This document shows, piece by piece, positions 1 to 64,000 of a DNA stretch of 64,000 bases. Source of the stretch: Salvator merianae. Its lineage: Eukaryota; Chordata; Lepidosauria; Squamata; Teiidae. Location of the stretch: contig QVOM02000073.1 in the NCBI GenBank assembly GCA_003586115.2, forward strand, positions 45,245,469-45,309,468, written 5' to 3'. A program made the position numbers and the translations under genes. Every line of letters begins with the position of its first letter. Position 1 is the first letter of the stretch. Under the pieces are notes generated by a model, which searched no databases, was not told where the DNA came from, and saw only the letters and a program-made list of their open reading frames with translations.

Positions 1-94
1 AAAGAAAAAGAAAGAGATTATGCAATGAAGAGCATCTCCACAAGTGTGTTAAGTGAAAAACTAATAAGTGATATTTTTAATGATTTGCAAATAG

Positions 95-7328
<7,234 letters not shown>

Positions 7329-9935
7329 ACAATCACAGAGATGAGATTATGGAAGAAAATGAGCGTGCGGCTTTGTGACTGGCCCAGACACACAGATATT
7401 TGGTTCTGTATATCTGATCAGTTTGATGTTTTCTTGATGTAGTCATAGCTGTAAAGACCGACTTGGGAGACAAGAAAATACATTTGTTTTCTTTACTTTC
7501 CATGATGTCATATGTTTTAAATAGTATTGTCAATCTGAGATAATTCATGACTGTTATCTTGTCAATGTTTCTAATGCGGCCCCAATGATTGTGAGAGAAG
7601 ATTACTGGGAATATAGACTGGAAATGATTTTGTATGTGATGGAATTCTAACCAAATTAGTTCTCTTATACATAGATAACCAGAACTCGACAAGCTAATAT
7701 ACTTGTTTTGCTTCACCCATTGCCATTTGCTACTGATAGTACAGTCATTCCATGTATAATGTAACACTTCTGTTCTGGGAAAGTACCATGCTAACCAAAC
7801 TGCATTATGGAAACTGGTAGCAATCACTGGTTCCCTGAATATCATTTACTAGCAATGATTTTATAGTATCATCTTTCATGCCAAAAGTCATCCCATTTCA
7901 GTGATTGTGTATGAATGAAAGAATGCTATGCAAATATTATATGTATATTTCCATTTGTATTACTATTATTATTTTCATATGGTAGGTGCAAGTTCATAGC
8001 ATATTTATAGTATGGATTGCAAACTGCCACATGATACCTTCCAGCTCCCATCACCTGTAGCCCTCACAACCAGCAGGCTGATGCGTGGGTCAGTGAGAGC
8101 TGCTTTGCAACATATTGATAAACGGCTTCCAATTTTGTCAGCATATGTTGAGCTCAATGTTACACAAAGAAGGATTATTATAAGTCTAGGTGGTAATAGG
8201 ATTGTCCTGGTCTGAAGGGCAGCAGCAAGGAATCTTTTGGATTTAAATGACAGTATGTGTCCTTTTGCAGGTGGGCCATGGATTCATGAGAAAAAATACA
8301 CTAAACACTATTGTAGTATAATTTCAATTCATTTAATAGAAATTTGCAGAATTTCAAAGGAGGAGGATAAATGATTTTTACCCATTGTTCTGTTGCACTA
8401 GGAAAATGCTTCTTCTCACTTGAGCATTTGAGAGCATTGGAAATGGGAAAGTCAACATTTTGGTCACAGGTGGATCTATAACTATATTTTAATGGATACT
8501 GACTAAGTACAATGCTGGATCTGAATCCCTTATGTTGAACAAGAAAGAGGCACACAACTTCTCTTTCCTACGTGGAAGTTGAAAATTTTGCATGGTTATG
8601 TCACACTGCCAGCTATACCCAGATGCGAGGCATTGACTTTATTTCCTGATACAGCTGAAATATGCTCCACTATTATCACTGAGCCCCTGCAGGGGCTTCT
8701 CCGTATGCATCAATAACCAGTTTGAGTACAGGTCTCTGGTTTGACTCCTCTGTGCTGCGATCCAGAGCCACAAGTCACTCCTGGGCAAATTGTATAGCAT
8801 TTAACAGAGGTGCCACGCAGAGCACTTCTGTGAGGGCAATGCGGAACAGGTGAGTCTCTGCTTGGAAACACACAGCCCTCACCTTTGATCAGCCCAACCT
8901 GTGTTTTTAGCCACTATGGAGCAAAGCAAAGCAGAGCACCCCATCCTTACAGTCCTGATCCACAAGTTCCCACTGGCATTTGAGGCATGGAAGATAAGGT
9001 TACTCTGGAAGAGCCCATATTTCTTTGAAAATCAGTTTTATTTTTAAAAACCAAGATGTCTATTTTTGGTTTTGGTTTTCCTTCATGACCTTAAATAATC
9101 CAGAATAGTTTGAGAAGGGGAATTTCTCAACAAAACCCAGGCAAGTATCTTCAAGATTCCCGCCTTACCATGTTCTAACCGAGAATAGGTGGTTCTACCC
9201 AAGATGTCCTTATCTGTTGTATTGCCTCTGCATCAGGCTAGGATTAAACAGTAGGGATACACCAAGGCAAGGATAAGAATCTTGTAGCAATTCTAACTAT
9301 TTCATATGCTGGCTGGACTAATACAAAGTCAAGTTGAACTGGAGAACTGCTGCCTGTCTATCCCTGTAATAGTGTAAGCAAATTGGGGGATTTCAGTCCT
9401 CGATTTAGTAGTTCTTTTTTAATGGAAGGAAGTGACTTCTATCATTTGTCCTTCCACATTTCATTCTCATCAGTGTATTTTTGAAGTCCAGTCTCGCATT
9501 AGGGATGCTGTGCTGCTACTGCACGCAGAATACTGTAAAAATACTTTTGTTTTCTGTATTTTATGACCATGAGACATATCTGTTACTGTAATTATTTTTT
9601 TAAAAAACTTTGAATGCTTTGAATGGGGCACTGTACAAGTTTTCTAAAAGCTGTAGTAGCAATGTGAAAGGTTCCAAACAAAAAGAGAATTTGATTATAC
9701 TTTTGTAGTAGAGTTTACAAGTGAACACTGGTGTGGCAACTGGTTGTACCAACTTTTTATGCTTTGCTAAATAACGATGACAAAATTGGTTCAATGGCAT
9801 TTGAAAATTTGCCCAGGGCAGATCTTTTAAAAAGCTGGAAGTGGGAGAAGATTATCTTAATATTCACAGGTTAGTTCAAGGAATCTAACTGTGTTGTGCT
9901 ACGAAATGAAGATAGGCAACTCTGGACTTGTCTTC

Positions 9936-9941
9936 AATAAA
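9936..9941 (+). terminator. Candidate polyadenylation signal for KIF3A (proximal)
   Basis: AATAAA is followed within 30 bp by T/G-rich sequence (CCTTTGTTGAAGACTTTGTCTG). Confidence 0.4.
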
Positions 9942-11642
9942 ACCTTTGTTGAAGACTTTGTCTGAAGGAGATGTAGTAACATTTACCACCAATTTAAAAT
10001 TACCGTCAGTTTTAAAGTCATACTTCAATTATATCTTGTGACAGGATTCTGAATATTCAGTTATAAGCCATTTTTTCTGGTACACTAAGTCAACAGAGCA
10101 AGATACAGTGGCATTTATAAGTCTATATAGTAATATTTGCAGATATCCTCCCACAAGCAACAGATTTGAGTTTGCACTTGGCATTGCCAAAAATTCAAAT
10201 ATCCACTTGTCTCACAGCTTATCGGTGACTCCATAAGAGCGACTTCTCATGATGCACGTGGGAAATGCAGAATGAATGGCAGCTTTTGAGGAAGGAATAT
10301 GATGCCACGCAGTTAACCAAAGGGAACAGCAACATACCCCTTGTCCTTTAATCCATGTGAGAATACTTGGCTACCAGTTGGTCTTCAGTAGCTCTGGTCT
10401 GGTACAGATTTAACTGTTCACCCTTTGAAAGTGACAGCACACGGTATGGTTACGGTATGGTTACACTATATAAATCTGTAGCTTTTGCCTAAACCAGTTA
10501 GTCTTAAATCCAATAACAGAGCCTGATTTCTCCCCAACCCCAAAAATGCAGCATTCCAGGTTAGACACAGCCTCTTGGCACTTTTTCAAAAGCAGAAGAA
10601 ATGGTCATTGTGTAGACTCAGTGGCCTATCGTCCGTGCTGCGTTAGCCATGGCAACTTATTCACCAAGTGCTGTGCATGGAGTAGTTGGCAACAGCTTAA
10701 TACCATACATAGCCTGAAGCCACACTAAGATGGCCTTATTAAAGTGGCAGGGGTACACCCCCACAACATGTATGTCATTTGTTTGCATACACCTGCCAGT
10801 GGCTGGCCGGTGTCAGAGGCCCCAAGAGGGGCCAGCCGCTTTAGCACGGGGTCATTGCTGCTTCTGCCAGCCTGTCTGATCATGGTCTGACTTCTTAATT
10901 ATCTGCTTCAGCCACATCTTCCCCTTTTGGCTCAATTTGTACCCTGTCTGTAGACCTTGTGGCGTAATGGTCTTCCATGGTCCTGCTTTCACTGCTAGGA
11001 AGAACTAGTGGCTTCTGTGTGGCTTTGACTGAACAAGGGGAGAAGATGGAAGATTGGTCACAAAGCCTCCGTAGGAATAAATGGCTGTGTTATGTGGGTG
11101 CAGTACATATCGGAGCTCAGCGGTGGCTTGGCCTTCCGAATGTGGTTGTGCTCCCACTGCTAGCCCCAGCTAGCTGGACTGTCTGACAGGGCGATGGGAA
11201 CAGGAGGTCAACACCTTTGGAGGCCACCTCCACCCTTGTTTGTTTCTGACAACAGGTACTACCCTACTGCCCCAGCGTGATATATTGTTCAGGAAAATTG
11301 GCCTGGAGCCCGTATTTTTCCTCTCCATTTCTGTTGCAACATCTTAAGTAATTTTGTGCGGTTCCAAGTTTGCAGGAAAAGGAGGGAAAATGCTTTGCTC
11401 AGTGCCTTTGCAATTAGTTGCCCTGTATTGTTTACACTGACAGCAGTGACTCCGTGTCCAGGCCATCAATTCTGTATATATAAGAGAAAAATACCTGATA
11501 TATAATTTATCCCTATTTATTGTTTTGCTATCTTTTTGGAGAGTTAACATTTTTGGTATGTAGTTTTATTCTGTATAAAGTCTATACCTTACGTTGTATA
11601 TAGTGGTACAGTGTCTTGACACTGAGCATGTTAGTAACCAGA

Positions 11643-11648
11643 AATAAA
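11643..11648 (+). terminator. Candidate polyadenylation signal for KIF3A (distal)
   Basis: This AATAAA lies just before the first downstream transposable element (about 11811). Downstream sequence is G/T-rich (GTGTCTACGTGGTGATGG). Confidence 0.4.
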
Positions 11649-11810
11649 GATGTTGGATACACTGCATATTGCTGTGTCTACGTGGTGATGGCTGACTCTG
11701 CTTCCAGAGGGAAAAAATTGTCATGTTCATTATTGGAGAGATTGCAAGAGCCACTTGCTAAATTCATTGTTGCTAATGCAGTGTCTCTTTCAAAGGATTA
11801 AATGATATTT

Positions 11811-11965
11811 CCTTTCCTTTCTATTGTATTTGTATACCGCTTTTCCAAAACAAAATTTGCCCAAGGCAGTTTACAACAAACAGGAAACATACAATTAAAA
11901 AAATATGCATCAAAACATTGTAATAAAAATACATTATAAAATCCCATATCAAACAAAATAGTACA
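11811..11965 (-). mobile_element. L2-type LINE 3' end fragment
   Basis: TTGTATACCGCTTTTCC followed by GCCCAAGGCAGTTTACAA is the reverse complement of a standard L2-type 3' end (the 'gtaaaccgccttgg' kind). Poly-A-like tails follow on the minus strand. Confidence 0.6.
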
Positions 11966-12312
11966 TTGCAGAATAACACAAAGCCTTACGATGGAATGGC
12001 GGTTACAATGCCAGATCTTCCTTATCCAGACCAGGTACAGCTGCAGTTTCTATGCCTCGGGGAGCGTGGCAGTAGGACAACATTCTTCCCTTTCCCCCTC
12101 CACGCTGGTTACCAGGTGCTGGGTGCAGCTGTAGCTTTTAAGCCTCTGGGTATTGTGGTAATCGATGAGTCTTCTTCTCCTGAATGCCGTTATAAGGAGC
12201 AATGTGCCATTCAAGCATCATTTGAACAAGTTATCCCCCCCAGACATGCTTATAAAGAGAGTAATCTATCAGCAGATACAAGGAGGCAAAACACTTCCAT
12301 AGTGTATTTCAC

Positions 12313-12606
12313 AAGGAGGCATGGTGGCGCAGAAGGCTAAGGCACTGATCTTTCAATAGGAGGATCGGAGTTCAAGGCCCCTGTCTGCCGTGTAGAGGGG
12401 ATGAGCTTCCTCTACTGGCCTCTAGCTCCAGCCAACCTAGCTGTTCGAAAGCAAGTAATTGCAAGTAGATAAATAGGGAGCATCACATTGTGTGATGCAG
12501 AAGATAGACAGATGTAAGCTATCGGGTGAAAAATAACCTTGTAAGCCGCTTTGAGTCAGCTTTGACCGAGAAAAGCGGGGTATAAAAACCAAGTCTTCCT
12601 CCTTTT
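12313..12606 (+). repeat. tRNA-derived SINE
   Basis: The head has RNA polymerase III boxes: A-box region TGGTGGCGCAGAAGGCTAAGG and B-box-like GGAGTTCAAGGCCC. The 3' part TTGTAAGCCGCTTTGAGTC followed by GCGGGGTATAAAAACCA resembles the L2/CR1-type 3' end that such SINEs borrow for retrotransposition. The length is about 290 bp. Confidence 0.75.
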
Positions 12607-12611
12607 ATTAA

Positions 12612-13115
12612 TGTCCCTGTTCGCACTTTGTGACAGGAACGTTCCTGTCCACTCGCTGGTAGGGTGCATTCGCACCTGCAAACAGTCAGCTGCCTTGAAG
12701 CTCACTGAAGCCCACCTGATGCTCACCTGAAGCTGAGTAGCCCTGGTAACTAACTTGCAGTCTGGAAGCTGACTTGCGCGATCAGGTGTAGATCAGGGGA
12801 GGTGCCTTCGCACCACTTCTGGGTTTGAAATGGCGGCGGGATGGGGCTGCACCGGTGCTGTCCAATGGTTCACAACCCGGTTTGCACTTTGGGCTTTGGA
12901 CTCTGGCTGCCGTTTCAAACGCAACTTTGAAAACAACTGCTCTGGCTTCGGAAATAGTTCACTAACTAGTGCATTCCCATTTGCACTGCTCCCCCTGCTG
13001 GTCAGCTCACAAACTGTTGCATTGCTGACAAGTATGAATACTCATGACCATACCTGATCCTGAACAGCCCGAACCCTGCTAATTAGTACGTCTACTCTCA
13101 TAAGTGTGAAAACAC
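12612..13115 (+). mobile_element. Non-autonomous DNA transposon, family 2
   Basis: This is the second, more complete copy of the family at 3365-3815. It starts TGTTCGCACTTTGTGAC and ends CATAAGTGTGAAAACACCC, giving imperfect terminal inverted repeats around a CACTT/AAGTG core. The interior is GC-rich and non-coding, although one frame stays open by chance at 12830-13057. Confidence 0.65.
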
Positions 13116-13119
13116 CCAA

Positions 13120-14597
13120 CGATACGAGTTTTTTCTCTACATTAACAAGCAACTGAAACCATTAAAAATTCTTTAGCCATCAGCTTAGCATGTTACCAAA
13201 ATACTCATCACTGACTGTCAGACACTTCACTCTTTCCATACTGGCCAGTAGTATCTCAGACCATGTGAACATCAGTGTGGACCAGCAAAGGCCCCATCCC
13301 CTGATATTCTGACCTGTCCACACTGGAGTAGGCCATGGACTGGGATGCTGGTGCCAAAACTGCATCATATCCAGCTCCACTAGTGGAGATGTCTAAAGCA
13401 GTCCACAACTGAATTACTATCCATATCTTTGACCATGAAGGGCATATGGGAAGCATGCTACATAGTCCAGTATACTGTGAGGGGGTCACTTTTTGACAGT
13501 GCACAAAAAACGCCCTTGGAAGTGGGCATGCCTCTGAAGTGGTGCTGGCCTCTGAAGTCTGGACTGGGATGGGCTGTGCAAATGCAGACAGCTGTACAAA
13601 TTTAGACCTTCCAGCATTAGCAATGCACTAGGAGCCATCACACTTCTGAGTGATAAAAAAAGGAGTTGATACAAGTTGGGTCAGGAATGGTGAACAACTA
13701 GAAGGCTTCTCCTGATGAACACAAGGAAAAGGAATCCAAATCTTGGCAAGAGAAAGACTGGCAGACAATGAAGGGCTCCTTAGATGAAAACAATAGGGAT
13801 GTGCTTTATGGAAGACAGACAGATTTTCCTCAACCTTCTCTGAAAGCCCTGGAGCCCCACTGCCCACTGATAGCACACCTCAAGTCACCATTGTAGGGGC
13901 AGATGGGGTGGTAGTGAGAACACCCTAGGGTTCTGAAAAGCTGCCAGTGGCATTTGTGTAGCACAGTGTTGGTGGTGATGCTGGGTGACGTTCTTGGCTT
14001 TATCAGTAAAGGGAATCCTAAAGAAACATTATGAGAACAGAGGCTTCATAAGTTAGGGTTCAAACGCCTCTTTAAAGCTGGAAAAGGCTCATAATGGCAC
14101 ACATCACGTAGTATGACCCAATCTTAACACAATCAGAAGCGTAGATAATCATTAAAAAATTGAAGAGTTTATTCTTAGAAGCATAAAGGTCAAAGAGTTT
14201 TTAAAAATATTGAATACATCAAAAACAGAAAGTCGGCTACAGGTCTTTTGATGATAAGGAAACTGAATGCATTTTAAAGGAGGAAAATAACGTTTTAGGG
14301 ATTCCCCACCCTCAACTTCCTAATCTAGGTCCACTTCAACATTGACTCTTTTAAAAAAACAAAAGAAATAAAAAAAAGGAGTGTCTCAAAGTGTTCACAT
14401 GCTGAGAATTGTTAGTGCCCGATAGCAACTTAAGATGAAAATGTATGCTCTCCCTCATGCTGTTTCTGTCCATCAGGCAATGCTGCTGGAGTGGAAGAGG
14501 ACCTCATTTGTCAATATACAGCTGCCCAGTCCTGGGTGGAAATATCAGAAGCAGGAAACAAAATGTTTCACAGCTTTGATGTTTGTGTTGCTGTGGG
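13120..14597. other. Intergenic, no recognised feature
   Basis: I see no gene, tRNA or known repeat signature here. Overlapping short minus-strand frames at 13180-13876 lack protein-family motifs. They may be an old unrecognised repeat. Confidence 0.5.
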
Positions 14598-14598
14598 C

Positions 14599-14599
14599 A

Positions 14600-14637
<38 letters not shown>
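14599..14637. repeat. (GT)n microsatellite
   Basis: An almost uninterrupted GT run of about 17 units, ending in a GC/GT-interrupted tail. Cys/Val-rich and His/Thr-rich frames across it are artefacts. Confidence 0.95.
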
Positions 14638-14638
<1 letters not shown>

Positions 14639-14869
14639 CAGCAGATTTCCCACTTTTGTGGCTGGCGTGCCTTTTCCAGCCCTAAAAATGGCAAGAACGC
14701 CATGGTGAAAAATAGGAAGGGGTATAATGTGATTACTTTGGTACATGTCAATTAATGGGCCTTAAAAAAACAGCCTTTGCTAACCTAGCGTCCTCCAGAA
14801 GTTTTGAGCTATATTTGCCGTTGGCTCCAGCTGACCCCATCATGCTATGATGGACTGATGGAAGTTGTA

Positions 14870-16146
14870 GCTTGATCCTGGATGAAGGGGCTGATCTGGC
14901 ATATGTTACTGAAACCTGGGCGGATGAACTGGGTGGGCCTTGTCTCACCCAGTTCTGTCACTCAGGTTACTTTGTGCAGCACTGTTCCAGGCTGGTGGGA
15001 TGTGGAGGGGATGTCGCTGTTGTCCAGAGGACTTCTATCTCTCTTGCCAGGAGGCCTGAATTTGAGGCGGGTTCTTTTGTTGTTGAATCAGAGAGACAAG
15101 ATAGGGATGCTGCTGGCGTACCACCCACCCCACTGCCCTGCAGCTTCCCTATCTGAGCTGCCTGACATAGTCTTGGATGTGGTATTGGAAGCCCCTGTCA
15201 CAGTGAGGTTGGAGAATTTCAGCGTCCATGCTGAGGCAACCCTCAGTGGACCAGTTCAGGTCCTCATGTGCTCCACAACAACCAGGGGGCTGTCTCAATA
15301 TGTTACTGGCCCAACACATACAGCAGGACATTCTCTCAGTCTGGTCTTTGCCACAGAGGGAATTGGTGGAGATACATTGATAGAAGGGCTGGCAATAAGC
15401 CCGTTGTCATGGACAGATCAGTCACTGGTAAGATTTGGATTTGCAGTGGCAGCTCCCCTCTGCAGGAGTTGGGGACCTGTTGAGATGGCCCACCCTCAGA
15501 GACTTCTGGAACCTGAGCAATTCCTGAATACTCTGAGGGATTTTCCAGTTGACATGAACGGCGCTCCTGCCGAAACTCTGGTCTTGCTGTGGAACCATGA
15601 GGTAAGCAGAGCCATCAACTGGATTGCACCCAAGCACCCTTGACCCAACTATGAAACCTATCAGGGACCTTGATATTCCACGGAGCTACAGCTGATGAAG
15701 CAGGAGGGGTGACAGAGTGCAGGTGGCATAAATCTTGCTGTGAGTTTGCCCAAACACAGCTTTTTTCACCACCATTGCATTCTTATTTATCCAGCAGAGC
15801 TTTTTTTGAGTGGTGAATGGCCTTTTGCTGTGACACATTTGCAGGCCACTTTGAGGACAAAGTCACTCAGATCTGTAGGGGACTGGATGCCACAGTTGAA
15901 AATAGTCCAAAAGTAGTTTCAGAGAACTGTCTGGTCCAAGTGCAGCATTGCAATTATGCAGTCATCTGTTGAAGACGTACCTCTTCACCCTGGCCTTTGT
16001 CTAAAGGAACAGCATCCCCTCTGACTGTAGGCACTGTCAATGTTTTAACTAGTGCATTTTATTTATTTTCATGCTGATTTGATTGTGACCTGCTCTAAGA
16101 CCTTTGGGTGTAGGGCAGAATAGAAATATAAACAAACAAACAAACA
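14870..16146 (+). mobile_element. L2-type LINE, 5' endonuclease part joined to 3' tail
   Basis: The fragment encodes pieces of an L2-clade AP endonuclease: LILDEGADLAYVTETW near 14870, then after a frame change a block with LSQYVTGPTHTAGHSLSLVF and ISPLSWTDQSLV. The RT is absent. The segment jumps to the 3' end at about 15960-16146: GTTGAAGACGTACCTCTTCA, then GACCTGCTCTAAGACCTTTGG, then an (AAAC)n tail. Frameshifts and stops show it is dead. A collinear relative runs on the minus strand at 44380-46620. Confidence 0.8.
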
Positions 16147-16175
16147 ATTCCTCAAATCCTACTGCTACCATTTTC

Positions 16176-16201
16176 TCTCTCTCTCTCTCTTTTTTTTTTT
16201 T
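16176..16201. repeat. (CT)n / T-run simple repeat
   Basis: CTCTCTCTCTCTCT runs into a T tract. Confidence 0.9.
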
Positions 16202-16974
16202 GCCCAGAAAGTCTATAAAGGATCCCCAATTTTTTTAAAAGAAGAAGTTAAAGATTTTTCGCAAATCAGATGTGTCAATTTGTCCATTTCTGCTGGATCT
16301 GACACTTTAATCTTCCAGTCTTCCATTGTGGGTTGTCTTGGAAGAACAAGTAGGTTGATGCTCCCATGACCCAGACAAGGGTATTTTGGTCATGGCCTCC
16401 CTTTTCACACCTTATGCAAACTTGGGCATCTCATTCACAAGAGTGATTAGTCCTTCAGTGAACTCAACGTAACTCTTCTGAACCACAACACGTAACCTGT
16501 CTGAGTACAAAACCATTAGCTAGACAGTTCTGTAATTTGACTATATAGAAGGCGACTTCCTATATTTCCTAACAAGTCATTTTCTCTCTTTCTCAATCTC
16601 TCTTCTCTCTTTTCCAAATATGAATAGATTTGAGTGTTATCAAGAAAAAAAGCTTATGGGACGCCAAAGTCACTTGAGGAAGACAGAGATAAAAGATTTT
16701 ATCGTGAAATGACGCTGCAAACTATGACGCCAAAAACCTTGAAGGTAATGGGCAGGAAATTGTTATGATTGTGTGAGTGGGGGAGATTCAGAAGAAGCAC
16801 TGAAAGGTATTCTGAGAATTTGCCCAAGTTCTAGTGTGGGCTTATGCATCTATGTAATTAAGAATGGAAGAAACTGGATTTGCCCCATCAGCTTGATTAC
16901 ACCTGGTGGAAAATTGGAGCAAAAACTAATTCATGCTAACGTAATTGTTTATTTATATTAATTCATGCAAGCAT

Positions 16975-18480
16975 CCTTTTTTTTTATTATTTTGTTTAAA
17001 ACAATTCTATACTGCTTCTTCACATCAAAATCTCAAAGCAGTTTGCAGTAAAATTTAAAAACAAGATTAAAAACCATTTTTAAACCAGCTTCAGGTCATA
17101 CTGAGAGAACACATCAGTGAAGTAATAAGATGTTTTCTTTCAGCATTATCTAATTCAGAAAATCTACCTTTGGGTTAGATAATGTGGAAAGAAAATGGTT
17201 AGTCACTTTGTTGATATGTTCATTCTATCTAAAAGTGGACTGAAGCTGGATTAAAACTTGGGTATGAGTGGGCCCCTAAAACCAGCAGAATATAAACAGA
17301 CTATTAAAAACTGGATGGAGGTCATGGGATAAACATTCATTCACACAGAGAGTGCCTGCATGAATAAATGAGTTTTCAACAGACACTTGAACAGCTGAGG
17401 GAAGAGAATTCCAGACTGCGAGCACAACCACAGAGAAGACCCTGTTGCAAGACACTGTGAGATGGCATTCAGTAATTGGTGGTACTCATAGTAGTATCTC
17501 CCCAGATAATTGCAATAGTCTTACTACTCTATATTGGGGAAGGCAATTTAGCAAGTACCCTGATCCCGAGTTGTTTAGGATCTTATATTCCAAGCATAAG
17601 GCATTGAATCTGGCCTGGTAGCCAACTGGCAACTAATGCAACTGATGGGTGTTAATGCATTCTACTCTACAGTCATTCTACTCTACAGTCTGGCTGCAGC
17701 AATTTGCAATAGTTGCAGCTTCTGGACCAGGTACAAGGGTAGCCCCACATAGAGCACATTACAATAATCCAAACATGAAGTTACCAGGGTGTGGACACAG
17801 TGGTCAGACTATCCCTACCCAGGTAGGTATGAAGTTGGTATACCAACCAAAGCGGTTCTTGCCACAGAAGTCATTTGAATCTCTAGTGACACCCTCCTCA
17901 ACTCCTGAAATCAGGAACTTCCTATCCACAAGGTCTCTATCTTATTAGCATCCAACCTCAGTTTATTGGCCCTCATCCATCCCATCACTGCATCCAGGCA
18001 CTAGTTCAGGACATTCACAGCCTCTTCTGAGAAACAGAGCTGAGTGTCATCAGCATTTGGGTGATATCTCAGCCCAAAACTCCTGCTGATCAATTCCAGC
18101 AGCTTCATATAGATGTGACAAAATAGCACCCTTGGCACCCCACAGGGCACAGGGACACAGGTTGCCCAACACTACTTTCTGAGGTCATCCCTGCAGATAG
18201 GAGCTGAACAACTGCGACACAGTTCCGACTGTTTGCAACTTGTGGAAGCAAACAAAGAGGATATCAGGGTCAACAGTATCAAAGCCACTGAGAGACCGGG
18301 CAGGATCTGCAAAGTTGCACTTCCACTGTCTCTCTCCTTTGAGAGGCCATCCATCAGGTGGGCCAATGCTGATTCGCCCTTCAAACCAGATCTGAGCCTA
18401 AACTGACATAGGCCAAGATAATCAGTTTCCTTCAACAGCACCTACAGCTGCACAGCCGCTCCCATCTCTAATATTTTGCC
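16975..18480 (-). mobile_element. L2-type LINE 3' half, degraded
   Basis: The minus strand carries an L2-type 3' end at 16980-17080 (ATACTGCTTC..CTCAAAGCAGTTTGCAGTAAA as seen on plus). It also carries stretches matching the minus-strand LINE at 44380-45200, for example GTTGCAGCTTCTGGACCAGG, GTAGCCCCACAT and ATTACAATAATCCAA. The reading frame is broken throughout. A palindromic MITE interrupts it at 17088-17285. Confidence 0.7.
17088..17285. mobile_element. Palindromic MITE, family 3
   Basis: The inverted arms share TGAGAGAACACATCAGTGAAG (left) and CTTTGTTGATATGTTCATTC (right), and inner CAGCATTATCTAATTCAGA against GGTTAGATAATGTGG. Relatives are at 21436-21640 and 34872-35018. Confidence 0.7.
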
Positions 18481-19035
18481 CCACCTCAAAAGTGATAAAT
18501 CTGACTGAGTGACAGCTGAAATAAGAGCATCAAAGAAAAAAAAATAGGATCGTGACCAAAGAAAAACCAGGAAAAACCTGGTTTGCTCTCACAATGAGCG
18601 AGACACTCAGAGCAGCAGAAGCAGATGAACGTGGAGAAGGATTGTACCTTGTGTAGTCTGTCATTTTGCAGAGAGCGGGAGAAGACAAAAGTGGGGAAAT
18701 GGGGAACAGGAAATTAAATTTATCTATTAGAATAAAACATATTTTGTTATAATCTTATTTTACTCATGTAAAGGAATAAACATTATGACAGAAACCGCAG
18801 GCCTGCACATGAATTTAGAACCAAGAATACTATAAGCTTAATGACTGGTTCCTCTTCTATGTGGCCACTGACAAAAAACATACCAGTTACTCAGGACACC
18901 TCAGGGATCTTGTCAGATAATAGATAGTCTACATTCTCAATAATAGAGCATCTGGTAATATCTTTTTAAAAGGACTAATCAATTCTTGATGAATCCCCCC
19001 AGATGAAGTTTACAAACAAAAAAAACAGTGCTACA
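18481..19035. other. Intergenic, no recognised feature
   Basis: AT-rich sequence in which I recognise no gene or repeat family. Confidence 0.5.
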
Positions 19036-19039
19036 CCAG

Positions 19040-20560
19040 GGCCGCGTTCAGACACGGCATATAATCAGTTTACAGGCCGTCTTCAGTTCCCGCTGTCCCG
19101 ACATGATCTTGCCTTTCCGTAATTTTTATGGATTAAATAGGCTAAATGCGCATTACTTTGTCTTCGGAGTTTATCAATTCTCAAGCCGTTCCAGATCGCT
19201 AGCGCGCTTTACTTTTGCTGTGGGCACGGAGAAAGCGAATCTGTGGGAGGGACCGTAATTTTTTGTGGGCGTGCAGAGGGAGGGATCCCCATTTTGTGCT
19301 GTCCAATGACAGACGTTGTGGGTGGGCGTTCTGCTAGGGAGGCCGGCACGGTTCTCAGGAAAGCTAGCATGGTGTACAGGCAAATTTTTCATCAGCTTCC
19401 TGTACTCCCTTCTCTGCCGCTGCGCGGTGAAAGGAGAAGCTGCCATCCCTTCTCCCCATGTCGCTGTGTTCTGCCCACTCCTCCTATTCAGCAGTGTCGT
19501 GGGGAAAGTTACGGCTTCATCAGCAGCCCGCCGTCTTTCTTTCCTCACCAGCCACTTTTGTGTAAAAGCGCTGTAGCACCGAAGTACAGGAAAAGAAAAC
19601 GGCAAGATCATAAAATCACAATTCTCCTCTACTTTGTGGGCGTGTGTGTGTCTCCCTCCCTGTGCTTCTTGCTCTGTGTCAGCGGTTGTAGGATGAAAAT
19701 GGGGGGGCTTTGTGGGCGGGGGATGAGAAGAAGCTTTCTTAGATGTTGTAAATCTTTCGCACGGACATGTGTGAGAAGGAGGAGGAGGAGGAGAAGGCGC
19801 CTGCTGTGCTCCACGCTTCTTAAAGAAATATAAAAAAAATATAAGTTTGCCCGAGTGTTGGAAGAAGAGGTTTTTTATTGCCTCCAATGAATTTTTTAAG
19901 CTGCGGTGCTTTCTCTTTCTTTATCCCCATTCAAGAAATTAAATTCCGTCTGCTCTTTAAAGCAAAAAATAAACTGCTCCCGATTGCTAGGATCTCTGCA
20001 AAATGCAGAAGCACTTGATTGTCCAAAGAGTAGAGCCCCCCCAATTCCCCTCCCCACTTCTTCCCTTTGTTATGCACCTCTCCCTGCTTTTATGCTACTT
20101 TTAAAAAGCGCAGTTGCGCTAAAGTGAACCAGCAGGATAGCAGAACTCGCCATCAGCCCTTTAAAAAGTTTAATTGTGCGTTACACATAGTTTTAAAGTT
20201 CTGCTTCGGTAGACAGAGGCTTCAGGGAGGAGCAAATGGTGAATGACTAGTAATGCTGCCAAGTTAATCCATGTTCTGAGGCAGCAGTGGGGACATGCAG
20301 AGAACGGAGCTTGACTTTCCCGCCCCTGTGACGTCAAGGTTTGAACGTTGGGACTGCAGCCAATCGCTGACTGCATAGGTAGGAGAATTTGATGAGGGGT
20401 GGAGGCAGAAAGGGTACTACCAAGCACGGGAAATATCAGTGTGGGAACGAGCAAGTACGAATTGAGTCCGTGTTAAATTGTAACTGTGGGAACGACCAGA
20501 AGACAAATTCACTGCGTGTACTCTTCTATACAGATTACATTGACGATGTCCGACCGCGGC
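19040..20560 (+). mobile_element. Family-4 DNA transposon (4-bp target duplication), copy 1
   Basis: This is a 1.5-kb element with terminal inverted repeats: GGCCGCGTTCAGACACGGC on the left, and ...GATGTCCGACCGCGGC on the right, which reads GCCGCGGTCGGACATC on the other strand. It is flanked by a perfect CCAG duplication (19036-19039 and 20561-20564). The interior is shared with 25205-27691 (inverted) and 51918-53136. No transposase is encoded. The open frames at 19174-19887 and 19243-19833 overlap on opposite strands in a low-complexity GGA/CCT-rich part and are not genes. Confidence 0.85.
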
Positions 20561-21435
20561 CCAGCTCTTGACTGTTAAAAGAACAAAAAAATTATATGAA
20601 TTTTGGATTCCCTGAGTTCTGCCCTTCAAAACATAATGTTGGTTAAAAAAAATTACCAACATTCAGATTATTTCGATAAGAAGCAGCCTAAAAAAGCATT
20701 GTTTCTACCAGAGCCTAAATTTAGTGGTAAATAAGAGATATAAACCCAGACTATTAGCTCCTGAATGGATGTAACTCATAACCTTTGATAAGAAATGTTG
20801 CTGAATCATAGGGCCTTCAGACAGTACAGATAATCAGGAGAAAAGCAAACTTGGCAAAGTTTCTGAATGAGTAACTTAGTCCAGAGACTAAGACACTTTT
20901 CACACTGACTCTTAGCATGATATAGGAAAATGTCTAGGGCCTTCTTTCCACATACTGGCGTGAGATGAGGGAGATCTCTCTTCCTCCTCCTTCTGTGCAC
21001 GATGGAGCATAGATCAGACTAGGGAGCCCAAAATGGTGCCCTCATCAGGTTTACTGGTAGATCTAAATGTCAAGATTTACCAGTGTACTAGGGGTGGTAT
21101 TCTGGATCATGGAGGCATGTGGGTGGCACACCTCCGTGGTACAGTATGCCACAGCAGACCCATTTCAGTGGTGCAACTAGGTGGGCCACCAAAATGGTTC
21201 TTCTAGAAGTTCCAAAGACCTTTGGAGAATTTAGAGGCGCCCTACACCAGCCCCAAAGCTACCACAAGCTTCACAATCAGCACGAGGGCTGGTGTGGAAC
21301 AGGTTGTCCCAGTGCAAACAGCCTTGTTCTGCACCAGAAGCAACCTGTCCGAGCTTGGGATGGATTGCATATTCCAGTACTGGGCGGCCCACTCTGTCTC
21401 AGGATAGCCCAGGTAACTGCAAAAATGGGGTAAAG
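20561..21435. other. Intergenic, no recognised feature
   Basis: Nothing recognised. Positions 21060-21430 may be a degraded family-5 DNA element, because it contains a similar GCC/TGG-rich stretch. Confidence 0.45.
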
Positions 21436-21640
21436 GCCCAGCTACACCTAAGTTTTAATCCATATTCGATCCTTCTCCAGACTGAGAGAACACATCAGCA
21501 AAGGGGCAAATAGTTTTTCTTTCACGTTATCTGATGAAAAAAAGCACTATTTTGTGTTAGATAACGAGGAAGGAAAACTGCTTGTCACTTTGTTGATGTG
21601 CTCTCTTAACTTGAAATTTCTAGATGTAGATAGAACGGAG
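21436..21640. mobile_element. Palindromic MITE, family 3
   Basis: GAGAGAACACATCAGCAAAG on the left pairs with CTTTGTTGATGTGCTCTC on the right, and TTATCTGATGAAAAAAAGCA with a GTTAGATAAC stretch. Confidence 0.7.
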
Positions 21641-22059
21641 GCACCCTAAGGGGAAAGCCACAAACAAGATGTTTTCCTCCGCGTTTTTCTCATCCTCAAA
21701 GTGTTTCTCAGCAACTCCTTCCCATATCAAAGGAGAAGGGGAAAAGAGCTGCCCAGTGCACACATATCAGCTGTTTCCTTCTTACATCCCTCACTGATTT
21801 TTCTGAAAAATACAGAATAAAAGAGGGCTGAAGAATGAGGAGCAGCATTGGTGTCACTTTTCTCCCCCCCGGCTGGTAAGCAGAGGACAGATCCCCCAGA
21901 GGAAATCTGCACAGGTGAAGAAAAGCAGTGCTGAGTGCTGGGTCTACTCAGGAGTATGGTGGGGCCTCCATGGGGCCTCTCTTATGCGCCATGGGTGGGG
22001 ATTCTTGGTACTCTTTTGTGGCATGGTATGTCTCAGATTGGAAGTGTTTGCTATCAAGT

Positions 22060-22465
22060 GGCCATTTTGCACTTTCCACTGTAGATTGTTTGATTCTGAA
22101 CATTCCAGTCCCCACAGTGTGGTGGCCATCCATACTGCGAGGGCTGGAACATCCTGGAAATGGGCTTCCAGTATGCACAGAGCAATTACTGGCCACCCTG
22201 CCATGACAGTAGCCGGGAAACGTTTGGCTGCTGCCATGGTGACTGGGGATGTGGTGTGTGACCTCGCATCCACAGCCATGCCGGACAGCGTTCGCACCTG
22301 GAAGTAGGTCCAGCTGCTCCCAGTACAGCTATGGAACACAAAATTGTAGTAATCAAAAGCAACTGTAGCCACTCCTGAATGCTTGGGCCTCTATGAAATG
22401 CGGATGCACTTCACTAGTGAGCATGCAGATGCTTACTAGTGAGAAGTGCAAACAGACTCTGGAAT
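22060..22465. mobile_element. Non-autonomous DNA transposon, family 5
   Basis: This is one of several segments sharing TTGCACTTT...TGGAACA...GGCCATCCATACTGCGAGG...CTGGCCACCCTGCCATGACA and ending in CTAGTGAGAAGTGCAAACAG. Relatives are at 24183-24560, 30137-30590 and 31365-31690. The frames inside it (for example 21915-22307) are chance. Confidence 0.6.
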
Positions 22466-22479
22466 TCTTTGTCCAAAAT

Positions 22480-22900
22480 AACATTTGTTTGGTTGTTTAA
22501 AACATTCCTAAGTCACTTCCTATAAAAATCCTGAAGCAGTGTTCAAAAGCAACACCGAAAAATAGGGTAAAAACACTTAAAATGGTAGAAACAATTAGAA
22601 ACATATTTAAAGAACAGCTGGGTTAGAGGGGAAAACAACCATTCTCACAAGGGATGCCTAGATGAAGGGAAATATTTCTAGCAGGCAACTAAAAGCTGTA
22701 ATTGTAGGCATTTCATGAATAGCAGAGGGGAGGACATTCTATCAGGCAGGTGCCATCACAAACAAGGCCTGACTGTGGACCATCATGAAATGGCATTCTG
22801 CATTTGCAGAACACATAGCAGGGCCTCTTTGGGTGAACTCAAGGGTATTTCAGGTTTCTAATGGGAAAGGCATTCTTAAAGTATCTTGGTCCCAAATTGT
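22480..22900 (-). mobile_element. L2-type LINE fragment
   Basis: TTTAAAACATTCCTAAGTCACTTCC with a following lysine-rich AT tract, then a stretch resembling the LINE region also seen at 17340-17480 (AGGCATTCTAT..GGCCTGACTGTGG..CATGAAATGGCATTC). Confidence 0.5.
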
Positions 22901-23049
22901 TTAGGGCTTTTGGCTGTGTCCACGTCTCATCCACATTGTGGACTAGTCTACCAAAAGGCCGTGGCTTCAAAAGAATGCTTCATCAACATGGGATCAGGCG
23001 TTGGGGTGGCTTACAGTGTGAAAATGGTGCTTTAAAGGGGACTGCCAAA

Positions 23050-23408
23050 TCACTAGAACTAGCACAGCACGGGACTTTGCTGCCACCCTTAGAAGTAAAC
23101 GGGGTGGAACTGAATAGGAGGGCCTTCTTGTTCAACTTCACCCAGATATAGCTCCCCTTCCAAGGTGCATCAGGCACCTTCACTGTATACATTTAGATGC
23201 CTGGTGAAAATGCACCTCTCTACCCAAGCCTTAAGTTAAATTGAGCAGTCTGTTCTTCTCTCCATGTGCTGTAATATGAAATTAAATTAAATTTCTGGTT
23301 TTAATCTGTTTTAGCTTTAAGTTCTCGTATAATGACTTTTAATTTGTTGTAACCCACCCTGAGATCTTGTGGAGTAAGGTGGGGTATAAATGTAAATAAA
23401 TAAAATAA
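23050..23408 (+). mobile_element. L2-type LINE 3' end
   Basis: GAAAATGCACCTCTCTACCCA, then TTGTTGTAACCCACCCTGAG, then GGTGGGGTATAAATGTAAAT with an (AAAT)n tail. This is the standard L2-type 3' end in plus orientation. Confidence 0.75.
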
Positions 23409-23520
23409 TTTCTACTTGAAAGATCGATTGTAGAGATTTTTCAGAAGTTAAAATCTTGCGTTATGGTCATTCTCTGTCTTCGGGACAACATAACAAAATT
23501 GCACTAGAAAGAAGATGGGA

Positions 23521-23720
23521 GGGGCTGTAGCTCAGTGATAGAGCAAGCTGCCTGTAGAGCAGAGGTTTGCCGGTTCAGTCCCCAGTCTCTTCCCAGAAAT
23601 AGGCAATGGCAAACCCCTTCCGTATCTCTACCAAGAAAACTGCATGAAGGTGCCCACGCAGTCAGCCAGGAGTCGGCCATGACTCAGTGCTACAGAACAA
23701 CAAGAGGGAAAATAGCAAGT
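23521..23720 (+). repeat. tRNA-derived SINE
   Basis: The head GGGGCTGTAGCTCAGTGATA (A box) and GCCGGTTCAGTCCCC (B box) is a recognisable tRNA-like pol III promoter. The body has AGGCAATGGCAAACCCCTTCC and CAGGAGTCGGCCATGACTC, a conserved reptile SINE core. It is not a functional tRNA because the acceptor stem does not close. Confidence 0.8.
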
Positions 23721-24182
23721 GATATTAGTGTTGCCCACAACACCCAAACCTCTGAAAATGGAAAAAAGTAAACTCCCCATCTCTGTCTCCGTGGAATTAT
23801 TTATAAGTTGCAAGTTCAGCCTACTTGGTGACTGGGCTAAATAACTGCCTGCGTAATTTTTATGAGGTTCTTTGGAGTGCCTACAGCTAGGAATTCTCTC
23901 TGGATCAGTGCTATTTAATTACAGAAGCTTGACTATTAGAGCACCAATGCTAGGCCAGATTCTGGCTTCAATAGCCCCCCGTTTAATAGCTGGTGCGTCA
24001 TAGGTAATTTTACTAGTAAGGAAAAGATATAGTGCTCCAGCTAGATTCATACCTACTTAGTATGGGCTTTGGACTTAGTAAATATAAATGCCCATTTATA
24101 ATTAATAACCTCTTGATTTTATTTCACAATGAATCCTAAGTGTTTCTCTAAACAGGAAATTTCAACCCTTAATGAGGCTGTG

Positions 24183-24560
24183 GGCCTGTTCACACTTTAC
24201 AGCCTAGAATAGTATACCACTACCATTCCAGGCAGGGACAGACTCAGTGGCCCAGCAGCCATCCGCACTTCAAGGGCTAGAACAGCCTTGTACCAGGCCA
24301 CCGACCCTCAAAGTAAGGATGCCTGGCCCAACTGCCATGACAGAGGCTGCAGCTGTTGCCAAGATGATTGGGGCACAGCATGTGATTGTGCAGCCTCATC
24401 CACGCTGCCTCCCACTCACAGCGTTTGAACACAGAAAAGGGTAGGAACTCCACTGACTGGGAGCCATCCAGCTTTTTGTTGTCCACAGGCTGAAGCCGCT
24501 GTAGACACTCCTGGACACTGCAGTGGTGGGGCCAGTGGTGCTGAAACTCAAAGTTCCTGC
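24183..24560. mobile_element. Non-autonomous DNA transposon, family 5
   Basis: GGGCCTGTTCACACTTTACA start, GCAGCCATCCGCACTTCAAGG and ACTGCCATGACAGAGGC internal blocks shared with the other family-5 members. Confidence 0.55.
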
Positions 24561-24679
24561 TAGGGTCCAGAATCTTCTTTCTCATGCTCCAGTTTTCACC
24601 TACTTTCTGCAAGCTTTCAGCCTTTGCCTGTGTGATTATTGGCATGTCTCATTTGAGGGGTTTTCAGATCTAGAATCTA

Positions 24680-25140
24680 CTTTCTTTCTGTTTCCCCTGG
24701 CTCATCAGCATCTTCATCAGTCCTCTGAATACATACAATGAGGGTGCCTGGCGCATCTCAGAGGGCAACTTGTTCCATAGCCTAGGGACTATCACCAAAA
24801 TTGCCTTCCTGCATGTTCCCACGCCCTTAATGGCTGAAGGGGGTAGCACTGCCAAGAGGGTCTCACTGGCAAATCTTAGCACTCAGACAGGTATATAGGA
24901 GGAGGCATTCCCATATAGCCATTTAGGGCCTTATAAATTAGTGTTAATATCTTGAACTGGGCTCTTCCACCAAGCATTTATAAGCTGCCCTTCACCTGAA
25001 GGTTCCCAGGGTGGGGCACAACACCAGAAAGATAAAATGTATAGAATAACTTAAAACATATTTAAAATACGTTGTAGAGCAAGAGGCTCAGCCTGGAAAG
25101 GAAGGGAACTTGCTGATACCTCATGTCCCAGAGGATTCTG
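24680..25140 (-). mobile_element. L2-type LINE 3' fragment
   Basis: Minus-strand LINE 3' coding remains (plus-strand blocks CTCAGAGGGCAACTTGTTCC, GCCATTTAGGGCCTTATAAA and AATATCTTGAACTGGGC) match the same blocks at 44580-44650. The tail lies at 24965-25075. Confidence 0.65.
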
Positions 25141-26349
25141 ACATCCATATTTGGTGATGGACTGTAAATGCTTGAGTAGTTCTAATTAACTCTAATTAGA
25201 CTAGGGCTGCGGCCCGACTTTGTAAATTTAATCTGTATCAGAAGAGTACAAGGACTGAATTCGTCTTCTGATTGTTCCCACAGTTACAGTTTAACACAGA
25301 CTCAATTCGTACTTGCTCGTTCTCACACTGATATTTCCCGTGCTTGGCACGGAGAAACAGTACCTTTTCTGCCTCCACCCCTCATCAAATTCTTCTCCCT
25401 GTGCAGTCAGTGATTGGCTGCAGTCCCAATGTTCAAATCTTGACGCCACAGGGGTGGGAAAGTCAAGCTTCGCTCTCCGTAGGTCCCCGCTGCTGCCTCA
25501 GAACATGGATTCACTTGGCAGCATTATTAGTCATTCACCATTTGCTCCTTCTCCCCCCTACAGCCTCTGTCTACACAAGCAGAACTTTAAAACCATGTGT
25601 ACCACACAATTAAGCTTTTTAAAGGGCTGATGGCGATTTCTGCTCCCTTGCAAGTGAACTTTTACGCAATTGCACAATTTAAAAGTTGCGCAAAAGCAGG
25701 GAGACGTCCGTGACGAAGGGGATATGTGGGGAGGGAACATGGAGGGCTCTGTTATCTTGGTAGTGCAGTTCATCGCCAGCAAATGGACTCTGCCTCATCT
25801 CCCCCCGAGACATCCACAGCGGCATGTGTCCCCGCTATGTAGCTGTGTGCTGCTGACAGCAAAACTCATCTTGAGTGGGTTCTTTGTTGGAGCAAGAGGA
25901 CTGCAACCCCAAACAGGCGCAGTTTATTTTTTGGTTTAAAGAGCAGACAGAGTGGAGGAAGCCTTTAATTTCTTCCTGGCAGTGTCGAATGGGGGATAAA
26001 GAAAGAGAAAGGACCGCAGCTTAGCGAAGTAAAAAGGAGGATGGTTTCTTTTCTCTTAGCAGCGATGGAAGCGGGGATAATGGAGGCCACTGGCGTAGCG
26101 AGGGTGGGGCAGGGGGGCGGAGCGCCCCGGGCGGCGCGTTTTCCGGGGCGTCCGGCCCATTAAGCCAAGGCCCCGCCCACCGGCGCCCTCGCTCGCCGCC
26201 CTGGGCGGCCACACTTGTCGCCCCGGCCCGTCCGGCGACAGAAGTGCTCGTCGCTTTGTCGCCCCGGCCTGTGGCAGCCTGCGGCGGCCGAGCTCATCGC
26301 CCGGCCTGCCGGCGTGCGTGTGGGCAGAGCCAGTGAGCGCGCATGCATG

Positions 26350-26960
26350 CAGGCAGGGCCATCGAGGCCGCCGCCGGGTGGGCCAGGGCGAGGAGCGCGG
26401 CCGCCGTCGGGCGGGTCGGGGCGAGGCGAGGCGCAAGGCCCCCACTGGGCAGGCCAGTTGCGAGGAGCGCGGCCGCCGCCGGGCGGGCCGGGGCGAGGAG
26501 CGAGGCCGCCGCCGGGCGGGCCGGGGCGAGGAGCGCGGTCGCCGCCGGGCGGGCCGGGGCGGGGAGCGTGGCCACTGCCGGGTGGCTCGCGGCGAGCAGC
26601 GAGGCCGCCGCCGGGCGGGTCGGAGAGCGCGATCCCCGCCGGGCGGGCCGGGGCGACGAGCGAGGGCGCCGCTGGGCGGGCCGGGGCGAGGATCGAAGCC
26701 GCCGCCGGGCGGGTTGCGGCGAGGAGCGCGATCCCCGCCGGGCGGGCCGGGACGAGGAGTGAGGCTCCCGCCGGGCGGGTCGGGGCGAGGAGCGAGGCCG
26801 CCGCCGGGCGCGCCGGGGCGAGGAGCGAGGCCGCCGCCGGGCGGGGCGGGGCGGGGCGAGGAGCGTGGCTGCCGCCGGGCGGGCCAGGGCGAGGAGCGAG
26901 GCCGCCGCCGGGCGGGCCGGGGCAACAAGCGAGGCCGCCGCTGGCCGGGGCGACGAGCGG
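26350..26960. repeat. CpG-rich minisatellite, ~33-51-bp units
   Basis: Variant tandem units of the type CCGCCGCCGGGCGGG plus CCGGGGCGAGGAGCG. G-runs on the plus strand could form G-quadruplexes. Copy number is likely polymorphic and assembly here may be collapsed. Confidence 0.9.
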
Positions 26961-26967
26961 GGCATGC

Positions 26968-27066
26968 GCGCTCGCTGGCCCCGCCCACACGCATGCGCAG
27001 TCGCTGGCCCCCACATGCATGCGCAGTCGCTGGCCCCCGCCCACACGCATGCGCAGTCGCTGGCAC
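26968..27066. repeat. Short tandem repeat with NRF1-like CATGCGCA cores
   Basis: Three to four units of about 28-30 bp carry ACGCATGCGCAG followed by TCGCTGGCCCC. The core resembles the palindromic NRF1 site (GCGCATGCGC). Confidence 0.75.
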
Positions 27067-27332
27067 CGCCCCTAGCCCCGGGCGTCAAAACGGCGAGTAG
27101 CCCCGGGTGTCAAAGTGGCTCGCTACGCCACTGATGGAGGCAGAGGAAACTACTCCACTTCCTGCCTACCCACAAAGTCTGTCATTGGATGGCACAAAAT
27201 GGGAATCCCTCCCTCTGCACGCCCCCCAAAAAGTACGGTCCCTCCCAAATAGTCTCCTTCCCCGTTCCCACATCGCAAAGTAAAGCGGGCTCGCGATCTG
27301 GAACGGCTTGAAAACTCATTAAATCCGAATAC

Positions 27333-27566
27333 AGGCTAGATACAGGCTAGATATTAGGAAAAACTTCCTGACCGTAAGGGCAATCAGTCACTGGAACAGG
27401 TTGCCACAGGAGGTGGTGGGCTCTCCTTCGCTGGAGGTCTTCATGGAGAGGCTGGACAGTTATCTGTCTGGGATGCTTTAGTGAATCCTGCATTGAGCAG
27501 GGGGTTGGACTCGATGACCCTAGAGGTCCCTTCCAACTCTATGATTCTATGATTCTATGATTCTAT
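27333..27566 (+). mobile_element. CR1 LINE 3' end
   Basis: GGAAAAACTTCCTGACCGTA, GGTTGCCACAGGAGGTGGTG and GGACTCGATGACCCTAGAGG, then a tail of ATTCTATG repeats, is the classic sauropsid CR1 3' end. It is flanked by a GAATAC target duplication (27327-27332 and 27567-27572) and inserted into the family-4 element. Confidence 0.95.
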
Positions 27567-27859
27567 GAATACAAAGTAGTCCGGATTTTGCCAATTTAGT
27601 CCAGAAAAACTACGGAAGGGCAAGATTATGTCAGGCCAGCGGGAACTGAAGACAGCCTGTAAACTGATTAAATGCCATGTCGGAACGTGGCCTAGGTGCA
27701 AGGTTTTTTGTCAAATTCAGCTGGATTTCTCAAACTTCCCAGAGTGACTGGCAACAGATCTTTTAAGTTTTCAGCTGAGTGAAATTCTAATCTTTCAAGT
27801 TATATTATTTTACTCAGGTGAGCAAAACAGATTCCAGATTATTCAGGCATCTTATATTG

Positions 27860-28115
27860 TTTGAAAAGCAATAAGAACATAAGAGGAGTCCGTCTGGATA
27901 AGACCACAACCCAACTAATCCAGCATTTAATCTCACACAATGTCCCACCAATTACTTCTGGGCATTCTCAAGCAGAAGGCAAAGGTAAAACCCTCTACCT
28001 GCTCTTGAATCCCCGGCAATGGTCTTTAGAGGAATCCTGCCTGTCTCTCCAACCTGGAGGCAGTATTCTAGGCATTAATTCTAACAGCCATTGATACACT
28101 TGGCCTCCATGAATT
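27860..28115 (+). repeat. Interspersed repeat (reptile 'AAGAACATAAGA' type)
   Basis: The start AAGAACATAAGAGGAGTCC, then CTGGATAAGACC, then CTAATCCAGCATTTAATCTCACACAATG is a repeat start I recognise as common in reptile genomes. The exact class (SINE or LINE-derived) is uncertain. Confidence 0.55.
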
Positions 28116-28120
28116 TGGCC

Positions 28121-28300
28121 CTTTCTGCACTTGGACTTATTCCTGATTATATCTCAGAATAGGGACCTGCCATCTGCATGCTAGTGCAGACTATGGTAGG
28201 CCCTGAGCAAGACCTTTCATAATTTGCACTAGCATGTGGATAGCAGGTCCCTATTCTGAGATATAATCCAAAATAAGGCCAAGTGCAGAAAGGGCCTTTG
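28121..28300. mobile_element. Palindromic MITE, family 1
   Basis: GGCCCTTTCTGCACTTGGACTT on the left pairs with AAGTGCAGAAAGGGCC on the right. The inner blocks GCATGCTAGTGCAGACTATG and TTTGCACTAGCATGTGGATA also pair. Confidence 0.85.
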
Positions 28301-28304
28301 TCTG

Positions 28305-29690
28305 ACCCACAATGACACTTGTCAACTTATTTTCTATTCCCCTCCTAATTACCCCTAACATTGAATTTGCTTTTTTCACTGCTGCTGCGCACTGGGTCAA
28401 CACCTTCACTGAGCTGTCCACCAGAACTCCAAGAACCCTTTCCTGGTTTGTCACAGAAACTTCAGTCCCCGTGAGTTTATAGGTGCAACTGGGGTTCTTT
28501 GTCCCGACGTGCTTCACTTTGCACTTACTAAGTTTGAAGCACATTTGCCACTCTCCTATCTTGGGCAGACGAATGGCTGAAAACTTGGTCTCAATCCCAT
28601 TCTTTCTCTAGCAGCAGAGGAAAAACAGGTCAATGTTAACAGTCCAAAGACAGAAACCAAAAGTCACTAGCACAGGTTCAAGGATAATCCAGGGTCGGAG
28701 TCACAGGTCAGAAAGAAGATCAGGAGCCATAAACATGAGCAAGAAGTCAGGAGGAATGGACTGTTGCCAGTAACAGCTCTCCTGTGGAGCTGCTGTTGCT
28801 TATATCTCCAGATTGTCTCCCAGATGTGAACTGGGGTGGGGCTTGATATTTTGGCATTTGTTCTACAGCTATTCTGCTCTGTGTAACACAGTTTTCTCAC
28901 ATCTGTGTTCTGCAAAAGAGGGTCTCTCCCAGTCTGTTTCACACAGTACTGAAGTGCTTGTTTGTGCTTGGACGTCTACCAAGCCTGCCTCTGTGTTATT
29001 TTTGTCCAACTCCAATGCAGCTGCAGAATCAGCCTCTGACCAGTCAGAATCTGAATCGGGACCAGATTGCAAAGGGAACAGCATGACAGCCACTTCATTG
29101 CCCACTCACTCAATGGCAAAAGGTCCCTCTGGAGCTCTTCACACTGAAGCTCTTCACAATCTCTTTCAGTTTTTACTACCTTGAATGATTTAGTATCAAC
29201 AGCAGCCCCTGCTATCTCACTGCTTACCCCTACTTCTAGATCAGAATTTATTTTACTACCTTGAATGATTTAGTATCAACAGCAGCCCTTGCTGTCTCAT
29301 TGCTTACCCCTACTTCTAGATCAGAATTTATGAATAAATTAAACAGCACAGATCCCAATACTGAACCTTGGGAGACCTCACTTTTTATTTCCCTCCACTC
29401 TGAGAATTGTCCATTTATTATTACTCTCTCTTTCCTTTAGCCGGTTACCAATCTAGGACAGGATCTTTCCTCTTTTTCCTTGTTTGATAAGCTTATTCAA
29501 GAGTCTTTGATGAGGAACTTTGTTAAAAGCTTTCTGAGAGTCCAAATAGACAATGTCAACTGGATTGCCTTTATCCATGTGCTTATTGGGAAAAAGTAGA
29601 TGCTTGTGAGTAGTTAGAAAGTTTTCCTCAAGGGACAGGTCTACACCTGACACCATGGGTGGCTCTGCAAACCTTTTTTTTAAAAAAAAA
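28305..29690 (-). pseudogene. CR1-type LINE reverse-transcriptase remains, interrupted
   Basis: The minus strand encodes two pieces of a CR1 RT. The first, at about 29640-29460, is NPVDIVYLDSQKAFNKVPHQ. The second, at about 28545-28320, is SKCKVKHVGTKNPSCTYKLT, VLGVLVDSSVKV and QCAAAVKKANSMLG. The middle (about 28560-29165) is foreign sequence I do not recognise. Stops and the insertion show the element is dead. Confidence 0.85.
29171..29330. repeat. 80-bp direct tandem duplication within the CR1 fragment
   Basis: Two adjacent 80-bp units (29171-29250 and 29251-29330), each starting TTTTACTACCTTGAATGATT, differ at three positions. Confidence 0.95.
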
Positions 29691-30136
29691 AAATCAAGCA
29701 AGTAATTAATATAATATAAATAGTAATACATACATTAAAAACAAAAAAGATATACAAACACCATCTATATGTGAAACTTCTGAAGCATGTCTGAAACACC
29801 CACCACTGGGGGAGGTGAGGATGTGAAATAATGACACTCTCAGAGCAAGCATCTCGCTGCCCCTTCATTAGACATCCTTGCATGCCACCATGGATACCCA
29901 GCAGCACCTGACTAGTACACCATGAGGACCCATTGCTGAGGTCTACAGGTAGAGTGGGATAGGGTGTCATTTTGAAGCTCTATCCCACTCTTTCACTTGT
30001 GGACAAAGTGTTCTAGGAGAAGGCAGGGGCTCTCTATCTTGCACCAGGGTGCAAAAGGGAGGTCTCCAGACCCCTTCCCAGGCCAGGATATCACATTTAT
30101 TCATATTTGACATTTCATTAGTTTTTCCTGTGACAT
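29691..30136. other. Intergenic, no recognised feature
   Basis: A-rich stretch at 29690-29755, then unrecognised sequence. Confidence 0.5.
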
Positions 30137-30590
30137 TAGGGCCCTGTTCTCACTTTCTACCATAGAACAGGTTAATTATCCTGTTCTAAAGTAGAACAGA
30201 CTTTGCAGTGTGGTAAACATCTGCACTGCGAAGCCTTAGAACAGACCCTCAGCAGAATACCACCATACGCAGTGCAAACGCTGGTGTCCTGCTGGTGTCC
30301 TGTGCCATGACAGCAGCCAGGAAATTTCCAGCTGCTGCCATGGCAACAGGCAATGCCACGCAATGGCACAGTCATAGATACAGTCATGCCACTTTGCCTT
30401 CACACCCAGAAGTGGGTGCGAATGCAATGTACTGGGAGCACTCCAGCTGTTCCTGGTACAGTTGTGTAGTATGATTTTGTGTTTCACAGCTGGTAGAAAT
30501 CAGGAACAGCTGTATTCTGCTTCTGATTGCCACGGACTTCATAAAATGTGGAAGCACTTGACTAGGGTCAAGTTCGAGAAGGCCCTAGGA
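30137..30590. mobile_element. Non-autonomous DNA transposon, family 5
   Basis: GGGCCCTGTTCTCACTTTCT start, paired CTGTTCTA blocks, and CATCTGCACTGCGAAGCC and TGTGCCATGACAGCAGCCAG internal blocks shared with the family. Confidence 0.55.
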
Positions 30591-31126
30591 CTATAATGCC
30601 TTGCAGCTAAGATAAAGGTTTGGGATAGAGGATTGTCAGCAATTTTTAAACCTCCCTGCAGTGCACAGGATTAAATTTACACAGTGTGGCTAGTGACATC
30701 TTCCAGTCCACAACATTACACCACAGCCTAGATCAATAGTGCTAATAAGGAAAATGTGTAAAATAGCAGTTAATACAGTAACTGTTAAAACCAGTGGTTT
30801 CAACACTGATTAATCCAGATATGAATGCAGAAACAGTATAGAATTTCTTTTAATTATTTTAATGTAGTTAAAACATTTCTATATTGTCCAACATCCAAAA
30901 AAAAAAACATGAAAGAAAGGTGAACTCAACTGCAGGAGATTACATGGACAAATCCATAAAGTATTCTTGACAATAAAGAGGTGCCTTGCCATTATTTTCT
31001 TCTGGAATGACCAGCCTAGCCCACAGCACTTGGTACCTTCACATAGCCTTCCATTCCTATGTTGCATTTAAATTCAAGGTACTGGGCCCAAAATTAATTA
31101 TTTAAATAAATAAATATACAACTACA

Positions 31127-31166
31127 AGTGTGTGTGTGTGTGTGTGTATGTGTGTGTGTGTGTGTA
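31127..31166. repeat. (GT)n microsatellite
   Basis: Interrupted GT run of about 20 units. Confidence 0.95.
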
Positions 31167-31364
31167 TTTTACAAGTGTTAAAACAAGACTTCCAATTAGG
31201 CACAACATGCTACAATCTTACTTTGGCACTCTTTGGGAGTTAAAAGTGTTGGAAATACTGCAATATGGGGAAACATTGTATTCTATAGACAGCAGAGAAT
31301 TGTGCAAAACTCCACAATACAGTTTGGATGATCAAATTCAATTTGTACACAAATGTCAACAAAG

Positions 31365-31690
31365 CACCTGTTTACACTTTCCGTGCTGGAACAGACCCCG
31401 CGGCATGGGGGCCATCCGCACTGTGAGGCCTGTTCCAGCCCCAAACTGGGCTTCCAGCACTCACAGCACAAATGCTGGTCCTCCTGCCATGACAGCATTC
31501 AAACACTGTTTACTGGGAGCAATCCAGCTGCTTCTGGTACAGCTGTGGATAACATTTTAGCTGTTCACAGCCAGTAGAGTTCAGGAGCATCTGCAGACAC
31601 TCCCGAATGCTAGGGCCTCTGCAGAATGCAGATGTACTGTGCTAGTGAGAGTCTGGATGTTCACTAGCACTAAAGTGCAAACAAGCCCCA
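31365..31690. mobile_element. Non-autonomous DNA transposon, family 5
   Basis: It starts CCTGTTTACACTTTCCGTGC and ends CACTAAAGTGCAAACAAGCCC (inverted TTTGCACTTT ends). The interior GGCCATCCGCACTGTGAGG and CTCCTGCCATGACAGCA match the family. Confidence 0.65.
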
Positions 31691-32035
31691 AAAATATGCA
31701 TGGCTCAGGAAAGCATCCTAGAGTTTGGAAAAGTTTTTTTCCCCCTTTTTCAAAGAAAATGAATATAACAACTAAACTTTACAGTTTTGAAGCAGAGTAA
31801 AAAACCCCGACTGAATAGCATTTCTCCATTGATAAGTTAGTGATCTATCAAACATTAAGACACAATCATCAATTAAATAGCATATCTAATTCGAATTCCA
31901 GAGGTATCTAACAAGTAAAAAGCACAATTAGACAATACTGGACTTCCAGAGTTATTAAGTGGACTTTTCAATGAGTCTGCAAGATCTAAAAGAGTCCTTC
32001 TTCAGCCAAAAATCAGGAGAATCAATGATCTCTGA

Positions 32036-32612
32036 GTGTTTTTGCACTTACCATAGTGGAACGGTTTAATTAACAGGCTTCAGGCCAGTGATGATGGAGT
32101 CCGTTGAGTGCTATACACACTTGCCAGCAATGGAAATGACTCCAAGCTGACCAACAGAGGGAACAGTGCAAATAGGAATCCACTAGGCAGGAAGTGATTT
32201 CACGAATCATAGAGGCATGAATGTGAATATAAAGCTAGTAATCCAAAACATAGAGCTACTATTTCGAAGTTAGAGCAGCTCCTTTCAGAGCTGTCTTTGA
32301 AATGGTAGCTGGGGTGCAAAGCTGAAAGGGCAAACTAGGTTGCAAAGTGTTGGACGGTGCCTGCGCAGCCCTGCCAGCCCCTCTGCACTGCCATTTCAAA
32401 CCAGGAAGCAGTGCGAATGCACCTCCCCTGATCTGCACTTGATCGCGCAGGTTAGAATCAGGACAACAAATTACTTGTCCAGCCTTCCCCAGCTTCAGAT
32501 GAGCATCAGGTGGACCTCGGTGCAATTCAGGACTGCTGGGGCTGTTAGCAAGTGCAGACGCACTTGATTAGTGAGAGAACAAGAACGTTCTTGCTAAGTG
32601 CAAAAACGACCT
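32036..32612 (-). mobile_element. Non-autonomous DNA transposon, family 2 (inverted)
   Basis: The ends GTGTTTTTGCACTTA and TAAGTGCAAAAACGACC form terminal inverted repeats. The interior is the reverse complement of the 12612-13115 copy (for example GCGAATGCACCTCCCCTGAT and GATCGCGCAGGT). Confidence 0.65.
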
Positions 32613-32739
32613 CTGTTTCACTCCGATAAGATGCAGATTCCAAGAAGGGTTACCAGACTATAATGAATAGTTCATTAATAATTTGCCCCCATATCTGTTT
32701 TTTTGTTTTTTTTTCTTGAACTACAATGGTCATTATAAA

Positions 32740-34230
32740 GATGATGGGAACTCGAGTAAATAGTTGAAGAAAGGAGACACCACTTTAGGATCATCCATTC
32801 CACCCCATTTTTCCTGGCGGGTAGCTGCTTCCTAGCCTCCTAATGAACTAAGAGAGAGAAACTTATTTTTTTTCCCCAGAAGACGGCTTTTTACGCTGCT
32901 TTGCAGTTTCCTTTTGAACTGATTTCACTTGGGAAGAGAGATCTTTATCTCTCTCTTTCCTGACACCTGGCAAAAGAGTAGTTTTCACCAAGGGAGGGAG
33001 GACTGTGGAGCATTCCATTTTCCTGTCCCTCTTGCCTTCTGAGTCTGTGTCTTTGGTCTCGGTGCATGCAGAGTCCTACACTTCTCCTCCACATTTTCCT
33101 TTTTAGCCTGGTGAAGGTCTACTTGGAGAAGATTTTGGTTGACCCCCCCCCCCGACTCCTGTTGTCCCTGCTTGTTATTTTGTCTTTTGGTGCTAAAATT
33201 ATATATTAGGAACATTTCCAGTCTCTTTCCCACACACACTAACTTAGTTTTCAAGTTAAACCTCTTCTTTTCCTTTTTGCTCCTCTGCCCATAGCAATTG
33301 CCTAACTGTGATATCAGCGAATTCTGGCAAATTGCCCTCATTATTTTAACCAGCCTTTTTACTAGGTTTTAATAAAGTTTCATCACTGTTTTCAAAGAAT
33401 CCTGAGTCTAAGAGTGTTTCCCTTTTACCCCATCTTTGTTTTACGGTTCACCTGGGTGATTTCAAAAGATTCTGCTTTAAGAGCCAGGGTGAGCTATTTT
33501 CCCCATCCCAGTATAACCCAGAACACTGCTTATAACATTAGGAATATTTTGGGGGGTTGTAGAATATCTTCTCTGACCTCCACCCATTGCCATGGTAGGG
33601 CTCTGCTTGCATGAAGGGTCAAAGAGCACAAGCTACCAACAGCTACCAAGTGGAGAGAAAGTCCAGTGAAACAGGGCACCTCTTTGTTTGACCATCAACC
33701 CAGAATCCAAAAATCAGTCAAAATGAGAGGAAGAGGCAGTTTCCATCCCCGCCTACTGCCACTGACAATAGAATAATGTAAAGACCAGTTTGTACTGATA
33801 CCCCAAGATGCTGCATGGCTCCATCCCTGAATGCTTTCTGTGGGAAAAGGAGTGCAAGGTGGAGACAAGGTGGGTGTCAACCATCTTTTTTAATAGCATA
33901 CAAAGAAAGGGGTGCACAAAACTGGATTCCTTGACCAATCTCAGTAGAAGAGGGAAAGGAAGCAAATCTTAAATTGGTGTTCCTTAGCTGAGAGAAATGG
34001 AAGGGAGAAGGGTGTAAGATGCCTCAGCACAGTGCTCTGCATTAGGTCCAAGGAGGATTTTTTTAAAACAAGGTATTGTTACAAAATATTCACTTGCACT
34101 CTGTACATGCACAAAGACATGGGATTTTTTTTGGTCTTGGCACGTCCTGAGATCTAGCAATCAGAGACACACAGCAAATATAACCCAATGGGGAATTTTA
34201 TTAGCTCACACAGCATATAAATTGTAGAAA
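32740..34230. repeat. Duplicated block alpha, first copy
   Basis: It is collinear with 57085-58512 at high identity, for example TAGGATCATCCATTCCACCC and GGTCCAAGGAGGATTTTTT in both. The plus-strand AATAAAGTTTCATCACTG near 33371, followed by CAAAGAATCCTGAGTCTAAG, has the look of an LTR-retroelement polyadenylation region. The block may therefore be an old LTR-element remnant duplicated together with the cytokine unit. The minus-strand frame at 32985-33341 is not recognised. Confidence 0.75.
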
Positions 34231-34285
34231 GTTTTTTACTTTAAACTTTATTGATTCAGAAACTTTACTGACTCAGACACCTACG

Positions 34286-34457
34286 CCAGTGGCCAAAATT
34301 GTCGGAACCTTTTGGAAAAAGTGTATTTTTGAGGTTTGATGGCTCATAACACCACCTTTTTTTGGAGTAACCCCATAAAATGATACATCAATGGAAAGAT
34401 AATTTAATCAAGAATGTAATGCAATAACTTTTATGAATGATTTTGGCCACTAGTGTA
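34286..34457. mobile_element. mariner/Tc1-like MITE (tentative)
   Basis: CTACGCCAGTGGCCAAAAT on the left and ATTTTGGCCACTAGTGTAG on the right are inverted repeats about 170 bp apart, ending in TA-containing sequence. A third end-like copy (AATTTTGGCCACTAATGTAG) follows at about 34470-34490. It is absent from the paired block near 58510. Confidence 0.5.
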
Positions 34458-34684
34458 GTCAGTTTCCACAATTTTGGCCACTAATGTAGGCAGTTTTGGA
34501 AAAGCAGAGAACTGGAAAAAATTATGATGTAGCATTTTGCACATTCACAGAAGTTGGGCTGAGAAGCTACCATTTCCAAACCATAAATTTGCAGTAAGAT
34601 AGGAGTGAAAGAGAAGGATTCCTGCTCTTTTGGGATATTGTTTGCAGGGTCCATCGGGTGGAAATGTAGCATGTTGCCAAGTCG

Positions 34685-34686
<2 letters not shown>

Positions 34687-34740
<54 letters not shown>
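34687..34740. repeat. (GT)n(GA)n compound microsatellite
   Basis: About 15 GT units pass directly into about 11 GA units. Confidence 0.95.
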
Positions 34741-34871
34741 CGGAGGGAGGGACGGGGGAAGGTTTCAGATGTGTGAGTATATGTCCATGTGTAGGTCGTA
34801 TGTATGAACTGCCAGGACAATTTCTTTGTCCAAAGAGGGAGAAAGGGTATTTGTTAAAACGTCTGTTTTAG

Positions 34872-35018
34872 TACAGTTTTAGTCCACTTTCAGATTGAGA
34901 GAACTGTGAAAGTACAACGTGACGAGTCATTTTTTTTCTACTTTATCTAACCCAAAGATGGATTTTCTGATAATGCTGAAAGAAAGCAGCTTAACAAAGT
35001 AGACTGAAACTGAATGCC
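34872..35018. mobile_element. Palindromic MITE, family 3
   Basis: GTCCACTTTCAGATTGAGAG on the left. ATAATGCTGAAAGAAAGCAG and AACAAAGTAGACTGAAACTG on the right are its imperfect inverse. The centre TTATCTAACCCAAAGATGG is shared with 17088-17285. Confidence 0.65.
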
Positions 35019-35779
35019 AAAGCAATGGCTAAATTTGCATCCGATTCCCTCCAGACATCTGGATACCTCTCATATTTCTGGCTTTTCTGGCAGAATGACA
35101 AAAGGGGTGATTCTTGGACAAACGCAGACAATCTTGCAGTGAGAAGACTGGATCTACCTGCTAATAGCACTGTGCTTTATAATATCCTGGTTGAGGACGT
35201 ATTCGAAGTAGGCCTGACAGGATGGGATTTACATACTGCAAAAGGCTCGCAACGGCTTCTTTTACACACTGTACTTGCAAAAAATGTCTGTTGATGGGGT
35301 CAACTGGTCCTTTTATTTCCAGTCTTCTTTTTCCTAGAGTCTTAGGTCCTTTCCACACTCGCTGGCTAGCGAGCATGCAGACACTCACTAGGCTAGTGTC
35401 TCCACACTTTGTGGAGTCCCACACGATTGGGAGTGGTCTACAGGCCTAGTGCAGGCTAAGGGCCTTCGACATGCTGGGTGACCCATGACAGCTCAGTCAT
35501 GCCACCAGCTCCAAAGGCTGGGCTAGTCCTCAGAGCCAGCGCTGGAGGCTACAAAAGTCAGGAACCTCCAAGTACAGGTGTGGAGACCAGAGAACAGCAG
35601 CCTGTGGGATGGCAGTGCAGTCATCAAGCTCCTCTCCACAGCCATCTGAGGTCATCAGGGCAGCCCAAACCAGTAGAGGACCCAGCACAGTGGGGACATG
35701 CCTGCATCCCCAGTGTACTGAAAAACCGAGTGTTTTGGTACTGCTTATTAATCTGTCTGTGGGTGGGTAAAAGCAGGGG

Positions 35780-36660
35780 AGTCAGGACCTTGAATCTGCC
35801 AGCTCTTGACGGCCACCAGCTTCAACTCTCTACTGTAGTGAAGAGCTTGGGTGTACATCTGGACTCCAATTTGTCTTTGGAGGTCCAGGTGAAACGCACT
35901 GTTTCATCTGCCTTCTACTGCCTCCGCAGAGCTCAGCAGTTGGCCCCCTATCTCTCTCGTCAGCACCTAGCCACAGTGATCCATTTGACTGTTACCTCAT
36001 GTTTAGACTACTGCAACTCGCTCTATGCTGGCCTTCCCCTCTATCAGACCTGGAAATTGAAACTGGTCCAGAATGCAGCTGCCTGTCTCTTATTTGGTAC
36101 TTCCTTTAGGGACCATATTTCCCCGGTCCTACGGGAGCTGCACTGGCTACCAGTGGACCTCCAGATCAGGTACAAGGTTTTGTTATTAACATTTAAGGCT
36201 TATCGCAGCCTGGGACCCACATATCTCAGGAATTACACCCTCCCGTATGAGCCTACAAGGTCACTGAGATCTCAAAATAAAGATCTCCTAGTGGTGCCTA
36301 GGATCAAGGACGTAAGATTGGCCTCTACACGGGCTTGTGCCTTTTCTGTATTTGCTCCACTTTGGTGGAACGATCTTCCAGATGAAGTGAGGGCCTTGCA
36401 GGATCCTACTGATTTCTGCTAGGCCTGCAAGACGGCACTTTTTAATATGTCCGTCAGATATTAGTTTTATTGTTTCTGTTCATTAGTTGGGATTTTAGCT
36501 TTTTAAAGGCTTTTATTGTAGACTGGCGCTTCAAGGATTTGTAATTTTATTTTGTTATATGGTTTTATATTTTGATGTCGTTTTTAATTTTGTTGTAAGC
36601 CGCCCTGAGCCGAAGGGAAGGGCGGGGTGTAAGTAATAACTTTCATTTCATTTCATTTCA
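35780..36660 (+). pseudogene. L2-type LINE, 3' end of the reverse transcriptase frame plus tail
   Basis: A plus-strand frame open to 36422 encodes the C-terminal part of an L2-clade RT protein: SLGVHLDSNLSLEVQVK, SCLDYCNSLYAGLP, LKLVQNAAACLL, HISPVLRELHWLPV, RYKVLLLTFKAYRSLGPTYL and APLWWNDLPDEVR. The 3' UTR ends GTAAGCCGCCCTGAGCCGAA then GGGCGGGGTGTAAGTAA with a (TTTCA)n-like tail. The frame is 5'-truncated. Sequence before about 35780 (including 35343-35470, a family-5-like fragment) is not LINE. Confidence 0.9.
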
Positions 36661-38012
36661 TACTGGGTTTTAAAATATTGAAATTAATGTATCCCCGCTC
36701 CCCGAGACCTTTGGATACGGGGAAGGATAGAAATGAAAAAAAAAACACATAAAAAATAAATTAACTGATAGAACCTTAGTCTATTATGGATCAGAATTAT
36801 TTCTGATGAAACAAACTATGTGAATGAGACCCCAGGGCAGGGAACTCTTAACTATTGTAGGCACATGTGAAATTCCATAAAAGCGCTGCGGTTTCCTGTC
36901 ACGAAATGCCTGCTGTGTGACATGGGGACAAGGACAAAAGTTTAATCCCAAGCAAAGGATGTCGCTCCTCATCTTTGTTTGCCACTATGGACTGAGGGTG
37001 GGGTATCTGATCTGATGTATCAAAGGAGAGACTCAGAGGTTGTTTAGATGCCAGAGGCTGATGCGTTGCTTTAATAAGGGAAAGCAGAAAATACATCCTC
37101 AGTTTGTTTTGCTTCCATGGGTCCAAACTTGAGTGGGTGCTTTGGTGCGCCTATGTGCTTCTTTATGCTCTACATATTAAAGCAGCTAGAACTTTTTATA
37201 AACGAAGAAGATACTGGCATAGGAGAACGTGACAGCAGTGGGTGAGGGGACCAATGGGAATGTTACTATCCTGTGGACAACACATTTCCTTAAGAACAGT
37301 GGGAATGGATTGTTCCTCCTATTTGGCACTCATTCCTAACCATAGGCTGCATCTAGACAGAGTCAAAACCCCACACCTCTTTCAGAATTCTATTTGGTTT
37401 GCCAAATGTGATCATGGTGCTCCCAATACAGTCCCGAAATACAGACCCAATATCCCAAGTTTCAGGTATTCTGTTGCATGCTAAATTGTGGAATATCGAA
37501 CTAAGGTCTGGGCAAATCGAAATAATCCTAGGAGTATCCAGAATAGGAGAATAGGTAAGTGATGTCTAGAGGGAGCCGTAGTGCCTGTAGTTCCATGGCC
37601 ATCTGCTTTGCATGCCAGAAACCCAGGTTTGATCCCATTTGTCTAGAAAGAGATGAGGGCTAACCACATCCACACTGATGCGCGAATACCATATGGGCAC
37701 ATCCATACAATCACCAGTAGGCAGGCTTGTCTTGTGGATACCATTACTTAAACAACGTAGGAAGGTTCGATCCATCATTTGATTGGTATAAAGGGCCAAA
37801 CTGGAGCAGTGGGGTTGCTGTAATTTCTACCTCCACCTTTCTCTCTCTTCCCCTGCTACAACTTTCCCTACCCGTTTCTAGTAGATATTCATTTCTAAGA
37901 ATGGATTAGGATAGTTTAACCCTTACACAGATGTACTAGATTGGTTTAGGAAGATATTTTATAAAGCTAGAAATATTGGGAAAAAGCACACCTAAAGAAC
38001 CTTGCACAAGAT

Positions 38013-39173
38013 TTTATTGTGATCTTGACAATTTAAATACTTTCATTATCATCTTGCAGTATAACAACACAAGAGATCCGTTTCACTATAAATTATAACA
38101 TAAACACGTATTAAATTACAGATGCCATTAAATTTGACGGAAACAGGAGTAATATTTTGACAGAGAGGCAACAAGAGAGAACACTACCAATGATAACCAA
38201 GTACAAAATATGAAGTATTAAATATTAAATAATGACAATTACTTTAAAACACTGCTTTCAATAGAAAAGTAATACTTAGGAACATATTACTTTCTGATGT
38301 TGATCAGAAACTGTTTAGACTATACAATATTAAATATATTAAATAGAATAGAAATAAGTAAGTTCAATGCAAAATCAATACATGTACAGTACTTCTACCT
38401 GATTTGATGGATAAAAGCAGACAACTATTATGTCACACACCTGCACGGGATTTGTACAAAAATTCATCAGACAAACACACACACATCATGTTAAACTGCA
38501 ATGTGTAAAAATGTTCTCTGTTAGGACCTTGTACTGCAAGCAGTTCAAAAGAAAATGGCAAAGAAATGGAATTATAAAAAATTATAAATAAGATTTTCTT
38601 TTTGATACTTTCAGATTGCTTCAACAGTGTCATGTATGATGATACTTTACATGGGAATTTGCTAGGATGCCAATTATGAAATGTGGACAGGAAGAGAAAT
38701 GGGCCTATGCCCGCACATGATCCATCCACGTGATCCATCTACCACACAAAACGGGTACATAAAATGGGACCCATGCACATAAAGAGGCATGGAAATATAT
38801 TTGCTGACATAGACATGTATATATAGTTGCATTCACACACAGCAAAAAGAAAGCAAGAACCTCTGAGGCAGCTCAGAGACAACTGATGGTTCTGAGGTGA
38901 GACCCTTCACAGGACAGTCTGCCCCTCCCCCTCTCAGGAACGTTCTAGGCTGAAAAAGGTGGACTAGAGATGGGATCAGAACATGAGGAACACGCGCTAC
39001 TGTCTCCAGGGTTTTGTTTTGCTACGTGTGAACGCAACCTACTTATGACTGTGGCAGTTCAAATTATTACATTTCTTTTTTCCGGCAGCAAACATTTGGA
39101 ATACTGAACAGGAACAAGGTCTTGGGTTTAAGTCAAAGCTGTTGTTTCCCCTGCAAGAATGTTTTCCTGGACT
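38013..39173 (-). promoter_or_regulatory. Cytokine A 3' UTR: AU-rich elements and polyadenylation signal
   Basis: The AATAAA signal (minus strand) is at 38018-38013. About eight ATTTA pentamers (TAAAT on plus) lie between it and the stop codon, clustered at 38110-38345. ATTTA clusters destabilise many cytokine mRNAs through TTP/AUF1-type proteins. The same arrangement is present in copies B and C. Confidence 0.7.
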
Positions 39174-42100
39174 CTACTTCACATTTTTTTTCGATAGGCA
39201 TAGATCACGTATATTTTTAACATAATTCTCTAGGTCTTTGTAAAAGTCCTTCACAGTTATTTGATTACCTCTAGGGGTGGTACAATTGTCCTTGAATAGA
39301 AGAAGAAAAAAAAAATCTCAGGCAAAATAAAAGGCAAAAATAACCACATCCATCATTTGACTTTTTAAAGAGAAGTCGTGTACCTTAGGAGCCCCTGTTT
39401 GATTTCCCAAAGAACACACATACAAGAAGGGGTAACCTGAGGCTAGATTTCTCGGCTGTCTACAGATCTGTCAGAAATGTGGGTAGTAGTATCATGTGCA
39501 TTGCCCTGTCCCATGCCTTGATGTGAAACCCTTAATCTAGTAAATGTTCTGCCCCACAGTCATGCTTCAGCTGCGTTGCACTGGAAAAGGACAAAGGACA
39601 GCTTGCTTTATGTGCCAAACAAGGCTGACAGCACTGATGTGCAGCACCAGCCTTAGTCACCATGGCCTTTTCCACATGGCCCCTTCTTCCAGAACGGATT
39701 CTGCCCCATGGTCATGCTTCAGCTGCATTGAATGCAATACGGACTGGGCAGGCTTGGGTGCTCAGTGCTGAGCTCTATAACTGGCCCAGGAGTAATACTA
39801 TGGGGGACGCTTTCCAGTGGCACACTAGTGGCAAGGACAGGAGTGAAATGGGCTGTACACATGCAAACTGCCCTGTCCCCCTCTACTTGCACCTGTCCCA
39901 GCTTGGTACTGTTGCTTATTCCAAGATGGGATGGCCCACCCTGCTCCAGAATGGCAAGCATGAAAAAGCCTCAGCCCTGAAACACATGTGGGTACATCAA
40001 GCTCTTGGTCCTAAATGAGTCATTGGCCCTTTCAGCCTTGGGCTGTTAAATTGACACATTGTGACTCACGGCACACTTAGTCTGTATGGTGAACCAATAT
40101 AGTCCCCAGTAGATTGGCTCGTCCACACAGGACTACCCCATGGAGTGTTATGTGGTGCCAAAATGGCAACCAATCCTGCTCCACCGGTAAACTGCTTATA
40201 ACCAGTCCACAAGTATGCCGTGGTGGCATACCAGACCACAGAAAAGGTGCGGATGACACATGACTGTGGGCAATTATACAGTGTCTGGCCTTCAAAGCTG
40301 GTTCAGCCTGGACTGCCTAGCATGGCCAGCTCAGCGCAGGAATTGGCAGGCAAAAGGAAGCTGGAATGCATGCTGAGGGAAGGAACACATCCCATAGCCT
40401 CGTTTTTGTTGGTGGAATCAAATATATATTCTCAATCCAAAGTCTAGATCTCCGCTGTGCCTGTGCAATGGGATCCCTCCCTCTGCTTGTCCTAGTTCCC
40501 ATGGTTTTCTGAATGGGTGCTCCTTGTGAACTGAGCTGCACTGTCACTGCAGGAAAACACGCTGTGTTTGTGCGTGGCCTCCTGTACCTGCACACAGTGG
40601 ATGAGGAAGCCTGAAGGTGCAGGCATGGAGACTTGGGAATGACATCCTTGGGGACAGCAGAGGAACTGTCAGGCCCTTCTCCTGAGGCTGTGAAGGAGGC
40701 CATCCAGTACAGACCAGGGACTGGCACAGTGGAGACATGGACCCTGTCCTTGCCCTTCGTTTGAAGTCCACATGGCACTGGAAAACTGTCTTTTGATCTG
40801 ACCCATTAAACACTGGCTGCTACTGCTAATTAGCATGGGATATATGGAGACCTGAGTTTATTTTTGTCTACCCACAAATATATTCTGTTAATGCTAATGT
40901 TTAATGTGGATTTTAATTATGCGGGTTTTTTTACTTTAAGGAAGCTCTTTCCTTACATTTGCAAGGATAAATCTTAGATGTTTTCATTGCTAATTTTTTT
41001 TTCCTGTTTGTTGTTTCTTTGTTTGCATATCTATCCCACCCATTACCCTAATGTTTGAGGTAAGATTATTATAAAACCAATAAGATAAACAGAGACAAAA
41101 TGGAATTTATTAAAAAAAACCACAAATAGCAGTGCCTGAAAAGGGAGGGCAAGATAATTTTTCAGCCAAAGTCTAGGATAAAGAGGTGTATCTTTATCAT
41201 GTGCATATAATGAAGGGGTAAGATGCACCTAAGATGTGAGATTCTTCCTCATCCTGTGGGCCACTACAGAGAAGACCCCGTCAAGTGCTTCCACACCTTT
41301 AAGGTGTGATAGTGGAGGCACCGCCAAGAGGGCTTCTCCCACAGATCTAAGGTATCATAACTATAAATAAAATTGCAAAAAAAATGTTCAAAGTTGCATT
41401 CTATACTTACATAGCCTCCAACCAAGATCTTTGGTGCCTTGATTCTTGCGACAATGCTACTGCAAGCATCTTGAGAGAGATTCTGCAGAGCTTTGTTGAT
41501 TTCACAGAATATTTCATTGTAATTTGAGCACTATAAAGAAGATGATAGAATGGTCGGAGCACTGTAATTTATTAACATTTCTGAAAGCAGCATTCATACT
41601 ATGTTTCCCAAATTTAGCATTTTAACATTGAGCATTCACCTAATCGAACCCCCGTTTAGAAGCAACTTTCCCATTGCTATTCTCAGCTGTCCACCCTTAA
41701 CTGAAAACTTTTCCTCTAGATTTACTTCTTCATAATATGTTTTCATTTCACTGCCTCTTCAGCCTTTCATATACGGACAGATATTTTGAGCCCAGGTATA
41801 CCATATACCAAACAAATACAGCAGTCCAGAATGATGAGTGAAGAATGATTTGGTGCCTACTTTGGTAACGGTTGTGTAAAGTCCTGACCTATCCTGATCA
41901 TTTAAAATGATCCGAGTTTTGTGGAATGTCATCATTTGGACACAAAGCTGCTCCCATCCACCCCCCAAAATGCTTTCTTTTAACAATGCCGTAGCTTGCA
42001 TATGATCTGTTAAGGCTTTTACTTACTATTGGTTTACCGGAAAAGTCGATATCGCTGATTGGTTCGTCACCACATTTCTGCAAAACAAAATATAACCAAT

Positions 42101-43321
42101 CAAGCAAGGAATACTTTGTTTTTGTCTTCTGTGGTTAGAAAGCCTGGGCCAATGAAATCCACCTCTGATGCCTGCCCTTTCTATCAGCTTTGAAACCTTG
42201 AAATCATTGTATATAAAAGACCCTTGATTTTTGAATGTCACAGATATCCTTTGTTCTTAAGAATTTTTTCATGCTGTACATGGGGCAGATTATCCCCTTC
42301 TAGTTTGTAAAACAATGCAAATTACAATACGGTCCTTGATAACAGGACACTTCTTCATGTAGAAGTGGGTAGAAAGCAAATGGGGTTGACCAACAGACTA
42401 CCTAACGCACATTCCCAATTCCATTTTAGCGGAAGAAATGATAAAGGACTATAATAGGCCAATGAAGTCTTCCTGTCTTTAGTATGTCTGATGCAATACT
42501 TGGCACACCTACTGCCATCAAACTTTAAAGTTCTTCTCCTGTAGACTCGCCTGAGTGGTAAAAAGTTGCTATTTCAGGGTGATGATGACAATCAAGACTC
42601 TTAATACCAGTATCCTTCATATTTAATACTGATCTACGACTTAACAGAATCAATGCACCAGCCAATATCAAGCACATGGGGAAAGGTCTGTGAGAAGGGG
42701 AAAGGGATATTTACTTCTTCCTCCAAATTTTATGCTGCTCAATGTACTTTTGGTGGAGGGACACCATTCTGCTTCCTGAGCTTGTGTGGGCAGAGAAGAC
42801 TATCCACCCACATCCTGTTTTCCCAAGCACCAGAGACCCAGGAGCGTTTCTGACCCGTGTCTGTTTAGGCCTGTGGTAAAGAAGTAAGGAGCCCAAGGCA
42901 GAAGTTAAGGGAATGAATAATCCCAGTTTCAATATTAGCATTGCATCAGCTGTTAGACACAATATTTTCCTTCCAACCAATTCTGTTAAGAAGGTCCGAC
43001 TTCTAACAGAGATCAGAAACGCAAAAGGTAGCAATTTCCCCAAAGACTGTTGCTTCAAGCACATTCAGCTCACTCCTTGTCATTCTATAATTGTTAAGCA
43101 AGCAAAACATGCAGTAAAATAAACAAAGATATGTGATTTACCTTCAAGTCAGCTTTTGTTTCAGTGATATTATTGCACAGGTTTTTCACATCTCTTCTCA
43201 ATTCATCATTCTTTGGTTCCTTTGCGCTTCTTTTATGCATGGCTATAGGTTGTAATGAAATAGTAGAAGTAATTTCTAAGAACACAGAGATCGCCAGGAT
43301 TACTTTCAAGACCATGATCAT
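39174..43321 (-). CDS. IL-4/IL-13-family cytokine, copy A (complete, four exons)
   Basis: Predicted secreted short-chain four-helix cytokine, expected to signal through IL-4Ralpha-type receptors in type-2 immunity (inference from family and locus). Exons on the minus strand: 43321-43142 (60 codons), 42077-42027 (17), 41530-41411 (40) and 39290-39174 (38 plus TAG), 155 aa in all. All introns are phase 0, and all acceptors and donors are AG/GT (donors GTAAAT, GTAAGT, GTAAGT). Residues 1-22 form a signal peptide (MIMVLKVILAISVFLEITST). Cysteines are at 49, 62, 78, 86, 100, 120 and 148. N-glycosylation sequons are NIT (51), NLS (94) and NCT (119). FCEINKALQNLSQDACSSI in exon 3 recalls the IL-13 segment around its YC...GCS cysteines. 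TVKDFYKDLENYVKNI is the helix-D candidate. Exon sizes sit nearer IL-13 than IL-4. Orthology is not settled. Confidence 0.88.
39440..40830. mobile_element. Degraded DNA-element sequence in cytokine A intron 3
   Basis: This family-5-like sequence (TTTTCCACATGGCCCCTTCT and GCCCCATGGTCATGCTTCAG) is shared with unit C at 62880-64000 and largely deleted from unit B (49500-49660). Several chance frames run through it. Confidence 0.45.
40960..41360 (-). mobile_element. L2-type LINE tail in cytokine A intron 3
   Basis: TTTGCATATCTATCCCACCC, GGTAAGATTATTATAAAACC and CACAGATCTAAGGTATCATA are shared with copy B at 49700-50025, so the insertion predates the A/B duplication. Confidence 0.55.
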
Positions 43322-43377
43322 CTTCTTTTGATTGAAGATGGGATCCTTAGTAATAGAGGCTTGCTTGAACACCCAAT

Positions 43378-43465
43378 ATTTATATCATGCACCCAGCAAA
43401 AAAAAAAGAAAAGCTGACGTAAAATTTTGTTTCCCCCACCACAGCATCCTAATGATAAGATAAGA
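43378..43465 (-). promoter_or_regulatory. Cytokine A core promoter: TATA box, CRE-like, NFAT-like and double GATA sites
   Basis: TATAAA (minus) is at 43384-43379, about 60 bp before the ATG. Farther upstream come a CRE-like TGACGTAA (43415-43422, as read on plus), an NFAT-like GGGGGAAAC (minus, 43437-43429) and two overlapping GATA sites TGATAAGATAAG (43453-43464 on plus). The order and spacing are kept in copy B. GATA-3 and NFAT are the known drivers of mammalian IL4/IL13 transcription. Binding here is inference. Confidence 0.65.
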
Positions 43466-43584
43466 TGCAAAATTAGTAATTTTGCTGCACAGTTTTGTAA
43501 GATTAGTGTTTTTAGCATTTTCCTAGTATATTTTTTATTATTAAAGTGTTAATTTTTGCATATTACTGTATTTTATTTTCGTTT

Positions 43585-44375
43585 TGTATTACTTTTTAGC
43601 TTGGACCCTGAGACCATTAGAGCAGGTTATATACCAAATAAATATATCAAAAAATAAAACTGAGAACATTTCAAGTACCAGTAGCCTCGCCTTCTCTTTC
43701 AGTCCCAGGCTCAGCCAGCATATGCAATAGTCTGTCTCCAGAGGGACTGTCTTCCTCCCTAGACGCCTACCTGGACCATAACCCCTTACCTGGATGTTTA
43801 ATACCAATTGAGGATGGGTTTCCATTTCGCTGACCGGGATGAGCTGCCATGCTTCCATTTGTGCCGGCAGGAGGCGCCCCACAATGGGCACGGCATCCCA
43901 GCAGAGGGCGGAAATGCCACAGGGGCTGCCCTTGCAGGAAGGACCCAATTTCTCCTCCTCTGAAAGAGTGCCCTTCCAAGGCAAGCCGGGCACTGTCGCC
44001 ATGGCGCCTGCCCTCAGGCCCTCTCCCCCAGTCACATGGAGACTGGTCTGAGATGAGTCAGGTGGGCAACCTTGAGGATGGTGCTCCAGTTGATAAACAT
44101 TTGAGAAAGCTGTGCCTAGTCTCTGTCTTAGGGTTTTTGCTGGTCCTAGGTGAAGATCTGACACGGCCGTTCTTTCTCCTGGCCTTTTATATTTGTGTCG
44201 TGTCTAGGCTTAGTTAGACCCTGTACACACACACAAGCATTCATAGATCCAGTATCACGTCCAGTAGTGATGGCATGGCTTTGTGGACGCCTAACCAGAT
44301 TCGCTGTATGTTTGTTATGTGAGTGAGTCAAAATAAATTGCCTACAAGATCTCTGTGCTTTACTGTTGAGAAACA
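43585..44375. other. Duplicated region upstream of cytokine A, possible retroelement remnant
   Basis: This stretch is nearly identical to 54735-55515. At 43600-43660 it has an L2-type tail (CCTGAGACCATTAGAGCAGG then an AT-rich run). Farther on, plus-strand TTTTATATTTG, AAAATAAA (44330) and a GTTGAGAAACA end resemble an LTR. A minus-strand frame (43589-44164) stays open in both copies but has no family resemblance and no frame-specific constraint that I can see. Confidence 0.4.
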
Positions 44376-44376
44376 T

Positions 44377-46620
44377 GAACTCAGCTTGCTAGGTCGGGGT
44401 GACCCGTCAAATGGCCAACCATCAGGTATTCACCCAACAACAGCAAACTGGGGGCCACCACTGAAAAGACCCTATCCCAGATGCCCATGCTTCTAGTTAT
44501 TGAAGGTGGTGGTACAACCAGGAGGGCCTCATCTGCAGATCTTAAGGCATGGGCAGGTTGATATGGGAGAAGGCGTTCCTTTAGGTATTTGGGGCCCAAG
44601 CCATTTAGGGCCTTATAGTTTAAGGTTAACATCTTGAATTGGGCTCCATGCTTCTCTTTTAAGACCAGCATGATATGCATCCGGCCAGCCGTTCTAGTCA
44701 GCAGTCTTGCTACTGCATTCTGCACCAGTTGCAGCTTCCAAACCATCTTCAAGGGTAGCCCCATGTAAAGAGTGTTACAGTAATCCAATCCTGAAGTTAC
44801 CAAAGCATGAATTACTGTGGCCAAATCGTCCCTGTCCAGAAGGGGTCATAGTTGGCAAACCAGCCATAGCTGGAGGTATGCATTCTTGGCCACTGCCTCC
44901 ACCTGAGTTTCAAGTGTAAGTGCAGAGTCCAAGAGTACACCCAGATTCCACACCTGTCCTTTCCAGGGCAAAGCAACCCCATCAAGGGCCAGATGCTTTC
45001 CAACTTCCTGGACCCGAGACCCTGTGATACACAGTACCTCCGTCTTGTCTGAATTCAGCTTCAATTTATTGGCCCTCATGCAGCACATTACTGCATCCAA
45101 GGACCTGTCCAACCCTTCAATCACCTGTCCTGATTCAGATGGCACAGATATGTAGAGCTGAGTGTCACCTGCATATTGATGACATCTGACTCCAGATCTC
45201 CTGATGACCTCCCCCAGTGGCTTAATATAGATATTGAAAAGCATGGGAGATAAGATCGATCCCTGAGGAACCCCACACCTGAGTTCCCAGGATGTTGAGC
45301 AGGAATCTCCCACAACTACCTTCTGGAATTTTACCAGGGAATGATCAATCCATGACAATGGGCTTATCATCAGCCCTCCTATCGATGGATTCTCATCAGT
45401 CGGGTCTGTGCCAAAGACCAGATCGAGGGTATGGCCTGCTGTGTGAGTTGGGCCGCTTACAAACTGAGACAGCCCCATAGTTGTCATGGAGGCCATGAAG
45501 AACTGAGCTAGGCCACTGAGGATAGTCTCCACATGGATGTTAAAATCTCCCAACAACACTGTGGCAGGGGCCTCCAATACCACATTGGAGATCACCTCAA
45601 CCAGCTCAGATAGGGAGGCTGCTGGGCAGCGGGGTGGGCGGTACACCAGCAACATCCCTATTCCGTTTCTGTGGCCCAGTAACAAAAACAGTCCCTCAAA
45701 CGCAGTTGTAGAGCAGATTGGTTGTCTGGTAAGAGAGATAGAAGTCCTATGGACTACAGCAACACTCCCTCCCTCCCTTCCGGTCTGGAACAGTGCTGCA
45801 TCGAATAGCCTGGGGGACAAAGCTGGGTAAGACTAGGCCCACCCAGTTCATCTATCCAGGCCTCTATAAAGCATGTCAGATCTGCCCCTTTATCCAGGAT
45901 TAAGTCATGGATGAGTGATGTTTTATTCTGGACTGATCTGACATTCAAAAGCAGCAGCACCAGGGTGGTGGGCCACTTGGCAGACATCCCCAAGTTCTGC
46001 CAGTTGGAAGGCAGAACAGAAGGAGTGATAGCTTTAATACATCTAACACTCCTTCTCCTAATCTGTGGCTTCTGCCTCCCAGCGCCATATCTCCTCCTGC
46101 CTGTCATCACAGGGATGGTAGCCCCCTGTGACAGTTCTCTCCCTCCAACCCTGCCTTGACACATTATTCCCTCCCCACGAAACGAATAAAAAATACTACA
46201 ATGAAAAAGCTAAAACAGTACTAAACAACAAGTAAATTAAAAAGTACATTTTTTTGTTTTATAAAACCCTCCAATAAAAAAGAAATAGAAGAAAAAGAAA
46301 AACAAGGGACTTGGTCAGAGTGGCCCTTGGGGCGGCCCTTATATAAGTTCACAGCAGCTGGAATAACGGGCCAGGTGTTGGTTGAGGGCTGCCTTGCAGG
46401 CCCTAGAGTTGTCAAGAAGCACCAACTCCCACAGCTAGCAGGTTCATCAGGTGCAACCACCTCTACAATCTGAAACAGGAGTCCAGCAGGCCAGAGGCGG
46501 TATCAGGAATACTGTTGACTAGGCCATAAGGAAGTTGATGGAACTGTCCCTTACAGGGCGGATGGAGTGGCCCTGCATCCCCCCTGTCTTCCTCCTGCAG
46601 ATTTAAAGAGGTTGTAATGT
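44377..46620 (-). pseudogene. L2-type LINE with internal deletion, between units A and B
   Basis: Minus-strand LINE protein remains. The endonuclease N-terminus (LNVRSVQNKTSLIHDLILDK) is near 46000. The endonuclease core (LGDFNIHVETILSG and FVSGPTHTAGHTLDLVFGTD) is in the frame 45820-44846. That frame continues, after an in-frame deletion, into RT motifs CGVPQGSILSPMLFNIYI and YAGDTQLYIS (catalytic YADD changed to YAGD). A later frame at 44824-44381 gives SGLDYCNTLYMGLP and LQLVQNAVARLL. It is broken and catalytically dead. It starts immediately beyond the end of unit A and ends just short of unit B. Confidence 0.88.
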
Positions 46621-47965
46621 TGGTGTGCTAATTTATTAATAAATATAACCATAAAAGAGTGTATGTCACTATTCTATTAATAAATTTAGATGAGATAAAT
46701 CATAAAGGTTTAAAATAAGGAGATTTTTTAAAAAATACGTTTAAAATAAGGGTAAATGATCAGCATTATTTTTGATAAGCCAGACTTGATGAGTAAGGGC
46801 AGGGGTCTCTTGACTGTTGTGGGAACAAGTGAAATTCCATGAAGGTGCTGCGGTTTCCTGTCACGAAATGCCTGCTGTGTGACATGGGGACAAGGACAAA
46901 GGTTTAATCCCAAGCAAAGGATGTCGCTCCTCCTCTTTGTTTGCCACTATGGACTGAGGGTGGGGTATCTGATCTGAGGTATAAAGTTAGAGAATCAGAG
47001 GTTGTTTAGATGCCAGAGGCTGATGTGTTGCTTTAATAAGGGAAAGCAGAAAATATATCCTCAGTTTGTTTTGCTTCCATGGGTCCAAACTTCAGTGGGT
47101 GCTTTGGTGTGCATATGCACTTCTTTATGCTCTACATATTCCAGCAGCTAGAACTTTTGATAAATGAAGAAGATACTGGCATAGGAGAACGTGACAGCAG
47201 TGGGTGAGGGGAGCAATGGGAATGTTACTATCCTGTGGGCAACACGTTTCCTTAAGAACAGTGGGAATGGATTGTTCCTCCTATTTGGCACTCATTCCTA
47301 ACCATAGGCTGCATCTAGACAGAGTCAAAACCCCACACCTCTTTCAGAATTCTATTTGGTTTGCCAAATGTGATCATGGTGCTCCCAATACAGTCCCGAA
47401 ATACAGACCCAATATCCCAAGTTTCAGGTATTCTGTTGCATGCTAAATTGTGGAATATCGAACTAAGGTCTGGGCAAATCGAAATAATCCTAGGAGTATC
47501 CAGAATAGGAGAATAGGTAAGTGATGTCTAGAGGGAGCCGTAGTGCCTGTCGTTCCATGACCATCTGCTTTGCATGAAAGAAACCCAGGTTTGATCCCAT
47601 TTGTCTAGAGGGCTAACCGCTTCCATACTGATGCACAAATACCGTATGGGCACATCCATACAATCACCAGTAGGCAGGATTGTCTTGTGAATACCGTTAC
47701 TTAAACAACGTAGGAAGGTTCGATCCATCATTTGATTGGTATAAATGGCCAAACTGGAGCGGTAGGGTTGCTGTAATTTCTACCTCCACCTTTCTCTCTC
47801 TTCCCCTGCTACAACTTTCCCTACCCGTTTCTAGTAGATATTCATTTCTAAGAATGGATTAGGATAGTTTAACCCTTACACAGATGTACTAGATGGGCTT
47901 AGGAAGAAATTTTATAAAGCTAGAAATATTGGGAAAAAGCACGCCTAAAGAACCTTGCGCAAGAT

Positions 47966-49118
47966 TTTATTGTGATCTTGACAATTTAAATACTTTCATT
48001 ATCATCTTGCAGTATAACAACACAAGAGATCCGTTTCACTATAAATTATAACATAAATACATAATAAGTTACAGATGCCATTAAATTTGATGGAAACAGG
48101 AATAATATTTTGACAGTGATGCAACAATAGAGAACATTAGTAATAAGATAACCAATTACAAAATATGAAGTATTAAATATTAAATAATGACAATAACTCT
48201 TAAAACACTGCTTTCAATAGAAAAGTAATAGGAACATATTGCTTTCTGATGTTGATCAGAAACTGTTAGATTATACAATATTAAATATATTAAATAGAAT
48301 AGAAATAAATAAGTTGGATACAAAATCAATACATGTACTTCTACCTCAATTAATGGATAAAAGCAGACAACTATTATGTCACACATCTGCACTGGATTTG
48401 TAGAAAAAATTATCACACAAACACACACACACATCATGTTATGCTGCAACGTGTAAAAATGTTCTCTGTTAGGACCTTGTACTGCAAGCAGTTCAAAAGA
48501 AAATGACAAAAGAAAGGAATTATAAATAAAACAAAAGATTTTCTTTTTGATACTTTCAGATTGCTTCAACAGTATCATGTATGATGATACTCTGTGTGGG
48601 AATTTGCTAGGATGCCAATTGTGAAATGTGGACAGGAAGAGAAATGGGCCTATGCCCGCACATCATCCATCCATGTGATCCATCTACCACACAAAACGGG
48701 TACATAGAATGGGACTCATGCACATGAGGAGGCATGGAAATATATTTGCTGACATAGACATGTATATATAGTTGCATTCACACACAGCAAAAAGAAGGAA
48801 AGCCCCTCTGAGGCAGCTCAGAGACAACTGATGGTTCTGAGGTGAGACCCTTCACAGGACAGTCTGCCCCTCCCCCTCTCAGGAACGTTCTAGGCTGAAA
48901 AAGGTGGACTAGAGATGGGATCAGAACATGAGGAACACGCGCTACTGTCTCCAGGGTTTTGTTTTGCTACGTGTGAACGCAACCTACTTATGACTGTGGC
49001 AGTTCAAATTATTACATTTCTTTTTTCCGGCAGCAAACATTTGGAATACTGAACAGGAACAAGGTCTTGGGTTTAAGTCAAAGCCGTTGTTTCCCCTGCA
49101 AGAATATTTTCCTGGACT
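47966..49118 (-). promoter_or_regulatory. Cytokine B 3' UTR with AU-rich elements and AATAAA
   Basis: AATAAA (minus) is at 47971-47966. The ATTTA cluster at about 48060-48310 is conserved with copy A. A CA run lies at 48418-48433. Confidence 0.65.
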
Positions 49119-52100
49119 TTACTTCACATTTGTTTTCTTTGGGCAATGATTATGTATATTGCCAACATAATTCTCTAGTGTTTTGTAAAAGTCCTTCACA
49201 GTTATTCGGTTATTATGTTCGATGGTGCAGTTGTCCTTTAACAGAAGAAGAAAAAGAAATCTCAGCCAAAATAAAATATAAGAATAACCACATCCATCGT
49301 TTTCCTTTCTAAAGGGAAGTCATGCACCTGAGGAGCCCCTTTTTGATTTCCCAAAGAACACACATGCCAAAAGAGGCAACTTGAGGGCATCAGCACAGCC
49401 CTGGGACACCACTGGCAGTGGGCTAGATTTCTGGGCTGTCTACAGATCTGTCAGAAATGTGGCTGGTTGTATCATGCGCATTGCCATGTCCCATGCCTTG
49501 ACATGAAACCCTTAATCTAGTAAATGTTCTGCCCCACAGTCATGCTTCAGCTGTGTTGCACAAAGCATGGACTGGGCAGCCTCGGGTGCTGAAAATGGCA
49601 TCAACCCAGGATCACTGTAGACCTCAATGTTGAGGTCAATAACTGGCTGACGGGTAATAACTTCAAGGAAGCATTTTTACAGATGCAAGAATAAATCTTG
49701 AATGTTTTTTAGTATACATTGCTAATTTGTTTGCTTGTTTGTTTCCATTTCTATGCCACCCTGTAACTTAAGGTCTCAGGGCAGATTATAATAAAACCAA
49801 TAAGATAAACAGACCCAAATTGGAATTCATTTAAAATATATAATTAGAAGTGCCTGAAAAGGAAGAGCACGCTACTTTTTCAGCCAAATCCTATGACAAA
49901 AAGGTGTGTCTTTATCATGCGTCTGAGATTGATGATCTGGAGGCCACTACAGAGAAGGCCCTGTTACATGCTGCCTCACTTTTAAGGAATTATAGTAGAG
50001 GCACCCCGAAGATCTAAGGTATCATAATTGAATATATATATATATATGAAGATTTGAAGTTTGCATTCCATACTTACATTGTGTCCAACCAAGATCTTTG
50101 GTGCCTTGATTCTTGGGACAATCCTACTGCAAACATCTTGAGAGACATTCTGCAGAGCTTTGTTGATTTTACAGAATATTTCATTGTACTTTAAGCACTA
50201 TAAAGAAGATGATAGAATGGTCTGAGCACTGTAAGTTTATCAACATTTCTGAAAGCAGCATTCATACCATGTTTCCTTTTATTTTATTAATTAAAATATT
50301 TCATGCTGCTTGGCATTATAAAATAAAGCAGTTTATAATAATAAAAAATCAGACAAGGAGATCTGTACATAAAAACAAAGACCTCCAGTGGGTGGGGAAA
50401 GGAAAGCCATTCTCACACAGGGAAGACCCGGATGAAAAAACTGTCCTACAACAGGTCCTTGGAAGTTGCAAAGGTCTGGGCCTTACAAATATCTTGCAGT
50501 GACCCCAAATCTGTGCAGGGGAAAGGCCCAAGAACGAAACACAATTTGCAGAGATCACTCTCCTCCCAGTCCCCAAAAGTGCAGCCTGTGTCGTTGGGTC
50601 TTGAAAAGCTCTTCAGCAAAAGCAGCTCAAAAGGACAGCAGGAGTCAAACACAGCAACTCCCTGCACACCTGCTCAGACATAAGCAGCTCCAAATCCAAC
50701 ACAACGCGGTCCAAAGCCACAATAAATTAGACAGTGCAGACTAACCACTTCCCCTCTGATCTAAGTCCCGTTGGGCCCAGTAGTACTACCAGCCTGAATG
50801 CGCTCAAAAAAAGATCTGAATCAATTCATGGAAGCTGGGGGTCTCAACCCGGATGGGCTCTTAGCCCTGATGGCAGCAGGAGGTGGTCTGACCCCAAGAC
50901 CACTGCCGGGAGACTGCGGGCAGAGCAAGCTGTGTGCTCGTGTCCTCCAGTGGGGGCTGATTTTAAACCAGATTCCAGCCCTTCAGTAGCTCCCCTCCCC
51001 GTGCATCCACATAGGGGGAAGACAGAGGTGAATCCTTCCAAACTCTATGCAGAGGATTATAGTAAAGTTTGGCAGCTGAGCAGTTTAGGAGCTCCCTAGG
51101 ACGCGGGAAGCTCTAGGCACATGGGACATGGGGAACGGATGTCTGGACGCCCGACCTCTTCTAAAAGGCCCAGCAGAGGAAGATTCATTCTCCCCACACA
51201 CACACACCCTACAACCGGATGCTCATAAGGGCCTTGCAGGATTTGGAAAATGCTGCTACTGCTGCTGTATTCCAGTTAAGATGTTGCCCTCTTCACATGC
51301 TAAATGTCACAGAAAATACTGTTGATCCTGTCAGCGCCTTCCTCAAAAATGCAAGGAAGGGAGACGCTCAGCAGCATTTATGCTTGTGGGAAGCAGAAAA
51401 CAGTAAAGGAAGTGTATTTGCCCGTTGAAAATACTTTGTTTCCCAAATTTGGTGTTTTAACTTTAAGCATTCACCTAATCCAACCCCCTTTTAGAAGAAG
51501 GTTTCCCATTGCTATTTTCAGCTGTCCACAGTTAACTGAAAATTTTTCCTCCAGATATACTTCTTCATAATATTTTTTCATTTTCACAGCCTCTCAGATA
51601 TGGACAGGTATTTTGAGCCAACAGTCCAAAATGATGAGTGAAGAATGGCTGGTGCCTCCTTTGGTAAAAGGTTTGTAAAAACCTGACCTATCCTGACCAT
51701 TTAAAACGGTCAGAGTTTTTTCAAATGTCATCATTTTGACACAAAGCTGCCCCTATTCCATCCCCCAAAATGCTTTCTTTTAACAACATCGTAGCTTGCA
51801 TATGCTCCGTTAAGGCTTTCACTTACTATTGGTTCACTGAAAAAGTCGATATCACTGATTGGCACATCTCCACATTTCTGCAAAACAAAATGTGATCAGT
51901 CAAACAAGGAATACTTTGGCCGCATTCCGACACGGCATTTAATCAGTTTACAGGCCGTCTTCAGTTCCCGCTGTCCTGACATGATCTTGCTGTTCCATAG
52001 TTTTTCTGGACTATATCGGCGAAATCCGGACTACTTTGTATTCGGATTTAATGAAGTCTCAAGCCGTTCCAGATCGTTAGTACACTTTACTTTGTGATGT

Positions 52101-54475
52101 GGGAACGGGGAAAGAGACTATTTGGGAGGGACTGTCCTTTTTTGGGGACGTGCTGAGTGAGGGATCCCCATTTTGTGCCATCCAATGACAGACTTTGTGG
52201 GTGGGCACGAAGCACAGCAGTTTCTTCTGCCTCCATTATCCCCCCTTCTGTCGCTGCCAGGGGAAAAGAAACCGTCCTCCTTTTTACTTCGCTAAGCTGC
52301 GGTCCTTTCTCTTTCTTTATCCCCCATTCAACACTGCCAGGAAGAAATTAAAGGCTTCCTCCACTTCCGTCACCTCTTTAAACCAAAAAACAAACTGTGC
52401 TTGTTTGGGGTTGCAGTCCTCTTGCCCCAACAAAGAACCCACTCAAGATGAGTTCTGCCGTCGGCAGCACACAGCTACACAGTGGGGACACATGCCGCTG
52501 CCGATGTCTCGGGGGAAGATGAGACAGAGTCCATTTGCTGGCGATGAACTGCACTGTCAAAATAGTAGAGCCCCCCCACGTTCCCTTCGTTACAGACCTC
52601 TCCCTGCTTTTGCGCTACTTTTAAATTGCGCAATTGCGCAAAAGTGCACTTGCAAGGAGCAGAAATAGCCATCAGCCCTTTAAAAAGCCCTTTAAAAAGC
52701 CCTTTTAAAAGCCCTTTAAAAAGACCTTTAAAAAGCTTGCAGAACATACTTTTAAAGTTCTGCTTATGTAGATAGAGGCTGTAGTGGGGAGAAGGAGCAA
52801 ATGGTGAATGACTAGTAACTCTGCCAAGTGAATCCATGTTCTGAGGCAGCAGTGGGGACCTACGGAGAGCGGAGCTTGACTTTCCCGCCCCTGTGACGTC
52901 ATGGTTTGAATGTTGGGACTGCAGCCAATCACTGACTGCACGGGGAGGGGAATTTGGCAAGGGGTGGAGGCAGTAAAGGTGCTGTTTCTCCATGCCAAGC
53001 ACGGGAAATATCAGTGGGGGAACGAGCAGGTATGAATTGAGTCCATGTTAAACTGTAACTGTGGGAACGACCAGAAGACGAATTCAGTCCTTGTACTCTT
53101 CTGATACGGATTAAATTTACGATGTCGAAACGTGGTCTTTGTTTTTGTCTTTGGTGGTTAGAAAGCCTGGGACAGCAAAATCCACCTCTGATGCCTGCCC
53201 TTTCTATCAGCTTTTTTATTTTTTTAATGTTTTATTTTTGTTATATTTCAGATATATAAAATTACATTCTACATTACATTCCTAATATTATTATTGACTT
53301 CCTCCTTCCTCCTTCATCCGCATCTGATGCCTGCCCTTTCTATCTGCTTTGAAGCCTTGAAATCATGGCATATAAAAGACCCCTGATTTTTGCATGTCAC
53401 AGATATAATTTGTTCCTAAGAATTTTTTCATGCTGTACATGGGGCAGATTATCCCCTTCTAGTTTGTAAAACAATGCAAATTACAATACGGTCCTTGATA
53501 ACAAGACACTTCTTCATGTAGAAGTGGGTAGAAAGCGAATGGGATGGACCAACAGACTACCTAACGCACATTCTCAATTCCATTTTAGCGGAAGAAATGA
53601 TAAAGGACTATAATAGCCCAATGAAGTCTCCCTGTCTTTAGTGATGCAATAAGATTTGGAAACAAACTACTTGGCATGGCTACTGCCATCAAACATTATC
53701 TATGAGCCTGCCAATGTTCTTCTCCTGTAGACCAAGCCTGAGTGGTAAAAAGTTGCTATTTCAGATTGATAATCCATCAGATTTAATACTGATCTATGAC
53801 TTAACAGAATCAACGCACCAGCCAATATTAAGCACATGAGGAAAGGTCTGTGAGAAGGGGAAAGGGATATTTACTTCTTCCTCCAAATTTTATGCTGCTC
53901 AATGTACTTTTGGTGGAGGGACACCATTCTGCTTCCTGAGCTTGTGTGGGCAGAGAAGACTATCCACCCACATCCTGTTTTCCCAAGCACCAGAGACCCG
54001 GGAGCGTTTCTGACCCGTGTCTGCTTAGGCCTGTGGTCAAGAAGTAAGGAGCCCAAGGCAGAAGTTAAGGGAATGCATAATGCCAGTTTCAATATAGCAT
54101 TGCATCAGCTGTTAGATGCAATATTTTCCTTCCAACCAATTCTGTTAAGAAGGTCTGACTTCTAACAGAGATCAGAAACGCAAAAGGCAGCAATTTCCCC
54201 ATAGACTTTGCTTCAAGCACATTTAGCACACTCCTTGTCATTCTATAATTGTTAAGCAAGCAAAACATGCAATAAAACAAAGATATTTGATTTACCTTCA
54301 AGATAGCTTTTGTTTGAGTGATATTTGTGTACAGGCCTTGCACATCTCTTGTGAATTCATTGTTCTCTGGTTCCTTTGCGCTTCTTTTATGCATTGCTAT
54401 AGGTTGTAATGGAATAGTAGAAGTAATTTCTAAGAACATAGAGATCGCCAGGATTACTTTCAAGACCGTGATCAT
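49119..54475 (-). CDS. IL-4/IL-13-family cytokine, copy B (complete, four exons)
   Basis: Paralogue of copy A with the same architecture. Exons on the minus strand: 54475-54296, 51877-51827, 50197-50078 and 49235-49119 (TAA), 155 aa, all phase 0, with intact AG/GT sites. The signal peptide is MITVLKVILAISMFLEITST. By hand alignment 39 of 155 residues differ from copy A (13 in exon 1, 4 in exon 2, 9 in exon 3, 13 in exon 4), about 75% identity. Cys49 of copy A is Tyr here (QGLYTN), leaving six cysteines at 62, 78, 86, 100, 120 and 148. Sequons NIT (51), NVS (94) and NCT (119) remain. Introns 1 and 2 carry transposon insertions absent from copy A. Nothing suggests a pseudogene. Confidence 0.88.
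49700..50025 (-). mobile_element. L2-type LINE tail in cytokine B intron 3
   Basis: It is collinear with 40960-41360 in copy A, slightly deleted. An (AT)n run follows at 50030-50047. Confidence 0.55.
50272..51428 (-). mobile_element. Copy-B-specific insertion in cytokine intron 2, LINE-tail-bearing
   Basis: Compared with unit A the uninterrupted sequence ATGTTTCCCAAATTT (near 41600) is split here by about 1.16 kb. TGTTTCC appears on both sides (50269-50275 and 51437-51443), as expected for a target duplication. The left end has an L2-type tail on the minus strand (CATGCTGCTTGGCATTATAA and AAGCAGTTTATAATAAT). The interior is not recognised. Confidence 0.7.
51918..53136 (+). mobile_element. 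Family-4 DNA transposon, copy 3, in cytokine B intron 1
   Basis: This is a 1,219-bp element starting GGCCGCATTCCGACACGGC and ending ACGATGTCGAAACGTGGT, with a perfect CTTT duplication (51914-51917 and 53137-53140). The empty site is preserved in copy A (AATACTTTGTTTTTG near 42110), which confirms both boundaries. No transposase is encoded. Confidence 0.92.
52673..52735. repeat. 12-bp tandem repeat (GCCCTTTAAAAA)n
   Basis: About five imperfect units occur inside the family-4 element. The related position in copy 1 (about 20155) has a single unit, so the array expanded in this copy. Confidence 0.9.
53210..53340 (-). mobile_element. Short retroposed fragment with a long target duplication
   Basis: About 100 bp of AT-rich sequence is bracketed by about 24 bp of direct repeat (CTGATGCCTGCCCTTTCTATC on each side) that occurs once in copy A (42158-42185). 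On the minus strand the insert ends in an A-rich tail, as expected for target-primed insertion of a 5'-truncated LINE. Confidence 0.7.
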
Positions 54476-54540
54476 CTTCTTTTGAATGAAGATCTACCAG
54501 TGGGATCCTTAGTAACTGATGCTTGCTTGAGCACCCAATA

Positions 54541-54620
54541 TTTATATCATGCACCCAGCAAAAAAAAACCTGACGTCAAATTTTGTTTCCCCCACCACAA
54601 CATCCTAATGATAAGATAAG
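54541..54620 (-). promoter_or_regulatory. Cytokine B core promoter: TATA box, perfect CRE, NFAT-like and double GATA sites
   Basis: TATAAA (minus) is at 54546-54541. A perfect palindromic CRE TGACGTCA lies at 54571-54578, an NFAT-like GGGGGAAAC (minus) at 54593-54585, and TGATAAGATAAG at 54609-54620 on plus. Copy A has TGACGTAA instead of the perfect CRE. Confidence 0.65.
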
Positions 54621-55689
54621 ATCCAAAATGAGTAATTTGCTGCACAGTTTTGTAAGATTAGTGTTTTTAGCATTTTCCTAGTATTTTTTTTATTATTAAA
54701 TTGTTAATTTTAGCATATTACTGGAAAAAATTTTTTGTTTTGCATTACTTTTTAGCTTGGACCCTGAGACCATTAGAGCAGGTTATATACCAAATAAATA
54801 TATCAAAAAATAAAACTGAGAACATTTCAAGTACCAGTAGCCTCGCCTTCTCTTTCAGTCCCAGACTCAGCCAGCATATGCAATAGTCTGTCTCCAGAGG
54901 GACTGTCTTCCTCCCTAGACGCCTACCCGGACCATAACCCCTTACCTGGATGTTTAATACCAATTGAGGATGGGTTTCCATTTCGCTGACCGGGATGAGC
55001 TGCCATGCTTCCATTTGTGCCGGCAGGAGGCGCCCCACAATGGGCACGGCATCCCAGCAGAGGGCGGAAATGCCACAGGGGCTGCCCTTGCAGGAAGGAC
55101 CCAATTTCTCCTCCTCTGAAACAGTGCCCTTCCAAGGCAAGCCGGGCACTGTCGCCATGGCGCCTGCCCTCAGGCCCTCTCCCCCAGTCACATGGAGACT
55201 GGTCTGAGATGAGTCAGGTGGGCAACCTTGAGGATGGTGCTCCAGTTGATAAACATTTGAGAAAGCTGTGCCTAGTCTCTGTCTTAGGGTTTTTGCTGGT
55301 CCTAGGTTGTTCTTTCTCCTGGCCTTTTATATTTGTGTCATCTCTTGGCTTCGTTAGACCCTGCACACACACACAAGCATTCATAGATCCAGTATCACGT
55401 CCAGTAGTGATGGCATGGCTTTGTGGACGCCTAACCAGATTCGTTGTATGTTTGTTATGTGAGTGAGTCAAAATATGCTGTCTACAAGGTCCCTGTGCCT
55501 TACTGTTGAGAAACACAAACTCAGCCTGCTAAGAAGAGGTAGCCTGTCAAATAGCTAACAATCAGGTATTTACTGAACAGCAATATTCTTTGCCATCACA
55601 ACAACACTGTGAATAAAAATCAGAAATGTATCAGAAAAAAGAGGACACACACTGAGGTCTAACGTCACAGGGATACTCTGTATTAGGGG

Positions 55690-56060
55690 GGAAGAAGGAT
55701 CGAGTACATGTTTCAACTGTTCTCACATTTGTATGATAACACGGACTTAATTCGCTAGTTCTCACTCTTCATTTTTCCCTTCTCGGCATGGGGGAAACTG
55801 TACCTTTCTCTCTACATCCCTCACCACATTTCCCCCCCTGTGTGGTCAGCAATTAGAAGCAGTTTCAGTGTTCAAATCTTAACTTCACAAGGGCGGGAAA
55901 GTCAAACTCCACCCTCCATATTTCCCTGTTGCTGCATTAGAACAGGGAATCCCTCGGTGGCAAAACTGGTCATTTATCGTTTGTTCCTTCTCCCCTCCAG
56001 CCTGTATCCCCTCAAGCACAACTTCATTTTCACTTCTACCACACAGTAAAGCATCTTGAA
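55690..56060 (-). mobile_element. Old family-4 transposon fragment
   Basis: Blocks such as GACTTAATTCGCTAGTTCTC, GTGGTCAGCAATTAGAAGC and GGGCGGGAAAGTCAAACTCC match 25290-25620 with many differences. Confidence 0.7.
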
Positions 56061-57084
56061 GGCCAAGTCGGAGTGGTTCCAGCTGATAGCAGTCCAGCTC
56101 CTCTAAGTGGGGAAATATCCTAAATTTACTATGCGAGGCCGCCAGTTATGCCATTTAGAATGACACCAAAGTGCTGCATTATAAAGAAAACACACAGATT
56201 TTTCTGTATCCACATCAATCTATGTTGTGTCACATCCCCCACTGCAGGCATACATTGATTGAACTCTGGCTATTTGAATTATAAATCAAAATTTAGTTTA
56301 GTGGCCAGGGTAGACAGTAGCAATCTTACTTAAATGAGTTTTTTGTCATTAGTGTAGCGAACATTACCTATAATGCTGAAGTCCTAGAGTGCTGTGTCAC
56401 CAAAGGCCAGGGTCTGCCAAGGTACAGACACATCTGGATCCCAGAACTGGATATTGCCATCATAAATACAACTGGCACATAGGTTGAAAGTACACAGAAT
56501 TTGACCAGGAAGCCTGGGTCTCTGTACCAGATCAGGATCCATCTTTGTTCACTAGAATGCATATTGGAAAGACAGGTCGGATTTTTAAGAGAACAAGAAA
56601 TGATTGCAATTTCTGTCGCTGCATAAGCTGGGTTGAATCAGAAGGGAAGTCCATCCCCAGGAGAAATAATCCACTCAGATGGCTTGATGGTAGCTGACAT
56701 GTTCTTGGGTAGAATTTTAAAAGATACCAGCAAGAACTATTTGGCTTTTGGCTAAGGTAAATGTCACACATTTAAGCCCATTAACATTGTCCAAAGGTGT
56801 TGCAGGCAGGCAGCAAAGCACAGTTTGTTTTATCCCTTCATCTACATTTTATTTGTCAACAAACTGGACATGACCTGTCCCATATCCATGTTTTTTCACC
56901 TCACCTCTCTTTTAAAAGGACCAATAATTTTAAACTCTTGCTTCAAACAGACCTATCAAAATGTCATCCATCTTTCATCCAATGAGTTAGTTTGCCCATT
57001 TTCAATTGGAAAAGGAACATTAAAAGTTCAAGTTTTCTCCCGTTATGGATGAAGGTTTTCCTTCACCTCCGCACAATAGCTGAA
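56061..57084. other. Intergenic, one unassigned coding-like stretch
   Basis: On the minus strand 56542-56384 reads as a 52-codon frame containing DGNIQFWDPDV, which faintly resembles a WD-repeat strand. It is followed by a stop and then continues in frame (DFSIIGNVRYTNDKKLI). It could be a processed-pseudogene scrap or chance. Nothing else is recognised. Confidence 0.2.
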
Positions 57085-58512
57085 ATCACTGCAACATCAC
57101 TGAAGAAAGGAGATATCACCTTAGGATCATCCATCCCACCCCATTTTTACTGGCTGGTAGCTGCTTCCTGGCCTCTTGTTCCTGCTGAACTGAGGAGAGA
57201 GAAACTCATTTTTTCCCCTAGAAGACTGCTTTTCTTGTTACTTTGCTCTTTCCTTTTGAGCTGATTTAACTTGGGCAGAGGGATCTTTATCTCTCTCTTT
57301 CTTTTCACCAGGGGAGGAGGCCTCTGGACTTTCCACTTTCCTGTCCCTCCTGCCTTCTGAGCCCCTGTCTTTCGTCTCGGTGCATGCAGAAACTCACACA
57401 TCTTCTTCACCACCTGGTGAAGATCTGCAGGAGAAGATTTCACACTCCTGTTGCACTTTTTTATTTTGTCTTTTAGTGCTAGGATTACATATTATTAACA
57501 TTTCTAGCCTCTTTCCAGACACACATACAAACACTAGCTTCTCCTTATTTAATTTTCAAGTTAAATCTCTTCTTTTCCTTTTTGCTCCTCTGCCCATTTG
57601 CCTAACTGTGATATCTGCGAATTCTGGCAAATTGCCCTGATTATTTTAACCAGCCTTTTTACTGGGTATTAATAAAAGTTTCATCACTGTTTTCAAAGAA
57701 TCCTGAGTCTAAGAGTGTTTCCCTCTTTGTTTTACGGTTCACCTGGGTGATTTCAAAAGATTCTGCTTTAAGGGCTAGTGGCCTGGGTGAGCTATTTCCC
57801 CCATCCCGGTATAACCCAGAACACTGCTTATAACATTAGGAACATATATGGGGGTCGTAGAATATCTTCTCTGATCTGCACATCTCCACCCATTGCCATG
57901 GTAGGGCTCTGCTTGCATGAAGGGTCAAAGAGCACAAGCTACCAAAAGCTACCAAGTGGAGAGAAAGTCCAGTGAAACAGGGCACCTCTTTGTTTGACTA
58001 TCAACCCAGAATCCAAAAATCAGTCAAAATGAGAGGAAGAGGAGGTTTCCATCCCCGCCTACTGCTACTGACGATAGAATAATGTAGAGACCAGTTGCCG
58101 CATGGCAACAAGTTGCTGCATGGCTCCATCCCTGAATGCTTTCAGGGGGAAAAGGAGTGCAATGTAGAGGCAAGGTGGGTGTCAACCATCTTTTTTAATA
58201 GCATACAAAGAAAGGGGTACACAAAACTGGACTCCTTGACCAGTCTCAGTAGAAGAGGGAAAGGAAGCAAACCTTAACTTGGTGTTCCTTAGTTAGGAGA
58301 AATGGAAGGGAGAAAGGTGTAAGATGCCTAAGCACAGTGCTCTGCGTTAGGTCCAAGGAGGATTTTTTAAAAACATCGTATTGTTACAAAATATTCTCTT
58401 GTACTCTGTACATGCCCAGAGACATGGGATTTTTTTTTGGTCTTGGCGTGTCCTGAGATCTAGCAATCACAGACACACAGCAAACCTAACCCAATGGGGA
58501 ATTTTGTTAGCT
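57085..58512. repeat. Duplicated block alpha, second copy
   Basis: Collinear with 32740-34230. It breaks at 58512 (GAATTTTGTTAGCTC), where a family-4 fragment begins. Confidence 0.75.
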
Positions 58513-59870
58513 CCCTGTGCAGTCAGCAATTGGATGCAGTTCCAGGAGTCAAATCCTGACTTCACACAGGTGGGAAAGTCAAACTCTGCCCTCCATATGT
58601 CCCCGCTGCTGTCTCAGAACATGAATTCCCTTGGTGATATCACTGGTCATTCACCATTTGTTCCTTCTCCCCCTCTAGCATTTATTCACCCAAGCACAAC
58701 TTCAGTTCCACCACACAGTAAAACTTCTTGAAGGCAGGAGCTCAATTTCTTCTCCTTTTAACTGCAGTTTTGTGCGATTGTGTAATTTCAAAGCAGTGTG
58801 CAATGGGGGAGAGCTCAGGGAAAGGGGCAGAATGTGTGAGGGGATCAATATTCATGACAGTGAAGTTAGAGGTCAGCAGATGGATTCCACGTCCCCTCCA
58901 CCCCGGACATCCATGGCGGTATGTGTCCCCCAATGAAGTTTTGTGGTACAGATGGCAAAGTTGATGGTGACAGGGGTCATTGTTGGGGTAAGGGGACTGC
59001 ACCCCTAAATAGGTGCAGCCAAGGTGTTCACTAACCAGCATGCACCCCTACTCCCTGGCATTCTCAAAGAAGACTGAGGCTGTATGGTGCTGTTTGCTCT
59101 AGAGCCACTGAAGCACAGTGCTGGTTTTGTGCAAAAGTCCCCTTTTAGTGAAAGGAATTTGGTTCCCTTGGGCATTGCCAAAGGAAAGGGAGGAAACATT
59201 TTGTCCTTCTCCTCGCAGGGATGGGAGAGAAAGAAGGAGCCCTGCCTTCTGAGAGTGGGCCGTGGCACACAGCTAACTGTGGAACAAGGTGTTGCCAAGG
59301 CAGATGAGGGGTAACTGCCAAGGCACCTTCTGTTTTGTTAAAAAAGTCAAACAGTATAAAAATCAAACCTTTTGATGGGCGAAACAGGACAATGAAGTGG
59401 AAACTAGGAAATATATGCTGTGCTCTTTCCCACCCTGGTAGTGACATTCTCACCCTCCTGGGTGTGTCCACAAGGACTGCCACCTTCGGGTGAAAACGAG
59501 CCAGATAGATACACTCAGCTTTGTTTTGGCTTTCTGTATGGCTAGGATAATTAGGTTGGCTGATTATCTGGCAGCACTAAGGCCCACAACAAAGTCTGTC
59601 ATTGGACGGGAGGAAATGGGGAACCTTCCCTCTGCACACACCCAAAAATATGGCTTTCTCACAAAATAGTCATCCTGTGGATTCTCACTTTGAAAAATAA
59701 AATGGGCTAACGATCTGAAATGGGCTGAAAACTCACTTGCTCTGAATGCAAAATAGTCCTAATTTAAGCAATTTAGACGAGAAAGGGACCAGAAAGGCAA
59801 TATTTTGTCAGGACAGTCAGAACTGAAGACAACTTGTAAACTGATTAAATTCCATATATGAATGTGCCCA
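58513..59870 (-). mobile_element. Old family-4 transposon fragments, interrupted
   Basis: 58513-58990 matches 25395-25880. 59580-59870 matches the other end (AAAGTCTGTCATTGGACGG, GATCTGAAATGGGCTGAAAAC, TTGTAAACTGATTAAATTCC). The middle (about 59000-59575) is foreign and unrecognised. Confidence 0.65.
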
Positions 59871-60755
59871 AATGCATGAATAAATAAAATTATAGAGCCT
59901 TTATTATTTCTGATGAGTCAAACTATGTGAATGAGATCCCAGGGCAGGGGTCTCTTGACTGTTGTGGGCACAAGTGAAATTCCATGAAAGTGCTGCAGTT
60001 TCCTGTCACGAAATGCCTGCTGTGTGATATGGGGACAAAGACAAAAGTTTAATCCCAAGCAAAGGATGTCGCTCCTCATCTTTGTTTGTCACTATGGACT
60101 GAGGGCGGGGTATCCGATCTGAGGTATCAAAGGAGAGACTAAGAGGTTGTTTAGATGCCAGAGGCTGATGCATTGCTTTAATAAGGGAAAGCAGAAAATA
60201 CCTCCTCAGTTTGTTTTGCTTCCATGGGTCTGAACTTCAGTAGGTGCTTTGGTGTGCATATGCGCTTCTTTACACTGTACAGATTCCAGCAGCTAGAATT
60301 TTTGATAAACAAAGAAGATACTGGCATAGGAGAACGTGACAGCAGTGGGTGAGGGGAGCAATGGGAATGTTACTATCCTGTGGGCAACACATTTCCTTAA
60401 GAACAGTGGGAATGGATTGTTCCTCCTATTTGGCACTCATTCCTAAACTTATGCTGCATCTAGACAGGGTCAAAACCCCACACCTCTTTCAGAATTCTAT
60501 TTGGTTTGCCAGATGTGATCATGGTGCTCCTAATACAGTCCCGAAATACAGACCCAATATCCCAAGTTTCAGGTATTGTGTTGCATGCTAAATTGTGGAA
60601 TATCTAACTAAGGTCTAGACAAATCGAAATACTCCTAGGAGTATCCAGAATAGGAGAATAGGTAAGTGATGTCTGGAGGGAGCCATAGTGCCTGTAGTTC
60701 CATGGCTATCTGCTTTGCATGAAAGAAACCCAGGTTTGATCCCATTTGTCTAGAA

Positions 60756-61271
60756 CAGTGGTTCCCAACTTTTGTTTTGGCCATACCCCACCTAAGCATC
60801 TCTAAAATCCTGATCCCTCCCCACACCGTGACATATAATTCTTATTATTCCAAAAGTGAACTCCTATTCACATGGAGGAAGCCTAAAAGGTCATTAACTT
60901 GGTCTAAAGAAGCTTCCAAAGATCATGGCATCCATGTTAAATGAACACTGAGAGGAGTGGGTGTGTTTGGAATGAAAGTTGCCTCACTTTTCTGTGCTTA
61001 TGTACTCTCTAGTTTACTCTGTGATCTCACCACTCCTCTCTTTTAGCGGGTTTTCCCCTTCTCCATTGTCACCAGCTGACCACCGTGTACATTCTGCTTT
61101 TAATTTTAAAAATGTGTATGTCACAATATATATTTATATACTGTATATGAGCCCCTTAGAACCATAAGAAATGCAAAAAATTCACTGTTAATAACTCGTT
61201 CTCGAATTGCCCCCCCCTTAAAAATCAAATTGCCCCCCTGTGGGGCATGTGCCCCACATTGGGAACCATGG
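60756..61271. mobile_element. hAT (Charlie-like) non-autonomous element specific to unit C
   Basis: The left end is CAGTGGTTCCCAACTTTTG. The right end CATTGGGAACCATGG is its inverse. An 8-bp duplication (GTCTAGAA at 60748-60755, GCCTAGAA at 61272-61279, one mismatch) flanks it. The empty site is seen in units A (near 37645) and B (near 47605). Confidence 0.88.
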
Positions 61272-61646
61272 GCCTAGAAGGAGACGAAGAACTAACCACT
61301 TCCATACGGATGCACGAACACCGTATGGGCACATCCATACAGTCACCAGTAGGCCGGCTTGCCTCGTGGGTACCGTTACTTAAACAACATAGGAAGGTTT
61401 GATCCATCATTTAATTAGTATAAATGGCCAAACTGGAGCAGTAGAGTTTGCTGTGACTTCTACCTCCACCTTTCTCTCTCTTCCCCTGCTACTACTTTCC
61501 CTACCCATTTCTAGTAGATATTCATTTCTAAGAATGGATTAGGATAGTTTAACCCTTACATAGATGTGCTAGATGCGTATGGGAAGACATTTTATAAAGC
61601 TAGAAATATTGGGGGAAAAACATGCCTAAAGAACCTTGCTCAAGAA

Positions 61647-62615
61647 TTTATTGTGATCTTGACCATTCAAATAATTTCATTATCATCTTGCAGTATAACA
61701 ACACAAGAGATCTGTTTCACTATAAATATAACATAAACACATATTAAATTATAGATTCCATTAAATTTAATGGAGACAGGAATAATGTTTTGATGGAGAG
61801 GCAACAAGAGAGAACAGTGCCAACAAAATAACCAAGTACAAAATATGAAGTATTAAATATTAAATAATGACAATAACACTTAAAAGACTGCTTTCAATAG
61901 AAAATTAATAGGAACATATTGCTTTCTGATGTTGATCAGAAATTGTTAGATTATATAATATTAAATATATTAAACAGAATAGAAATAAATAAGTTCAATA
62001 CAAAATCAATAGATGTACTTCTACCTCAATTGATGGATAAAAGCAGACAGCTATTTTGCCAAAGATCTGCATGGGATTTGTAGAAAAATTCATCACACAA
62101 ACACACACACATACACACACATCATGTTAAGCTGCAACATGTAAAAATGTTCTCTGTTAGGACTGTGTACTGCAAGCAGTTCAAAAGAAAATGGTAAAAA
62201 AAAAGGAATTATAAATAAAACAAAAATATTTCTTTTTGATACTTTCAGAGACAGGCACGTATCTATGGTTGCGTTCACACACTGCAAAAAGAAAGCAAGA
62301 ACCTCTGAGGCAGCTCAGAGACAACTGATGGTTCTGAGGTGAGACCCTTCACAGGACAGTCTGCCCCTCCCCCTCTCAGGAATGTTCTAGGCTGAAAAAG
62401 GTGGACTAGAGATGGGATCAGAACATGAGGAACACGTGCTACTGTCTCCAGGGTTTTGTTTTGCTACGTGTGAACACAACCTACCTATGACTGTGGCAGT
62501 TCAAATTATTACATTTCTTTCTTCCGGCAGCAAACATTTGGAATATTGAACAGGAACAAGGTCTTGGGTTTAGGTCAAAGCTGTTGTTTCCCCTTCAATA
62601 ATGGTTTCCTGGACT
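61647..62615 (-). promoter_or_regulatory. Cytokine C 3' UTR with AU-rich elements and AATAAA
   Basis: AATAAA (minus) is at 61652-61647. The TAAAT (minus ATTTA) cluster at about 61740-61985 is retained. Part of the sequence before the stop is deleted relative to A and B near 62250. Confidence 0.65.
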
Positions 62616-62729
62616 TTACTTCACATTTGTTTCCTGTAGGCATCGATTGCGTATAGTTCTAATATAATTCTCTAGTCTTTCGTAAAACTCCTTCATAGTT
62701 ATTCGATCTTTTGTGATGGTACAGCTGTC
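62616..62729 (-). CDS. IL-4/IL-13-family cytokine, copy C, last exon only (rest beyond the window)
   Basis: The acceptor TTCAAG precedes DSCTITKDRI, and the exon ends NRCLQETNVK with TAA. This gives 37 codons, one fewer than copies A and B. The frame is intact. The pattern IT.K.FY..LENY...I...C....NVK is shared by all three copies. Against copy A there are about 18 substitutions plus a one-codon gap in 38 positions, although the neighbouring UTR is only a few percent different. The NCT sequon is lost (SCT). Exons 1-3 should lie past 64000. Confidence 0.82.
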   Translation of the reverse strand, partial: DSCTITKDRITMKEFYERLENYIRTIRNRCLQETNVK

Positions 62730-64000
62730 CTTGAATAGAGGAAGAAAAAGAAATCTCAGCCAAAACAAAGGGCAAAAATAACCACATCCATCATTTGACT
62801 CTTTAAAGAGAAGCCGTGTACCTTAGGAGCCCCTGTTTGATTTCCAAAGAACACACATACAAGAAGGGGTAACTCGAGGGTATGAGCCCAGCCCTGAGAC
62901 ACCACTGGCAGTGGGCTAGATTCCTGGGCTGTCTACAGATTTGTCAGAAATGTGGCTGGTTGTATCATGCGCATTGCCCTGTCCCATGCCTTGACGTGAA
63001 ACCTATTTCTAAGCTCCACTTTATGATGGTGGCTTGCCATTCAGCTGGAAAGCACTTCTGTACTCAGAATAGCACGGACGAGTGTGCTGAGACCTCAAGG
63101 GTCTGGGCAGCAGGACTGGAAAAGGACGGCTTGCTTTATGTGCCAAACAAGGCTGACAGCACTGATGTGCAGCACCAGCCTTAGCCACCATGGCCTTTTC
63201 CACATGGTCCCTTCTTCCAGAATAGATTCTGCCCCATGGTCATGCTTCAGCTGCATTGAATGAAACACGACTGGGCAGACTAGTATGCCGAAAATGACAC
63301 CCAACCCCAGGATCGTCGTAGAGCTCAATCTTGAGCTCTATAACTGGTCCAGGGGTAATATACTGGACCACAGAGGCCCAGTATACTATGGGGGACCCTT
63401 TTCAGTGGCACTCCAGTGGCAAGGACTTGAGTGAAATGGGTGTGCACATGCAAACTGCCCCGTCCCCCTCCACTTGCAACCCGACCCAGGTTGGCACTGT
63501 TGTTTATTCCAGGATGGGACAACCCAGCCTGCTCCAGAAAGGCAAGCGTGAAAAAGTCTCAGCCCTGGAGCACATGTGGGCACATCAAGCTCTTGGTCCT
63601 AAATGAGTCATTGGCCCTTCAAAGCTGGTTCAGGTTGGGCTATCCACCATGCCCGGACTGCCTAGCATGGCCAGCCCAGCGCAGGAGTTTGCAGGCAAAA
63701 AGAAGCTGGAATACTTGCTGAGGGAAGGAACACATCCCATAGCCTCGTTTTTGTTGGTGGAATCAAATATATATTCTCAATCCAAAGTCTAGATCTCCGC
63801 TGTGCCTGTGCAATGGGATCCCTCCCTCCGCCTGTTCTAGTTCCCAGGATTTTCTGAATGGTTGCTCCTTGTGAACTGAGCTGCACTGTCACTGCAGGAA
63901 AACACGCTGTGTTTGTGCGTGGCCTTCTGTACCTGCACACAGTGGATGAGGAAGCCTGAAGGCACAGGCATGGAGACTTGGGAATGACAGCCTTGGGGAC

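What the first reader, a model, noticed from the sequence alone, without database searches (positions are those of the whole stretch)
36781..64000. Tandem array of at least three IL-4/IL-13-type cytokine genes next to KIF3A
Two complete genes and one partial gene have identical four-exon phase-0 structure, signal peptides, helix-D-like last exons and shared promoters. They lie convergent with KIF3A, where mammals and birds keep single IL4 and IL13 genes. A lineage-specific expansion of a type-2 cytokine here would be notable for reptile immunity.
Basis: partly seen in the sequence, partly recalled or inferred. Interest (0 to 1): 0.92.

Follow-up and report, generated by a model that had tools for sequence, protein, structure and literature searches.

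The report
Five-gene IL-4/IL-13-like cytokine array
Where mammals and birds carry one IL-4 and one IL-13 gene, this vertebrate (probably a lizard or snake) has a row of five closely related, fast-changing immune-signal genes and no recognisable separate IL-13, which bears on how allergy-type immunity evolved.

Summary
The window lies in a held 2.05-Gb assembly, so I extended it by 160 kb. Between KIF3A and RAD50 lie five tandem genes (A-E, minus strand), each with four coding exons, phase-0 introns and a signal peptide. Gene E stops six codons early; one inverted exon-3 remnant is broken.

Similarity to IL-4/IL-13 is weak but specific. The Pfam IL4 match stays below its cut-off. Position and exon design fit the IL-4/13 family. 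Exon 3 (120 bp in 5 of 5) lies outside the published tetrapod IL-4 and IL-13 ranges and inside that of undivided IL-4/13 genes of shark, gar and amphibian. My limited searches found no separate IL-13.

The copies are not assembly duplicates. Each exon has a different best tree, suggesting gene conversion. Frames are kept beyond neutral expectation, and an exon-partitioned codon test supports positive selection (p 0.0013), though simpler counts give dN/dS near 1. Elephant shark has four IL-4/13 genes in this locus; nine paper searches showed me no amniote array.

The parts
95..7328 (+). Last exons of KIF3A (human residues about 523-699) up to its stop; convergent with the cytokine genes
   Evidence: tblastn with recalled human KIF3A, exons at 95-7325
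43142..43321 (-). Gene A exon 1: signal peptide and helix A
   Evidence: Open frame, donor GTAAAT, TATA-type box 63 nt upstream
42027..42077 (-). Gene A exon 2 (51 nt)
   Evidence: GT-AG, phase 0
41411..41530 (-). Gene A exon 3 (120 nt): helix B and a short helix C
   Evidence: GT-AG, phase 0
39174..39290 (-). Gene A exon 4: C-D loop, helix D, stop
38013..39173 (-). Gene A probable 3' UTR: 8 ATTTA motifs at nt 600-1300 (2.7 expected), AATAAA at nt 1155
54296..54475 (-). Gene B exon 1
51827..51877 (-). Gene B exon 2
50078..50197 (-). Gene B exon 3 (identical in DNA to gene D exon 3)
49119..49235 (-). Gene B exon 4
43322..43463 (-). Gene A promoter: two GATA-type sites at -142/-137, GGAAA (NFAT-type) at -113, TATA at -63
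   Evidence: motif scan; consensus matches only
54476..54619 (-). Gene B promoter: two GATA-type sites at -144/-139, GGAAA at -115, TGACGTCA at -103, TATA at -71
   Evidence: motif scan; consensus matches only, and not independent of A (copies about 90% alike)
62616..62729 (-). Gene C exon 4. Its exons 3, 2 and 1 lie beyond the window at L001:584-703, L001:1657-1707 and L001:2780-2959
   Evidence: Genes D (L002:1193-5209) and E (L003:4571-9954) follow
36789..44446 (.). Tandem unit A
   Evidence: self-BLAST
46758..55582 (.). Tandem unit B (44448-51916 is 95.6% identical to 70547-78002 around gene D)
   Evidence: self-BLAST
59903..64000 (.). Start of tandem unit C; continues beyond the window
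   Evidence: self-BLAST

Best explanation
This is the type-2 cytokine locus (KIF3A - cytokines - RAD50) of a vertebrate in which an IL-4/IL-13-family gene has been amplified in tandem to five copies. SHOWN: five four-exon, phase-0 genes in one orientation; GT-AG at 15 of 15 introns; hydrophobic N-termini; six cysteines at the same places in all five; no net frame shift among at least 129 coding changes; exon-by-exon mosaic relationships; a codon-model signal of excess replacement change. INFERRED: each gene makes a secreted short-chain four-helix cytokine of about 130 residues that acts like IL-4/IL-13 through an IL-4R-alpha receptor, paired with the common gamma chain or IL-13R-alpha1. Transcription would be driven in type-2 lymphocytes by GATA/NFAT-type promoters and RAD50-linked control elements, with AU-rich mRNA turnover. 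Gene conversion swaps exons among copies while selection diversifies surface positions, most of all in helix D, around a conserved hydrophobic core. The likely outcome is a set of ligands that differ in receptor preference, strength or escape from pathogen interference. I file them as IL-4/13-type genes, not as IL-4 or as IL-13.
For: Gene models and extension to five copies. KIF3A on one side, RAD50 on the other. Whole-genome search with protein B: 20 matches at E<=1, 18 in this array, the 2 others E 0.37 and 0.52. Pfam IL4 has the lowest E-value for B (0.014; 0.0089 without signal peptide). Alignment z-scores (500 shuffles): 8 of 20 comparisons with IL-4/IL-13 exceed 3.3 (A-human IL-13 6.5, B-mouse IL-13 6.6, C-human IL-4 5.8), 0 of 30 with six other cytokines do. 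Yardstick: human IL-4 v human IL-13 about 4; highest pair outside known relatives 3.9, IL-3 v IL-13. Profile of the five v IL-4: 29.75, 0 of 100 column shuffles reach it (max 19.3); global score 17.7, next 7.1. Exon 3 of 120 bp lies in the published undivided IL-4/13 range of 120-129 bp (PMC4905449). ATTTA 8, 9 and 8 in nt 600-1300 of the A, B and C 3' regions against about 3 expected. Frame: 80 of 109 non-coding indels have frame-shifting length; at least 10.3 expected in the coding set, none net, P about 3e-5. Exon-partitioned M2a v M1a 2dlnL 13.3, p 0.0013; exon 4 omega 2.5. Different best tree for each of 4 exons (no support values); runs test 153 v 202 expected, 0 of 5000.
Against: No curated profile cut-off is reached. 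Pfam IL4 is listed for 2 of 5 proteins, while EME1-MUS81_C is listed for 3 of 5 (best E 0.04); for B, PUB10_N has 16.0 bits against IL4's 15.9; for A the lowest E is Cecropin, 0.016; IL13 is not listed for any. No PDB sequence match to a cytokine and no database homologue. The local IL-4 profile match covers only 36 columns around helix D. With all five proteins the IL-13 comparison is no better than shuffles (2 of 100 reach it; 0 of 100 with A+B only), and IL-5 also beats its shuffles (0 of 100). 12 of 20 IL-4/IL-13 z-scores are 3.3 or less; for D, IL-5 (3.3) exceeds both IL-4s. Helix C is short, has a proline in A and two in B and is not amphipathic; helix D of C is not significantly so (P 0.15). 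Pairwise dN/dS is 0.57-1.18 and a single partitioned omega of 1.49 does not differ from 1 (p 0.076). One BLAST alignment placed two gaps inside A/B exons; lengths are equal, so any such indels compensate. E has an early stop. No expression or fold data.
Confidence: 0.85

Rival explanations
1. The array is an expansion of true IL-4, with IL-13 lost or moved elsewhere in the genome. (Overlaps with the best explanation; the odds do not sum to 1.)
For: Position next to KIF3A, where IL-4 sits in mammals and birds; the best profile match is IL-4; exon 4 opens with a cysteine and ends helix D with one, as recalled for human IL-4.
Against: Exon 3 of 120 bp lies outside the published tetrapod IL-4 range of 126-177 bp; single-sequence z-scores for A, B, D and E are highest with an IL-13.
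Confidence: 0.35
2. The array is an expansion of IL-13 and the IL-4 gene was lost.
For: A to human IL-13 z 6.5 and B to mouse IL-13 z 6.6; NIT motif in helix A and an N-(L/V/F)-S...C stretch in exon 3, resembling recalled IL-13.
Against: IL13 not listed by Pfam for any of 5; exon 3 exceeds the published IL-13 range of 105-114 bp; the five-protein profile comparison with IL-13 is not better than shuffles.
Confidence: 0.12
3. Only one or two copies work; the rest are recent duplicates drifting neutrally.
For: Pairwise dN/dS 0.57-1.18; the early stop in E and the broken inverted exon 3 show that decay occurs here.
Against: No net frame shift and GT-AG at 15 of 15 introns; positive-selection test p 0.0013 with exon-specific trees; hydrophobic helix-D positions are kept in all five.
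Confidence: 0.2
4. The genes belong to another short-chain cytokine family of the same neighbourhood (IL-5/GM-CSF/KK34-like).
For: Same exon design (recalled); local profile scores with IL-5 and GM-CSF (19.4 and 19.7) exceed that with IL-13, and IL-5 beats its 100 shuffles.
Against: Location between KIF3A and RAD50; global profile scores for IL-5 and GM-CSF are under 2 against 17.7 for IL-4; z-scores 3.3 or less. KK34 itself was not compared.
Confidence: 0.04
5. The copies are an assembly artefact (haplotypes or one gene laid out in tandem).
For: None beyond the repeat itself.
Against: Non-coding divergence of 6-10% among A, B and C, 42 indels between A and B, exon divergence up to 29% (but exon 3 of B and D is identical), a 1.2-kb repeat in intron 1 of B alone, no N in 224 kb.
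Confidence: 0.02

Closest known systems
Elephant shark IL-4/13A-D genes of the TH2 locus
   Same: Several undivided IL-4/13-type genes in one locus (PMC4690019, passages), four coding exons with phase-0 introns, exon 3 of 120-129 bp (PMC4905449 section 6, which used two of the shark genes).
   Different: A cartilaginous fish; four copies reported. Here five, in a probable amniote, with signs of gene conversion and a positive-selection signal.
Frog and spotted gar il4/13
   Same: Single or tandem il4/13 in the kif3a/rad50 locus (PMC9465101, passage; it does not say which species has how many), same exon design.
   Different: Not amniotes; gar has one gene (PMC5440397, passage).
Mammalian and avian IL-4 and IL-13
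   Same: Same locus, four exons, phase-0 introns, helix D in exon 4.
   Different: There two distinct single genes with exon 3 of 126-177 bp (IL-4) or 105-114 bp (IL-13); here five close copies of intermediate exon-3 size and no distinct IL-13 found.
Teleost IL-4/13A and B
   Same: Undivided IL-4/13 type; ATTTA motifs in salmonid 3' UTRs; local duplication of IL-4/13A in sea bass (passages of PMC5440397 and PMC4905449).
   Different: Split between two loci by whole-genome duplication, not a five-gene array in one locus.

Membership tests
IL-4/13 family (undivided sense) | Lies between KIF3A and RAD50 | tested here: met
   KIF3A 95-7328; RAD50 110740-178100 in continued coordinates; recalled human queries
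IL-4/13 family (undivided sense) | Four coding exons, three phase-0 introns | tested here: met
   5 of 5 gene models; no transcript data
IL-4/13 family (undivided sense) | Exon 3 of 120-129 bp, as in shark, gar and amphibian | tested here: met
   120 bp in 5 of 5 against the range in PMC4905449 section 6
IL-4/13 family (undivided sense) | Sequence closer to IL-4/IL-13 than to other short-chain cytokines | tested here: met
   Weakly met: z above 3.3 in 8 of 20 IL-4/IL-13 and 0 of 30 other comparisons; profile clear for IL-4, mixed for IL-13, IL-5 also above its shuffles. Comparison sequences recalled
IL-4/13 family (undivided sense) | Cysteines for two core disulfides | tested here: inconclusive
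   Six cysteines (62, 78, 86, 100, 120, 148) invariant in 5 of 5; pairing not testable here
IL-4/13 family (undivided sense) | Secreted four-helix bundle | tested here: inconclusive
   Hydrophobic N-terminus (A, B); helices B and D amphipathic in A and B, helix A in A only, helix C in neither, helix D of C not significant; no fold made
Pfam IL4 (PF00727) | Score at or above the curated cut-off of 23 bits | tested here: not met
   Best 15.9 bits (16.6 without signal peptide); 2 of 5 proteins listed. Not filed as a Pfam IL4 member
Tetrapod IL-4 proper | Exon 3 of 126-177 bp | tested here: not met
   120 bp in 5 of 5
Tetrapod IL-13 proper | Exon 3 of 105-114 bp; match to IL-13 profile | tested here: not met
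   120 bp in 5 of 5; Pfam IL13 not listed for any of 5
IL-4/13 family (undivided sense) | Signals through IL-4R-alpha | not testable with these tools
   needs recombinant protein and receptor

The most novel reading that the evidence does not exclude
In this probable amniote lineage there is no IL-4/IL-13 pair. The type-2 locus holds instead five undivided IL-4/13 cytokines whose exons are shuffled among copies by gene conversion and whose receptor-facing helix D is under diversifying selection: a small, evolving repertoire of type-2 ligands. This would mean either that the IL-4/IL-13 split was undone here or that it happened separately in mammals and birds.
Probability: 0.35. Interest if true: 0.78.

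Novelty: new variant of a known kind. Interest (0 to 1): 0.62.

Why it matters
A 2022 review states that reptiles, among others, must still be studied to tell when the ancestral IL-4/13 gene split into IL-4 and IL-13 (PMC9465101, passage). A complete KIF3A-RAD50 interval with five intermediate-type genes and no visible IL-13 makes that question directly testable with sequence data that exist. If expressed, the array is also a natural series of type-2 cytokine variants for studying which helix-D surfaces set receptor choice. In primate IL-13 the two sites with selection signals likewise lie in the C-terminus, one of them in the receptor interface (PMC5569703, passages).

Tried and rejected
Protein database search with gene B: 3 candidates, none at E<=1. 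PDB sequence searches with B, with A+B and with all five: nothing relevant. Rfam: 0 matches in the window. Whole-genome search with Pfam IL4: 0 matches, and none in 14 controls either, so uninformative.

A separate IL-13 gene: three IL-13 exon-2-like patterns gave no hit in 224 kb; tblastn with recalled cytokines and IRF1 gave nothing convincing (best IL-13 hit E 0.022, with a stop); an exon-chain search of 93960-111000 and 7400-39000 gave one implausible chain and none (its own control missed exon 2 of gene A); a relaxed exon-1 search (5 and 8 candidates) and motif scans gave nothing I judged plausible. A strongly diverged IL-13 is not excluded, and the genome-wide Pfam IL13 search never got an answer.

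Exon 4 v flanks first looked like strong selection, but the flanks are partly homogenised by conversion; I rely instead on the exon-partitioned codon test. The unpartitioned M2a test (p 2e-6) is inflated by conversion and is not used as proof. The codon runs treat E's stop codon as missing and keep the codons after it; the optimiser was stopped at 60 iterations and convergence was not checked. A simple neutral simulation for A v B gave P 0.07 for excess replacement. The 3' UTR segment bounds were set after I had read the sequence.

I saw no amniote tandem IL-4/13 array in the listings of the nine answered paper searches. Passages were read of PMC9465101, PMC5440397, PMC4690019, PMC4905449, PMC5569703, PMC8226699 and PMC5742104, and section 6 of PMC4905449. 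One paper dates IL13 to monotremes (PMC8226699); this conflicts with the statements that birds have IL-13.
Full report
WHAT IS THERE. Genes A and B lie complete in the window on the minus strand, and the last exon of a third gene, C, lies at 62616-62729. A and B have coding exons of 180, 51, 120 and 117 nt, GT-AG splice sites and all introns in phase 0. They encode 155 aa each, with 116 identities. The copies sit in tandem blocks that are mostly 87-95% identical, with parts of introns at 75-81%. KIF3A's last exons lie at 95-7325 on the plus strand, so it is convergent with the array (recalled human query).

EXTENSION. The window is G000:C1688:45245469-45309468 of a 2.05-Gb assembly. I fetched the next 160 kb. 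In coordinates continued from the window (1-224000, no N), gene C runs 62616-66959, D 75193-79209 and E 88571-93954. Exons 1-3 have the same lengths in all five; exon 4 is one codon shorter in C and E. E has a stop six codons before the usual one, giving 148 aa against 154 in C. An inverted exon-3-like remnant with a stop lies at 84574-84693, plus strand. RAD50 runs 110740-178100, minus strand. The whole genome gave 20 matches to protein B at E<=1, of which 18 are in this array; the 2 elsewhere have E 0.37 and 0.52.

NOT AN ARTEFACT. Non-coding divergence among A, B and C is 6.2%, 9.0% and 9.6% over about 2.5 kb. A and B differ by 42 non-coding indels in 5.7 kb. Single exons differ by up to 29%, although exon 3 of B and D is identical. 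The closest long blocks, around B and D, are 95.6% identical over 7.5 kb. B alone carries a 1.2-kb repeat in intron 1, and intron 3 is 2.1 kb in A but 0.8 kb in B (coordinates).

IDENTITY. Sequence evidence is weak but mostly points one way. Protein B's lowest-E Pfam hit is IL4 (E 0.014; 15.9 bits, cut-off 23; 0.0089 without the signal peptide). Two of five proteins list IL4 and none IL13. Unrelated families score about as well: EME1-MUS81_C in 3 of 5, PUB10_N at 16.0 bits for B, Cecropin at E 0.016 for A. Against ten recalled cytokines, 8 of 20 comparisons with IL-4 or IL-13 give z above 3.3 (A-human IL-13 6.5, B-mouse IL-13 6.6, C-human IL-4 5.8, E-human IL-13 4.7, D at most 3.8), and 0 of 30 with six other cytokines do, though D with IL-5 reaches 3.3 (500 shuffles each). 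For scale, human IL-4 v human IL-13 is about 4 and the highest pair outside known relatives, IL-3 v IL-13, is 3.9. In profile comparison the five together match IL-4 best (29.75; 0 of 100 shuffles, maximum 19.3; global 17.7 v 7.1 for the next), but the local match covers 36 columns around helix D. IL-13 is not beyond shuffles with five proteins (2 of 100) although it was with A and B (0 of 100), and IL-5 also exceeds its shuffles (0 of 100). No relevant PDB or protein-database match was found.

ARCHITECTURE. PMC4905449 (section 6 read) gives exon 3 as 126-177 bp in tetrapod IL-4, 105-114 bp in IL-13 and 120-129 bp in the undivided IL-4/13 genes of shark, gar and amphibian. Here it is 120 bp in all five. 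From memory of human IL-4, the exon-3 'ExFC' cysteine at the ninth residue (A, B, D; the cysteine alone in C and E) and the cysteine just after intron 3 also agree; these positions come from no call. Six cysteines are invariant in all five. Helices B and D are amphipathic in A and B, helix A in A only; helix C is short and not amphipathic, and helix D of C is not significant (P 0.15). The 3' regions of A, B and C hold 8, 9 and 8 ATTTA motifs in nt 600-1300 against about 3 expected (P about 0.01 each; neighbouring segments not significantly enriched), with AATAAA near nt 1150 in A and B and nt 963 in C. Promoters of A and B show paired GATA-type sites, an NFAT-type site and a TATA box; these are consensus matches in copies about 90% alike.

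IS IL-13 ELSEWHERE? Four searches of the KIF3A-A and E-RAD50 intervals, or of all 224 kb, found no credible separate gene. The exon-chain search missed one exon of its own control, so a diverged IL-13 is not excluded. A genome-wide IL13 search did not complete.

EVOLUTION. The exons have different histories: B and C are closest in exon 1, D and E in exon 2, B and D identical in exon 3, B and E closest in exon 4. The best tree differs for each of the four exons (no support values), and informative sites among A, B and C cluster in runs (153 v 202 expected, 0 of 5000 shuffles). Gene conversion or unequal exchange is the simplest cause. Frames are protected: at least 129 coding changes, non-coding rate 0.080 frame-shifting indels per substitution (80 of 109 indels, 994 substitutions, four block pairs that share copies), at least 10.3 expected, none net seen, P about 3e-5. 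One BLAST alignment placed two gaps inside A/B exons; exon lengths are equal, so such indels would compensate. Replacement change is high. With exon-specific trees M2a beats M1a (2dlnL 13.3, p 0.0013; 22% of sites at omega 5.2) and omega by exon is 1.4, 0.4, 1.9 and 2.5. The counter-evidence is that counting gives dN/dS 0.57-1.18, a single omega of 1.49 is not different from 1 (p 0.076) and a simple simulation for A v B gave P 0.07. In helix D, hydrophobic positions 128, 133, 134, 137, 140 and 144 are invariant in all five and 130 and 141 change only V to M or I, while most variable positions are polar. That is the pattern of a kept fold with a changing surface.

HOW IT WORKS. The likely mechanism is that of IL-4 and IL-13: secretion by type-2 lymphocytes, binding to IL-4R-alpha plus gamma-c or IL-13R-alpha1, STAT6 signalling. 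Nothing here tests binding. Diversified helix D would alter the second receptor chain's contact (inference from known complexes, recalled). Several ligands with swapped exons could give different receptor preferences, more dose, or harder targets for pathogen inhibitors.

WHAT IS KNOWN. Elephant shark has IL-4/13A-D in its TH2 locus (PMC4690019, passages); frogs, gar and elephant shark have single or tandem il4/13 between kif3a and rad50 (PMC9465101, passage). I saw no report of such an array in an amniote in the listings of nine searches.

VERDICT. Real, larger than reported, and a new variant of a known kind. The open parts are expression, fold, IL-4 v IL-13 v undivided status, and species. 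On re-check I corrected divergence ranges, E's stop (six codons, not five) and the frog statement, and added the rival Pfam and IL-5 scores; the odds did not need to change.

Noticed in passing
43581-44160 and 54736-55310 (also 79505-80785 and 94842-96137 in continued coordinates): A patch 300-900 bp upstream of exon 1, 98-100% identical between A and B and 88-95% to E, carrying an open minus-strand frame of 204/193 aa with no Pfam match. Possibly a conserved control element, an old exon or a retained repeat.
   Followed up: partly
32765-34207 and 57101-58513: Direct 84% match over 1487 nt on the 3' side of units A and C; probably spacer of the ancestral tandem unit, or a repeat.
   Followed up: no
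44849-45832: LINE-type reverse transcriptase fragment between A and B (Pfam RVT_1, E 2.9e-13); the block that holds it is repeated near gene D.
   Followed up: partly
26363-26949: GC-rich 33-bp minisatellite, 17.6 copies.
   Followed up: no
51918-53134: 1.2-kb interspersed repeat in gene B intron 1, with relatives near 195.6 and 215.5 kb in continued coordinates.
   Followed up: no
L003:4571-4684: Gene E ends six codons early, one residue after the last conserved cysteine; harmless trimming or first step of decay.
   Followed up: partly
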